From a virus: a DNA stretch of 35,503 nt. A model generated the notes under the pieces. That model was not told the DNA's origin and ran no database searches. It was given only the letters and a program-made list of their open reading frames with translations. The DNA is taken from positions 1 through 35,503 of the IMG/VR virus record IMGVR_UViG_3300025133_000340. One strand, given 5' to 3'. Both the position numbers and the translations under genes were made by a program. Positions 1-35,503 of the stretch are shown in pieces. Positions within the stretch are counted from its first letter, which is position 1; every line of letters begins with the position of its first letter.

Positions 1-172
1 CCAAGGCGTACCGTCCGCAGCCTTTCGGCTCGCGGTCTGGCATCGTCGGCCACTTGACGAAACATCGTCGGTCTGGACCATTGTTGCCAGTGACTTTCAC
101 AATAATACCAATACCATACAGCTTCGGGTTTGCTACGGCTGGTCTCATTCGTACCAAGTCACCGACTTGCAC
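1..172 (-). CDS. MQVGDLV-family small protein, partial (C-terminus outside window)
   Basis: GTG start at 172, read as MQVGDLVRMRPAV; 57 codons are visible and the frame runs off the window edge. It carries the family pattern: GDLV at residues 4-7, a GIGIIVKV strand, then a VKW strand. The first 14 nt overlap the end of the gene at 159..344, the arrangement repeated through the array. An SH3-like barrel is inferred from the strand pattern only; function unknown. Confidence 0.8.
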   Translation of the reverse strand, partial: MQVGDLVRMRPAVANPKLYGIGIIVKVTGNNGPDRRCFVKWPTMPDREPKGCGRYAL

Positions 173-344
173 TGATAACCTCGTAATCATTGGCATTTCT
201 CCACCCGAGCACGTCCAATGTCGTAAACCATAGTTTCGACCCATCACCTTTCAGCGAACGGTCGGATACAGCAATAACCAACTTTGGCAGCAAGGTCGAC
301 TTGTGCTTGGCGTTCTTATGCATAACCAAATCACCGACATTCAT
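159..344 (-). CDS. MNVGDLV-family small protein
   Basis: 61 residues starting MNVGDLVMHKNAK and ending DYEVISASR. The ATG at 344 is chosen because it matches the family start; longer in-frame extension upstream has no family similarity. It overlaps the next gene (GTG at 172) by 14 nt: the last codons (I-S-A-S-R-stop) share bases with that gene's start. Its own start lies inside the end of 331..504. Function unknown. Confidence 0.85.
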   Translation of the reverse strand: MNVGDLVMHKNAKHKSTLLPKLVIAVSDRSLKGDGSKLWFTTLDVLGWRNANDYEVISASR

Positions 345-504
345 TGATAATCTCGCAGCCTGACTGAACCATCCAGCGAATCTCGCCGGTCTGGTCGATG
401 GCTTGCACGGTGTCGCCATGGATATTGATATACAACACAACAGCAATAGATACGGGAGGCGGGAGCTTTAGGGGATTATACTTAATCAAATCACCGACTT
501 GCAT
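331..504 (-). CDS. MQVGDLI-family small protein
   Basis: 57 residues, MQVGDLIKYNPLK to CEIINECR. It has the family's GDLI start, a VSIAVVLYI strand and an IRWMV strand in place of the usual V-x-W. Overlaps 14 nt with both neighbours (331..344 downstream, 491..504 upstream), so it is probably translated by coupling rather than from its own ribosome binding site. Function unknown. Confidence 0.85.
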   Translation of the reverse strand: MQVGDLIKYNPLKLPPPVSIAVVLYINIHGDTVQAIDQTGEIRWMVQSGCEIINECR

Positions 505-697
505 AGTTGATAACCTCCAAAACTGTACGTTCGGGTTTTGTAACTTCTCCGTCGGTCCATTGGACGTGGCACCTAATGCCAACACATTCGACGATTACGC
601 CAACTTGGCCCACGGGTTTACCCCAATATCCGCGTTCGGCAACTGCCAAGCCATCGAGCCTCACTAGGTCACCAATGCGTGGCTTTCGCCAACTCAT
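491..697 (-). CDS. RIGDLV-family small protein
   Basis: 68 residues from MSWRKPRIGDLVRLDG to LEVINYASR. The ATG at 697 forms an ATGA overlap with the stop of 694..834, which supports this start over the one 9 nt upstream. Contains the family core: GDLV, VGVIVE strand, HVQW strand, LEV near the end. It has five extra residues before the GDLV motif. Function unknown. Confidence 0.85.
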   Translation of the reverse strand: MSWRKPRIGDLVRLDGLAVAERGYWGKPVGQVGVIVECVGIRCHVQWTDGEVTKPERTVLEVINYASR

Positions 698-834
698 TCG
701 CGCCACCGAAGGTGCTTTGGCTTTTGATGCTTCGGCTTACGACGACGACCCTTGCGAAGGTCGTCGGAACGCTTGTGATGGGGCCCGGCCTTGCCAGCGT
801 GCATCACTCGTGCGTCAATCGTTGTGCGTTTCAT
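694..834 (-). CDS. Very basic 46-residue protein, leaderless
   Basis: MKRTTIDARVMHAGKAGPHH followed by a Lys/Arg-rich tail (residues 21-46), no known domain. The ATG at 834 lies exactly 6 nt after the -10 TATGGT (841..846), so the message should begin at or next to the start codon. First gene of the operon that continues into the small-protein array. Positive charge suggests nucleic-acid contact, but that is inference only. Confidence 0.6.
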   Translation of the reverse strand: MKRTTIDARVMHAGKAGPHHKRSDDLRKGRRRKPKHQKPKHLRWRE

Positions 835-840
835 ATCTAA

Positions 841-868
841 ACCATAAGAACGGGCTTTAAGGAGTAAA
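841..868 (-). promoter_or_regulatory. Promoter, TTTACT-N16-TATGGT
   Basis: -35 TTTACT at 863..868, 16-nt spacer, -10 TATGGT at 841..846, with GTTCT directly before the -10. Drives the leaderless gene at 834 and the array genes after it. Confidence 0.8.
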
Positions 869-871
869 TCA

Positions 872-1102
872 TCATTTCTGATATTTCCATGAATCAGCGA
901 TTTCTTGCCAGTCGACGTTAGCCAAACTATCTCCGTCGGGAGTTGTTTTGCCCCACACGTATCCACAAAAGTTTGCAAACTGTGTGGCCTCGGTCATCTT
1001 TAGCGATGACATAAGACCGTAGGTGGTTTCATCGTTGCCAAGCCAGTGATTTACATTCCACGTTGCGCGGTTTGTCCACCCATTATAATCTTCTTTGTCC
1101 AT
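872..1102 (-). CDS. Conserved phage protein (TWNVNHWLGND type)
   Basis: 76 residues, MDKEDYNGWTNRATWNVNHW then LGNDE. The W-x-N-x-x-T-W-N-V-x-x-W-L-x-N-D-E pattern is one I know from small uncharacterised phage and plasmid proteins; no biochemical role is known to me. The ATG at 1102 directly follows a GTG at 1105; the GTG is exactly 6 nt from the -10 (1112..1117), so translation may begin there instead, adding one residue. Confidence 0.75.
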   Translation of the reverse strand: MDKEDYNGWTNRATWNVNHWLGNDETTYGLMSSLKMTEATQFANFCGYVWGKTTPDGDSLANVDWQEIADSWKYQK

Positions 1103-1111
1103 CACGCTGCA

Positions 1112-1139
1112 ACTATAATCACGAATCCTCGTTGGTAAA
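1112..1139 (-). promoter_or_regulatory. Promoter, TTTACC-N16-TATAGT
   Basis: -35 TTTACC at 1134..1139, -10 TATAGT at 1112..1117, spacer 16 nt. It lies in the 3' end of the upstream gene (1119..1307). The start codon GTG at 1105 sits 6 nt after the -10. Confidence 0.65.
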
Positions 1140-1307
1140 GGCTGAAGGTACATTTTTGTGAAAACCGATCGGCTGCTTGGCGTCCGGTGTATTGCGTACA
1201 GCCATGACGACGGCGGCCTTGTGCGCCTGCTTAATCGTTTCAAACGTCAAGCAGGCCTGTTCAAGACCGGCTGCACAAGAATACAAGATGTTGATTAGAC
1301 TCTTCAT
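1119..1307 (-). CDS. Hypothetical 62-residue protein
   Basis: MKSLINILYSCAAGLEQACL to SAFTNEDS. ATG at 1307 immediately follows the TAA of the VWA gene (TAAATG), so it is probably co-translated with it. The first ~20 residues are moderately hydrophobic with two Cys; no recognised domain. Downstream of the MoxR/VWA pair in the same transcription unit, which is the only hint to its role. Confidence 0.6.
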   Translation of the reverse strand: MKSLINILYSCAAGLEQACLTFETIKQAHKAAVVMAVRNTPDAKQPIGFHKNVPSAFTNEDS

Positions 1308-2540
1308 TTACTTATCCACGATGACGATTCGTTCATTAGTCTGAAAATAAGGGTTACTGCCATTCCGACTATCGGTCATCCACATACGTGGACACTTGCT
1401 AGACTTGGGCTTTGGAGCACACATATCGGTCAAACAAATGTGACCGTCATACTTGCCCTTATTGACAAAGTCAGTCGGCGGATTAAAGTCGGTTCCGCCC
1501 CACATCACACGCTCTTTCTTGCGCTTCTCGCCTTTCTTCCAAACGTAAACCTTATCCTCAGCAACCTTTGTGTCAAAGGGAATCACGGTAAACGTGGCAA
1601 TCTCAGATAGCTTGTTAAGCTCAGAGTAAAATGCTGCCAGCATCTCATCCGAGACAGAGCCAGACTGGTCAATGCTGATTGCGATATTAGCAACGCGCTC
1701 GACCTTGCGACCGGGATGAATGTAAGCGTAACGCTTGTTCAGTCGTCGGGGAGTGCTACGCTTATTGGACCGTTGGGAGCACTTGACGAACCATCGAAGC
1801 ACCTTGCGCCAATCGACTTTCGTCGATAGCTTATCGATGATTTCCTTGCGGACAGAAGAGGATACAGTGCCCCAACTATTAGACTTTGCAGCCTCATTAA
1901 CGGCATCTTTCATCGCCTCCTTCAGACGTTCCTTCGCGATTTCTTTGGTAGCCTCATCACAAGATTCGCCACCCCAATCAGCATGACTGTCAAACTGACC
2001 GGCATTATCAGGGTCAAAACCCTGGCCGCCGCCTTCACCTTCGCCGCCTCCATTCTGGTCGTCGTCGGCCTTTTGCTTCAACTGCTCATAATACCATTCG
2101 CCAGTTTTGTTGGCCGGAAGACCCTCAAATGGACCCTCGTCAGGAAAACAGCACATTTCCGGCAGCTTATCCTTGCCAATCAAACAGTTGATTGAAAGGT
2201 CCGTTGCGATATTCCACAACTTGAAAAGCTGCATCTTATCTTTTGGCACATTACCGTTGTTAGTAAAAACCCCAGCAAGCTCATCAGGCAGTCGACCAGT
2301 AACATGCTCGAAAATCAGATGATAAAACTCATGAATGAGGACACCAGACCTTTGAGCGTCAGTCAGACCTTCAAAGAAGTCTGGATTATACATCATCTCG
2401 AAATATCCGGTGTCGGGATTCACACGCACACCAGCAGTCGGGATGCCCTTAGACTCCTTCTTCTCGATACGACGAGAAAGCGCAGCAAAGAAAGGCTCGC
2501 GCTGTAGGAGTCGAAAGATATGGTCGTTTAGAATAAACAT
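1308..2540 (-). CDS. DUF2201-like metallopeptidase/VWA-domain protein
   Basis: 410 residues. N-terminal half carries HEFYH at 70-74 (HExxH zinc-binding signature) followed by E78 and H79. A Gly/Glu/Asp-rich linker spans about 155-195. The C-terminal half is a VWA-like domain with MIDAS residues DQSGS at 291-295, GGTDF near 348-352 and LTDM near 370. Families with this layout usually pair with a MoxR-type ATPase, and such a gene lies directly upstream (2741..3808). Likely role: substrate-binding or adaptor half of an AAA+ remodelling machine, acting in the cytosol. Start ATG at 2540 has a strong GGAGG site and its own promoter (2564..2591). Whether HExxH is catalytic is unknown. Confidence 0.85.
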   Translation of the reverse strand: MFILNDHIFRLLQREPFFAALSRRIEKKESKGIPTAGVRVNPDTGYFEMMYNPDFFEGLTDAQRSGVLIHEFYHLIFEHVTGRLPDELAGVFTNNGNVPKDKMQLFKLWNIATDLSINCLIGKDKLPEMCCFPDEGPFEGLPANKTGEWYYEQLKQKADDDQNGGGEGEGGGQGFDPDNAGQFDSHADWGGESCDEATKEIAKERLKEAMKDAVNEAAKSNSWGTVSSSVRKEIIDKLSTKVDWRKVLRWFVKCSQRSNKRSTPRRLNKRYAYIHPGRKVERVANIAISIDQSGSVSDEMLAAFYSELNKLSEIATFTVIPFDTKVAEDKVYVWKKGEKRKKERVMWGGTDFNPPTDFVNKGKYDGHICLTDMCAPKPKSSKCPRMWMTDSRNGSNPYFQTNERIVIVDK

Positions 2541-2563
2541 GAAGACCTCCGTCTTACGTTATA

Positions 2564-2591
2564 ACTATAGGAACGGTAACAAAGCAGTAAA
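2564..2591 (-). promoter_or_regulatory. Promoter, TTTACT-N16-TATAGT
   Basis: -35 TTTACT at 2586..2591, -10 TATAGT at 2564..2569, GTTCC before the -10. Leader of about 20 nt contains GGAGG before the ATG at 2540. The -35 overlaps the U-rich tail of the structured element just upstream. Confidence 0.85.
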
Positions 2592-2728
2592 GAAAAATGA
2601 TGACAAGGGGGCTGTTTGCTCGCAGTGCAGCCTTGCTATCTAGTTTTTTGATTAGTGGCGCTATCTTAACGCGCCCCCGCCGAAACTAGCAAAGTGGCGG
2701 ATTTATTAATAAACTCCCTTGTCATCGC
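2590..2728 (-). ncRNA. Candidate structured RNA between the MoxR and VWA genes
   Basis: Closing stem of 11 perfect base pairs: GATGACAAGGG at 2599..2609 against its complement at 2716..2726. Inside it: a hairpin GGCTG (2610..2614)/CAGCC (2628..2632); a stem CTAGTTT (2640..2646)/AAACTAG (2683..2689), extended by TTG/CAA outside a 4-nt bulge; within that a GGCGC (2657..2661)/GCGCC (2671..2675) hairpin. CCGCC (2677..2681) and GGCGG (2696..2700) could form an alternative or pseudoknot pairing. On the minus strand the closing stem is followed by ATTTTTCTTT, like an intrinsic terminator. No open frame. Not recognised as tmRNA, a riboswitch or another known class. Confidence 0.5.
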
Positions 2729-2740
2729 CTCACAAAACTC

Positions 2741-3808
2741 CTAGGAATCCTTGCCTGTAAGCATTTGAACCATGCGCGCCGAGACCTTTGTTCCGTCCGT
2801 TGCAGTGGCCTTATGGAGGCCAATCACGTTGGCGTTGTCACCCTTGCCGAGCACAGTCCACAACTTCATTGCAGCTTCCGAGGGCAGCGTCACAAAGTAA
2901 TCTGCCAAGTTCTGAACCTGATTATCAGCTAGCTCAGAGTCAAACGTCTCACTGGCTTCCATTTTTTCAATCAGGGCACAGTGCTCATTGATTCCGAAAT
3001 CGGAAGTCTTGGCGACCTGTCCATCATCCAGAATCATCTCAATGGTCACTTGGCGCTCATAGTTCTGAGCAAAATCGTTGAATGCGACAGCAGCCTCCAT
3101 CCCGACGAAAGCAGCGGACAAGTGATAAACGCCAGCGTCACTCTTGGAATCTGGCGTAAGAAAGCCAGCGCTAACCAAGCAATCATTCAAGCGCTTCCAA
3201 GAACGACGGGACGGATAAACCTTGTTGGGTTCAAAGTCCTCGCCATGCTCAAGATGCGAGCGATTTTGATTGATAAAGTCCCAAATGAGACCATCGACAT
3301 TATCCTTACCCCAATCAAGCCAATCCTCAACGGTAGGCTCGACATCGAACACGGTCCAGCGGTCAAGCTCGGCAGGGTCCATCTCACCAACCTGATACTG
3401 TGAACCATGCTCGCCGCCATTAACAGCAGCAATGATAACGGTATCGGGATGAATGGGCTTGCCAAACAACTTGCGTGAATCCGTAAGCTCGAAGAGACCC
3501 TGGCGGACCTCATTTACGGCGCGGTCGACCTCATCGAAGAAGAGGACCACTGGCCTATCACAAGCCTCCTGAAACCAATCAGGAGGACAGAAAGAAGTGA
3601 TATCGCCGTCAGTTTTGGGAAGGCCAATCAGATCGCCCTCGGTCATCTGAGATGCGCGGCGCTCGACGACGGGCATATCGAGATCTACAGCAATCTGATA
3701 TACGACCTCGGACTTGCCAACGCCATGGCGACCACGAAGCAGCACGGGCTTGCGTACAGCAATAACATGCGGTGCGACGTTTCGGAATGTTTTGAAATCA
3801 ACAGCCAT
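2741..3808 (-). CDS. MoxR-type AAA+ ATPase
   Basis: 355 residues. Walker A G-x4-GKS at 26-33 (G26, K32, S33), Walker B FFDE with D92 and E93, and the MoxR-like TEGDLIG segment at 56-62. ATP-driven remodelling enzyme; members usually work with a VWA-domain partner, which here is the next gene downstream (1308..2540). Start ATG at 3808 has an AGGAG-type site. Its promoter is 3850..3877. Targets are unknown; in bacteria such pairs insert metals or mature protein complexes. Assignment to the MoxR branch is from motif context. Confidence 0.9.
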   Translation of the reverse strand: MAVDFKTFRNVAPHVIAVRKPVLLRGRHGVGKSEVVYQIAVDLDMPVVERRASQMTEGDLIGLPKTDGDITSFCPPDWFQEACDRPVVLFFDEVDRAVNEVRQGLFELTDSRKLFGKPIHPDTVIIAAVNGGEHGSQYQVGEMDPAELDRWTVFDVEPTVEDWLDWGKDNVDGLIWDFINQNRSHLEHGEDFEPNKVYPSRRSWKRLNDCLVSAGFLTPDSKSDAGVYHLSAAFVGMEAAVAFNDFAQNYERQVTIEMILDDGQVAKTSDFGINEHCALIEKMEASETFDSELADNQVQNLADYFVTLPSEAAMKLWTVLGKGDNANVIGLHKATATDGTKVSARMVQMLTGKDS

Positions 3809-3849
3809 TTTACTCTCCTATAATAAGTAGTGGCTCGTCTTACACTTAA

Positions 3850-3877
3850 AAGATAAGAACGGTTGAATAGTAGTAAA
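3850..3877 (-). promoter_or_regulatory. Promoter, TTTACT-N16-TATCTT
   Basis: -35 TTTACT at 3872..3877, -10 TATCTT at 3850..3855, GTTCT before the -10. Serves the MoxR-type ATPase gene; the leader includes its ribosome binding site. Confidence 0.7.
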
Positions 3878-3884
3878 GAACTTT

Positions 3885-3968
3885 TTAGACCGGGCGAGTC
3901 AAAATCGCGTGGCCTAGGCTAACGCCAGTAAAGATAGCGTAACAAACAGTCAAGGTAACAAAATCCAT
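3885..3968 (-). CDS. 27-residue membrane micropeptide
   Basis: MDFVTLTVCYAIFTGVSLGH then AILTRPV and stop. AGGAG is well spaced before the ATG at 3968. Residues 2-23 are hydrophobic enough for one membrane span. It sits alone between tRNA-Leu and the MoxR promoter. Function unknown; the strong ribosome binding site and clean stop are the main support. Confidence 0.55.
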   Translation of the reverse strand: MDFVTLTVCYAIFTGVSLGHAILTRPV

Positions 3969-4002
3969 TATAAACTCCTATAGTTCATGGATTAAAAGTA
4001 AG

Positions 4003-4088
4003 TGGTAGCATCGGAGGGACTCGAACCCTCAATCCCAAAGGGCGACGGATTTTAAGTCCGTTGCGTATACCAGTTCCGCCACGATGCC
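4003..4088 (-). tRNA. tRNA-Leu (anticodon UAA)
   Basis: Complete cloverleaf of 86 nt with encoded CCA. Anticodon loop CTTAAAA gives UAA, reading UUA. Long variable arm typical of tRNA-Leu, T-loop TTCGAGT, 7-bp acceptor with a G-U first pair. Confidence 0.95.
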
Positions 4089-4099
4089 TCAACACCCAA

Positions 4100-4127
4100 A
4101 CTATAAGAACCAGTTTAGGCAAGTAAA
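4100..4127 (-). promoter_or_regulatory. Promoter for tRNA-Leu, TTTACT-N16-TATAGT
   Basis: -35 TTTACT at 4122..4127, -10 TATAGT at 4100..4105, GTTCT before the -10. The tRNA begins 11 nt after the -10. Confidence 0.8.
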
Positions 4128-4131
4128 GCTA

Positions 4132-4299
4132 TTAATCAGTGGCCCATTCGTATCGAATGATGCGACTGCTGCCACAAGCCACGCAGTTGGCGTCACAAGC
4201 AGGACGGGAGGAGCGTGGCTTTCTGTAGTATTTACAGCCACATGAGCCACAGTAGTAGTTGTGGGGCTTCTCTTTCTTCTTAGGGGGTGGTGGCCACAT
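4132..4299 (-). CDS. Small Cys-rich, zinc-ribbon-like protein
   Basis: 55 residues, MWPPPPKKKEKPHNYYCGSC to YEWATD. Cysteines at CGSCGC and at CDANCVAC form a probable zinc site; the N-terminus is proline- and lysine-rich. ATG at 4299 lies just after the stop of 4301..4963 with a GAGGAT ribosome binding site. Role unknown; a zinc ribbon with a basic surface could bind nucleic acid. Confidence 0.7.
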   Translation of the reverse strand: MWPPPPKKKEKPHNYYCGSCGCKYYRKPRSSRPACDANCVACGSSRIIRYEWATD

Positions 4300-4300
4300 T

Positions 4301-4963
4301 CTAAATCCTCGCTTTCTTGAGCCATCGGACTTCCGTCTCGATGGTCTCGGCAGTCCCAACAGGGAGCACAATCACAGGAATGGCACCCTTTGCAGCCCCG
4401 GCAACCTTGTCGGGATAATCGATAATCATGACCATCTTGTTCATAAAGCACTTCTTTACCGGGTGTGCAGTCTGGCGAATCTTCGCCATCGTTCCTACAG
4501 GAAAAGTAGGAACCGAGTTCATGTTGTCAAGCACTTTTGCGACATACTTGTTTTCGACCATGGCGCGGTACTGCTTTTCGGTAGGAATGTGGCCATCGTC
4601 GTTCAGAATACGACCAGCCAAGTCTGCAAAATATGGCGGATTATTCAAATAATAACGCGCAGCAATGCACATTTTGTCGCGCATTTCTTGAGAAAAGCTA
4701 TCATTCCAAGACTTTCGTGCAGCCTGCACAGCAGGGTCACGATTCTTCTCGATGCGCTGAACAATAGATTCTTGTTTGGCAGTCAAACTTCCGTAACGAT
4801 TCACGCTATCCTTGACGGAGGCGAGGAAACTCTTTTCCCAATCAGAAAGACCAGCGCTGCTAGCAAGAATCTTGTTAATACGAGTGATAAGTTCAGGATT
4901 CGCTTTTTCTCGGCGTTGTCGCATAATAGTCTCTCGTCGAGGTGCACCAGAGTTCCAACTCAT
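4301..4963 (-). CDS. Hypothetical 220-residue protein
   Basis: MSWNSGAPRRETIMRQRREK, then helical stretches with heptad-like spacing up to about residue 110, and a C-terminal half ending VRWLKKARI. No signal peptide, membrane span or recognised motif. ATG at 4963 has a GGAGAG site and a promoter at 4993..5020. Co-transcribed with the small zinc-ribbon gene. I do not recognise the family. Confidence 0.8.
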   Translation of the reverse strand: MSWNSGAPRRETIMRQRREKANPELITRINKILASSAGLSDWEKSFLASVKDSVNRYGSLTAKQESIVQRIEKNRDPAVQAARKSWNDSFSQEMRDKMCIAARYYLNNPPYFADLAGRILNDDGHIPTEKQYRAMVENKYVAKVLDNMNSVPTFPVGTMAKIRQTAHPVKKCFMNKMVMIIDYPDKVAGAAKGAIPVIVLPVGTAETIETEVRWLKKARI

Positions 4964-4992
4964 TTTGCTCTCCGTATCTGGGGTACGTCTAA

Positions 4993-5020
4993 ACTATAAG
5001 AACAGTTTTCTGAGGGTCAA
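4993..5020 (-). promoter_or_regulatory. Promoter, TTGACC-N16-TATAGT
   Basis: -35 TTGACC at 5015..5020, -10 TATAGT at 4993..4998, GTTCT before the -10; leader with ribosome binding site before the ATG at 4963. Confidence 0.8.
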
Positions 5021-5023
5021 GGC

Positions 5024-5428
5024 TTAAAACGCAATATGTCGACTAATGAAAATATCATTTTGAAAGCCCCAACCTTTTTCTGTAAGGTCGTCGTTATCTT
5101 CGCCAATGCGGATAAACTTGAAGTATTCGCCCCACTGGTCGTCTGTGCCGTCTGGCCGTTTTGGAGGCTCAGGCTCTCCGTACTCAGAGAGATCATCGGC
5201 CTCCAGTGCATCGATGAAACCATTGAGAACATCGATTTCTGGATAACCCTCATACCACTTGATATGACTCCAGTGCATAAACCAGTCACCGGGTTGGGCG
5301 TAACCAGAAGAGAAATCGTCTGCGTCGTTGCACAACTCCAGCACTTTCGGATACTTTGCTTGCAAAGCCATGAAGGCTGACGCTGCTTCGGGTGCGATTG
5401 CCAATACTACTTGTGAACGGTAACCCAT
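5024..5428 (-). CDS. MGYRSQV-type conserved phage protein
   Basis: 134 residues, MGYRSQVVLAIAPEAASAFM. The MGYRS-V-ALAI beginning followed by an acidic body (W-Y-E-G-Y/P-E-I-D-V region around 70) is a pattern seen in uncharacterised phage and bacterial proteins; no function is known to me. ATG at 5428 overlaps the TAA of the upstream gene (TAATG), so it is coupled to 5428..5658. Confidence 0.75.
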   Translation of the reverse strand: MGYRSQVVLAIAPEAASAFMALQAKYPKVLELCNDADDFSSGYAQPGDWFMHWSHIKWYEGYPEIDVLNGFIDALEADDLSEYGEPEPPKRPDGTDDQWGEYFKFIRIGEDNDDLTEKGWGFQNDIFISRHIAF

Positions 5429-5658
5429 TATTCTCTCGTTCTCCTATACTTCGTTTTGCCTATTTGATGAAAACAAACCCCTTCATCGATTCTTCTATAG
5501 AGAAGGTCTTTGCCAACGCCAAAGGGCCCGCCCATGCCATTCTCTCCAAAAGCATAATACCAAATCTTCTTGGGTGTTTCCTTGTGGACGATTCCGATAG
5601 TCTTATTATCGTCGACATAGAGCAGATCTCCAGGCTTGACTTTCCACTTCACCGTCAT
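5428..5658 (-). CDS. KPGDLL-type member of the GDLV small-protein family
   Basis: 76 residues, MTVKWKVKPGDLLYVDDNKT onward. The GDLL motif followed by a TIGIVHKE strand and an IWYY strand matches the array proteins with six extra N-terminal residues. ATG at 5658 forms an ATGA overlap with 5655..5939 and has GGAGG 8 nt upstream, which decides the start. Function unknown. Confidence 0.75.
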   Translation of the reverse strand: MTVKWKVKPGDLLYVDDNKTIGIVHKETPKKIWYYAFGENGMGGPFGVGKDLLYRRIDEGVCFHQIGKTKYRRTRE

Positions 5659-5939
5659 CGGGGATCCTCCCACAAACGCCAGCCCTGGTCAGTTATAGAC
5701 ACACCGGCTGACATTGTATATCTGGGTTTCTTGTGGGACGCAAATACCTCTGCACCGTCAGGCATCCTAACAAGATATTGCGAACCTCGGATATGTTCCA
5801 TGACGAGGGCGCCTACAAAATCTGGCTGAGAGATAATAGAGCCCACCAGGGCTTGTCTCTGGCGTGCCCATTCGGCTCTGGTTTCGGCAGTCGCGGGGAT
5901 CTGCCCACGTCGATTCTTTATTTTGTCTCTTCGTTTCAT
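5655..5939 (-). CDS. Divergent GDLV-family protein with basic N-terminus
   Basis: 94 residues starting MKRRDKIKNRRGQIPATAET. From about residue 40 it resembles the array proteins (FVGALVMEH, YLVRM, EVFASHKK). ATG at 5939 lies exactly 6 nt after the -10 TATAGT, so a leaderless start is predicted and is preferred over the ATG 6 nt upstream that falls inside the promoter. Function unknown. Confidence 0.7.
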   Translation of the reverse strand: MKRRDKIKNRRGQIPATAETRAEWARQRQALVGSIISQPDFVGALVMEHIRGSQYLVRMPDGAEVFASHKKPRYTMSAGVSITDQGWRLWEDPR

Positions 5940-5945
5940 ATCCAA

Positions 5946-5973
5946 ACTATAGGAACGATATTTTCAGAGTTAA
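5946..5973 (-). promoter_or_regulatory. Promoter, TTAACT-N16-TATAGT
   Basis: -35 TTAACT at 5968..5973, -10 TATAGT at 5946..5951, GTTCC before the -10. The -35 overlaps the stop codon of 5970..6254. Confidence 0.75.
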
Positions 5974-6254
5974 GGGGCGACATGGGAAATAATCATAATC
6001 TCCCAGTTTTCGCGTACTTGCACGCGGTGGGGCTCGTTATCGCCCCACGGCTTGCGCGGAATAGTACGGTCAGGGCCAAGCCAATGCACCGTTACGTCAT
6101 AGCGTTCTTTTTTCAACTGGCAAAGCAACTTGGCCTTGTGCTCTTTCTCAACGTGCTGTTTCGCAAGCACAATACCGTGGACCCTGGATTCAGGATGCCA
6201 CGCTTCACGTACAATCGCACCGGGCTGTAGATTCCTGGCGTCTTTCAGGTTCAT
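5970..6254 (-). CDS. Longer GDLV-family-like protein
   Basis: 94 residues, MNLKDARNLQPGAIVREAWH. The PGAIVREAW, HGIVLAK and VHWLGP segments line up with GDLV, GIV and V-x-W of the array proteins, so this is likely a diverged member. ATG at 6254 overlaps the stop of the upstream gene as ATGA. Function unknown. Confidence 0.7.
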   Translation of the reverse strand: MNLKDARNLQPGAIVREAWHPESRVHGIVLAKQHVEKEHKAKLLCQLKKERYDVTVHWLGPDRTIPRKPWGDNEPHRVQVRENWEIMIISHVAP

Positions 6255-6553
6255 CGTCGGCGGCCTTCAATAAAATCAGTCTTGTCGCGAGAAAAACTAT
6301 CTTCGCGCGCGCGACGCTTGTTCGCATTGTCACTCATTTGTTCAGCCGTCAAAGACCCAACATCATTATCAAAAATAGCTTTTTCGGCCTGAAAGACTGC
6401 TTCTGCTAGATGCTTTCGATTATTGCTTTGAAGTGTGACCTCGGCGCGTTCGATAGCTTCGGGCGCGGCGCCAGAAGTGCGGTCAAGAATACGATTTGCA
6501 ATAGAAAGAAAAGTCTCAAGTGATTCGCGAGGAATCGTGATTGAATCGTTCAT
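6251..6553 (-). CDS. Hypothetical helical protein
   Basis: 100 residues, MNDSITIPRESLETFLSIAN to DFIEGRRR. Mostly charged helix, basic C-terminus, no recognised domain. Start at 6553 is chosen over 6565 because GGAGG is ideally spaced before it. Promoter at 6572..6599. Confidence 0.7.
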   Translation of the reverse strand: MNDSITIPRESLETFLSIANRILDRTSGAAPEAIERAEVTLQSNNRKHLAEAVFQAEKAIFDNDVGSLTAEQMSDNANKRRAREDSFSRDKTDFIEGRRR

Positions 6554-6571
6554 TAGAACCTCCATGGAAAA

Positions 6572-6599
6572 ACTATAAGAACAAAATACTGAGAGTAAA
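6572..6599 (-). promoter_or_regulatory. Promoter, TTTACT-N16-TATAGT
   Basis: -35 TTTACT at 6594..6599, -10 TATAGT at 6572..6577, GTTCT before the -10; GGAGG in the leader of the gene starting at 6553. Confidence 0.85.
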
Positions 6600-6600
6600 A

Positions 6601-7398
6601 CTACTCATCATCATATGAAACGCCATGGTAGTCATACGGGCGCTCCTTCTCAAAGTGTTTGCTCGCGACGGCGGCAGCAATGCAGCCAGGAATCGTAAGA
6701 AAATCATTGGGAAAAGAAGCCTCGACAGGAGACACCAAACGATATTTCTCGCGCTTGATTCGATTTTCGCGTATATAATCCTCCGCACCGTTAATATCTG
6801 CGATATCAACAAGTAGGCTGTTCGTGTGAAACTCGCCGCGAGGGTAGTATTCAGTGGGGGCCAAGGTGCGCGAACAAACAACATCACGAAACTCATGACT
6901 CTCGCCAGTAGCAATCTCGTGGGTGATGTATTCCCATTTGATATTTTCGATGATGGCAAGTTCTTCTTCGGCATGGTCGCGCCAGTTCTTAACGCTCAGG
7001 AGAGCACCAATGCCCAGGCCGGCCTCTTCAAACTTCTCGGCGAACTTCTCGCGAGCAACCAAAGCCTTATTGGCATAATCACTCATATCACCCTTCTTGC
7101 TCATGCAAGTACGGCGAGTGTGTCCAGGCGCAGAACAATAAGAGCACTTGCGATTCTTGCCACGGTTGACAGTCTTGCTCAACTCTGCCTTGTGGCGATC
7201 GAGATTGCGCTGCGCGTAGTTGCGCTCCCAATCGTCACAGAAGTTGTCGTCTGCGATTTGCTTTTCGTAGTCGGCAATCATGTCCTTGTGATTCTGCTTC
7301 TTCGCCTCGCACGAACCCTTATTATGTCCAAGCTCGTAGCAATGGCCGCACCGAACAGTGCGCTTGTAGTTTCCGTTTTTATCAGTAGTGTACGACAT
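6601..7398 (-). CDS. CCHC zinc-knuckle protein
   Basis: 265 residues. Two C-x2-C-x4-H-x4-C zinc knuckles: C17, C20, H25, C30 and C85, C88, H93, C98, separated by a charged helical linker. The remaining ~165 residues are unassigned. CCHC knuckles bind single-stranded nucleic acid in other proteins, so an RNA- or ssDNA-binding role is likely but not shown. ATG at 7398 has a GGAGGG site; the promoter is 7430..7457. The pattern is better known from eukaryotic and retroviral proteins than from phages. Confidence 0.85.
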   Translation of the reverse strand: MSYTTDKNGNYKRTVRCGHCYELGHNKGSCEAKKQNHKDMIADYEKQIADDNFCDDWERNYAQRNLDRHKAELSKTVNRGKNRKCSYCSAPGHTRRTCMSKKGDMSDYANKALVAREKFAEKFEEAGLGIGALLSVKNWRDHAEEELAIIENIKWEYITHEIATGESHEFRDVVCSRTLAPTEYYPRGEFHTNSLLVDIADINGAEDYIRENRIKREKYRLVSPVEASFPNDFLTIPGCIAAAVASKHFEKERPYDYHGVSYDDE

Positions 7399-7429
7399 TT
7401 CAACCCTCCGTTGTGTCGTTTACGCTATA

Positions 7430-7457
7430 AGTATAGTTACGCAGCTTGAAGAGTCAA
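7430..7457 (-). promoter_or_regulatory. Promoter, TTGACT-N16-TATACT
   Basis: -35 TTGACT at 7452..7457, -10 TATACT at 7430..7435. Lies across the 3' end of 7437..7916 and drives the zinc-knuckle gene. Confidence 0.75.
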
Positions 7458-7916
7458 GAGCGCGTCCAACATATCAACAGTTCTTGGGAGTCCATCGCCC
7501 ACTGGATAAACCCAGCACTTTGAGCCCCACGGACTATAAATGTTTGTATTCTCTTCACAAAAAACCTCTAAAACGTGGTTAAGTTCAACGTCTTCCAAGA
7601 TATATTCTGGGGTTTCGTCGGGTTCCTCTTCGTGAATGTTATAAGCCACCCCAGCCTCGACCAACAAAACCATCATATGTTCCGTCAGTTCTTCGCCGGA
7701 GAGCGGCTCGTCGGAAAAAGAGTTCTCCGTAAAATACTCATAGCACGATGGATCATCGATGTGAGCCTGCATCTCAACATAACCATTTTTAAGTTCTATG
7801 AGGTGCATTTCAACTCCATTGTCATACCAGCCAAGATATCTGTGAGTAAAGCAGTTAATCACTTTCTCGTAGATATCCTTGCCATACTTGGGCTTAAAGA
7901 TCCAAGATGATTGCAT
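7437..7916 (-). CDS. Hypothetical acidic protein
   Basis: 159 residues, MQSSWIFKPKYGKDIYEKVI to LLTLQAA. Strongly acidic middle (about 80-125). No recognised domain, signal or span. ATG at 7916 follows the lipoprotein gene with an AGGT-type site, so the two are probably co-transcribed. An internal promoter-like site in the lipoprotein gene (8057..8084) could also serve it. Confidence 0.75.
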   Translation of the reverse strand: MQSSWIFKPKYGKDIYEKVINCFTHRYLGWYDNGVEMHLIELKNGYVEMQAHIDDPSCYEYFTENSFSDEPLSGEELTEHMMVLLVEAGVAYNIHEEEPDETPEYILEDVELNHVLEVFCEENTNIYSPWGSKCWVYPVGDGLPRTVDMLDALLTLQAA

Positions 7917-7928
7917 GTTTTTTACCTG

Positions 7929-8099
7929 CTATTTTGTGTAGGTTTTGGTGTGAGTGCATCGCACCTCACCAGTTGAGCCAATATGCTTGCATGTTTCTTG
8001 ATGATGCACGCGAGTCGGCTTAATGCCAACTGACGGCATTGGAACGTAGCAACCAGAAGATAAGAACGAAAATACAAGAGTAAAGATAATCTTTTTCAT
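7929..8099 (-). CDS. Small lipoprotein
   Basis: 56 residues. MKKIIFTLVFSFLSSGC is a lipoprotein signal with Cys17 as the lipidation site (LSSGC; Ser at -3 is less common). The mature part of 40 residues is basic with two more cysteines (C37, C48). ATG at 8099 lies two bases after the stop of 8101..8394. Probably exported and membrane-anchored; a role in lysis or exclusion is possible but not shown. Confidence 0.7.
   Translation of the reverse strand: MKKIIFTLVFSFLSSGCYVPMPSVGIKPTRVHHQETCKHIGSTGEVRCTHTKTYTK
8057..8084 (-). promoter_or_regulatory. Promoter-like site inside the lipoprotein gene, TTTACT-N16-TATCTT
   Basis: -35 TTTACT at 8079..8084, -10 TATCTT at 8057..8062 with GTTCT before the -10: a full match to the window's promoter family, but it lies 15 nt inside the signal-peptide coding region. 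It could drive 7437..7916 or be coincidental. Confidence 0.4.
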
Positions 8100-8100
8100 T

Positions 8101-8394
8101 TTATTCAACCGCCTTCAAGTAGGGGATTCCATTCGGCAAATCTCCGCTGACGATGCCGCCATGCTTCGCGCACACAACTGTTATAACATTAGTCGGCACC
8201 CAGCCATAAACCGTGCCGGTATAATCTTCCTTATCACTCGCATAAGGAGCTAACAACTCTTCGTAATAACTAGGAAAGCCGACTTCTACGGCATCATAAC
8301 TTTGAGCGTTGCTTGACCGTGGCGAACAATAGTTGTGTTCGCTAGCCTGCACACTCATCTCGAAGCCATCGGCACAGATGATTTTTTCATTCAT
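8101..8394 (-). CDS. Conserved phage protein (ICADGFEMSVQA type)
   Basis: 97 residues, MNEKIICADGFEMSVQASEH, with YTGTVYGWVP and GGIVSGDLPNGIPYL segments. I recognise this pattern from uncharacterised proteins of several phages; no function is known to me. ATG at 8394, just downstream of tRNA-Ile, presumably transcribed from the same promoter (8503..8530). Confidence 0.75.
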   Translation of the reverse strand: MNEKIICADGFEMSVQASEHNYCSPRSSNAQSYDAVEVGFPSYYEELLAPYASDKEDYTGTVYGWVPTNVITVVCAKHGGIVSGDLPNGIPYLKAVE

Positions 8395-8407
8395 TTATTT
8401 CTCCGTC

Positions 8408-8483
8408 TGGTCGGCCCGGTGGGACTTGAACCCACGACTCCCACCTTATAAGGATGACGCTCTAACCTCTGAGCTACGGGCCA
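8408..8483 (-). tRNA. tRNA-Ile (anticodon UAU)
   Basis: 76-nt cloverleaf with encoded CCA. Anticodon stem TCATC/GGTGG with loop CTTATAA gives UAU, which reads AUA directly. Acceptor closes with a U-G first pair; D-arm GCTCAGAGGTTAGAGC and T-loop TTCAAGT are normal. Confidence 0.9.
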
Positions 8484-8502
8484 GTAATCTGTTTACACCG
8501 CA

Positions 8503-8530
8503 ATCATAAGAACCAAAGGGTTCTAGTCAA
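8503..8530 (-). promoter_or_regulatory. Promoter for tRNA-Ile, TTGACT-N16-TATGAT
   Basis: -35 TTGACT at 8525..8530, -10 TATGAT at 8503..8508, GTTCT before the -10. The -35 overlaps the stop codon of 8527..8709. Confidence 0.8.
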
Positions 8531-8709
8531 GACTCAGAAACGAGAAGCAGCGTTTCTTCTCGTCGACTGTGTTCTTCGCCCTCAAGTATATATAATCTAA
8601 CAGGTTTTCCATTCCGCTCGCTTTCGATGACTTCAATAATCATCTTGGCCGGATAGATTTCTTTGTAGTTTGAATAAGCCGAAGGTATTACTAAGTCACC
8701 GACTTTCAT
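8527..8709 (-). CDS. MKVGDLV-family small protein
   Basis: 60 residues, MKVGDLVIPSAYSNYKEIYP to LLLVSES. Last gene of the two-gene operon that starts at 8918. ATG at 8709 overlaps the TAA of the upstream gene by one base. It lacks the usual V-x-W strand (VRLYIL instead). Function unknown. Confidence 0.8.
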   Translation of the reverse strand: MKVGDLVIPSAYSNYKEIYPAKMIIEVIESERNGKPVRLYILEGEEHSRREETLLLVSES

Positions 8710-8918
8710 TAGAGTACCACGATTGGGAGTTCGGCGACGTCTATTAAACTATACCAAGAGCCGCCAAGTTGTCCGTCAATAAGATCGGAGCCCCACACAA
8801 CTCTCCATTGCAGCCCGGTGTTGTCAGCAGACGGTCTGGTTTCGAGCACATGGCCGATGCCATTGTCGATAGGATCGTCCTTATGCGGAACATATTGTAC
8901 CAAATCGCCTATCTTCAT
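8709..8918 (-). CDS. MKIGDLV-family small protein, leaderless
   Basis: 69 residues, MKIGDLVQYVPHKDDPIDNG, with GIGHVLE and WRVVWGSD strands as in the family. ATG at 8918 is exactly 6 nt after the -10 TATGTT (8925..8930), so a leaderless message is predicted; no ribosome binding site can exist between them. Function unknown. Confidence 0.85.
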   Translation of the reverse strand: MKIGDLVQYVPHKDDPIDNGIGHVLETRPSADNTGLQWRVVWGSDLIDGQLGGSWYSLIDVAELPIVVL

Positions 8919-8924
8919 GTATCA

Positions 8925-8952
8925 AACATAAGTACAGATTATGAGGAGTAAA
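8925..8952 (-). promoter_or_regulatory. Promoter, TTTACT-N16-TATGTT
   Basis: -35 TTTACT at 8947..8952, -10 TATGTT at 8925..8930. The -35 overlaps the last codons of 8939..9136. Confidence 0.75.
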
Positions 8953-9136
8953 GGACTTCGATGTGTTTTCCGTTAACGTCTATCGGAGGTCCAGAGGATA
9001 TGTTCCACTGAACGAAATACAGTGGTCGATATTCCTTGTCGGGCGGGCCTCGGTCGATCTCAACCAAGAGGCCAATATCGCCTTCGTCGAAGGTATAGGT
9101 ATCTTCCGTCGCAATCACAATATCATTTACTTTCAC
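8939..9136 (-). CDS. MKVNDIV-family small protein
   Basis: 65 residues, GTG start at 9136. Family core modified to KVNDIV, then DIGLLVEI and YFVQWN strands. Its first 14 nt overlap the end of 9123..9302. Terminal sequence IEVLYSS differs from the usual VISESR because the next gene does not overlap it. Function unknown. Confidence 0.8.
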   Translation of the reverse strand: MKVNDIVIATEDTYTFDEGDIGLLVEIDRGPPDKEYRPLYFVQWNISSGPPIDVNGKHIEVLYSS

Positions 9137-9302
9137 TGATAACCTTCAACTCTATAACGTCGTACCACATGCGATCGTCGTCGAACCACTGTACCTCGAA
9201 GTAGACTACGCCGTCGTCATTCTCGTGGGAATCCAGTATTACACCTGTGCCCATTAGTTCTGGTGTGTGGTTGTTACGAACTACTAAATCACCGACTTTC
9301 AT
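9123..9302 (-). CDS. MKVGDLV-family small protein
   Basis: 59 residues read directly from the sequence: MKVGDLVVRNNHTPELMGTG, then VILDSHEN, VYFEVQWF and ending LKVISESK. ATG at 9302. The C-terminus S-E-S-K-stop shares 14 nt with the GTG start of 8939..9136. ATG overlaps the TAA of 9302..9502. Function unknown. Confidence 0.85.
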   Translation of the reverse strand: MKVGDLVVRNNHTPELMGTGVILDSHENDDGVVYFEVQWFDDDRMWYDVIELKVISESK

Positions 9303-9502
9303 TATGGATTTCCCATAATGTTTTCGTCATCGTCGATGAGGGGGCTCAACCTCAGTTCATGTTGAGGGTGTGTCTCTTGGTGGTCGCGGTCTGTGAACTG
9401 CACAGTCGCGTCGTCACCACCGACGAGGCGCGTCACTATCCCAGGCGTAGCACAGCCATCTCTAATATCATCAACATGCCAAACTAAATCACCGACTGTC
9501 AT
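9302..9502 (-). CDS. MTVGDLV-family small protein
   Basis: 66 residues, MTVGDLVWHVDDIRDGCATP with GIVTRLVGG and ATVQFTD strands (F in place of the family W). ATG at 9502 overlaps the TAA of the upstream gene by one base, so translation is probably coupled. Function unknown. Confidence 0.85.
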   Translation of the reverse strand: MTVGDLVWHVDDIRDGCATPGIVTRLVGGDDATVQFTDRDHQETHPQHELRLSPLIDDDENIMGNP

Positions 9503-9705
9503 TATAATACCTCGATTGCGTTTCTCGACAGATCGTGTTCATATCCAAACTGCGGAAATAAAACCCTGTGAATCCCAACGGGGCGCACCTTTATAACAAT
9601 GCCGAACTCACCTTTAATATAGTGGAGCATTTGTACGGCGGCGCCATCTTCAATATGCGACGAGCCGGGTTGGAATACGCATCGAACTAAGTCGCCTACT
9701 TTCAT
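9502..9705 (-). CDS. MKVGDLV-family small protein, leaderless
   Basis: 67 residues, MKVGDLVRCVFQPGSSHIED to NAIEVL, with FGIVIKV and HRVLFP strands. First gene of the 9705-8939 operon. ATG at 9705 is exactly 6 nt after the -10 TATGGT (9712..9717), so a leaderless start is predicted. Function unknown. Confidence 0.85.
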   Translation of the reverse strand: MKVGDLVRCVFQPGSSHIEDGAAVQMLHYIKGEFGIVIKVRPVGIHRVLFPQFGYEHDLSRNAIEVL

Positions 9706-9711
9706 GCAACA

Positions 9712-9739
9712 ACCATAAGAACCAAAAAATCAAAGTCTA
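9712..9739 (-). promoter_or_regulatory. Promoter, TAGACT-N16-TATGGT
   Basis: -35 TAGACT at 9734..9739, -10 TATGGT at 9712..9717, GTTCT before the -10. Overlaps the stop codon of 9737..9958. Confidence 0.75.
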
Positions 9740-9958
9740 GGCTTCTTGGATTATTATTACCAAGCCTTCAACCAAAGCATCTTCGCCAAGGTCACAGTCG
9801 TAGGGAATACTCGGCCACTTTATCTTCCACGAGGGCATCATGCCATCTGGGTATTCCGCAAGTTCGCCCGGGACACCCACTTCATAGCCTGGACCAATAG
9901 CCACCACGAGACCTATTTCATCATCATGTGCATCTTGCACCAAATCACCCGGCTTCAT
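9737..9958 (-). CDS. MKPGDLV-family small protein
   Basis: 73 residues, MKPGDLVQDAHDDEIGLVVA to VIIIQEA, with WKIKWPS as the V-x-W strand. ATG at 9958; its first 14 nt encode the last residues (N-E-A-G-stop) of the upstream gene. Function unknown. Confidence 0.85.
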   Translation of the reverse strand: MKPGDLVQDAHDDEIGLVVAIGPGYEVGVPGELAEYPDGMMPSWKIKWPSIPYDCDLGEDALVEGLVIIIQEA

Positions 9959-10154
9959 TTAGAACCTCCAGCCAATCGTCGAGCATAATATCAGGCTGGC
10001 CGGACAGATGCTCGGGCGAGACCCATTCGACCCGCCAGCGGTGGAACCGTGTCTTGTGCTGCCGGTATACCACACCAACAGGGTAGTATTCTTCGCCACC
10101 ATCTTCGTCTGGTCCCCATGCGTCAATAGATTTTACTAAATCACCGATTTTCAT
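9945..10154 (-). CDS. MKIGDLV-family small protein
   Basis: 69 residues, MKIGDLVKSIDAWGPDEDGG to DWLEVLNEAG, with VGVVYRQ and WRVEWVS strands. ATG at 10154 overlaps the stop of 10154..10321 (TGATG), which fixes the start three codons inside the longest frame. 14-nt overlap with the next gene. Function unknown. Confidence 0.85.
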   Translation of the reverse strand: MKIGDLVKSIDAWGPDEDGGEEYYPVGVVYRQHKTRFHRWRVEWVSPEHLSGQPDIMLDDWLEVLNEAG

Positions 10155-10321
10155 CATCTGCAACCGGGGCAGCGGTTATCGATCCATCGCTCAATCACGT
10201 TGCTGATAGCTTCCATGACGGCGCCGAAGTCCTCCTTGTCGTCGAGGCAGCGGGCCCTACATTTTTCCGCCAGTACCTCGCGAATGGCATTCTCAAGATT
10301 AAAGTTTTTATTTAGTTTCAT
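10154..10321 (-). CDS. Small non-family protein inside the array
   Basis: 55 residues read directly: MKLNKNFNLENAIREVLAEK, then CRARCLDDKEDFG and a C-terminus IDNRCPGCR. Helical, with four cysteines (C-x3-C and C-x2-C) that could bind zinc. It does not carry GDLV yet overlaps its upstream neighbour by the same 14 nt. Function unknown. Confidence 0.65.
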   Translation of the reverse strand: MKLNKNFNLENAIREVLAEKCRARCLDDKEDFGAVMEAISNVIERWIDNRCPGCR

Positions 10322-10499
10322 TTACGACCTCCAAAAAATCGGGGCGGGCAAATAGTGTTGGCCAGGGGCAATCGGCCCACAGAATGTAAGGCCGCCAACC
10401 GCCGGTCTGGCAGCGAACAACTAGGCCGAGTTCATCTGGTGTTCGACCATAGGTTTCGCATACTCTCGGCGCGATTCTTACCAAATCACCTATCTTCAT
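10308..10499 (-). CDS. MKIGDLV-family small protein, leaderless
   Basis: 63 residues, MKIGDLVRIAPRVCETYGRT to FLEVVNETK, with LGLVVRC and YILWAD strands. ATG at 10499 is exactly 6 nt after the -10 TATGGT (10506..10511), so it is predicted leaderless; the longer frame would start inside the promoter. Function unknown. Confidence 0.85.
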   Translation of the reverse strand: MKIGDLVRIAPRVCETYGRTPDELGLVVRCQTGGWRPYILWADCPWPTLFARPDFLEVVNETK

Positions 10500-10505
10500 A
10501 TCACA

Positions 10506-10533
10506 ACCATAGGAACGAATCAATCTTCGTCAA
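10506..10533 (-). promoter_or_regulatory. Promoter, TTGACG-N16-TATGGT
   Basis: -35 TTGACG at 10528..10533, -10 TATGGT at 10506..10511, GTTCC before the -10. Lies over the 3' end of the MazG-like gene. Confidence 0.75.
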
Positions 10534-10822
10534 CACTATCCAAAATAATTCTGCTAGAAAATCCGCCGCGCTGCTCTCGCTTGTCCTCCGCGACACTCTC
10601 TACGCCGTCAATGTCTAGGCCGTGAAGATTGCAGAGGGATAAAAAAACCTCAAAGATATCAGCAGCTTCTTCATAGCACGGGCTGTCTATAAACTCCTGC
10701 ATCTCCTCTTTCATCTTCTCAAAGAGCCACATTTCGTATTCATTTCGGGAACTTACGTGATAGCTACACGACCTTCCGCTTTCCTCAATAATGCGAGGGA
10801 TTAAATCTCTAACTAGCTTCAC
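10520..10822 (-). CDS. MazG/PRA-PH-like nucleotide pyrophosphohydrolase
   Basis: 100 residues, GTG start at 10822. The K-L-V-R-D-L-I-P-R-I-I beginning and the E-x3-E-x9-E-E-A-A-D-I-x-E-V pattern (residues about 38-60; E-E-x-x-D supply the metal site) are typical of MazG/phosphoribosyl-ATP pyrophosphohydrolase-like house-cleaning enzymes, which hydrolyse NTPs to NMP and pyrophosphate. Substrate cannot be told. It sits inside the GDLV array and overlaps its upstream neighbour by 14 nt like the array genes. Confidence 0.8.
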   Translation of the reverse strand: MKLVRDLIPRIIEESGRSCSYHVSSRNEYEMWLFEKMKEEMQEFIDSPCYEEAADIFEVFLSLCNLHGLDIDGVESVAEDKREQRGGFSSRIILDSVDED

Positions 10823-11018
10823 TTACCAACTCCAACTCACCTTCATGCCACCATCCGATTTCGTGCCGGGTTGACCAATGGATTTCGTAATATACAATCC
10901 CGTAATCATCTTCGTAAGCATCTAAAACAACACCATATTTATACTTCTTTGTGTCGGCGCCGAAACTTCTGAGGATCCCTGGTCGCAAGCTAACAACATC
11001 ACTTACTTGTATTGACAT
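10809..11018 (-). CDS. GDLV-family small protein (QVSDVV variant)
   Basis: 69 residues, MSIQVSDVVSLRPGILRSFG to LELVSEAS. The GDLV motif is changed to SDVV, but the YGVVLDA and YEIHWS strands and the terminal LELVSE match. Its last codons share 14 nt with the GTG start of the MazG-like gene. Function unknown. Confidence 0.8.
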   Translation of the reverse strand: MSIQVSDVVSLRPGILRSFGADTKKYKYGVVLDAYEDDYGIVYYEIHWSTRHEIGWWHEGELELVSEAS

Positions 11019-11019
11019 A

Positions 11020-11181
11020 TCAAGGTTCCGCTGGTTCGCTAAGATTTTTCAACTCATAGGCCAGCGACCAGCCCGGTGCGGCCGGCCACGCTACCTTGAC
11101 CATTTTTTTTCCGCAATCTATTATCAGCACTATCCCAAGGTCAGCGGTGGGAATATGTCTAACTAAATCACCGACTTTCAC
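11020..11181 (-). CDS. MKVGDLV-family small protein
   Basis: 53 residues read directly, GTG start at 11181: MKVGDLVRHIPTADLGIVLI, then VKVAWPA and a short tail ending SEPAEP. Stop lies one base before the next ATG. Its 5' end overlaps 11168..11359 by 14 nt. One of the shortest members. Function unknown. Confidence 0.8.
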   Translation of the reverse strand: MKVGDLVRHIPTADLGIVLIIDCGKKMVKVAWPAAPGWSLAYELKNLSEPAEP

Positions 11182-11359
11182 TTATGACCTCGATAAACTC
11201 TTCTGACATGGGTCCGTAACCGCTGTAAAGGCCTTTGGTTACAGGCAAAAGTTGCCAGTAGGCGCGTCCGTTACCTCGGTAGGAATCAGGGATAGCCTCA
11301 GTGATAATATAGTAACCAAACTTCGCTGGTAAAACTTGTACTAGGTCACCGACTTTCAT
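11168..11359 (-). CDS. MKVGDLV-family small protein
   Basis: 63 residues, MKVGDLVQVLPAKFGYYIIT to FIEVISESR. ATG at 11359. 14-nt overlaps at both ends. The V-x-W strand reads YWQLLP. The C-terminal EVISESR is the commonest form of the shared ending. Function unknown. Confidence 0.85.
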   Translation of the reverse strand: MKVGDLVQVLPAKFGYYIITEAIPDSYRGNGRAYWQLLPVTKGLYSGYGPMSEEFIEVISESR

Positions 11360-11546
11360 TGACTACCTCTAAAATAGACAGTTGGTAGTTGCCAGCCGCC
11401 GTGTATTTGCAAGCCCATTCGATATAGGCAGCGCCGGTCTCAGGCTGTGAAGGGTGCGGTGAGCTAGGCAGTTCGATTATTTTCAGCACAATACCATGGG
11501 GGCTATTGTTGTGTCGCCTGAACTTTACCAAATCACCTACTTGCAT
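11346..11546 (-). CDS. MQVGDLV-family small protein
   Basis: 66 residues, MQVGDLVKFRRHNNSPHGIV to LEVVNESR, with AYIEWAC strand. ATG at 11546; overlaps neighbours by 14 nt on each side. Function unknown. Confidence 0.85.
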   Translation of the reverse strand: MQVGDLVKFRRHNNSPHGIVLKIIELPSSPHPSQPETGAAYIEWACKYTAAGNYQLSILEVVNESR

Positions 11547-11712
11547 TTACAATCTCCAAATCCTCAATGGCAATCCAATCGGTAATATCACCGTATTGTA
11601 CGCAGACGTGATACATCTCTTTGTCGAATCGGGGGTGGCTGGCGACATTGACTACTAGGCCAAGACCAGCATAAAGTTCATCGTGGCATCTCACCAAATC
11701 ACCGACTTTCAC
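11533..11712 (-). CDS. MKVGDLV-family small protein
   Basis: 59 residues read directly, GTG start at 11712: MKVGDLVRCHDELYAGLGLV, then VCVQYGD and ending LEIVNASR. 14-nt overlaps on both sides. Function unknown. Confidence 0.85.
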   Translation of the reverse strand: MKVGDLVRCHDELYAGLGLVVNVASHPRFDKEMYHVCVQYGDITDWIAIEDLEIVNASR

Positions 11713-11872
11713 TAAGAGCCTCCGTCATCCACTTGCCAGCCCACATCGGATGCGCCAGCCAATCTTCAACGCCGCGAACCAAGGCGCCTCCCTTATCATT
11801 AAGTCTTATAACAACCCCAACAAAGGGTGTTATGCCAGGGCACGAAACGCGAACCAAATCACCGATCTTCAC
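11699..11872 (-). CDS. MKIGDLV-family small protein
   Basis: 57 residues read directly, GTG start at 11872: MKIGDLVRVSCPGITPFVGV, then GGALVRGVEDW and ending TEALSESR. 14-nt overlaps on both sides. Function unknown. Confidence 0.85.
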   Translation of the reverse strand: MKIGDLVRVSCPGITPFVGVVIRLNDKGGALVRGVEDWLAHPMWAGKWMTEALSESR

Positions 11873-12050
11873 TTATAACCTCTAAGTCATTGAGATTGAA
11901 CGTGTATTCGGCATCAAAAACTACCTTAACAAAAGTGAAGCCGACCACATCGGGCGCGTATACCTTCGTGACTACACCAATCATGTCTTCGTATAACCTA
12001 CCCTTTCGGGTCTTTCGCATGGATAACCTTACCAAATCACCGACTTTCAT
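11859..12050 (-). CDS. MKVGDLV-family small protein
   Basis: 63 residues, MKVGDLVRLSMRKTRKGRLY to LEVISEDR, with IGVVTKVY and VKVVFD strands. ATG at 12050 by family match; it overlaps the stop of 12047..12271 as ATGA. Function unknown. Confidence 0.85.
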   Translation of the reverse strand: MKVGDLVRLSMRKTRKGRLYEDMIGVVTKVYAPDVVGFTFVKVVFDAEYTFNLNDLEVISEDR

Positions 12051-12271
12051 GCTCTGCTCATTATGTGAAACATATCTTGTGAGGTGTTGAAATCTTGGGA
12101 GCGCCACGCATCGGTATACGTTTTGCCGCTACTCCAAGTCACTTCAATCATAAGCGAGTCGTCCATACCGCCGCCATAGTCCCAATAAGTAGCTATCACG
12201 ACGCCGACATCTCCGTCAGAACATCCAATAATGTCACCTATTCTTGGGTATCTGGAGTTAACATGCTTCAT
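12047..12271 (-). CDS. RIGDII-family small protein
   Basis: 74 residues, MKHVNSRYPRIGDIIGCSDG to HIMSRA. The GDII motif sits nine residues further in than usual; GVVIATY and IEVTWSS follow as in the family. ATG at 12271 overlaps the stop of the upstream gene. Function unknown. Confidence 0.8.
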   Translation of the reverse strand: MKHVNSRYPRIGDIIGCSDGDVGVVIATYWDYGGGMDDSLMIEVTWSSGKTYTDAWRSQDFNTSQDMFHIMSRA

Positions 12272-12537
12272 GCTCTGCTTATAACCTTGAATAAACCAAT
12301 ACCACTCTTGCTTTTAACTTGAACGTAAGAAATGAGTTGATCGGCACCATAAATGCGATTACCGCTATCACCATACATGGCTGGGCGAGGGCCCGAGCCA
12401 TTAGTGTTCCAATGAATTTTTATCATCTCGCACTGTTCGTCGTAAGCAACCACGTGCTTCATCGTACGAATTTCCAATACGATGCCGGTCTGCTTAGAGC
12501 CGGCAGTGTTATACCACACCAAATCACCAATCTTCAT
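12268..12537 (-). CDS. MKIGDLV-family small protein, leaderless, operon head
   Basis: 89 residues, MKIGDLVWYNTAGSKQTGIV to LFKVISRA; the longest typical member, with MIKIHWNTN strand. ATG at 12537 is exactly 6 nt after the -10 TATACT (12544..12549), so a leaderless message is predicted. Head of a run of nine genes continuing to the MazG-like gene. Function unknown. Confidence 0.85.
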   Translation of the reverse strand: MKIGDLVWYNTAGSKQTGIVLEIRTMKHVVAYDEQCEMIKIHWNTNGSGPRPAMYGDSGNRIYGADQLISYVQVKSKSGIGLFKVISRA

Positions 12538-12543
12538 AAATGA

Positions 12544-12571
12544 AGTATAGAAACAGGTGGTCCAAAGTCAA
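12544..12571 (-). promoter_or_regulatory. Promoter, TTGACT-N16-TATACT
   Basis: -35 TTGACT at 12566..12571, -10 TATACT at 12544..12549. Head of the longest array operon. Confidence 0.8.
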
Positions 12572-12598
12572 ACAAAAATTTCTCTCCGCTGTGATTCG

Positions 12599-13339
12599 TT
12601 ACTGGCCGCTCAATTTTCTCATTATCACATCAGGTCGGCCATGTTTGTAGCTGTTGTATTTCAGATTCGGATTGATTGAGATTTCAAAGCTATCTTCAGC
12701 GGCAACCTCTGTTTCTTCATTCGGTAGCGTGTCGGGATCTTCATAAATCAAGTCTTCCAGCGCGCCTGCGTATACGCTTGTTGCCGGATCCATGACATCG
12801 ATTGGGTCATAATTCCACCTTTCGGGCTTGTATTGTTCGTCCCATTGGTAAATCTCATAAACATCCGTAAAATCATATTTTCTATATAGGCCGCTCAAAA
12901 AACCGTCGAAATGATCTAGCCTGGCGCCCCCGACCTCCTTGGCTTTCTTCATAAATTCACTTCCAAGGCCTCTTAGGGCAGAGTTGTTGTGGACGCTAAC
13001 AATATCATCACCATCTTTTATTGCAAATCCTGCGTTGTGTCCTTTCAAGAGATATAAATCCATTCTTACTAATTCTTCCGGCGAATAATAACTCAAAAAT
13101 CCTGATCTTTTGCCAACATATAATGAATCGCGAAACCTAGATACAACATCACTCACTGGCTTCTCCGCCAGGCTTACTTCATATTCGAGTTTCATTGTCT
13201 CTTCTTCGGACAATACTGCACCGTCGGCAAAAACGGACATAGCAGACAGGGAATTGGAGGCTATTTCTGACAACCTATCACTTACCCTTACTTTAGACTC
13301 TGCAAGATATTTTCGCCAGCTTTCAAGTAGAAGTTTCAC
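12599..13339 (-). CDS. MKLLLESWR-tagged protein, possibly GNAT-like
   Basis: 246 residues, GTG start at 13339 with GGGAG 7 nt upstream. N-terminal MKLLLESWRKYL is shared with the next gene upstream. Residues about 85-165 contain FLSYYSPEEL, a GFAIKDGDDIVSVHNN strand pair, RGLGSEFMKKA and GGARLDHFDGFLSGLYRKYD, an order that resembles acetyltransferase (GNAT)-like folds, but no certain acetyl-CoA loop is seen. The C-terminus is acidic. A virion-associated or internal head protein is possible given the N-terminal tag; this is inference. Confidence 0.7.
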   Translation of the reverse strand: MKLLLESWRKYLAESKVRVSDRLSEIASNSLSAMSVFADGAVLSEEETMKLEYEVSLAEKPVSDVVSRFRDSLYVGKRSGFLSYYSPEELVRMDLYLLKGHNAGFAIKDGDDIVSVHNNSALRGLGSEFMKKAKEVGGARLDHFDGFLSGLYRKYDFTDVYEIYQWDEQYKPERWNYDPIDVMDPATSVYAGALEDLIYEDPDTLPNEETEVAAEDSFEISINPNLKYNSYKHGRPDVIMRKLSGQ

Positions 13340-13345
13340 ATTAAT
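13313..13345. repeat. 33-nt direct repeat, copy 1
   Basis: Identical over 33 nt to 13554..13586. It covers the start codon and the first nine codons (MKLLLESWR) of 12599..13339 plus six bases upstream. Identity at DNA level, not just protein level, indicates recent duplication or gene conversion. Confidence 0.9.
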
Positions 13346-13580
13346 CTCCCGAGGGGAACAATATATTTAGCATATTATCAATTTTATGAAAAGTTGCCAG
13401 TTGTTCTTGCGACCATGATTCTGGTGCACCATATATTTCTTGCATATGTTCATCAATAAACTCTTCAATATCGTTGGCAATTGTCGCATTTTTTCGCTTT
13501 TCTTCCGTGCTCATCCACGGACCTTGAATGACATTGTTTTCCTTCAAGTGCGATCGCCAGCTTTCAAGTAGAAGTTTCAC
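13341..13580 (-). CDS. MKLLLESWR-tagged small protein
   Basis: 79 residues, GTG start at 13580: MKLLLESWRSHLKENNVIQG then helical, acidic sequence to LNILFPSGD. Only the first nine residues match the neighbour; the rest is unrelated, so the tag appears to be a movable module. No recognised domain. Confidence 0.7.
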   Translation of the reverse strand: MKLLLESWRSHLKENNVIQGPWMSTEEKRKNATIANDIEEFIDEHMQEIYGAPESWSQEQLATFHKIDNMLNILFPSGD

Positions 13581-13586
13581 ATTAAT
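13554..13586. repeat. 33-nt direct repeat, copy 2
   Basis: Second copy of the repeat at 13313..13345, covering the start of 13341..13580. Confidence 0.9.
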
Positions 13587-13809
13587 AATTAGTCCGGCTA
13601 TTCTTAATCTTCTCGCGGAGATCCTTAATTAAATTATCGGCTTTCTCTTTGGAAGAAAAATTTGCGAGCGTTAGAATTGTTGAATTATTCTTGAAAAAGG
13701 ATCTTACCAAGTAACATTCGTCATCTAACTTTGGGTCACTATATTTCTCTGACCATATTGCAGTAACTTCTTTCAAGTCAATACTGCATCCATCGTGAAT
13801 TTTATACAT
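13582..13809 (-). CDS. Hypothetical 75-residue protein
   Basis: MYKIHDGCSIDLKEVTAIWS, with strands to about residue 50 (CYLVRSFF, STILTLANF) and a charged C-terminal helix (KADNLIKDLREKIK). The pattern is that of a small alpha/beta protein; I do not recognise it. ATG at 13809 overlaps the GIY-YIG gene by 8 nt. Confidence 0.7.
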   Translation of the reverse strand: MYKIHDGCSIDLKEVTAIWSEKYSDPKLDDECYLVRSFFKNNSTILTLANFSSKEKADNLIKDLREKIKNSRTNY

Positions 13810-14062
13810 CGTCTGTCCAGATAATTTTCTCTTTTTGTTTTCGCGTTAACTTCTTGAAATCATATTCGGCTTTTTGAGCGGAAGATCGATTCCCGAACGG
13901 CGTCGAATAAATAACTTTAACCGGCCTGCGCGTCTTCGTATATTTTGCGCCACGATGCGAAGTATTGTGCTCTTTAAGGCGTCTTCGCACATCGGTTGTC
14001 ACACCGGTATAATAAGTACCATCGGAGCAGAGTAAAACATATAAAAACCAGTGTTTAATCAA
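13802..14062 (-). CDS. GIY-YIG domain protein (UPF0213/YhbQ type)
   Basis: 86 residues. WFLYVLLCSDGTYYTGVTTD carries the GIY-YIG pair in the form YVL...YTG, followed by R-R-L-K-E-H-N, GAKYTKTRRPVKVIY and a C-terminal K-x-K-L-x-R-x-x-K. This is the stand-alone single-domain type, close to YhbQ/UPF0213. TTG start at 14062 overlaps the stop of the upstream gene. Probably a nuclease; target unknown. Confidence 0.85.
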   Translation of the reverse strand: MIKHWFLYVLLCSDGTYYTGVTTDVRRRLKEHNTSHRGAKYTKTRRPVKVIYSTPFGNRSSAQKAEYDFKKLTRKQKEKIIWTDDV

Positions 14063-14283
14063 GATAAAACTTCTAAATATGTACGTGAGACCATACTATA
14101 CATTCCGTTAATCCATTCAACTGCACAGTTAGTTCCAACGCACTCGCTAATGACACCTAGAAGACGGTTTTGAATATAGCCCTCCGCGTTATGGGTATCG
14201 TCCTCGGTACATATGTGCGTGACATATGCTTCTGTGACACGCACAAGATCTCCAGTTTTTGGCTTTTCTGTCTTCACATTCAT
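14059..14283 (-). CDS. KTGDLV-family small protein, probably leaderless
   Basis: 74 residues from ATG 14283: MNVKTEKPKTGDLVRVTEAY, with LGVISEC and CAVEWIN strands and LEVLS end, clearly an array-type protein about 1.5 kb from the main cluster. By the 6-nt rule seen in the other operons, translation would start at the in-frame GTG 14277 (two codons shorter), because the ATG abuts the -10. Confidence 0.8.
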   Translation of the reverse strand: MNVKTEKPKTGDLVRVTEAYVTHICTEDDTHNAEGYIQNRLLGVISECVGTNCAVEWINGMYSMVSRTYLEVLS

Positions 14284-14311
14284 AATGTAAGAACAGGCTA
14301 CTTAAAGGAAA
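14284..14311 (-). promoter_or_regulatory. Promoter, TTTCCT-N16-TACATT
   Basis: -35 TTTCCT at 14306..14311 (weak), -10 TACATT at 14284..14289, with GTTCT before the -10. GTG 14277 lies 6 nt after it. Confidence 0.55.
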
Positions 14312-14990
14312 AGATAAAATCTCGCAAAGATCTGCGGGAAGGCGAAATAACGATGTGATGAAAGCCCTTGTTGATTCGCGAGACAAGACCAATGATTTCA
14401 CCGGCTATATTAAGAATCGGGGCTCCAGATGAGCCAGGGTAAGCCGGAATGGTAAAAACAGACATTAAACTATCACCGCCGGCAAAATGTCCAGAAACGA
14501 CTGGAATTAAACCTTTTCCGGCTACTCCATCGGGGGCCATCATACTCCACACCACCTTACCTCGCGATGGACTTTTAGACGCAATTGGTATCGGATCCGC
14601 CAATAGGGTTCGATCAGTCGTCATTAAACAAATATCCTTCGAAGGATGAATGTCTAATTCAATTGCGGCATATATATTTTCTTTGTCATCGTGGACAGTC
14701 ACAAGAACTTTATCAAGAACTTCAGATTGCGCTGCGTTATTAAGCATTTCACGAACCCCAGCACATATATGTCCAGCCGTTAAAATTTTATTCGAACCAA
14801 CAACAGTTCCAGACCCAAAGCCGGTTTCCAACAAGCAAGTGATACAATTTGCTTTATATCGCTTCGCCTTAATTTGTACAAAAGAATCAAATGGAATATT
14901 TGGTTTTGTGTCGATGTACACGCGAGTGCAGGAACAAAAAATCATTGAACACAACACAACTACAATATATTTCAGCTTTCTGTCTCTCAT
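14298..14990 (-). CDS. Trypsin-like serine protease, lipoprotein
   Basis: 230 residues. Lipoprotein-type signal, KLKYIVVVLCSMIFCSC, with Cys21 the likely lipidated residue. Catalytic triad visible: His74 in TAGHIC, Asp119 in SKDICLM, Ser188 in PGSSGAP. This is the chymotrypsin/S1 fold used by DegP-like and trypsin-like enzymes, without a PDZ domain. Predicted outside the cytoplasmic membrane, facing the periplasm. Target unknown; exclusion of other phages or envelope remodelling are possible. ATG at 14990 overlaps the upstream stop as ATGA. Confidence 0.85.
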   Translation of the reverse strand: MRDRKLKYIVVVLCSMIFCSCTRVYIDTKPNIPFDSFVQIKAKRYKANCITCLLETGFGSGTVVGSNKILTAGHICAGVREMLNNAAQSEVLDKVLVTVHDDKENIYAAIELDIHPSKDICLMTTDRTLLADPIPIASKSPSRGKVVWSMMAPDGVAGKGLIPVVSGHFAGGDSLMSVFTIPAYPGSSGAPILNIAGEIIGLVSRINKGFHHIVISPSRRSLRDFIFSFK

Positions 14991-15316
14991 GTCGTATGCC
15001 AGATGCGAGAATCACATTTCCGCCACTTGACCACATTGTCTAGACATTTGACGTAAATATAGTCTATGTTGCCATCATCGAGGCTATAAACGTAATACGG
15101 CGAAGTATCTTTTAAGAATTCAGATTCATTGTTCATGGGCGAAAAAATACGATAACCGCCTTTGGTACCGGCGATAATAATTTGGTTGTGCAGATCTCCA
15201 TGAGAACAAGATTGCATATGCTCTAGCATGTGACTAGGATATCCATCATATTGGCAGAAAACACCAATATACTTCCCATTTTCTTTCTCAACAAAAATGT
15301 TACTTTGCGTACCCAT
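14987..15316 (-). CDS. Conserved phage protein (MGTQSNI...YDGYPS type)
   Basis: 109 residues, MGTQSNIFVEKENGKYIGVF then CQYDGYPSHMLEHM. The MGT-x-S-x-I ... Y-x-x-x-D-G-Y-P-S pattern is widespread in phage and plasmid proteins of unknown function. ATG at 15316 has a GGAGA site. Co-transcribed with the protease gene. Confidence 0.8.
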   Translation of the reverse strand: MGTQSNIFVEKENGKYIGVFCQYDGYPSHMLEHMQSCSHGDLHNQIIIAGTKGGYRIFSPMNNESEFLKDTSPYYVYSLDDGNIDYIYVKCLDNVVKWRKCDSRIWHTT

Positions 15317-15333
15317 TCAAGTCTCCGTACTCT

Positions 15334-15429
15334 CTACTCATCATCCGATTTGAATACTCTGCGTATCACAAGAAACGAACCGATGTTAATTATCACAAGT
15401 GCGAAGAACCAAAGTAATTGTATTTCCAC
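15334..15429 (-). CDS. 31-residue membrane micropeptide
   Basis: GTG start at 15429: MEIQLLWFFALVIINIGSFL then VIRRVFKSDDE. Residues 4-23 form one clear hydrophobic span, followed by a positive then acidic tail. AGGTG sits upstream of the GTG, and a promoter-like site is at 15444..15471. Function unknown; such a peptide could alter the membrane or inhibit a membrane protein. Confidence 0.55.
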   Translation of the reverse strand: MEIQLLWFFALVIINIGSFLVIRRVFKSDDE

Positions 15430-15443
15430 TAGCACCTGCTCCT

Positions 15444-15471
15444 ACCATAAGAACACATATGGTAAATGAAA
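15444..15471 (-). promoter_or_regulatory. Promoter-like, TTTCAT-N16-TATGGT
   Basis: Good -10 TATGGT (15444..15449) with GTTCT before it; weak -35 TTTCAT at 15466..15471. Confidence 0.5.
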
Positions 15472-15474
15472 ATA

Positions 15475-15645
15475 TTATTTTTCCATTTCATCTAGCTCAT
15501 CCAAAAACCATTGAAAATCAGTATCTTCTGCGAGCATTTCAAAATCAGACTGCTCAAGACAAGAAGAATAATGATCACGCAATATCTTTACATTGGCTAG
15601 AATATTTTCAATTAAATTTAGTGTGATTTCACAATCATCTGTCAT
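15475..15645 (-). CDS. Small acidic protein
   Basis: 56 residues read directly: MTDDCEITLNLIENILANVK, then ILRDHYSSCLEQ and an acidic end WFLDELDEMEK. Predicted helical. ATG at 15645 overlaps the stop of 15642..15803 (ATGA). Function unknown. Confidence 0.65.
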   Translation of the reverse strand: MTDDCEITLNLIENILANVKILRDHYSSCLEQSDFEMLAEDTDFQWFLDELDEMEK

Positions 15646-15803
15646 AGGTCAGTGCCTGCCTCCACCAATAATTTCCTAATATTATCTATGCGTGTATTTA
15701 ATTTTTCTTCTTTTTCTGTTAAAATCGCAGTTTTTAAGAGATATAACTGCTTCTTTGCTTCTTCAATCAAAAGAAGTGCCTGGGACGGCACATAAACTTT
15801 CAT
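15642..15803 (-). CDS. Small helical protein
   Basis: 53 residues read directly: MKVYVPSQALLLIEEAKKQL then YLLKTAILTEKEEK to LLVEAGTDL. Amphipathic helix with possible coiled coil. ATG at 15803 overlaps the stop of 15800..16024. Function unknown. Confidence 0.65.
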   Translation of the reverse strand: MKVYVPSQALLLIEEAKKQLYLLKTAILTEKEEKLNTRIDNIRKLLVEAGTDL

Positions 15804-16024
15804 TCAAGCTGCTCCTTTTTACTTTTTTTAAAAGTTTTTTCAAACTTCAGGCGTTCACGAAATTCTAGGTTTTCTGCTAACATTTCTTGCATTTGAGCTA
15901 CCACCTCATTTAAAAGGCGCATAACTTTAAAATCTGTAGCAAACACAGAGCCATTTTTCATCTGTTCGGCATAACTTCTTGCTTCCATAATCAGCGTGAG
16001 TCTTTTTTGTATAGTCTTTTTCAT
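15800..16024 (-). CDS. Small helical protein
   Basis: 74 residues, MKKTIQKRLTLIMEARSYAE to KKSKKEQLE. Continuous helix with leucine/methionine heptads and a Lys-rich end, so possibly a coiled coil. Follows purA by 5 nt and begins a chain of three ATGA-coupled small genes. Function unknown. Confidence 0.7.
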   Translation of the reverse strand: MKKTIQKRLTLIMEARSYAEQMKNGSVFATDFKVMRLLNEVVAQMQEMLAENLEFRERLKFEKTFKKSKKEQLE

Positions 16025-16029
16025 TCATT

Positions 16030-17016
16030 CTAGATGCGGTTTTTGTCTTCCGAAAAGAAGATCTCTACATTATTAGGTAGTTGTGTGATAATGTAATCAC
16101 GCATTTCTTTTTCGCTTTCAAGTGATATTAAATTAGAATTGTGGTATAGTTTCCACTGTTCCAATTTTCGAACAACATCCATTTTGTTAATCACAAGCTT
16201 GTTGACTGAATTGAGAACAATATTTTTTCGTAACTCGTCCAAATTCAGCCAATTACATTGTCTCGGTCGACCGGTGGTTGCGCCGTATTCCTCTCCTAAG
16301 TCGCGAAGAGTTTGAAACGTAGGATCGTCTGGTTCAAAAGACTTTGTGCCAACGTATGTCTCATAAATCTTTGCGACCCCCCATACATCTCGGATCCATC
16401 GGGGGTCGACGGCATTTAAAAACACACTTCCTATACCGCAATGACTAGAAGTGACATATGGATAGTCGCCCCAATCCACATCCAGACCAAATCCCTGTGC
16501 TCCCTCGCATAATACTTTAACTGTTTTATCATTATGAAACTCCTCATATAAATCTATAATATAGGGCTGCAACGAACTGGTTTCGTAAGCTCGTATACCC
16601 TTGCGCGCATATTTGTCGCGATACGCCGGGCCATTGCCGCGGCGCGTTGTGCCAATCTTATTTTCATCACGTTCTTCAACAAGATGTTTTTCTGTAATTA
16701 CATGTGCATTCTTGGCAATAAAAAGCTTACCATGCAATTGAATTCCAGCTTCTTGAAGTTCTTTTACTTCCTCAAAAAAATGTTTAGGACTGATCACGCA
16801 CCCAGGCCCAATAATAGACTTAATGCCATAAAATACCCCAGCTGGAATATGATGTGTTACAAACTTTCGACCTTCGTGATATATTGTGTGGCCAGCGTTG
16901 CACCCTCCATTAAATCTTAAAACATGCGTATAACTTTTGTTCTTCGATAAGTAGTGTGCAACTTTTCCTTTTGCCTCATCACCGTGTTGTAATCCTAAAA
17001 CTACGTCAGCTAACAT
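16030..17016 (-). CDS. purA: Adenylosuccinate synthetase, short phage/archaeal-like form
   Basis: 328 residues from ATG 17016 (GAGG 6 nt upstream decides this over 17028); cellular enzymes are about 430. Makes adenylosuccinate from IMP, aspartate and GTP. Seen: phosphate loop GDEAKGK at 12-18 (D13 and E14 kept, Ala for the usual Gly15), NAGHT, IGTTRRGNGPAYRDKYARKG, EGAQG, YPYVTSS, the aspartate-loop GATTGRPRQ and NKMDV for guanine recognition. Known: in PurZ, the diaminopurine-forming relative, the Asp of the first loop is replaced, as I recall; here Asp is present, which favours ordinary AMP synthesis. With guaB in the same window both branches from IMP are covered. Confidence 0.9.
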   Translation of the reverse strand: MLADVVLGLQHGDEAKGKVAHYLSKNKSYTHVLRFNGGCNAGHTIYHEGRKFVTHHIPAGVFYGIKSIIGPGCVISPKHFFEEVKELQEAGIQLHGKLFIAKNAHVITEKHLVEERDENKIGTTRRGNGPAYRDKYARKGIRAYETSSLQPYIIDLYEEFHNDKTVKVLCEGAQGFGLDVDWGDYPYVTSSHCGIGSVFLNAVDPRWIRDVWGVAKIYETYVGTKSFEPDDPTFQTLRDLGEEYGATTGRPRQCNWLNLDELRKNIVLNSVNKLVINKMDVVRKLEQWKLYHNSNLISLESEKEMRDYIITQLPNNVEIFFSEDKNRI

Positions 17017-17206
17017 TTTGAACCTCATTTGAATTTTTAGCTTTAGAGCGCTTTATCAAATCAATTAAATTGTTCTGTAAACGTCCCTTCCAGGGTTTTT
17101 CCTGTATTTCTTCTTCAGTTAACGCCATGCGATTTAAAATTAACTTAGCCTCACGTCGCGATAAGTAAAGTCTAAATAAAAATGATGGTACTTTTACTTC
17201 AGACAT
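17006..17206 (-). CDS. Hypothetical 66-residue protein
   Basis: MSEVKVPSFLFRLYLSRREA to NEVQNVS, basic and helical, no recognised domain. AGGAG precedes the ATG at 17206. Overlaps the start of purA by 11 nt, suggesting coupling. Immediately downstream of tRNA-Lys. Confidence 0.65.
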   Translation of the reverse strand: MSEVKVPSFLFRLYLSRREAKLILNRMALTEEEIQEKPWKGRLQNNLIDLIKRSKAKNSNEVQNVS

Positions 17207-17222
17207 AAAAAACTCCTGTTTT

Positions 17223-17298
17223 TGGTACCCCCTGTAGGGATCGAACCTACGACCTGCGGATTAAGAGTCCGATGCTCTACCAACTGAGCTAAGGAGGC
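17223..17298 (-). tRNA. tRNA-Lys (anticodon CUU)
   Basis: 76-nt cloverleaf with encoded CCA; anticodon loop CTCTTAA gives CUU, reading AAG. D-arm, T-loop TTCGATC and 7-bp acceptor (two wobbles) intact. Confidence 0.95.
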
Positions 17299-17311
17299 TC
17301 GACATGACTAT

Positions 17312-17340
17312 ATTATACTAACAACTTAACACTTTGTAAA
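17312..17340 (-). promoter_or_regulatory. Promoter for tRNA-Lys, TTTACA-N17-TATAAT
   Basis: -35 TTTACA at 17335..17340, -10 TATAAT at 17312..17317. The only site of the set with a 17-nt spacer and no GTTCY, nearest to the host sigma-70 consensus. Confidence 0.75.
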
Positions 17341-17343
17341 GGA

Positions 17344-17625
17344 CTAGTACGTACAATAATCATCAATATATTCCCATCCGCAAGAATCGTCCCACAGACA
17401 CCATTCCTCGCGACAACCCCAACCGATATACCAAGTACAACATATGTAATCCCAACCTGAATCGCACCATGCTGCGTTGTAGTTGTATGGCTCGATGTCA
17501 GAACATGGATATTCATATAGAACCTCCACATACGGGGCAGACCCAGAATGATCGTAAGTGTTGGGCTTTTCGACCATTATGCAGCCGGCTAATAAAAACA
17601 AACATATAATACTAAGATACTTCAT
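17344..17625 (-). CDS. Cys/Trp/Tyr-rich lipoprotein
   Basis: 93 residues from ATG 17625 with AAGGA upstream. MKYLSIICLFLLAGC is a textbook lipoprotein signal (LAGC, Cys15). The mature part contains nine further cysteines and many Trp/Tyr/Asp residues (WCDSGWDYICCTW, GWGCREEWCLW, DDSCGW), suggesting a compact disulphide-bonded domain outside the membrane. No known family recognised. Lies between the tRNA-like remnant and tRNA-Lys. Confidence 0.75.
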   Translation of the reverse strand: MKYLSIICLFLLAGCIMVEKPNTYDHSGSAPYVEVLYEYPCSDIEPYNYNAAWCDSGWDYICCTWYIGWGCREEWCLWDDSCGWEYIDDYCTY

Positions 17626-17647
17626 TACTATTTCCTTTAGGTTGGTT

Positions 17648-17710
17648 TGGTGCACCCGACAGGATTCGAACCTGCGGATAGTATTTTTTGTTCTATCCAA
17701 CTAATTATAC
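17648..17710 (-). pseudogene. tRNA-like remnant lacking the 5' acceptor strand
   Basis: Intact T-arm (GCAGG TTCGAAT CCTGT), 3' acceptor CGGGTGC, ACCA, and a D-arm-like GTTGGATAGAAC, but the anticodon region (ACAAAAAATA) has no normal 5-bp stem with a 7-nt loop and the sequence before the D-arm cannot pair with CGGGTGC. It starts immediately after the CCA of tRNA-Arg. Reads as a decayed tRNA, resembling an Arg-type one. Confidence 0.65.
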
Positions 17711-17714
17711 TATA

Positions 17715-17789
17715 TGGTAGATCCACCAGGACTCGAACCTGGAATAGAAGATTAGAAGTCTACTGTGATATCCCTTTCACCATGGATCC
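17715..17789 (-). tRNA. tRNA-Arg (anticodon UCU)
   Basis: 75-nt cloverleaf with encoded CCA. Acceptor GGATCCA/TGGATCT, D-arm GTGAAAGGGATATCAC, anticodon loop CTTCTAA gives UCU (reads AGA), T-arm with TTCGAGT. One mismatch in the anticodon stem. Confidence 0.85.
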
Positions 17790-17799
17790 ATATATTTTT

Positions 17800-17827
17800 A
17801 TTATAACCACCAAAGAGGAAAAGTAAA
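17800..17827 (-). promoter_or_regulatory. Promoter for tRNA-Arg, TTTACT-N16-TATAAT
   Basis: -35 TTTACT at 17822..17827, -10 TATAAT at 17800..17805. The -35 lies under the start of the plus-strand HNH gene, whose first base is 17827. Confidence 0.75.
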
Positions 17828-18174
17828 TGAAAACATGTGCAGATTGTAAAAAGAACCTAGACGAGTCTCAATTTTATCGAAAAAATGCTAAAAGACTCCA
17901 ATCTAAATGTAAAAACTGTCACAATCGCTATTGTCAAGATCGCTGGGCACAGCGCAAAAAGATTGCTGTCGAATACAAAGGCAGCGCGTGTGAAGATTGC
18001 AAATTAACATACCCTATGCCTGTATTTGAATTTCACCATCTAGACCCTTCTCAAAAAGAGTTCGGCTGGAACAAGATGCGCCTAGTGGGCAATGAAAAGT
18101 TATATAAAGAACTTGATAAGTGTGCCTTACTGTGTGCGAACTGTCATCGCATTCGCCATTACTGTTCCAGCTGA
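17827..18174 (+). CDS. HNH endonuclease (homing type)
   Basis: 115 residues, the only plus-strand gene. N-terminal zinc module (CADC at 4-7 and CKNC near 28-31), then the HNH fold: CEDC, FEFHHLDP and LLCANCHRIRH, the last supplying zinc and metal ligands. GAGG precedes the ATG at 17827. Its last three codons (TCC AGC TGA) lie inside a 20-nt piece of a tRNA 5' half (18166..18185) of the opposite strand, so the insertion junction supplied the stop codon. Homing into tRNA genes fits both the fragment and the remnant at 17648..17710. Confidence 0.9.
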   Translation: MKTCADCKKNLDESQFYRKNAKRLQSKCKNCHNRYCQDRWAQRKKIAVEYKGSACEDCKLTYPMPVFEFHHLDPSQKEFGWNKMRLVGNEKLYKELDKCALLCANCHRIRHYCSS

Positions 18175-18185
18175 GCTACGGGCGC
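18166..18185 (-). pseudogene. tRNA 5'-half fragment
   Basis: Reads GCGCCCGTAGCTCAGCTGGA on the minus strand: acceptor strand, TA, and the beginning of the D-arm, then breaks off into the HNH gene. Its GCGCCCG would pair with the CGGGTGC 3' acceptor of the remnant at 17648..17710 with one G-U. Confidence 0.75.
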
Positions 18186-18188
18186 ATA

Positions 18189-18210
18189 AATAAAGCCCCT
18201 TTCGGGGCGC
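18189..18210 (-). terminator. Intrinsic terminator
   Basis: GCCCC-GAAA-GGGGC hairpin (18195..18208) followed on the minus strand by TTTATTTA. Ends the short transcript of the 31-residue peptide and isolates the HNH/tRNA region. Confidence 0.8.
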
Positions 18211-18213
18211 TTC

Positions 18214-18309
18214 TCAAATTAAAACGACTAGCGCAAGATACATGGCACAGCCAGATATCATGATGTTCTTGAAGAGACCATCACCACTGTAACGTGAAAA
18301 ACCATTCAT
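18214..18309 (-). CDS. 31-residue membrane micropeptide
   Basis: MNGFSRYSGDGLFKNIMISG then CAMYLALVVLI. A hydrophobic C-terminal span follows a polar head. Very strong AAGGAGG 8 nt before the ATG at 18309, its own promoter (18335..18362) and its own terminator (18189..18210), so it is a complete one-gene unit. Function unknown. Confidence 0.65.
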   Translation of the reverse strand: MNGFSRYSGDGLFKNIMISGCAMYLALVVLI

Positions 18310-18334
18310 TTTGTTTCCTCCTTTTTGAATTGTA

Positions 18335-18362
18335 TATATAGTAACTTGTTCAGCAAAGTAAA
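18335..18362 (-). promoter_or_regulatory. Promoter, TTTACT-N16-TATATA
   Basis: -35 TTTACT at 18357..18362, -10 TATATA at 18335..18340, before the 31-residue peptide gene. Confidence 0.7.
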
Positions 18363-18385
18363 CAAATAAATTTTGTCGTGGTGTA

Positions 18386-18458
18386 AGCCTTTGAGAGGGC
18401 TCGAACCTCCGGCCTGCTGATTACAAATCAGCTGCTCTGCCAACTGAGCTACAAAGGC
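18386..18458 (-). tRNA. tRNA-Thr (anticodon UGU)
   Basis: 73-nt cloverleaf; anticodon stem GCTGA/TCAGC with loop TTTGTAA gives UGU, reading ACA. Acceptor GCCTTTG/CAAAGGC perfect. CCA is not encoded (TTACACC follows), unlike the other tRNAs here. Confidence 0.95.
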
Positions 18459-19007
18459 TTAACTATAGTTTTTCAAAATCCAATCGTACATTGCAATACC
18501 AGAACTGGTACCGACGTTTAAACTTCTGACTGATCCAAACTGTGTTATATTAACACAATAGTCACACTCTTTTAAGAGTAAAGGAGAAATTCCTTCACCC
18601 TCTTCACCGAATATCATCAGTGCATTATCTGGCCACTCAAATGTTTCCATCGAGACACAACAATCTAAATTGTTATCGAGCGCAACAAAAACATACTTTT
18701 CCTTTAACTTAAGCAACTCATCGAAATCATTGAGATAGTTTAAATCAACGTAATGGTGTGTACCAACAGTGCCGCGTCGATCAAAACGCTTGCGACCAAT
18801 ATAGAATACTTGCGAAGCATTGAAGGCATTGGCATTCCTGATCATTGTGCTAATGTTAAAATCGCCCTTCCAGTGCTCCATTAAAACTGCGAACGGATGT
18901 GCCTTGGCACGTAAATCGTTTTTGATTTCATTGACGCTCCACGACTTATACTCGTCGAGCACATTATACTTCCAAGCGCTCCAGCGTTCATTCTCGGACG
19001 TCTTCAA
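18459..19007 (-). CDS. SpoU-family RNA 2'-O-methyltransferase (TrmH-like)
   Basis: 182 residues from a TTG at 19007, chosen because AGGAG precedes it. SpoU motifs: motif 1 NISTMIRNANAFNASQVF, motif 2 ALMIFGEEGEGIS, motif 3 VRSLNVGTSSGIAMYDW. These form the trefoil-knot site for S-adenosylmethionine. Members methylate ribose 2'-OH in tRNA or rRNA; position 18 of tRNA is the TrmH target. The gene ends one base before tRNA-Thr, which suits a tRNA-modifying role. It overlaps its upstream gene by 20 nt. Confidence 0.9.
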   Translation of the reverse strand: MKTSENERWSAWKYNVLDEYKSWSVNEIKNDLRAKAHPFAVLMEHWKGDFNISTMIRNANAFNASQVFYIGRKRFDRRGTVGTHHYVDLNYLNDFDELLKLKEKYVFVALDNNLDCCVSMETFEWPDNALMIFGEEGEGISPLLLKECDYCVNITQFGSVRSLNVGTSSGIAMYDWILKNYS

Positions 19008-19290
19008 AAGTACTCCTGTGAAAATCCAATATGGCTGCAGCTGCAGCGTCACGCGTGCTATATGAATTTAAATTTGCAACAGGCCCGTTGCCAATCCTAA
19101 CCATCGGAATATAAGATACTATAAATCTTTCACTCACCTTTACTCTTAAAGATTTGTCCGCACGAATGGCGGGCCAATCAATGTTTTTATTTTCTTTCAA
19201 GAGGGTAAAAATCTCACCCAGAAAAAGTCCGTCATACCAAACATTTATTCTGTCAGTATGTGCTTGTTTCTTGTATGTAAATTTCACCAT
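18988..19290 (-). CDS. Hypothetical 100-residue protein
   Basis: MVKFTYKKQAHTDRINVWYD to FEDVRE. Mixed strands and helices (WYDGLFLGEI, RFIVSYIPMVRIG, then DAAAAAILDFH). The closing helix resembles the end of small viral proteins but no domain is certain. ATG at 19290, coupled to the methylase gene by overlap. Confidence 0.7.
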   Translation of the reverse strand: MVKFTYKKQAHTDRINVWYDGLFLGEIFTLLKENKNIDWPAIRADKSLRVKVSERFIVSYIPMVRIGNGPVANLNSYSTRDAAAAAILDFHRSTFEDVRE

Positions 19291-19293
19291 ACC

Positions 19294-19491
19294 TCATTTA
19301 AAATCTGGAGTGGGAACACAAGTTTCTGGATCAATAGTGACCTCGTTATTCTTGTGGGCCTCGATGAATTTTTGAGCTGCTCTTTTGTTGCGAAAATTTG
19401 TAAGGTAAATCATCTTTTCACCAGCTTCGAGAATTACCTCATAGCAGCCGCGCGCTGCGTGCCTAATTTGATAGGGCGCGATATCTTTCAT
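19294..19491 (-). CDS. Hypothetical 65-residue protein
   Basis: MKDIAPYQIRHAARGCYEVI to VPTPDFK. Contains YEVILEAGEKMIYLTNFRNKRAAQKFIEAH, an alpha/beta pattern reminiscent of phage-encoded small proteins; not assigned. ATG at 19491 overlaps the stop of 19488..19631. Confidence 0.7.
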   Translation of the reverse strand: MKDIAPYQIRHAARGCYEVILEAGEKMIYLTNFRNKRAAQKFIEAHKNNEVTIDPETCVPTPDFK

Positions 19492-19631
19492 ATATTAATT
19501 ATAATAACGCTGCGGTCATCGTCAAGCTTTTCTTTTTCTTGTTGCTCATTTTCCTTCATTTTTCGGACATGTTCCTCCCACTCGGGCGGAGGCAGAGGAA
19601 TTTGTACATACGGTCTTTCCCATTCACTCAT
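19488..19631 (-). CDS. Small charged protein
   Basis: 47 residues read directly: MSEWERPYVQIPLPPPEWEE, then HVRKMKENEQQEKEKLDDD and VIIINI. Proline-rich head and a charged helix. ATG at 19631 overlaps the previous gene. Short, but embedded in a chain of overlapping genes. Function unknown. Confidence 0.55.
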   Translation of the reverse strand: MSEWERPYVQIPLPPPEWEEHVRKMKENEQQEKEKLDDDRSVIIINI

Positions 19632-19773
19632 TTTGCAACTCCTTAATGATTTTTTTTAGCTCTTGATTTTTATCACGTAATTCGTGAATAAAATCGTTCA
19701 TTTCATGAACAGTTTGAATCAGAAAATCATATCTTTGTCTTAAGATCTCTAATTCCTGTTCATGTGTCTTCAT
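19624..19773 (-). CDS. Small coiled-coil protein
   Basis: 49 residues read directly: MKTHEQELEILRQRYDFLIQ then TVHEMNDFIHELRDKNQEL. Heptad pattern of Leu/Ile/Phe through its length predicts a coiled coil. ATG at 19773 overlaps the stop of 19770..19955 (ATGA). Function unknown. Confidence 0.6.
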   Translation of the reverse strand: MKTHEQELEILRQRYDFLIQTVHEMNDFIHELRDKNQELKKIIKELQNE

Positions 19774-19955
19774 CGGCCCTGGCCGCGATATGGCTTCTTT
19801 CGGCGGCGGGCCTTGCTAGGTGTGCTGCCGGCACGCTGGCCGCTGTGAAACGTTTCACCTCCCGAATGGGGGGTTCTAGAATAAGTCCCACTTCCCTGCG
19901 AAGTCTTCTTGGGTGCATAGCCAGTGCTATACACAATTCCTCTAATCTTTGCCAT
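19770..19955 (-). CDS. Very basic, Gly/Ser-rich protein
   Basis: 61 residues, MAKIRGIVYSTGYAPKKTSQ to PYRGQGR. Low complexity with many K/R/S/G and no acidic cluster; likely disordered and nucleic-acid binding. AGGAGG precedes the ATG at 19955. Follows the hsp20 terminator. Confidence 0.65.
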   Translation of the reverse strand: MAKIRGIVYSTGYAPKKTSQGSGTYSRTPHSGGETFHSGQRAGSTPSKARRRKKPYRGQGR

Positions 19956-20002
19956 TTTATCCTCCTTATAATAAATAGACTAATCGACGCGTCAAACGTC
20001 TT

Positions 20003-20030
20003 AAAAAAAAGGGCACCAGTTGGTGCCCTT
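20003..20030 (-). terminator. Intrinsic terminator after hsp20
   Basis: AAGGGCACCA/TGGTGCCCTT stem of 10 bp (20009..20018 with 20021..20030) followed by a run of Ts on the minus strand. Confidence 0.95.
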
Positions 20031-20054
20031 CAGAAACTTAAGATCTTAAAAAGA

Positions 20055-20489
20055 TTACTTAATATCAATACATAGCGGCTTTGCTTCGGGCCTGGTCGGT
20101 ACGACGAGCCTCAACAAACCATTCTCAAACTCAGCTGTTGCCGCATTAAGATCTAAGTTGTTGTCATAGTTAACATAGGTCTTTGTAAAACTTCGGCGAG
20201 CAATTCGCTTGGCGCTGGATGTCTCTGGCGGCACAGAATGATTGGCGCTAACCGTAATAGACTTCTTTTCGGGCTTGATCTCAATTGAAAGATCCTTCTT
20301 CGAAAATCCGGCCAAGGCAAACTCCATAACGGTATTTCCGTTATCTTCTCGATATATATCAGCCACTGGATATCCCTGTGTGGTCCTCTGCATCAATTGT
20401 GGAAAGTCCAGCATTGAATCAAAGATATCCTCAAAAACACTCCGACCCAGAAGGCTCGGACGGTAATTTGCAAGTGTTGTACTAGTCAT
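20055..20489 (-). CDS. Hsp20 small heat-shock protein
   Basis: 144 residues. N-terminal arm LLGRSVFEDIFDSMLDFPQL, then the alpha-crystallin domain (about 40-140): YPVADIYREDNGNTVMEFAL, AGFSKKDLSIEI, and the closing A-x-x-x-x-GLLRLVVP motif (ENGLLRLVVP). Holdase chaperone that forms oligomers and keeps denatured proteins soluble. Stands alone between its own sigma-70-type promoter and a terminator, with a ~60-nt structured leader. The gene order near groEL suggests joint use in particle assembly or stress. Confidence 0.95.
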   Translation of the reverse strand: MTSTTLANYRPSLLGRSVFEDIFDSMLDFPQLMQRTTQGYPVADIYREDNGNTVMEFALAGFSKKDLSIEIKPEKKSITVSANHSVPPETSSAKRIARRSFTKTYVNYDNNLDLNAATAEFENGLLRLVVPTRPEAKPLCIDIK

Positions 20490-20550
20490 AATATTTTCTC
20501 CTTTTAAAGCAAGTACTTAAGCGAGAATCCCTTGCGGCAAGACTCGCTAC
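20490..20550 (-). promoter_or_regulatory. hsp20 5' leader, possible thermosensor
   Basis: Contains GCGAG...CTCGC around an inner CTTG/CAAG hairpin, and near the AAGGAG site a GAGAA that can pair instead with TTCTC from the same 3' arm. Two mutually exclusive folds are possible, one masking the ribosome binding site. Function is inference. Confidence 0.35.
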
Positions 20551-20556
20551 ACCCAA

Positions 20557-20584
20557 ATAATAAACACCAAAAAACTCCAGTCAA
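20557..20584 (-). promoter_or_regulatory. hsp20 promoter, TTGACT-N16-TATTAT
   Basis: -35 TTGACT at 20579..20584, -10 TATTAT at 20557..20562; TSS about 7 nt downstream gives a ~60-nt leader. No GTTCY before the -10. Confidence 0.75.
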
Positions 20585-20602
20585 GGAGAAATATTATTTT
20601 TT

Positions 20603-20965
20603 TTAATGAATAGAGAGAGAATAATTTAGTTTTAATAATTCTACGGTGGCGAAAGCTTTAGATAAAATAGCATTTTCTGTCATAAACAAATCTTGCTCTG
20701 ACATCGCGACGATATTAATGTCTTTTTCCTTGTCGGGCATCGTGTTATAATTAAGATTACTTTTTAAAATTCGCCATATGTGATAATTCGAAGAGAATGA
20801 ATCACATAGCAAAGACATCACTCTCAGATCCAATATATCCTCTTCACTTTTATCTGCCAGAAGATCTGTAATTATTTCAATTTGTTCATCGGCATGCTGT
20901 ACTAACGCTAACGCATGTTCTTCATCCAAAGAATAGAGAATTGATTTTTTTTCATCGTCTGGCAT
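20603..20965 (-). CDS. Hypothetical acidic helical protein
   Basis: 120 residues, MPDDEKKSILYSLDEEHALA to NYSLSIH. Helical and acidic; no recognised domain. ATG at 20965 lies just downstream of the glutaredoxin gene. Function unknown. Confidence 0.7.
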   Translation of the reverse strand: MPDDEKKSILYSLDEEHALALVQHADEQIEIITDLLADKSEEDILDLRVMSLLCDSFSSNYHIWRILKSNLNYNTMPDKEKDINIVAMSEQDLFMTENAILSKAFATVELLKLNYSLSIH

Positions 20966-20969
20966 TCTT

Positions 20970-21221
20970 TTAACTCTTACCTTCTAGGCGCTGTAAAAGA
21001 TCAGTGTAACCTCCAACAAGCTTGTATGTGCCTTCTTCCATTTCTTCAAATACCATAGGAACCGTTGGCCAATTATAAACTTCTTTCATTTCACTTAAAG
21101 CCAAGGGTCTTTTATCAAAAGCAACAGCACTAAATGGTATATCCGCATCGCGTAAAAACGTGGTCGCTTTCACACAAAAGGGACATTTTCTCTTCACATA
21201 AAGGATAAATCTTTTATTCAT
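20970..21221 (-). CDS. Glutaredoxin
   Basis: 83 residues. Redox motif C13-P-F-C16 after a FILYVKRK strand, cis-proline in TVPMVF near 54-59, and GGYTDL near the end: the full thioredoxin-fold set of glutaredoxin. Cytosolic; phage glutaredoxins reduce ribonucleotide reductase, though no such enzyme is seen here. AGGAGG precedes the ATG at 21221. Confidence 0.95.
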   Translation of the reverse strand: MNKRFILYVKRKCPFCVKATTFLRDADIPFSAVAFDKRPLALSEMKEVYNWPTVPMVFEEMEEGTYKLVGGYTDLLQRLEGKS

Positions 21222-21222
21222 A

Positions 21223-21513
21223 TCAACCTCCTAATTTTTCCAATATTGATTCTAAGTCACCCACTATATTTATGGTGTGAGACGCATTGCTTGCTCCCGA
21301 CAACATAAAAATTTTTACAAATTCAACTCTTTTATCCAGGTTCGCGGGCCACATATCAAAATTCATAAGTTTTTGTCTCAAGTTACGATTAGGCTTCACA
21401 ACCACTACGAATTCACGATTGATCAAGACCTCGTGCATGGTAAACCTTTCGTTTTCCTTGGGTAATTTTTGTCTATCTTCCCTTATTTCAACCAACGGTA
21501 CCAAATTAGACAT
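21223..21513 (-). CDS. Hypothetical 96-residue protein
   Basis: MSNLVPLVEIREDRQKLPKE to SILEKLGG. Alternating strands and helices, no signal or span. ATG at 21513 overlaps the upstream gene by 8 nt. Not recognised. Confidence 0.7.
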   Translation of the reverse strand: MSNLVPLVEIREDRQKLPKENERFTMHEVLINREFVVVVKPNRNLRQKLMNFDMWPANLDKRVEFVKIFMLSGASNASHTINIVGDLESILEKLGG

Positions 21514-21709
21514 TATACACCTTTCTTTTTTCTACATACCATACGTCACCTTGAAAATATACTCCAAGCTTGTTTTCCTGTTCCTCGCGCACTAACAAAT
21601 ATTCTGGCTTTTTTAAACAAAGGACTTTCTTGGGCTGTCCATCTGAATATTTTGTTAAATTTGTGTCCGAAGGTATATATACTAATTCGCCCACCGTGCT
21701 ACTTCTCAT
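21506..21709 (-). CDS. VGELV-type small protein, possible distant array relative
   Basis: 67 residues, MRSSTVGELVYIPSDTNLTK to KRKVYNV. The VGELVYIPSD start, LLVREE and VWYVEK segments mirror the layout of the GDLV proteins (motif, strand, W strand). Overlaps the upstream gene by 11 nt. The relation is tentative; function unknown. Confidence 0.65.
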   Translation of the reverse strand: MRSSTVGELVYIPSDTNLTKYSDGQPKKVLCLKKPEYLLVREEQENKLGVYFQGDVWYVEKRKVYNV

Positions 21710-22235
21710 TTAAAATCTTATCCATGTTATCTTTATAATTCTGTAGGGAATCTAAATCTATATCTGGAAAGTCGGGAACAGGCTCCTTGGTTTGAAAATT
21801 ATTATCCTTCACGAGCTTATTGTAAAGATCTTTGATATCTCCCAAGGAATCAGGTAAGTCTGATAAAATTCCTTGACTATATTTTTGACGAAGATCCGAG
21901 GCCTCTTTTGAAGAATTGGGAGTTTCCATGGCGGCCGGCTCAAAAGAGGCCGAGTCGGCTGAAGGCTCCTCTTCATTTACTTCTCCTCCTTGTTGCTGCA
22001 GCGTATCTTGATACCCCTGCATTAAGCCAGCACACTCTGCCAAGATCGAATCGATAGTAAACATCTTTTTCCTTAGAAAATCAATATCCTTGATAAAATC
22101 GTCTATTTTCGTGACGTCGAGGGCCCGGGCCAACTGTGACAATATTTTAAGCTGCTCGACTGTTTTACCATATGTGGTGTTAACACGCAATGGCACTTCT
22201 TCAATATCAACTACTTGTTGTATTGTTACTTTCAT
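21699..22235 (-). CDS. Hypothetical protein next to groEL
   Basis: 178 residues, MKVTIQQVVDIEEVPLRVNT. Helical first 85 residues, a low-complexity Glu/Ser/Ala linker (90-120) and an acidic C-terminus. It begins directly after the groEL stop. Size, position and low complexity would fit a phage-encoded co-factor, but it has no GroES mobile-loop signature. Not recognised. Confidence 0.75.
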   Translation of the reverse strand: MKVTIQQVVDIEEVPLRVNTTYGKTVEQLKILSQLARALDVTKIDDFIKDIDFLRKKMFTIDSILAECAGLMQGYQDTLQQQGGEVNEEEPSADSASFEPAAMETPNSSKEASDLRQKYSQGILSDLPDSLGDIKDLYNKLVKDNNFQTKEPVPDFPDIDLDSLQNYKDNMDKILNEK

Positions 22236-23819
22236 TTAATTCTCCACTATTCCATAGTTTGTTGTTATTAATGTTGATGCGACTGAAACGGCATTTATCA
22301 AGGCGACGCGCGTAACTTTTGCAGGATCAATAATTCCGGCCTCAATCATATCAACAATTTTTTCTTCTTTAAAATCATAGCCCGCATTTTGTGTTTCATT
22401 TTCCACCATGTTAACTATGATATCAACAGATTCTCCAGCATTTTTTGCCATCTGCCGGATGGGCTCGTAAGCCGCTTTTTTCAAAATTTCAGTACCCAAG
22501 CGTTGATCTTCGTTTTCTGTATCGACTTGTAGATCTTGTGTTGCTCGAATCAAAGCAACGCCGCCGCCAGGAAGAATTCCTTCTTCTTGCGCTGACTTAA
22601 TCGCTTCTAGGGCGTCTTCAATTCTGTGTTTCTTTTCGATCATTTCAACTTCTGTGGGCGCGCCAACCCTGACAATGGCAACACCGCTAGCTAGTCTAGT
22701 TATCCTTTCTTGTATTCTCTCACAGTCTTGAAAATTATCATTATTTTTGATTTGGCCTTTGAGATCCTCAATCAAATTATCAACTTTTTCCCAGTTTGCG
22801 CTTCCGCCCACAAAAGTTGTGCTGTATTTAAAAATCTCGGCTTTTTTGCAGCTGCCAAAATCTACTAATTTAACTTCTGTTAACTTTTTACCAGACTCGC
22901 GGCTGACAAATGTACCGCCCAAAGAAAAAGCCATATCACTAAGAATTTCACGACGTTCTGTTCCATAGCGAGGCGCTTTGGCAGCTGCCACCTTCATCGT
23001 GCCTCGAACGGTATTCATGATGAGTGCTGCGAGTGCTTGGCCTTCGACTTCTTCAGCAACAATTATAAGAGGCTTTCCCTCTCTTGCAATTAACTCAAGT
23101 ATTGGAAGGATGTCTTGTACATTATCAATCTTGTAATCTGTCACCAAAACATAAGGATCATCGTATTCAACAACACCCCTTCTTTGATCTGTAATAAACG
23201 CATTTGCGAAGAAGCCGGAATCAAAATGAAAACCTTCGACCAAGTCAAGTGTAGTCTCAAATGACTTGCCGTCCTCTACACTAATCGACCCATCATGGCC
23301 GGCTTGCTCAACTGCCATCGAAATAAGCTTACCAATGGACTGATCATTGTTCGCAGAAATAGTTGCGATATGTTCTATATCTTCTTGTGATTCAATGGGG
23401 CGAGAGATGTCTTTCAAGTTGTCGACAATCACTTCTAGAGCACGATCCATGCCGCGCTTGAGTTCAACCGGGCTTGCACCGGCCGAAATGTATTTCTGAG
23501 CCGCATTAAGAATCGCCCTCGCCAAAATCGTCGATGTTGTTGTGCCGTCGCCGGCAAAATTTGCAGTTTGTGACGCAGCTTGTTTAAGTAGTTGCGCACC
23601 TGCATTTTCAAAAAGATTATCAAGATCAACAAATTTAGCAACTGTTACGCCATCTTTCGTAATAATTGGATTTGTTCCCTTCTTGTGTAAGAGAACGTTT
23701 CGTCCTCTTGGTCCAAGTGTCGAGCCAACGACATCTGCTAATTTATTTACCCCATCTAATATTTGGGTCTGTAGTTTCTTCCCGCTCTGATATTGCTTTG
23801 ATGTCGCTTCTTGTGTCAT
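22236..23819 (-). CDS. groEL: GroEL-type chaperonin
   Basis: 527 residues, close to the usual ~545. ATP site: TLGPRGRN at 34-41, TKDGVTVAK with D56, GDGTTT with D91, GGGVALI, and IIDPAKVTR (equivalent of Asp398). The equatorial, intermediate and apical segments run in normal order. It folds proteins in an ATP-driven double-ring cage. Lacks the Gly-Gly-Met repeat tail (ends NYGIVEN), as do some phage chaperonins. No GroES gene is visible in the window. GAGG sits before the ATG at 23819; part of one polycistronic unit with the 24009..25799 gene. Confidence 0.97.
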   Translation of the reverse strand: MTQEATSKQYQSGKKLQTQILDGVNKLADVVGSTLGPRGRNVLLHKKGTNPIITKDGVTVAKFVDLDNLFENAGAQLLKQAASQTANFAGDGTTTSTILARAILNAAQKYISAGASPVELKRGMDRALEVIVDNLKDISRPIESQEDIEHIATISANNDQSIGKLISMAVEQAGHDGSISVEDGKSFETTLDLVEGFHFDSGFFANAFITDQRRGVVEYDDPYVLVTDYKIDNVQDILPILELIAREGKPLIIVAEEVEGQALAALIMNTVRGTMKVAAAKAPRYGTERREILSDMAFSLGGTFVSRESGKKLTEVKLVDFGSCKKAEIFKYSTTFVGGSANWEKVDNLIEDLKGQIKNNDNFQDCERIQERITRLASGVAIVRVGAPTEVEMIEKKHRIEDALEAIKSAQEEGILPGGGVALIRATQDLQVDTENEDQRLGTEILKKAAYEPIRQMAKNAGESVDIIVNMVENETQNAGYDFKEEKIVDMIEAGIIDPAKVTRVALINAVSVASTLITTNYGIVEN

Positions 23820-24000
23820 TTACACCTCGTTCTAATTCTATGACTTTTGTTTGGAGTACTGCTGCTTCGAGCTTTAGCTCATTATAAACAGCATCCGCGT
23901 GACGATGCATTTCGTTTATTTTACCTTGTAGGTATATACCTATGATAGCCCCTATTAATATAAGACTAATCAGCACAATTGTCAAGGATAAAATTTGCAT
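23743..24000 (-). CDS. Membrane-anchored coiled-coil protein
   Basis: 85 residues. N-terminal span MQILSLTIVLISLILIGAII followed by a charged helix (about 27-65) with coiled-coil character. It overlaps the groEL start by 77 nt in another frame, long for this genome. ATG at 24000 has only a weak ribosome site. Spanin- or anchor-like roles are possible but unproven. Confidence 0.55.
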   Translation of the reverse strand: MQILSLTIVLISLILIGAIIGIYLQGKINEMHRHADAVYNELKLEAAVLQTKVIELERGVNDTRSDIKAISEREETTDPNIRWGK

Positions 24001-24008
24001 TTTTTAAA

Positions 24009-25799
24009 TTATTCTCGTCTAATACCCCTAGACATGGGATTCGCGACTGCCGGGCCAGCTGCACGTCGGCGGCGCCTGGAGTCGGCACCTGCACCACCAG
24101 TAGAAGCTGCGGGGCCTGATGATCTGGGCTTGACCCCTGAAATTTCTGATGTTTTTTCTTCAATACTGCCTGCATTTTCAAGGGCGTTGGTGGCTAAGCT
24201 ATCATCAGACAGCCCACCGGCAAAATAAGAACCTATATTTTGTGTTAAACTTTTCAAATTCTTGAAAATTTCAAAAACTGATTCATTAATCACTTTGCGC
24301 GCCTCTTCAACCATATCTCTGACTTTGTCCGCTCCGATTTCAATAGACCCAATTAAAACCTTATTCTGATTTCCTGGGAATAATTCGCCAGGTGTGGGGC
24401 TGGCCATGTCTACGATATTTTCTACCATTCTCTGCGTCATGTTAAAATGACCGGTGTTAACATACCCATATGAAACTAATAAACATTTCTTTTTTAAATC
24501 TGGGCTGGCCTCATCATAAAATGCCCTTGATGCCTCCCAGCGCGCGGGCTCGCTGTCCCCCCAAAAATAAATCTCATTTAATTCTTGTTGTCTTGCTTCT
24601 TCCCGCTCGTCTTTGGCAAACTTTTTTCTTAAAATTTCGTTTGCCTGAAGTGTTCCACGATATAATGCCGATGCTTTAACAATGTTTTGATTAACGTCCG
24701 TATTGATCAAGAATTGTTTGACTAGTCTAATCAGCGGTGCAGTATAGAACTTCCCTTTATTTTTGCCCGTAGCCTCTCTGGCTACCAAATCTTCACTTTT
24801 TGCATAGTTGAGGCGATCCAGAAAAGTTTCAAGGTTGAACTTCTCGGGATCAACTTCGGATTCGATTACCTCTCTATTCTCTTCATACATTTGTGTGAAA
24901 ATTTCAATAAAACTACTCTCTAGCTGCTCTGGGGATGGATCACCAAGTTTCTTTTCCGGAAGACCCTCCACCTGTTGCCCTTTTGAATCCAAAAATGGCT
25001 TTGGCAACAAAATATTGTTCTTGGATCTCTTGCTTGAGCGTGAAATAATATTAAAAATATTGTCCAAATTAAAATTAAATCTATAAAAATCTAAAGTACC
25101 ATTTTGATCAAAATCTTCTCCGGAAAGTTTTTTTGTAACCGAAATGTATTGCATCTGTTCTGTCCCAACAATATCATTAACCAGATCTGTAAACGAGCCA
25201 CCAACTTCAAGTTGCCCTTCTTTGTAAAGTTTGAGCGATATCGGAGTTCCGTCGGCAGCTGTCAAGTCAGCGATTGTATCACTATTTGTTGGCACCTGTT
25301 TGCCGCCCAAAAGAACTGCGAGGAAGGATTCAAACGAAAATCCGGCAGATGCGGCGTTAAAGTGTGTAATGATCATAGTCAATGTTTTAAAAAAGGTTAA
25401 AATAGAAATTGTTTGTGCAATTGTTTCCGCTTTTGTTTTGCCTCCGGTCGTGGCGCCGATGGCCTGGGCCGGATTAGAATAAAAATCTGACAGAGATTTT
25501 AATTTTGCTTGAAGATCGTCGCCCTTGATGTTTCCTAAATACTGTTGCAGCTGGGCTCTTTGCTCAGTGGGAACTTCCTCTCCCTCAACTGTTCTCGTTG
25601 TTGACCAACCGATCTCAGAAACTGGTACGGAGGGTATTAATGATAAAGAGCCCATGTCTTCTTGAAGCAGGAATTCGGATTCAAACTCTTTCATTCTTGC
25701 TTCCAGCTCCATTAATAAATCAAATGGTTCGGTCTTTTTATTTTCTTTAATTATTTTCAGCGCGCTGTCAATAGACGCTTCATCCATTTTAAATTCCAT
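24009..25799 (-). CDS. Large unknown protein, possible PD-(D/E)XK-like core
   Basis: 596 residues, MEFKMDEASIDSALKIIKEN to a Gly/Ser/Arg-rich C-terminus with an RRRRR run. Residues about 150-210 contain FESFLAVLLGGKQV, then IADLTAADGTPISLKLYKEG and VGGSFTDLVNDIV: an E...D...(S)xK order that resembles the restriction-endonuclease core, with Ser in place of the usual acid before x-K. The rest is helical and unassigned. Next to lysis and head genes, so structural or packaging roles are also open. ATG at 25799; a second ATG four codons in is possible. Confidence 0.7.
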   Translation of the reverse strand: MEFKMDEASIDSALKIIKENKKTEPFDLLMELEARMKEFESEFLLQEDMGSLSLIPSVPVSEIGWSTTRTVEGEEVPTEQRAQLQQYLGNIKGDDLQAKLKSLSDFYSNPAQAIGATTGGKTKAETIAQTISILTFFKTLTMIITHFNAASAGFSFESFLAVLLGGKQVPTNSDTIADLTAADGTPISLKLYKEGQLEVGGSFTDLVNDIVGTEQMQYISVTKKLSGEDFDQNGTLDFYRFNFNLDNIFNIISRSSKRSKNNILLPKPFLDSKGQQVEGLPEKKLGDPSPEQLESSFIEIFTQMYEENREVIESEVDPEKFNLETFLDRLNYAKSEDLVAREATGKNKGKFYTAPLIRLVKQFLINTDVNQNIVKASALYRGTLQANEILRKKFAKDEREEARQQELNEIYFWGDSEPARWEASRAFYDEASPDLKKKCLLVSYGYVNTGHFNMTQRMVENIVDMASPTPGELFPGNQNKVLIGSIEIGADKVRDMVEEARKVINESVFEIFKNLKSLTQNIGSYFAGGLSDDSLATNALENAGSIEEKTSEISGVKPRSSGPAASTGGAGADSRRRRRAAGPAVANPMSRGIRRE

Positions 25800-25807
25800 A
25801 ACTATAA

Positions 25808-26677
25808 TTAGGCCTCCATCTCTTTAATATTATCAACAATCTCATCAAGTTTTAAGCCCGCAGTGTCAATTTTATTTTTAGTTAAATTATAGTGGTTGAT
25901 AACACCTTTGAATTTATTTTTAACTGCTGGCTGATAAACCGTGGTGCACAAGAATCCATTTTCATCTTTTGGATAATCATAAGGAATATCATATGTTTTG
26001 CAGAGAAAACGTATCAATGCAGAATAAGCCTGAATCTGTATCGGATAAAAACCCAAGTGATTTGGTAATCTTCTGCCATGTACAACACTATCATTTAGTA
26101 TAGGTCTCAATCCTAAGCCTTTTTTTGTGTAGGCTTTCATATATTTAGTATAATAAGCATTAGATATATCAACTCCAATCGAATAATTGTTGGCTCCCCT
26201 GGCATGCCACGCAACGTTGTTCGGGTCAACTAACTGAACAATTGTCCCATCATTATCAATCACAAAATGTGTAGAAATATTTCTCTTTTCTAAAACTCTT
26301 TTACAAGATTCAGCAGAAGTACAAACATCCCAATGAGTTACAATAACACGAGGCTTTCTACATTTTCTAGATGTCCTATAGCATTTTGAAGGAAGCAGGT
26401 CGCGCTTCACCTTGTGCCACGCAATTGGCTTAAGCTTGCCATTGATTACAATATCATTGGGGCCCTCAAGAGAATCTTGTTGCATCTCAAATTTGAGTTG
26501 CAACCTTCGATATGTGTTGGTGCCAATAAGCCCATCAGGCTTTAAATCATGATTAATTTGAAACTGTATTATAGAATCAATTAAATTGCTATCAAAGCCA
26601 TCTTCACCCAGCCAGGAGGGAAACCACCCTAGTTCCTTAGAAGATTTCTTATTGTATCTAATCTTTCTCCACATCAT
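25808..26677 (-). CDS. Endolysin: peptidoglycan-binding domain + N-acetylmuramoyl-L-alanine amidase
   Basis: 289 residues. Residues 16-60 form a peptidoglycan-binding domain (LIDSIIQFQINHDLKPDGLI with the D-G-x-x-G-x-x-T turn); 105-275 form an Amidase_2 domain: VIVTHWD (H115), STHFVIDNDGTIVQLVD, AWHARGANNYSIGVDI, and GVINHYN (H262) with KIDTAG (D271). H115, H262 and D271 match the zinc ligands of AmpD-type enzymes. Cuts the bond between MurNAc and the stem peptide. No signal peptide, so export would need a holin. Overlaps the ClpP-like gene by 4 nt. Confidence 0.92.
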   Translation of the reverse strand: MMWRKIRYNKKSSKELGWFPSWLGEDGFDSNLIDSIIQFQINHDLKPDGLIGTNTYRRLQLKFEMQQDSLEGPNDIVINGKLKPIAWHKVKRDLLPSKCYRTSRKCRKPRVIVTHWDVCTSAESCKRVLEKRNISTHFVIDNDGTIVQLVDPNNVAWHARGANNYSIGVDISNAYYTKYMKAYTKKGLGLRPILNDSVVHGRRLPNHLGFYPIQIQAYSALIRFLCKTYDIPYDYPKDENGFLCTTVYQPAVKNKFKGVINHYNLTKNKIDTAGLKLDEIVDNIKEMEA

Positions 26678-27363
26678 ATTACTATATCCGCTATTCCCAA
26701 TTCCACGGCTTCTTCTGCCGATAAATACACATTGGTCTTTTTCTTAATTAGATTTCTCAAATATCTTTCCGTCATATTTGTTTCCTCGGCGAGTGCGCGA
26801 ATGTACATCTTTTGTGTAACCTTGGCTTCATCAAATTCATTTTCAATATCTGCCAGGTGACCATGTTGGCCTGAAACCACGCCGTGTATCATTACTCTAC
26901 AAAATCTACCAATTCTACGCTCGCCTTTCGTACCACCGGCCAAAAGAAGAAGGCCGGCGGACATAACCTTGCCTAATCCGATTGTATGAATCGGTATTTT
27001 CTCTCTTATTTGCCGCATCATGTCATATAAGGCAAACATCTCAACAGCAGATCCACCAAATGTAGAAACAAAAAAATCAAACGGTTCGTAAGCTTCTATC
27101 AATTCAGATTCAGGATCTTCAACGTCCGATAGGACTAATTGCTGTCCTGATTTTTCTAACAAAAGCATCGAATAAAGTATTTCAGAACATCGTTCTTCGT
27201 TAATATCTCCATATAGGCCAGTTACGCGAAGTTCTGGCCGGCTTTCGTTTGCGCTATTATCTAAATTTAAGAGAAATGATAGATCTTCCGGTGCTGTTTC
27301 TTTACTTTCCTTTTTATCGGTTTTTTCCTTTTTATCGGTTTTTTCCTTTTTATTGCCAAGCAT
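26674..27363 (-). CDS. ClpP-like serine protease (probable prohead protease)
   Basis: 229 residues. ClpP fold with Ser135 in GKVMSAG and His160 in RVMIHG. At the position of the catalytic Asp of ClpP (in RDRFLSAEEA-type segments) this protein has Asn211 (KKKTNVYLSAEEAVELG). Residues 5-19 are tandem KKEKTD repeats. ClpP-like enzymes act as head-maturation proteases in many tailed phages; the acidic head-core-like gene two genes upstream supports that role. Confidence 0.9.
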   Translation of the reverse strand: MLGNKKEKTDKKEKTDKKESKETAPEDLSFLLNLDNSANESRPELRVTGLYGDINEERCSEILYSMLLLEKSGQQLVLSDVEDPESELIEAYEPFDFFVSTFGGSAVEMFALYDMMRQIREKIPIHTIGLGKVMSAGLLLLAGGTKGERRIGRFCRVMIHGVVSGQHGHLADIENEFDEAKVTQKMYIRALAEETNMTERYLRNLIKKKTNVYLSAEEAVELGIADIVI

Positions 27364-27372
27364 ACTAAACTC

Positions 27373-27741
27373 CTATTTTTCTAGTAATTTTACTGCAGAT
27401 TTCCAATCTTTGAACTTTAAAGTACTTTGAATACTTCGCGGACAACAAGAAATAATTGTGTTTATAATCATGATTCTCCAAAGTTCGTGAGTTTGCACAT
27501 TCAATTTTTCTGCATTTTGTACTTGTTCTTCATTTGCTCCTTCTTTCTCCGAAAGATCGCTTTGTCTCTCAATCAATAAGAGCATTTGTTCATCAACTTT
27601 CTTGGCCATGAATAAAGAGCCCATCAAAGTTTGAGTAAATAAGTTGATTGAGGTACCTATACCAAAAATATAAGATAAAAATTTATAAATTAAAGCACCA
27701 CTTAAAAACCAAAGTAAATTTGTTAACATCTCATCTTCCAT
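27373..27741 (-). CDS. Membrane protein, two hydrophobic segments
   Basis: 122 residues from ATG 27741. MEDEMLTNLLWFLSGALIYK and the following FLSYIFGIGTSINLFTQTL give one or two spans near the N-terminus, then a charged helix; a second weaker hydrophobic stretch is IMIINTIISCC. Placement before ClpP-like protease and endolysin would allow a holin or spanin-related role, but size and layout are not typical. Starts a few bases after the terminator of the head-core gene. ATG 12 nt further in is also possible. Confidence 0.65.
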   Translation of the reverse strand: MEDEMLTNLLWFLSGALIYKFLSYIFGIGTSINLFTQTLMGSLFMAKKVDEQMLLLIERQSDLSEKEGANEEQVQNAEKLNVQTHELWRIMIINTIISCCPRSIQSTLKFKDWKSAVKLLEK

Positions 27742-27754
27742 TATAAACTCATTC

Positions 27755-27788
27755 AAAAAAAAAGGCAAGGAAAATTTCCTTGCCTTTT
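27755..27788 (-). terminator. Intrinsic terminator
   Basis: AAGGCAAGGAAA paired with TTTCCTTGCCTT, an 11-12 bp stem, followed by a T tract on the minus strand. Ends the head-core-like gene transcript. Confidence 0.95.
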
Positions 27789-27812
27789 AAAACTCAACAT
27801 TTAAAAAATTAC

Positions 27813-28334
27813 TTATTTCTTAGATTCTTTGATCAAGCGAGCGGCTACTCGGCGGACGACTTCGGCCACCAGGCCACCTTCTTCTTCTTCCTCGGGCTCA
27901 AGGCCGACTTCTGCACCGCCGGGCTCCAATTCATCACCCGGGAGGCCTTCTACACCTTCTTCCCCTTCAGGATCTTCTAGAGGATCTTCTAGAGGATCTT
28001 CTAGGGGATCTTCAACCCCCTCTTCGCCTTCGGCTCCCTGAACTGTAATATCGGTATCCGTATGCTTGACAATAACATCTACAAGATCTCGGACAAATTC
28101 TTCAACATCTTCAAGGCCTTCTTCTTCGACGACATCGACCTCTTCTAGGGCTGACTCTGTCACCTCGTCGCGACTGTATGTATCGTGCATCGGACCCATC
28201 TCTTGCAGATCTTCGCTCTCTTCTAGCCCCTCGTCTTCTTTAATTTTTTCAATAAAATTTTCACTGAGGGTGCCAATATCGGCAAATTTCATAAATTTTC
28301 TAATTTCTGATTCGTTTAGAAGGCTCTTTTTCAT
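27813..28334 (-). CDS. Acidic head-core/scaffold-like protein
   Basis: 173 residues from ATG 28334 with AGGAG upstream. MKKSLLNESEIRKFMKFADI then a very acidic body with EDPL repeated three times (27974..28012 region) and a basic amphipathic C-terminal helix VAEVVRRVAARLIKESKK. The sequence pattern (N-terminal targeting-like helix, acidic middle, basic end) is typical of phage prohead core proteins. Not recognised as a defined family, so the role is inference from layout and the neighbouring ClpP-like protease. Confidence 0.75.
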   Translation of the reverse strand: MKKSLLNESEIRKFMKFADIGTLSENFIEKIKEDEGLEESEDLQEMGPMHDTYSRDEVTESALEEVDVVEEEGLEDVEEFVRDLVDVIVKHTDTDITVQGAEGEEGVEDPLEDPLEDPLEDPEGEEGVEGLPGDELEPGGAEVGLEPEEEEEGGLVAEVVRRVAARLIKESKK

Positions 28335-28373
28335 TACGTTAACTCCTGATGAATAAAAAGAATTCAAAGTAAA

Positions 28374-28390
28374 TAGTATTTAAAATACTA
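28374..28390 (-). terminator. Weak palindrome at gene end
   Basis: TAGTATTT-A-AAATACTA, 8-bp arms, all A/T and G/C-poor, overlapping the stop codon of 28388..28660. Could be a weak terminator or operator. Confidence 0.3.
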
Positions 28391-28660
28391 AAGTTCATCT
28401 TTTAAAAGATATTCGACCAGTTGGGGGTCGTTTAAAAGTATTTTTTTTAAAGCTGCGTCCTCAATTTGTTTAACTCTAACAAAACTAATTCCTAGTCTTT
28501 TGGCAACTTCTCGCAAGGTCATTGTGTCGCCGTCGTTTTTTTCTATTGCTTCAAAAGTACAATTTAAATCTTTTGAATGATCGATCCAATGTCGACACTC
28601 ACTATCCTTACAGGGCGTTTTTCCAAGACGCACTTTTTGTAAACATCCTAAACATTTCAT
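28388..28660 (-). CDS. Zinc-containing sigma-factor region 4-like protein
   Basis: 90 residues. Zinc-like module C3, C6, C17, C22 followed by W25; then TLREVAKRLGISFVRVKQIE (residues ~48-67), a near-exact sigma-70 region 4 helix-turn-helix. Region 2 (for the -10) is absent, so on its own it would bind -35 sequences. Possible phage-specific regulator of the TTKACT-type promoters. ATG at 28660 overlaps the RHH-like gene's stop. Confidence 0.8.
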   Translation of the reverse strand: MKCLGCLQKVRLGKTPCKDSECRHWIDHSKDLNCTFEAIEKNDGDTMTLREVAKRLGISFVRVKQIEDAALKKILLNDPQLVEYLLKDEL

Positions 28661-29001
28661 AATTCGGGGAACTCTTCGGCGATAATATCAAATATATCTT
28701 CAATCTCGTTTTCGTTCAAGGCAAACTGTTTTTGCGTTTCATTATATTTTTTCAAATCTCTTTCAACTTGTTTTCGTTTTCGAATGCCTTGAACCATATA
28801 CTTCTCCTTATGTTCATTAACATATTTCATTATATGTTCATTTTTTTCCAAGTAGCCAGTAATCATCGCTCGAAAAAAATGAGACTGTGTGAAGCCATCT
28901 AACTGCAATCTAATTCTTAAATCAACCTGGCGCTTGTCAGAATCCCAAAACATTAATTTTTTACGATTATTTGGATCCGGACGCGAAGGATCTTTTGGCA
29001 T
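28657..29001 (-). CDS. Basic RHH-like protein
   Basis: 114 residues, MPKDPSRPDPNNRKKLMFWD then VDLRIRLQLDGFTQSHFFRAMITGYLEKNEH. The strand L-R-I-R-L followed by two helices is a ribbon-helix-helix pattern. GGAGAG precedes the ATG at 29001, so this start is preferred to the TTG one codon upstream. It overlaps the guaB stop. Likely DNA-binding regulator; targets unknown. Confidence 0.75.
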   Translation of the reverse strand: MPKDPSRPDPNNRKKLMFWDSDKRQVDLRIRLQLDGFTQSHFFRAMITGYLEKNEHIMKYVNEHKEKYMVQGIRKRKQVERDLKKYNETQKQFALNENEIEDIFDIIAEEFPEL

Positions 29002-30023
29002 CAATCTCTCCTTAAAATGTGGGTGGAACTTTCGGATTGACCAGAATGTGTCTGTCGGATGAAAGTTGCTTTACATCGAAGCTCTTGCAGGCTTCGTACG
29101 CCAGAGTAAGAGAGACCACTGCGTATACCCCCAGCAAGATCTTTAAGAATAGTATTAACACTACCTTTATACGGAACGGTAGTTGAAATTCCTTCCGGCG
29201 TGGAGGATTTGCCACGCCAGTCATTTTGTGCGTCGGCCGATGCCATACCTCTGTACACTTTGTATTTTTTGCCTGAATTGCTTGAGAAGACTTCACCGGG
29301 CGTTTCCTTCGTGCCGGCGAGCAACGAACCTATCATAACAAAATCTGCGCCGCTGGCCAATACTTTAACTATATCGCCAGAAGTTTTTATCCCGCCGTCG
29401 GCAATAATTTTTACATCATATTCACTTTTGGCACAATCAAGTACGCTCTGTAATGTTGGTATTCCATGGCCGGATATTAAACGAGTAGAACAAATAGAGC
29501 CTCCTCCAATGCCAACTCGTATGGAGTCTGCGCCCCACGAGGCCAAAGCATCAAAGCCTTCAATCGTTGCCACGTTGCCGGCCATAATATGTATACTATC
29601 CCCAAAACGATCCTTAAGTGTTTTAAGGCACCTCTCCATCATAATATGGTGGCCATGAGCAACATCAACACATAAAAAGTTAACGCCGATCGATCTAAGA
29701 GCCATGGCACGTTGTTCAAAGTCGCCAGTCATTCCAATTGCAGCACCAATTTTTGCATCTTGGTCACCGAAGAGCACTTTGGCTGCAATTCTGGCCTGCT
29801 CTTCAATTTCATTATATCGGTGAATAATGCCACAACCACCCTGTTTTGATATCGCTAACGCCATGTCGGCCTCGGTCACTGTATCCATCGGACTAGAAAT
29901 AATTGGTAACTTGAATTTTAAATTCTTGTCCAAGCTGCTTCCTATGTCAACCTGACCCCTGCTTTTAATGCTGCTATACCGCGGTACCAACAAAACATCA
30001 TCATAAGAGATAGTTTCTTTCAT
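29001..30023 (-). CDS. guaB: IMP dehydrogenase lacking CBS domains
   Basis: 340 residues; cellular enzymes are about 490 because of a CBS pair absent here. Oxidises IMP to XMP with NAD+, the first step to GMP. Seen: N-terminal TISYDDVLLVP, ISSPMDTVTE, catalytic GIGGGSICSTR (Cys in SICST), IIADGGIKTSGDI, GSLLAGTKETPGE, KVYRGMASA, the flap-like TPEGISTTVPYKG and the C-terminal QSESSTHIL. GMP reductase has similar length, but PEG-I-x-x-x-VPYKG and the ES-x-x-H tail favour IMP dehydrogenase. GGAGG precedes ATG 30023. Same window as purA. Confidence 0.88.
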   Translation of the reverse strand: MKETISYDDVLLVPRYSSIKSRGQVDIGSSLDKNLKFKLPIISSPMDTVTEADMALAISKQGGCGIIHRYNEIEEQARIAAKVLFGDQDAKIGAAIGMTGDFEQRAMALRSIGVNFLCVDVAHGHHIMMERCLKTLKDRFGDSIHIMAGNVATIEGFDALASWGADSIRVGIGGGSICSTRLISGHGIPTLQSVLDCAKSEYDVKIIADGGIKTSGDIVKVLASGADFVMIGSLLAGTKETPGEVFSSNSGKKYKVYRGMASADAQNDWRGKSSTPEGISTTVPYKGSVNTILKDLAGGIRSGLSYSGVRSLQELRCKATFIRQTHSGQSESSTHILRRD

Positions 30024-30277
30024 ATCGCCTCCTTTTCGCTTTGGATGTTTGGAAGGGGCTCATCAATAACAATCAAAGCTCCTATATTTGTATAATTCTC
30101 AAAATACCAATGGTATTCATTCTTTTTCAAAAGCTGGATTACTAACTTATGCATATAATCTGATTTTCCAGTAATAATTTTGAAAGGTGTTTCCGGATAT
30201 TGTAATTTGTTTATAAATTTTAATAATTTTTCTTCTACTTCGCTGTGACGCGTCGCATGCAAATCAAGTGTTTTCAT
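30020..30277 (-). CDS. Smr-domain protein
   Basis: 85 residues from ATG 30277. LDLHATRHSEVEEKLLKFIN and FKIITGKSDYMHKLVIQLL then GALIV, the order of a stand-alone Smr domain; the LDLH motif is intact while the usual HGKG is TGKS. Smr domains cut or bind branched or flapped nucleic acid. Overlaps the DUF3310 gene by 14 nt. Confidence 0.8.
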   Translation of the reverse strand: MKTLDLHATRHSEVEEKLLKFINKLQYPETPFKIITGKSDYMHKLVIQLLKKNEYHWYFENYTNIGALIVIDEPLPNIQSEKEAI

Positions 30278-30623
30278 CAAAGCTCTCCAAATATCTTTGT
30301 AGATACCAAATTGCTTTTTCAATATCCTGTTTCGGATTACCTTTATGCTTGTGTCTAGAAATATATTTAATTGCACTCCCACAATGAAAATCTAAATTCC
30401 AATCTTCTATGACATCAATCGTTTCATATTTTCCCGTATTATAATGTTTTGGATGATTAACCTTGGGTTCGTATATTTCATCTCCCAGCTGCGCGTCGGG
30501 TAGTGGATTAATTTGTTGAATTTCACGGGTGAGGCCTCGTGAATCTCTTTCGTGTAGGTCTGCCAAACTACCCATCGCGCGTCCCGCGATCATCTCGCGC
30601 CAAGCTTGTTTATTAATTTTCAC
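30264..30623 (-). CDS. DUF3310 protein (T7 gp1.7-like)
   Basis: 119 residues, GTG start at 30623 overlapping the dut stop. Core VNHPKHYNTGKYETIDVIED, then CGSAIKYISRHKHKGNPKQDIEKAIWYLQRYL is DUF3310. In T7 gp1.7 this fold has nucleotide kinase activity. The first ~50 residues are an extra, unassigned segment. Sits between dut and Smr, consistent with nucleotide metabolism. Confidence 0.88.
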   Translation of the reverse strand: MKINKQAWREMIAGRAMGSLADLHERDSRGLTREIQQINPLPDAQLGDEIYEPKVNHPKHYNTGKYETIDVIEDWNLDFHCGSAIKYISRHKHKGNPKQDIEKAIWYLQRYLESFDENT

Positions 30624-31117
30624 TAGAATCCCCCCCCTGGCATATCGTTTAGCGGATGAATATTGTTTGACGCGTCTGTGCTTCCGAGGGCGCCGTGGCC
30701 ACGATCTGAAATAGTAATAGGATGCCGATAAAGCTCGCCCTTCGAGGCCTGGCGGGCGCGGAAGGACACGACTGGCACCATAACAACTTGCGCAATCTTG
30801 TTGTAATTAGAGATTTCCTGACTTTCATTTCCAATGTTGTGCAAATCAATGAAAACCTCTCCATCATAACCACTATCAATGATATGCGCGCCAACTATCA
30901 AAGAACGTTTGGCGCCCATGCTCGATCGATTACACACCTGAAGCATATAACCATGTGGTATGGCGAACGCCAATCCCGTTGGGATAACGGCATTGTCTCC
31001 TGGTTCAATTGTTACTGATTCAAGAAGATCCGCATATATATCTAGCCCTGCATCTGAAGGATTCGCCCTCGTGGGCGTTAGGATCCCAGGATGCTCTTTG
31101 GTGAACTCAATTATCAT
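30623..31117 (-). CDS. dut: dUTPase (dUTP pyrophosphatase)
   Basis: 164 residues. All five trimeric dUTPase motifs: PSDAGLDIYA, NRSSMGAK, GAHIIDSGYDGEVFIDLHN (Tyr base-stacking residue in the third), KIAQVVMVPV, and RGHGALGSTD. Converts dUTP to dUMP, preventing uracil in DNA and supplying dTMP synthesis. ATG at 31117 overlaps the zinc-protein stop. The final motif reads GSTD rather than GSTG. Confidence 0.95.
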   Translation of the reverse strand: MIIEFTKEHPGILTPTRANPSDAGLDIYADLLESVTIEPGDNAVIPTGLAFAIPHGYMLQVCNRSSMGAKRSLIVGAHIIDSGYDGEVFIDLHNIGNESQEISNYNKIAQVVMVPVVSFRARQASKGELYRHPITISDRGHGALGSTDASNNIHPLNDMPGGGF

Positions 31118-31374
31118 TCTTTACTCCTTGCAAATTCTTCAATGATATTTTTTGCCTTTGTCCAGCATTCAGGACAATAAAGATTCACTTTCTTTTCTTT
31201 TTTGCGTACCACGACATTCCAACTTTGAACCTGCTCTTTGTCTTTTTTATCAAAGGGCTTATCACAGGTCAGGCAAGCATCGCCGAGCTTATCAAACATA
31301 AACATCTTTTCTTGTAATTCTTTCTCGGCTCTTTTCTTTTTGGCACGTTGTATTTTTCTTTTTGCTCCACTCAT
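31114..31374 (-). CDS. Small zinc-finger protein
   Basis: 86 residues. Basic N-terminus MSGAKRKIQRAKKKRAEKEL, then CLTC (34-37 region) and CPEC (69-72 region), a treble-clef-like CxxC pair, separated by the strand NVVVRKKEKKVNLY. Nucleic-acid binding is likely. AAGGAG precedes ATG 31374. Confidence 0.75.
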   Translation of the reverse strand: MSGAKRKIQRAKKKRAEKELQEKMFMFDKLGDACLTCDKPFDKKDKEQVQSWNVVVRKKEKKVNLYCPECWTKAKNIIEEFARSKE

Positions 31375-31389
31375 AATATCAAACTCCTT

Positions 31390-31923
31390 TTAGTTTGTCA
31401 ATGCAATATTATATAATTTTTTGCCCTCGGCTAAAAAACGCTTGATTGTTCCCTGCTCTATCTTCTCTAAAATTTCAAGCTGTGTGTCACAGTGGTATTT
31501 TTCTAACACTTTAAACTCAAAAGCATCCAAACCATATTTATTGTAGTCTTCCTGCAGAAAACGATTTCTATGATTCTGCTTTGAAAGACGCAACTTGTGT
31601 AGTCTCCAACGAATCTTAAGTTGCGTTGATGCTCCTACATAAATTAAATTGTTTATTTTATTCTCAATAATATAAATTCCTGTAGGGAGCTTATCATTGT
31701 ACTGTCTTTGGTAATCGACCACTTTCTTTTTATTGTTTTTTCGGTACTCTACTTGATATAGTCGTCGCTTTTCACGGTTTTTTTTGTCATATTCAAGATT
31801 ATCTTGACGCTTGCAGGGTTTGCAACGCGTGTAGAAGCCGTCTTTCGATCCACACCATGTGGTGAAATTCTCCGACGTTAAAAGCTTCTTTTCACCACAT
31901 TTTGTACAAACTTTTGTTTCCAT
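31390..31923 (-). CDS. GIY-YIG homing endonuclease with zinc module
   Basis: 177 residues. Zinc ribbon CTKCGEKK near 6-9 and CKPC near 33-36, a charged linker, then GIYIIENKINNLIYVGAST (GIY-YVG), followed by RWRLHKLRL and a conserved E in the C-terminal half (LEILEKIEQGTIKRF). Free-standing homing endonucleases of this shape are found next to phage replication genes. ATG 31923 is three bases from the dnaE stop, so it sits directly behind dnaE. Confidence 0.88.
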   Translation of the reverse strand: METKVCTKCGEKKLLTSENFTTWCGSKDGFYTRCKPCKRQDNLEYDKKNREKRRLYQVEYRKNNKKKVVDYQRQYNDKLPTGIYIIENKINNLIYVGASTQLKIRWRLHKLRLSKQNHRNRFLQEDYNKYGLDAFEFKVLEKYHCDTQLEILEKIEQGTIKRFLAEGKKLYNIALTN

Positions 31924-31925
31924 AT

Positions 31926-34900
31926 TTACCCCAATAATACCAATCGATTTTTATTTAGCCTCAAACTAAATCCCCAATCTTCACTAAAACTCAATTGAGC
32001 GCCGTAAGGACGATTCAGATGAATTAGATCTCTGCGGGGATCGACGCCCCAAACTCTAATAGTATTAACAGTTGAAGTATTGTCGATAACTTTTAATATC
32101 CAGTATGGCTTATCATTTTTCGTCTTCTTGGCAATTTTTTCACGTGGAATAAACCAGGCTGCTCCAAGTTCTGGATCCCAATCGCCGAGCGCTGGAACCT
32201 CATATCGCTGTATTGCGGCCCGAACATCTTTCGAAAGAACAATATCAAAAGGAAAAATTCCCGTCAAATCTGATATATTATTAATCTTTTCCTCTCGCGA
32301 GAATTCGCCCTCATTATGAAACTCCTGAATATTGTCTTGTAATTTCTTTTTGTTCTTTGGGCGATTTTGAACGCAGGCCATCCAAAAGTGTTTCATTCCC
32401 GTAAATGTATCGTCAACAATTTCATCCAGCGCGCCGGAACGACATAATACATCCAATGCTTTCTTGTTCAATTTGGAATAAGTAACTCCTTCTTTAAATA
32501 ATAGATCTTCAGCATTTTCAAATGGACGATTGTCGACAATCTGCTTAATAGCCGCGACGCCCAGGCCTTTGATAGAACTCAAAGGTTGAACCAAAGTCTT
32601 GCCATCATCGCTAATTTCCCAAGAAATTCCTGCAGAAGTATTAATATCGATATCTGTTACATTGAAGCCATACTGTTGCGCTAGAGAAATAGCCAACTCT
32701 TTGCGTGATTCTGGTTCTTTGTCCAGAAAAGCTGCGACCCAACATTCTGGGTAATAATTTAAAAGCCACGCACACTGAAAAGATAAGAGACTATAAGCAA
32801 CAGCATGAGACTTGTTAAAACCATACCCACTAAAATACTCAAAGTTTCTCCAGAGTTTAGCGGCGGTGGCTTGATCAATTGACTTAGCAGTGCATCCTTC
32901 AATAAATCTTTTTCTGATTTGTTCTTTTTCTTCATTTCCTTTACCTGTGCCCTTCTTTGTCAAAAGCTTACGAAGCTTGTTGCCTTCGTCTAGACTAATG
33001 CCGTTGCCAAGCTTGTGAGCCAGCAATGCAATTTGCTCTTGAAAAATAAGAAACCCAGCAGTTTCTTGTGTAACTTCCTTTACTAGATCACTTACATATT
33101 GGACCTCGGAAGGATTCCTCTTTGCTTTTACATATGATTTATCAACATGGGCGCTTAAGGGGCCCGGGCGATAAATAGAAGTAATAGCAGAAATATCAAT
33201 GATACTGGTGGGTTTTGCCGATTTACAAAAGCGCTGGGCCCCTTCATTTGTAAACTGGAATATTCCAATAAATTTACCCTTTTGAAAGATATTCTTATAG
33301 ACTTTCTGATCATCCAAGTCAATCTTGTCCGGATGCAAATAAGTGTTATAGTACTCTCTTATATCCTGATAAGTTGGATTCTTAACTCCCTTGTGACGCT
33401 GAAGGATGTGACCAACACAAGATTGAATCATTTCAAGCGTCGAAAGACCAAGTAAATCAAACTTAATAAAACCCATGGGCTCCAAATGTCTCACATGCTG
33501 GCCCTCGGCCCACGGCGTTTGAACAACGCCGCCTCTATTAATAAGAGGCATGTGCTTATCCAAATCTTCTCCGATAACGACGCCGCCGGCATGACGGCTG
33601 ACGGAGCGCACCTGTCCGTACAGGGCCTCAATATGAGTTTTAATATGCGGATACTTTATCAAGAAATCCTGTAAAGAATCAGAATATTGCATAAGTTCTT
33701 CGAAGTCTGGAATGTAGAGGCCGGCCTTAATTCCTTTTGCTGCCTTTGCTTTTGGAGTGGCTTCTTTAACCATTCGACCGGTCACTCGATTAACTTCAGG
33801 AAAATCTATCTCATAAAACTTTGAAATATCTTTGATCAAAGACTTAAGTTGCAAAGTATTGTAATTTGAAATTGGTACAACATTTGTTTCGCCCCAAGCT
33901 TTAGCTAAAATTTCTTTGAGGCCAAATGCATCACTGACATCGTAATCAATGTCTGGGTAATCAGTTGCATCAGAACGCAAGAAACGACTAAATAGCAAAC
34001 CATGCTTGATAGGATCAATCTGTGTAACGCCTAAAGCATAGGCTACAAGAGAGCCTGCGGCCGAGCCGCGCCCGGGGCCTGAGAGCATATTGTCGTTTGC
34101 CTTGTCAGCGATGGCCTTCATCGTCAAAAAGTACTTTGAAAATCCGCGATCAACAATAACATTTAATTCATGCTGAAGTCTCTGTGTGTACTCTTCGTTA
34201 TCATCCAGATTTAAATTTCGCAAACCTGCGATAGAGATCTTAAGAAGTGCCTCATCTGCGGTCTCGCCCTCCGGTACAACAAAGCTAGGAAGACGCACTG
34301 TATCATCGGGCATGAAATCCTCAATGCGTTCATGTGCGATATAATGAGTTTTTACAATAGAATCGTAGATTAAGTCATCATCGTAAGCCACTTGACATTC
34401 TTCCGAATATTTGTTGTATGACTCCCACATTTGATCACCATTTTTTGGATAAAGCTCCATTCCTACTTCATCAACGTCGATTGGTAACTCTGACGTTAAC
34501 CATTCCGGCTTTTTAGGACGATTAAGAAAGCCTAATCGCTTATACAATTCTCGATCCTTCCACGCATCCGGATTTGGATAATGGCTATCGGCTGTAGAAA
34601 TAAGTTCTAATCCAGTCTCTTGATGCATTTGAATAACATATTGATTCAGCTCATGCTGCGCCGGTACGTTATTCCACTGCAATTCTCCGTACCACCGGTC
34701 TCCCAAAATAGATTGCATACGACTAGTTGTTTCGCGCATTGCGCCTAATATAGAATCAGGTCCACTATCCAAGTTATCCCAATAATCACCAGCGTAAACG
34801 CCGCCCAAACAAGCAGACGAAGCGATAATCCCTTCATTATATTTCTCCAATAATTTATAATCAACGCGAGGATAGCGATAGAAATGGTCGCCTTGATGTG

Positions 34901-35360
34901 TCTCAGAAACAATCTTGAATATATTATTCAAGCCTGTCTGATTCTGTGCTATCAAGACCAAGTGGCGCCGAGCTTTAATTAAATTACTCTTTTGCTTCGA
35001 GGCGTCCTCGTCTTCTGTTACCAGCCGGCCATCATCTTTTTCAAGACCCTTGGCTGTCTTCTTATCGGCCTTGGCCTCTTCATATGCTTCCTTCCACTTC
35101 GTGATAGAAGGAACAAAGTAAGCCTCGACACCAAATATTGGCTTGAAAGTCTTGCCCGCGGCCTTCATCTTCTTGGCATGGAGCACTTGATATGAAGTGC
35201 CATTCATATTTCCGTGATCTGTCAGCGCCAAAGCCCCGCAGCCATTCTGATATGCAAAATCCATGTGATCCTGCGGATATCCAAAGCCATCAAATGGCGA
35301 TCCAACAACGCTGTGTGCGTGCAATCCTACAAAAGGAATGTTTGATTTTGTACGTTCCAT
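31926..35360 (-). CDS. dnaE: DNA polymerase III alpha subunit (DnaE type)
   Basis: 1144 residues, near the usual ~1160. PHP domain: HAHS at 14-17, ALTDHGN near 45-51, and TADSH near 256-260. Palm: GPGRGSAAGS near 428-437, YPDIDYD with D470 and D472 (first two catalytic acids) and IKFDLLGL (third acid). Helix-hairpin-helix segment IKGLGVAAIKQI near 950 and an OB-like C-terminus. Replicative polymerase; the intact PHP histidines leave open a proofreading role. Promoter at 35382..35409. Ends just before the GIY-YIG gene. Confidence 0.97.
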   Translation of the reverse strand: MERTKSNIPFVGLHAHSVVGSPFDGFGYPQDHMDFAYQNGCGALALTDHGNMNGTSYQVLHAKKMKAAGKTFKPIFGVEAYFVPSITKWKEAYEEAKADKKTAKGLEKDDGRLVTEDEDASKQKSNLIKARRHLVLIAQNQTGLNNIFKIVSETHQGDHFYRYPRVDYKLLEKYNEGIIASSACLGGVYAGDYWDNLDSGPDSILGAMRETTSRMQSILGDRWYGELQWNNVPAQHELNQYVIQMHQETGLELISTADSHYPNPDAWKDRELYKRLGFLNRPKKPEWLTSELPIDVDEVGMELYPKNGDQMWESYNKYSEECQVAYDDDLIYDSIVKTHYIAHERIEDFMPDDTVRLPSFVVPEGETADEALLKISIAGLRNLNLDDNEEYTQRLQHELNVIVDRGFSKYFLTMKAIADKANDNMLSGPGRGSAAGSLVAYALGVTQIDPIKHGLLFSRFLRSDATDYPDIDYDVSDAFGLKEILAKAWGETNVVPISNYNTLQLKSLIKDISKFYEIDFPEVNRVTGRMVKEATPKAKAAKGIKAGLYIPDFEELMQYSDSLQDFLIKYPHIKTHIEALYGQVRSVSRHAGGVVIGEDLDKHMPLINRGGVVQTPWAEGQHVRHLEPMGFIKFDLLGLSTLEMIQSCVGHILQRHKGVKNPTYQDIREYYNTYLHPDKIDLDDQKVYKNIFQKGKFIGIFQFTNEGAQRFCKSAKPTSIIDISAITSIYRPGPLSAHVDKSYVKAKRNPSEVQYVSDLVKEVTQETAGFLIFQEQIALLAHKLGNGISLDEGNKLRKLLTKKGTGKGNEEKEQIRKRFIEGCTAKSIDQATAAKLWRNFEYFSGYGFNKSHAVAYSLLSFQCAWLLNYYPECWVAAFLDKEPESRKELAISLAQQYGFNVTDIDINTSAGISWEISDDGKTLVQPLSSIKGLGVAAIKQIVDNRPFENAEDLLFKEGVTYSKLNKKALDVLCRSGALDEIVDDTFTGMKHFWMACVQNRPKNKKKLQDNIQEFHNEGEFSREEKINNISDLTGIFPFDIVLSKDVRAAIQRYEVPALGDWDPELGAAWFIPREKIAKKTKNDKPYWILKVIDNTSTVNTIRVWGVDPRRDLIHLNRPYGAQLSFSEDWGFSLRLNKNRLVLLG

Positions 35361-35381
35361 AAGTACCCTCTCTGTTTTTAT

Positions 35382-35409
35382 ATTATAGTAATAGAAATCT
35401 AAGAGTAAA
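35382..35409 (-). promoter_or_regulatory. dnaE promoter, TTTACT-N16-TATAAT
   Basis: -35 TTTACT at 35404..35409, -10 TATAAT at 35382..35387, spacer 16 nt. The -35 lies inside the last codons of the cysteine-synthase-like gene. Confidence 0.8.
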
Positions 35410-35503
35410 GAGATAAATATCTTTCGCCGCGATCATAAAGAAAAGTGATAATTGCCCCAGGGCCCTTGTGAGTTTCGGCACATTGTTCTGCTGCCAATAT
35501 ATT
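35399..35503 (-). CDS. C-terminus of a cysteine-synthase-like PLP enzyme (partial)
   Basis: 34 residues to a TAG stop, N-I-L-A-A-E-Q-C-A-E at the window edge and the ending GPGAIITFLYDRGERYLSLYS. The G-P-G-x-x-I-x-T-x-L-x-D-x-G-E-R-Y-L-S pattern is the C-terminal end of O-acetylserine sulphydrylase/cysteine synthase-type enzymes (COG0031), which use pyridoxal phosphate to make cysteine or related amino acids. The catalytic lysine lies outside the window. An unusual gene for a phage. Confidence 0.6.
   Translation of the reverse strand, partial: NILAAEQCAETHKGPGAIITFLYDRGERYLSLYS

Follow-up and report, generated by a model that had tools for sequence, protein, structure and literature searches.

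An array of small minus-strand genes in an uncultured phage probably represents an early array of interchangeable, coupled small-gene cassettes that are exchanged at a shared joint by phage recombination. The array was analysed in a 35,503-nucleotide stretch of viral DNA (IMG/VR record IMGVR_UViG_3300025133_000340), hereafter the window. Its genes belong to the GDLV family, an uncharacterised family of over a thousand members, and each cassette is predicted, on the basis of structural models, to encode an SH3-like barrel of 50–90 residues. Whole units swap in and out at the shared joint, a 14-nt start/stop overlap with its flanking signals. Literature searches yielded no description of such an array or of a 14-nt overlap family.

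GDLV genes of the window

GDLV members occupy positions 1–697, 8527–12537 and 14059–14283, comprising 22 complete genes and one partial gene cut by the edge (1–172), all on the minus strand. The first-pass annotation had counted at least 26; the family stands, but that count is a slight overestimate if weak relatives such as 5428–5673 are left out. The start signature RTGMARRTHGGTGAYYTNGT, allowing at most one mismatch, has 18 matches in the window versus 0.00 expected in shuffles. One of these 18 matches falls within a polymerase gene. The genes of the array are as follows.

1–172, minus: GDLV unit truncated at the window edge, starting with GTG at 172
159–344, minus: GDLV unit, 14-nt overlaps at 159–172 and 331–344
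331–504, minus: GDLV unit, 14-nt overlaps at 331–344 and 491–504
491–697, minus: GDLV unit, head of sub-array 1–697, GGAGG in the joint
8527–8709, minus: GDLV unit, final gene ahead of tRNA-Ile; orthologs in L124 and L076, upstream neighbours differ
8709–8918, minus: GDLV unit, downstream joint a 1-nt TAATG; ortholog in L126, neighbours differ
8939–9136, minus: GDLV unit, 14-nt docking at 9123–9136
9123–9302, minus: GDLV unit, AlphaFold2 model a five-stranded SH3-like barrel, mean pLDDT 90.3
9302–9502, minus: GDLV unit, both joints 1-nt
9502–9705, minus: GDLV unit, sub-array head
9737–9958, minus: GDLV unit, 14-nt docking at 9945–9958; orthologs in L124 (86%) and L126 (79%), neighbours differ
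9945–10157, minus: GDLV unit
10154–10321, minus: 55-aa ORF outside the family, docked at a GDLV unit through the overlap ATGAAACTAAATAA
10308–10499, minus: GDLV unit, 14-nt joint at 10308–10321 into the non-family 55-aa ORF
10520–10822, minus: MazG-like gene, docked at a GDLV unit through the overlap GTGAAGCTAGTTAG
10809–11018, minus: GDLV unit
11020–11181, minus: GDLV unit, 14-nt docking at 11168–11181
11168–11359, minus: GDLV unit with an atypical middle; model likewise SH3-like, pLDDT 84.4
11346–11546, minus: GDLV unit; ortholog in L060 has another upstream neighbour
11533–11712, minus: GDLV unit, both joints 14-nt
11699–11872, minus: GDLV unit, both joints 14-nt
11859–12050, minus: GDLV unit; homologous stretch in L060 and L076 is this same unit, neighbours differ
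12047–12271, minus: divergent GDLV unit, 4-nt joints
12268–12537, minus: GDLV unit, first of the long sub-array
14059–14283, minus: solitary GDLV unit with the C-terminus LEVLS; the following GIY-YIG-like gene begins in a 4-nt TTGA overlap

Predicted fold

The proposal that these proteins are small SH3-like barrels was borne out by modelling, in which two divergent members adopted the same barrel. The five-stranded model of 9123–9302 gave Foldseek TM-scores of about 0.7 to KOW, PWWP, Tudor, PetP and R67 DHFR, with E-values of 0.03 or worse, and the model of 11168–11359 reached a Z-score of up to 7.9 to the Spt5 KOW domain, under the tool's caution level of 8. The predicted fold is one that GDLV units have in common with KOW domains of Spt5/NusG, Tudor, PWWP, PetP and type II DHFR, but without significant sequence membership in any of these groups. 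For a window protein, the best Pfam matches (DUF1918 and DUF2098) lay below the cut-off; some family members match phrog_1690 (5e-7) or phrog_9237 (1.4e-5), both without known function. Type II DHFR carries a VQIY motif. Identity with this enzyme, raised by the fold match, was rejected, as VQIY occurs in 0 of 1759 units.

The 14-nt start/stop overlap

Exactly twelve 14-nt overlaps are present in the window, with low coordinates 159, 331, 491, 9123, 9945, 10308, 10809, 11168, 11346, 11533, 11699 and 11859, in agreement with the number first reported; two of the twelve run onto genes of other families. The overlap at 10809–10822 (GTGAAGCTAGTTAG) opens a gene beginning MKLVRDLIP, which we take from this motif to be MazG/phosphoribosyl-ATP-pyrophosphohydrolase-like and which is docked likewise in L016, L060 and L085, and that at 10308–10321 (ATGAAACTAAATAA) opens the 55-aa non-family ORF. 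The remaining family junctions in the window are 4-nt (ATGA) or 1-nt (TAATG) overlaps.

Across 77 related phage loci, fetched via an unrelated gene or protein so that the junction was not used in selection, an exact 14-nt overlap joins 313 of 512 adjacent family pairs, compared with 6 of 98 overlapping non-family pairs. All of these relatives are metagenome assemblies; the phages that carry such arrays are large, uncultured and mostly marine. When bacterial genomes were scanned, only five contigs emerged, all metagenome-assembled. Searches of 50,697 phage records gave only chance matches of 17–19 nt to the junction DNA, none of them credible, and no match to four family proteins.

What the joint encodes

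DNA coding for the C-terminal strand, L-E-V-I-[SN]-E, also contains a Shine-Dalgarno site (GGAG/GAGG) together with the ATG or GTG of the next gene. Codon choice follows docking: in loci retrieved through an unrelated protein, the joint glutamate is GAG in 202 of 207 docked genes and 78 of 125 undocked ones, versus 975 of 2206 glutamate codons (44%) in gene bodies. An ESR-type tail terminates 233 of 280 docked genes but only 2 of 408 undocked genes, and is a by-product forced by the overlap. The first-pass annotation had read the two most conserved protein ends as one DNA in two frames; the overlap is confirmed, but conservation of the C-terminus is not mainly a protein feature, since the tail depends on docking and the strand doubles as ribosome-binding site and start.

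These figures bear on one alternative, an ordinary operon of overlapping small genes whose termini are conserved for protein function and whose overlap is incidental. In the predicted barrel, L-E-V-I forms the last β-strand, which gives it a structural role as well; however, the tail vanishes when nothing is docked and the strand's codons change with docking. As a full account the ordinary operon is refuted by the codon and tail statistics, and we give it practically no credence.

The anatomy of the joint instead suggests translational coupling through an embedded Shine-Dalgarno site and an overlap. The last β-strand of a cassette, in the codons TTG GAG GTx, also spells a Shine-Dalgarno sequence, with the next ATG or GTG 5–6 nt on, and the Gly-Asp codons of the next gene (GGT GAY) provide the TGA stop of the preceding one. 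The joint may therefore act as a universal port, at which any gene that starts there and offers an other-frame stop 14 nt in would be translated and coupled to its predecessor. Non-family genes do dock at the same port, with differing overlap sequences.

Promoters and terminators

Putative transcription signals were located at the heads of sub-arrays.

12544–12571, minus: sigma-70-like promoter TTGACT-N16-TATACT, array head
10506–10533, minus: sigma-70-like promoter TTGACG-N16-TATGGT, sub-array head
9712–9739, minus: promoter-like TAGACT-N16-TATGGT, sub-array head
8925–8952, minus: promoter-like TTTACT-N16-TATGTT, sub-array head

Sigma-70-like promoters were found at 17 of 31 short-gap sub-array heads versus 0.1 expected, and upstream of 2 of 281 docked genes versus 1.4 expected. 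Terminator-like sites in 8000–14400 numbered four, versus 5.8 in shuffles, with none at docked joints. A single inverted repeat was detected in 8500–12560, within a gene body, and none at the joints of the main array.

Exchange of whole units among relatives

Among orthologous units with 14-nt joints, the downstream neighbour differs in 141 of 166 pairs and the upstream neighbour in 148 of 175, the ortholog pairs in both counts being non-independent. Past the joint, identity drops to background within about 20 nt, and crossovers are located about −4 to +17 relative to the start codon. Of 899 alignment ends in internal units, 821 were no more than 30 nt from a joint, versus 39% expected, and about 9% fall within unit bodies. 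At one and the same joint, L136, L095 and L187 have no unit, whereas L137 and L138 each carry an inserted unit, and these two units differ. Unit boundaries in related genomes thus fall in the joint, as anticipated from the window alone, with whole units present in some alleles and absent from others. The units themselves are under purifying selection (median dN/dS 0.17).

The earlier suggestion that units duplicate, drop out and shuffle is supported for shuffling and for gain and loss, but not for recent duplication; the role it gave to 14-nt microhomology is likely. A copy at 65% identity or more was present within the same locus for 2 of 648 units, compared with 233 of 648 having such a relative in another contig; since within-genome copies are so rare, units come from other phages. 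Recent tandem duplication was accordingly rejected as the mode of array growth. The broader alternative, in which tandem duplication in place and divergence leave joints identical by descent while duplication and loss within genomes make arrays differ, is very unlikely. Homology of all units in fold and ends does require ancient duplications; against this account stand the same copy counts and the unrelated inserts of the empty and filled alleles.

A site-specific recombinase recognising the joint, in the way that integron integrases recognise attC, would fit a short conserved site with whole-cassette gain and replacement. However, no match to a tyrosine integrase (PF00589) or a resolvase was obtained in 13 records, all fragments, the main-array joints lack an inverted repeat, and the ribosome-binding site, start and stop account for the conserved positions. 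We regard this explanation as extremely unlikely.

The strongest competitor is illegitimate recombination followed by selection, the usual alternative account of phage mosaicism (PMC3233612, PMC3029335), in which breaks are random and homology-independent, survivors are those with both genes intact and coupled, and the joint is conserved for translation rather than recombination. The joint is clearly equipped for translation, and selecting intact coupled genes could give the same breakpoints without homology. Joints other than 14 nt also change neighbours (29 different, 16 the same, summed counts), so the region shuffles even without a 14-nt joint. On the other side, neighbour changes involving a 14-nt joint kept the 14-nt register in 141 pairs versus 22 mixed; random breaks should scatter the register more than these 141 of 163 changes indicate. 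In addition, the shared sequence and the crossover zone coincide, and 34% of random joint pairs have 12 or more consecutive identical nucleotides in common, versus 0.06% of body pairs. We consider the illegitimate route rather unlikely, and microhomology, beyond selection alone, likely drives the exchange.

Exchange is likely driven by phage recombination of the RecA type, acting where the joint is shared. A RecA family protein was found in 12 of 12 large relatives, and neither RecT nor ERF was detected in the large relatives examined. In the proposed mechanism, the array would be expressed early in this group of uncultured large phages, and the shared joint, some 30 nt long, would provide homology for a RecA/UvsX-type recombinase. 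Such a recombinase may swap, add or drop cassettes between co-infecting phages, with both frames kept by construction. The products may be early proteins that contact components of the host or of competing phages, each with its own surface, so that rapid swapping would alter the repertoire. More tentatively, the joint is possibly a coding-embedded recombination port, kept partly for the evolvability of the array, through which integrase-free cassette exchange trades early host-interaction proteins across species.

Relation to known systems

PeSL elements, each a promoter plus a stem-loop, are placed between genes. In T4-type phages (Arbiol 2010; Comeau 2014), such linkers are credited with modular shuffling of early accessory genes (PMC4503421), and the GDLV array resembles them in having a short linker repeated from one accessory early gene to another. 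In contrast to PeSL, the GDLV linker lies inside two overlapping coding sequences and holds a ribosome-binding site, start and stop. Nor does each linker carry an early promoter, which is confined to sub-array heads (2 of 281 docked genes), or a stem-loop terminator, for which the main array shows no excess.

The SAS of Cluster K mycobacteriophages, a repeated short GGGATAGGAGCCC directly upstream of the starts of many unrelated small genes (PMC3203893), is similar in being a short repeat beside many small-gene starts. The part of that description considered here includes neither a coding overlap nor a register rule, whereas the GDLV joint has both, and GGGATAGGAGCCC with up to two mismatches had 0 matches in the window. 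Integrons likewise present arrays of exchangeable single-gene units from a common pool, but in the GDLV array no integrase was found (PF00589 in 0 of 13 fragment records), there is no attC-like palindrome, and each unit supplies the ribosome-binding site of the next.

Homologous recombination at short conserved inter-gene sequences has been discussed for mosaic phages, and such sequences are missing at many or most mosaic boundaries (PMC3233612, PMC3029335). The GDLV array differs in that one sequence is common to hundreds of joints, and its breakpoints lie in sequence common to both partners, as in homology-directed boundary exchange.

Implications

Whether phage mosaicism originates from short boundary homology or from random breaks plus selection has been described as unclear (PMC3233612). 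Here, a single joint whose reading is known in both frames is repeated hundreds of times, with empty, filled and replaced alleles, which makes this question directly testable. The joint also constitutes a natural modular expression format, with the ribosome-binding site for a given gene located in the gene before it. If the proposed reading is true, these phages would exchange genes by general recombination, without an integrase, at a sequence that is at once a protein strand, a ribosome-binding site, a start and a stop codon.

Organization of the GDLV array

The 35,503-base window, an IMG/VR virus fragment, carries five tRNAs and genes that read as a DnaE-type polymerase, GroEL, ClpP, adenylosuccinate synthetase, IMP dehydrogenase and others, named from their translations, with search confirmation for the polymerase only. 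The GDLV family, whose small proteins begin M(K/Q)(V/I)GDLV, comprises 22 complete genes and one partial gene on the minus strand:

1-697, minus strand, GDLV cluster
8527-12537, minus strand, GDLV cluster
14059-14283, minus strand, isolated GDLV member

The first-pass annotation had reported twelve exact 14-nt overlaps between the end of one gene and the start of the next, and twelve such joints were indeed counted in the window. Two of them open into genes of other families, with differing overlap sequences.

A second small family (ICADGFEMSVQAS...) adjoins the array at window 8101-8394; in other phages (loci L063, L073 and L021) its genes are docked to GDLV units, that is, joined to them through a 14-nt overlap. 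In locus L036 the 14-nt joint also connects a 339-aa ORF starting VKVGEYDANGNGNSVLFRPDDGD to a GDLV unit; judged by eye, this long protein is possibly a single-stranded-DNA-binding protein. Longer GDLV relatives (115-127 aa, VGDLVxxPRRR ... WYPxEW), with an inserted middle and without the usual joint tail, possibly represent a single-copy, ancestral-type member:

L006, 12028-12411, longer GDLV relative
L088, 8460-8840, longer GDLV relative
L094, 5054-5413, longer GDLV relative
L115, 3086-3433, longer GDLV relative

Two otherwise different minus-strand proteins (window 12599-13339 and 13341-13580) share the N-terminus MKLLLESWR(K/S)(Y/H)L, which resembles the N-peptides that direct T4 internal proteins to the capsid. 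In L129, a close relative carries MKLLLENWRKYL.

Distribution and coding content of the joint

A pattern scan matched the junction in at least 120 stretches of viral contigs. The pattern is also present in five metagenome-assembled bacterial contigs (L201-L205), which probably come from phages, were placed in the bins of their hosts and might yield host clues. To avoid selection by junction pattern, 77 loci were fetched through a neighbouring MoxR-like protein; family members were present in 73, totalling 863 genes, with some loci derived from near-identical contigs. The overlap was exactly 14 nt in 313 of 512 adjacent family pairs, 4 nt being second commonest (n = 63), and in 6 of 98 overlapping non-family pairs from the same loci, delimited by a rough gene caller. 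Sixteen long contigs (162-293 kb) hold 5 to 32 family genes each. To judge from a median dN/dS of 0.17 (235 pairs), the units are real genes.

In position frequencies across 534 joints, numbered from the end of the upstream stop, G-G-A-G-G-T occupies -25 to -20, and the next gene's start codon falls at -14. The strand L-E-V, coded TTG GAG GTx, forms a Shine-Dalgarno site 5-6 nt ahead of the start codon; AAT-GAA or AGT-GAA (Asn/Ser-Glu) makes the next gene's ATG or GTG, and the upstream TGA stop sits within GGT-GAY, which encodes Gly-Asp in the next protein. The joint Glu is GAG in 202/207 docked and 78/125 undocked genes (gene-body Glu codons, 975/2206). This synonymous choice, which tracks docking, shows the Shine-Dalgarno coding to be under selection. 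The tail [SN][EA]x[RK] ends 233/280 docked versus 2/408 undocked genes; a protein-relevant Ser/Asn tail could be kept with other codons, and undocked genes drop it.

Exchange of whole units

Close relatives of the window, like all relatives compared, are metagenome contigs; they are collinear at ~81-86% DNA identity over 1.3-5.0 kb, and their array units stand in other orders beside other neighbours. No window unit with an ortholog has a GDLV neighbour common to both. Across all loci, with gene starts set by model and motif, the downstream neighbour differs in 141 of 166 and the upstream neighbour in 148 of 175 orthologous-unit pairs with 14-nt joints on both sides of the comparison, the pairs not being independent. 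Where neighbours differ, identity is ~80-97% as far as the stop and ~30% from ~12 nt beyond; on the other side it falls at -18. Site-by-site comparison with random joints, a baseline drawn from all loci that calibrates inner positions only roughly, maps the ancestry switch to about -4 to +17 around the start codon, a stretch that corresponds to the overlap with a few additional bases. Of 899 alignment ends that fall within internal units, 821 are close to a joint (expected 39%).

One site between the same two flanking units is empty in L136, L095 and L187, holds one additional unit in L137 and an unrelated one in L138, all in exact 14-nt register. A systematic search found one further insertion and several replacements. 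Identical arrangements often recur across sample numbers (L124 and L125, L144 and L199), which argues against assembly error. In the MoxR-fetched set, only 2/648 units resemble another unit of their own locus at ≥65% DNA identity, versus 233/648 with such a relative in another contig; on these identities, the units are drawn from a pool common to phages, rather than copied in place.

Mechanism of exchange

Random joints have ~30 nt of related sequence in common (74% identity from -12 to +20), and 34% of random joint pairs contain exact runs of ≥12 nt. A RecA-family protein is encoded in 12/12 large relatives tested, RecT or ERF proteins in none of the 12, and tyrosine integrase and serine resolvase families in none of 13 records. 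From this combination we favour general recombination at the shared joint, which would swap units. Random breaks followed by selection for intact coupled genes, a less probable but still viable rival, would accommodate the shuffling also seen at joints other than 14 nt (29 different, 16 same neighbours), but this explanation is weakened by retention of the register after neighbour change (141 both 14 nt, 22 mixed).

Promoter-like motifs and predicted protein fold

TTGAC-N(16-20)-TAnnnT precedes 17 of 31 sub-array heads, scored where there is a short gap to the preceding family gene (expected 0.1), and 2/281 docked genes (expected 1.4). Window sites are:

Before 12537, promoter-like site
Before 10499, promoter-like site
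Before 9705, weaker promoter-like site
Before 8918, weaker promoter-like site

This pattern suggests transcription by host polymerase, presumably early. A promoter-like TTKACT-N16-TAT(A/C/G)NT motif, its second hexamer often preceded by GTTCT, recurs at window 868-8530 (minus strand), preceding many non-array genes too.

Two divergent GDLV members gave SH3-like models (pLDDT 90.3 and 84.4), with KOW, Tudor, PWWP and PetP-type barrels as the closest solved structures, at modest scores; the predicted fold cannot provide a reading of protein function.

Significance

Linker-mediated shuffling (PeSL) has been reported for T4-type phages (cited in PMC4503421), and the GDLV array probably works similarly, although PeSL is defined by a promoter and a stem-loop, and the GDLV joint has neither. 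Since the mechanism of mosaicism is called unclear at review level (PMC3233612), the GDLV array is useful in this respect.
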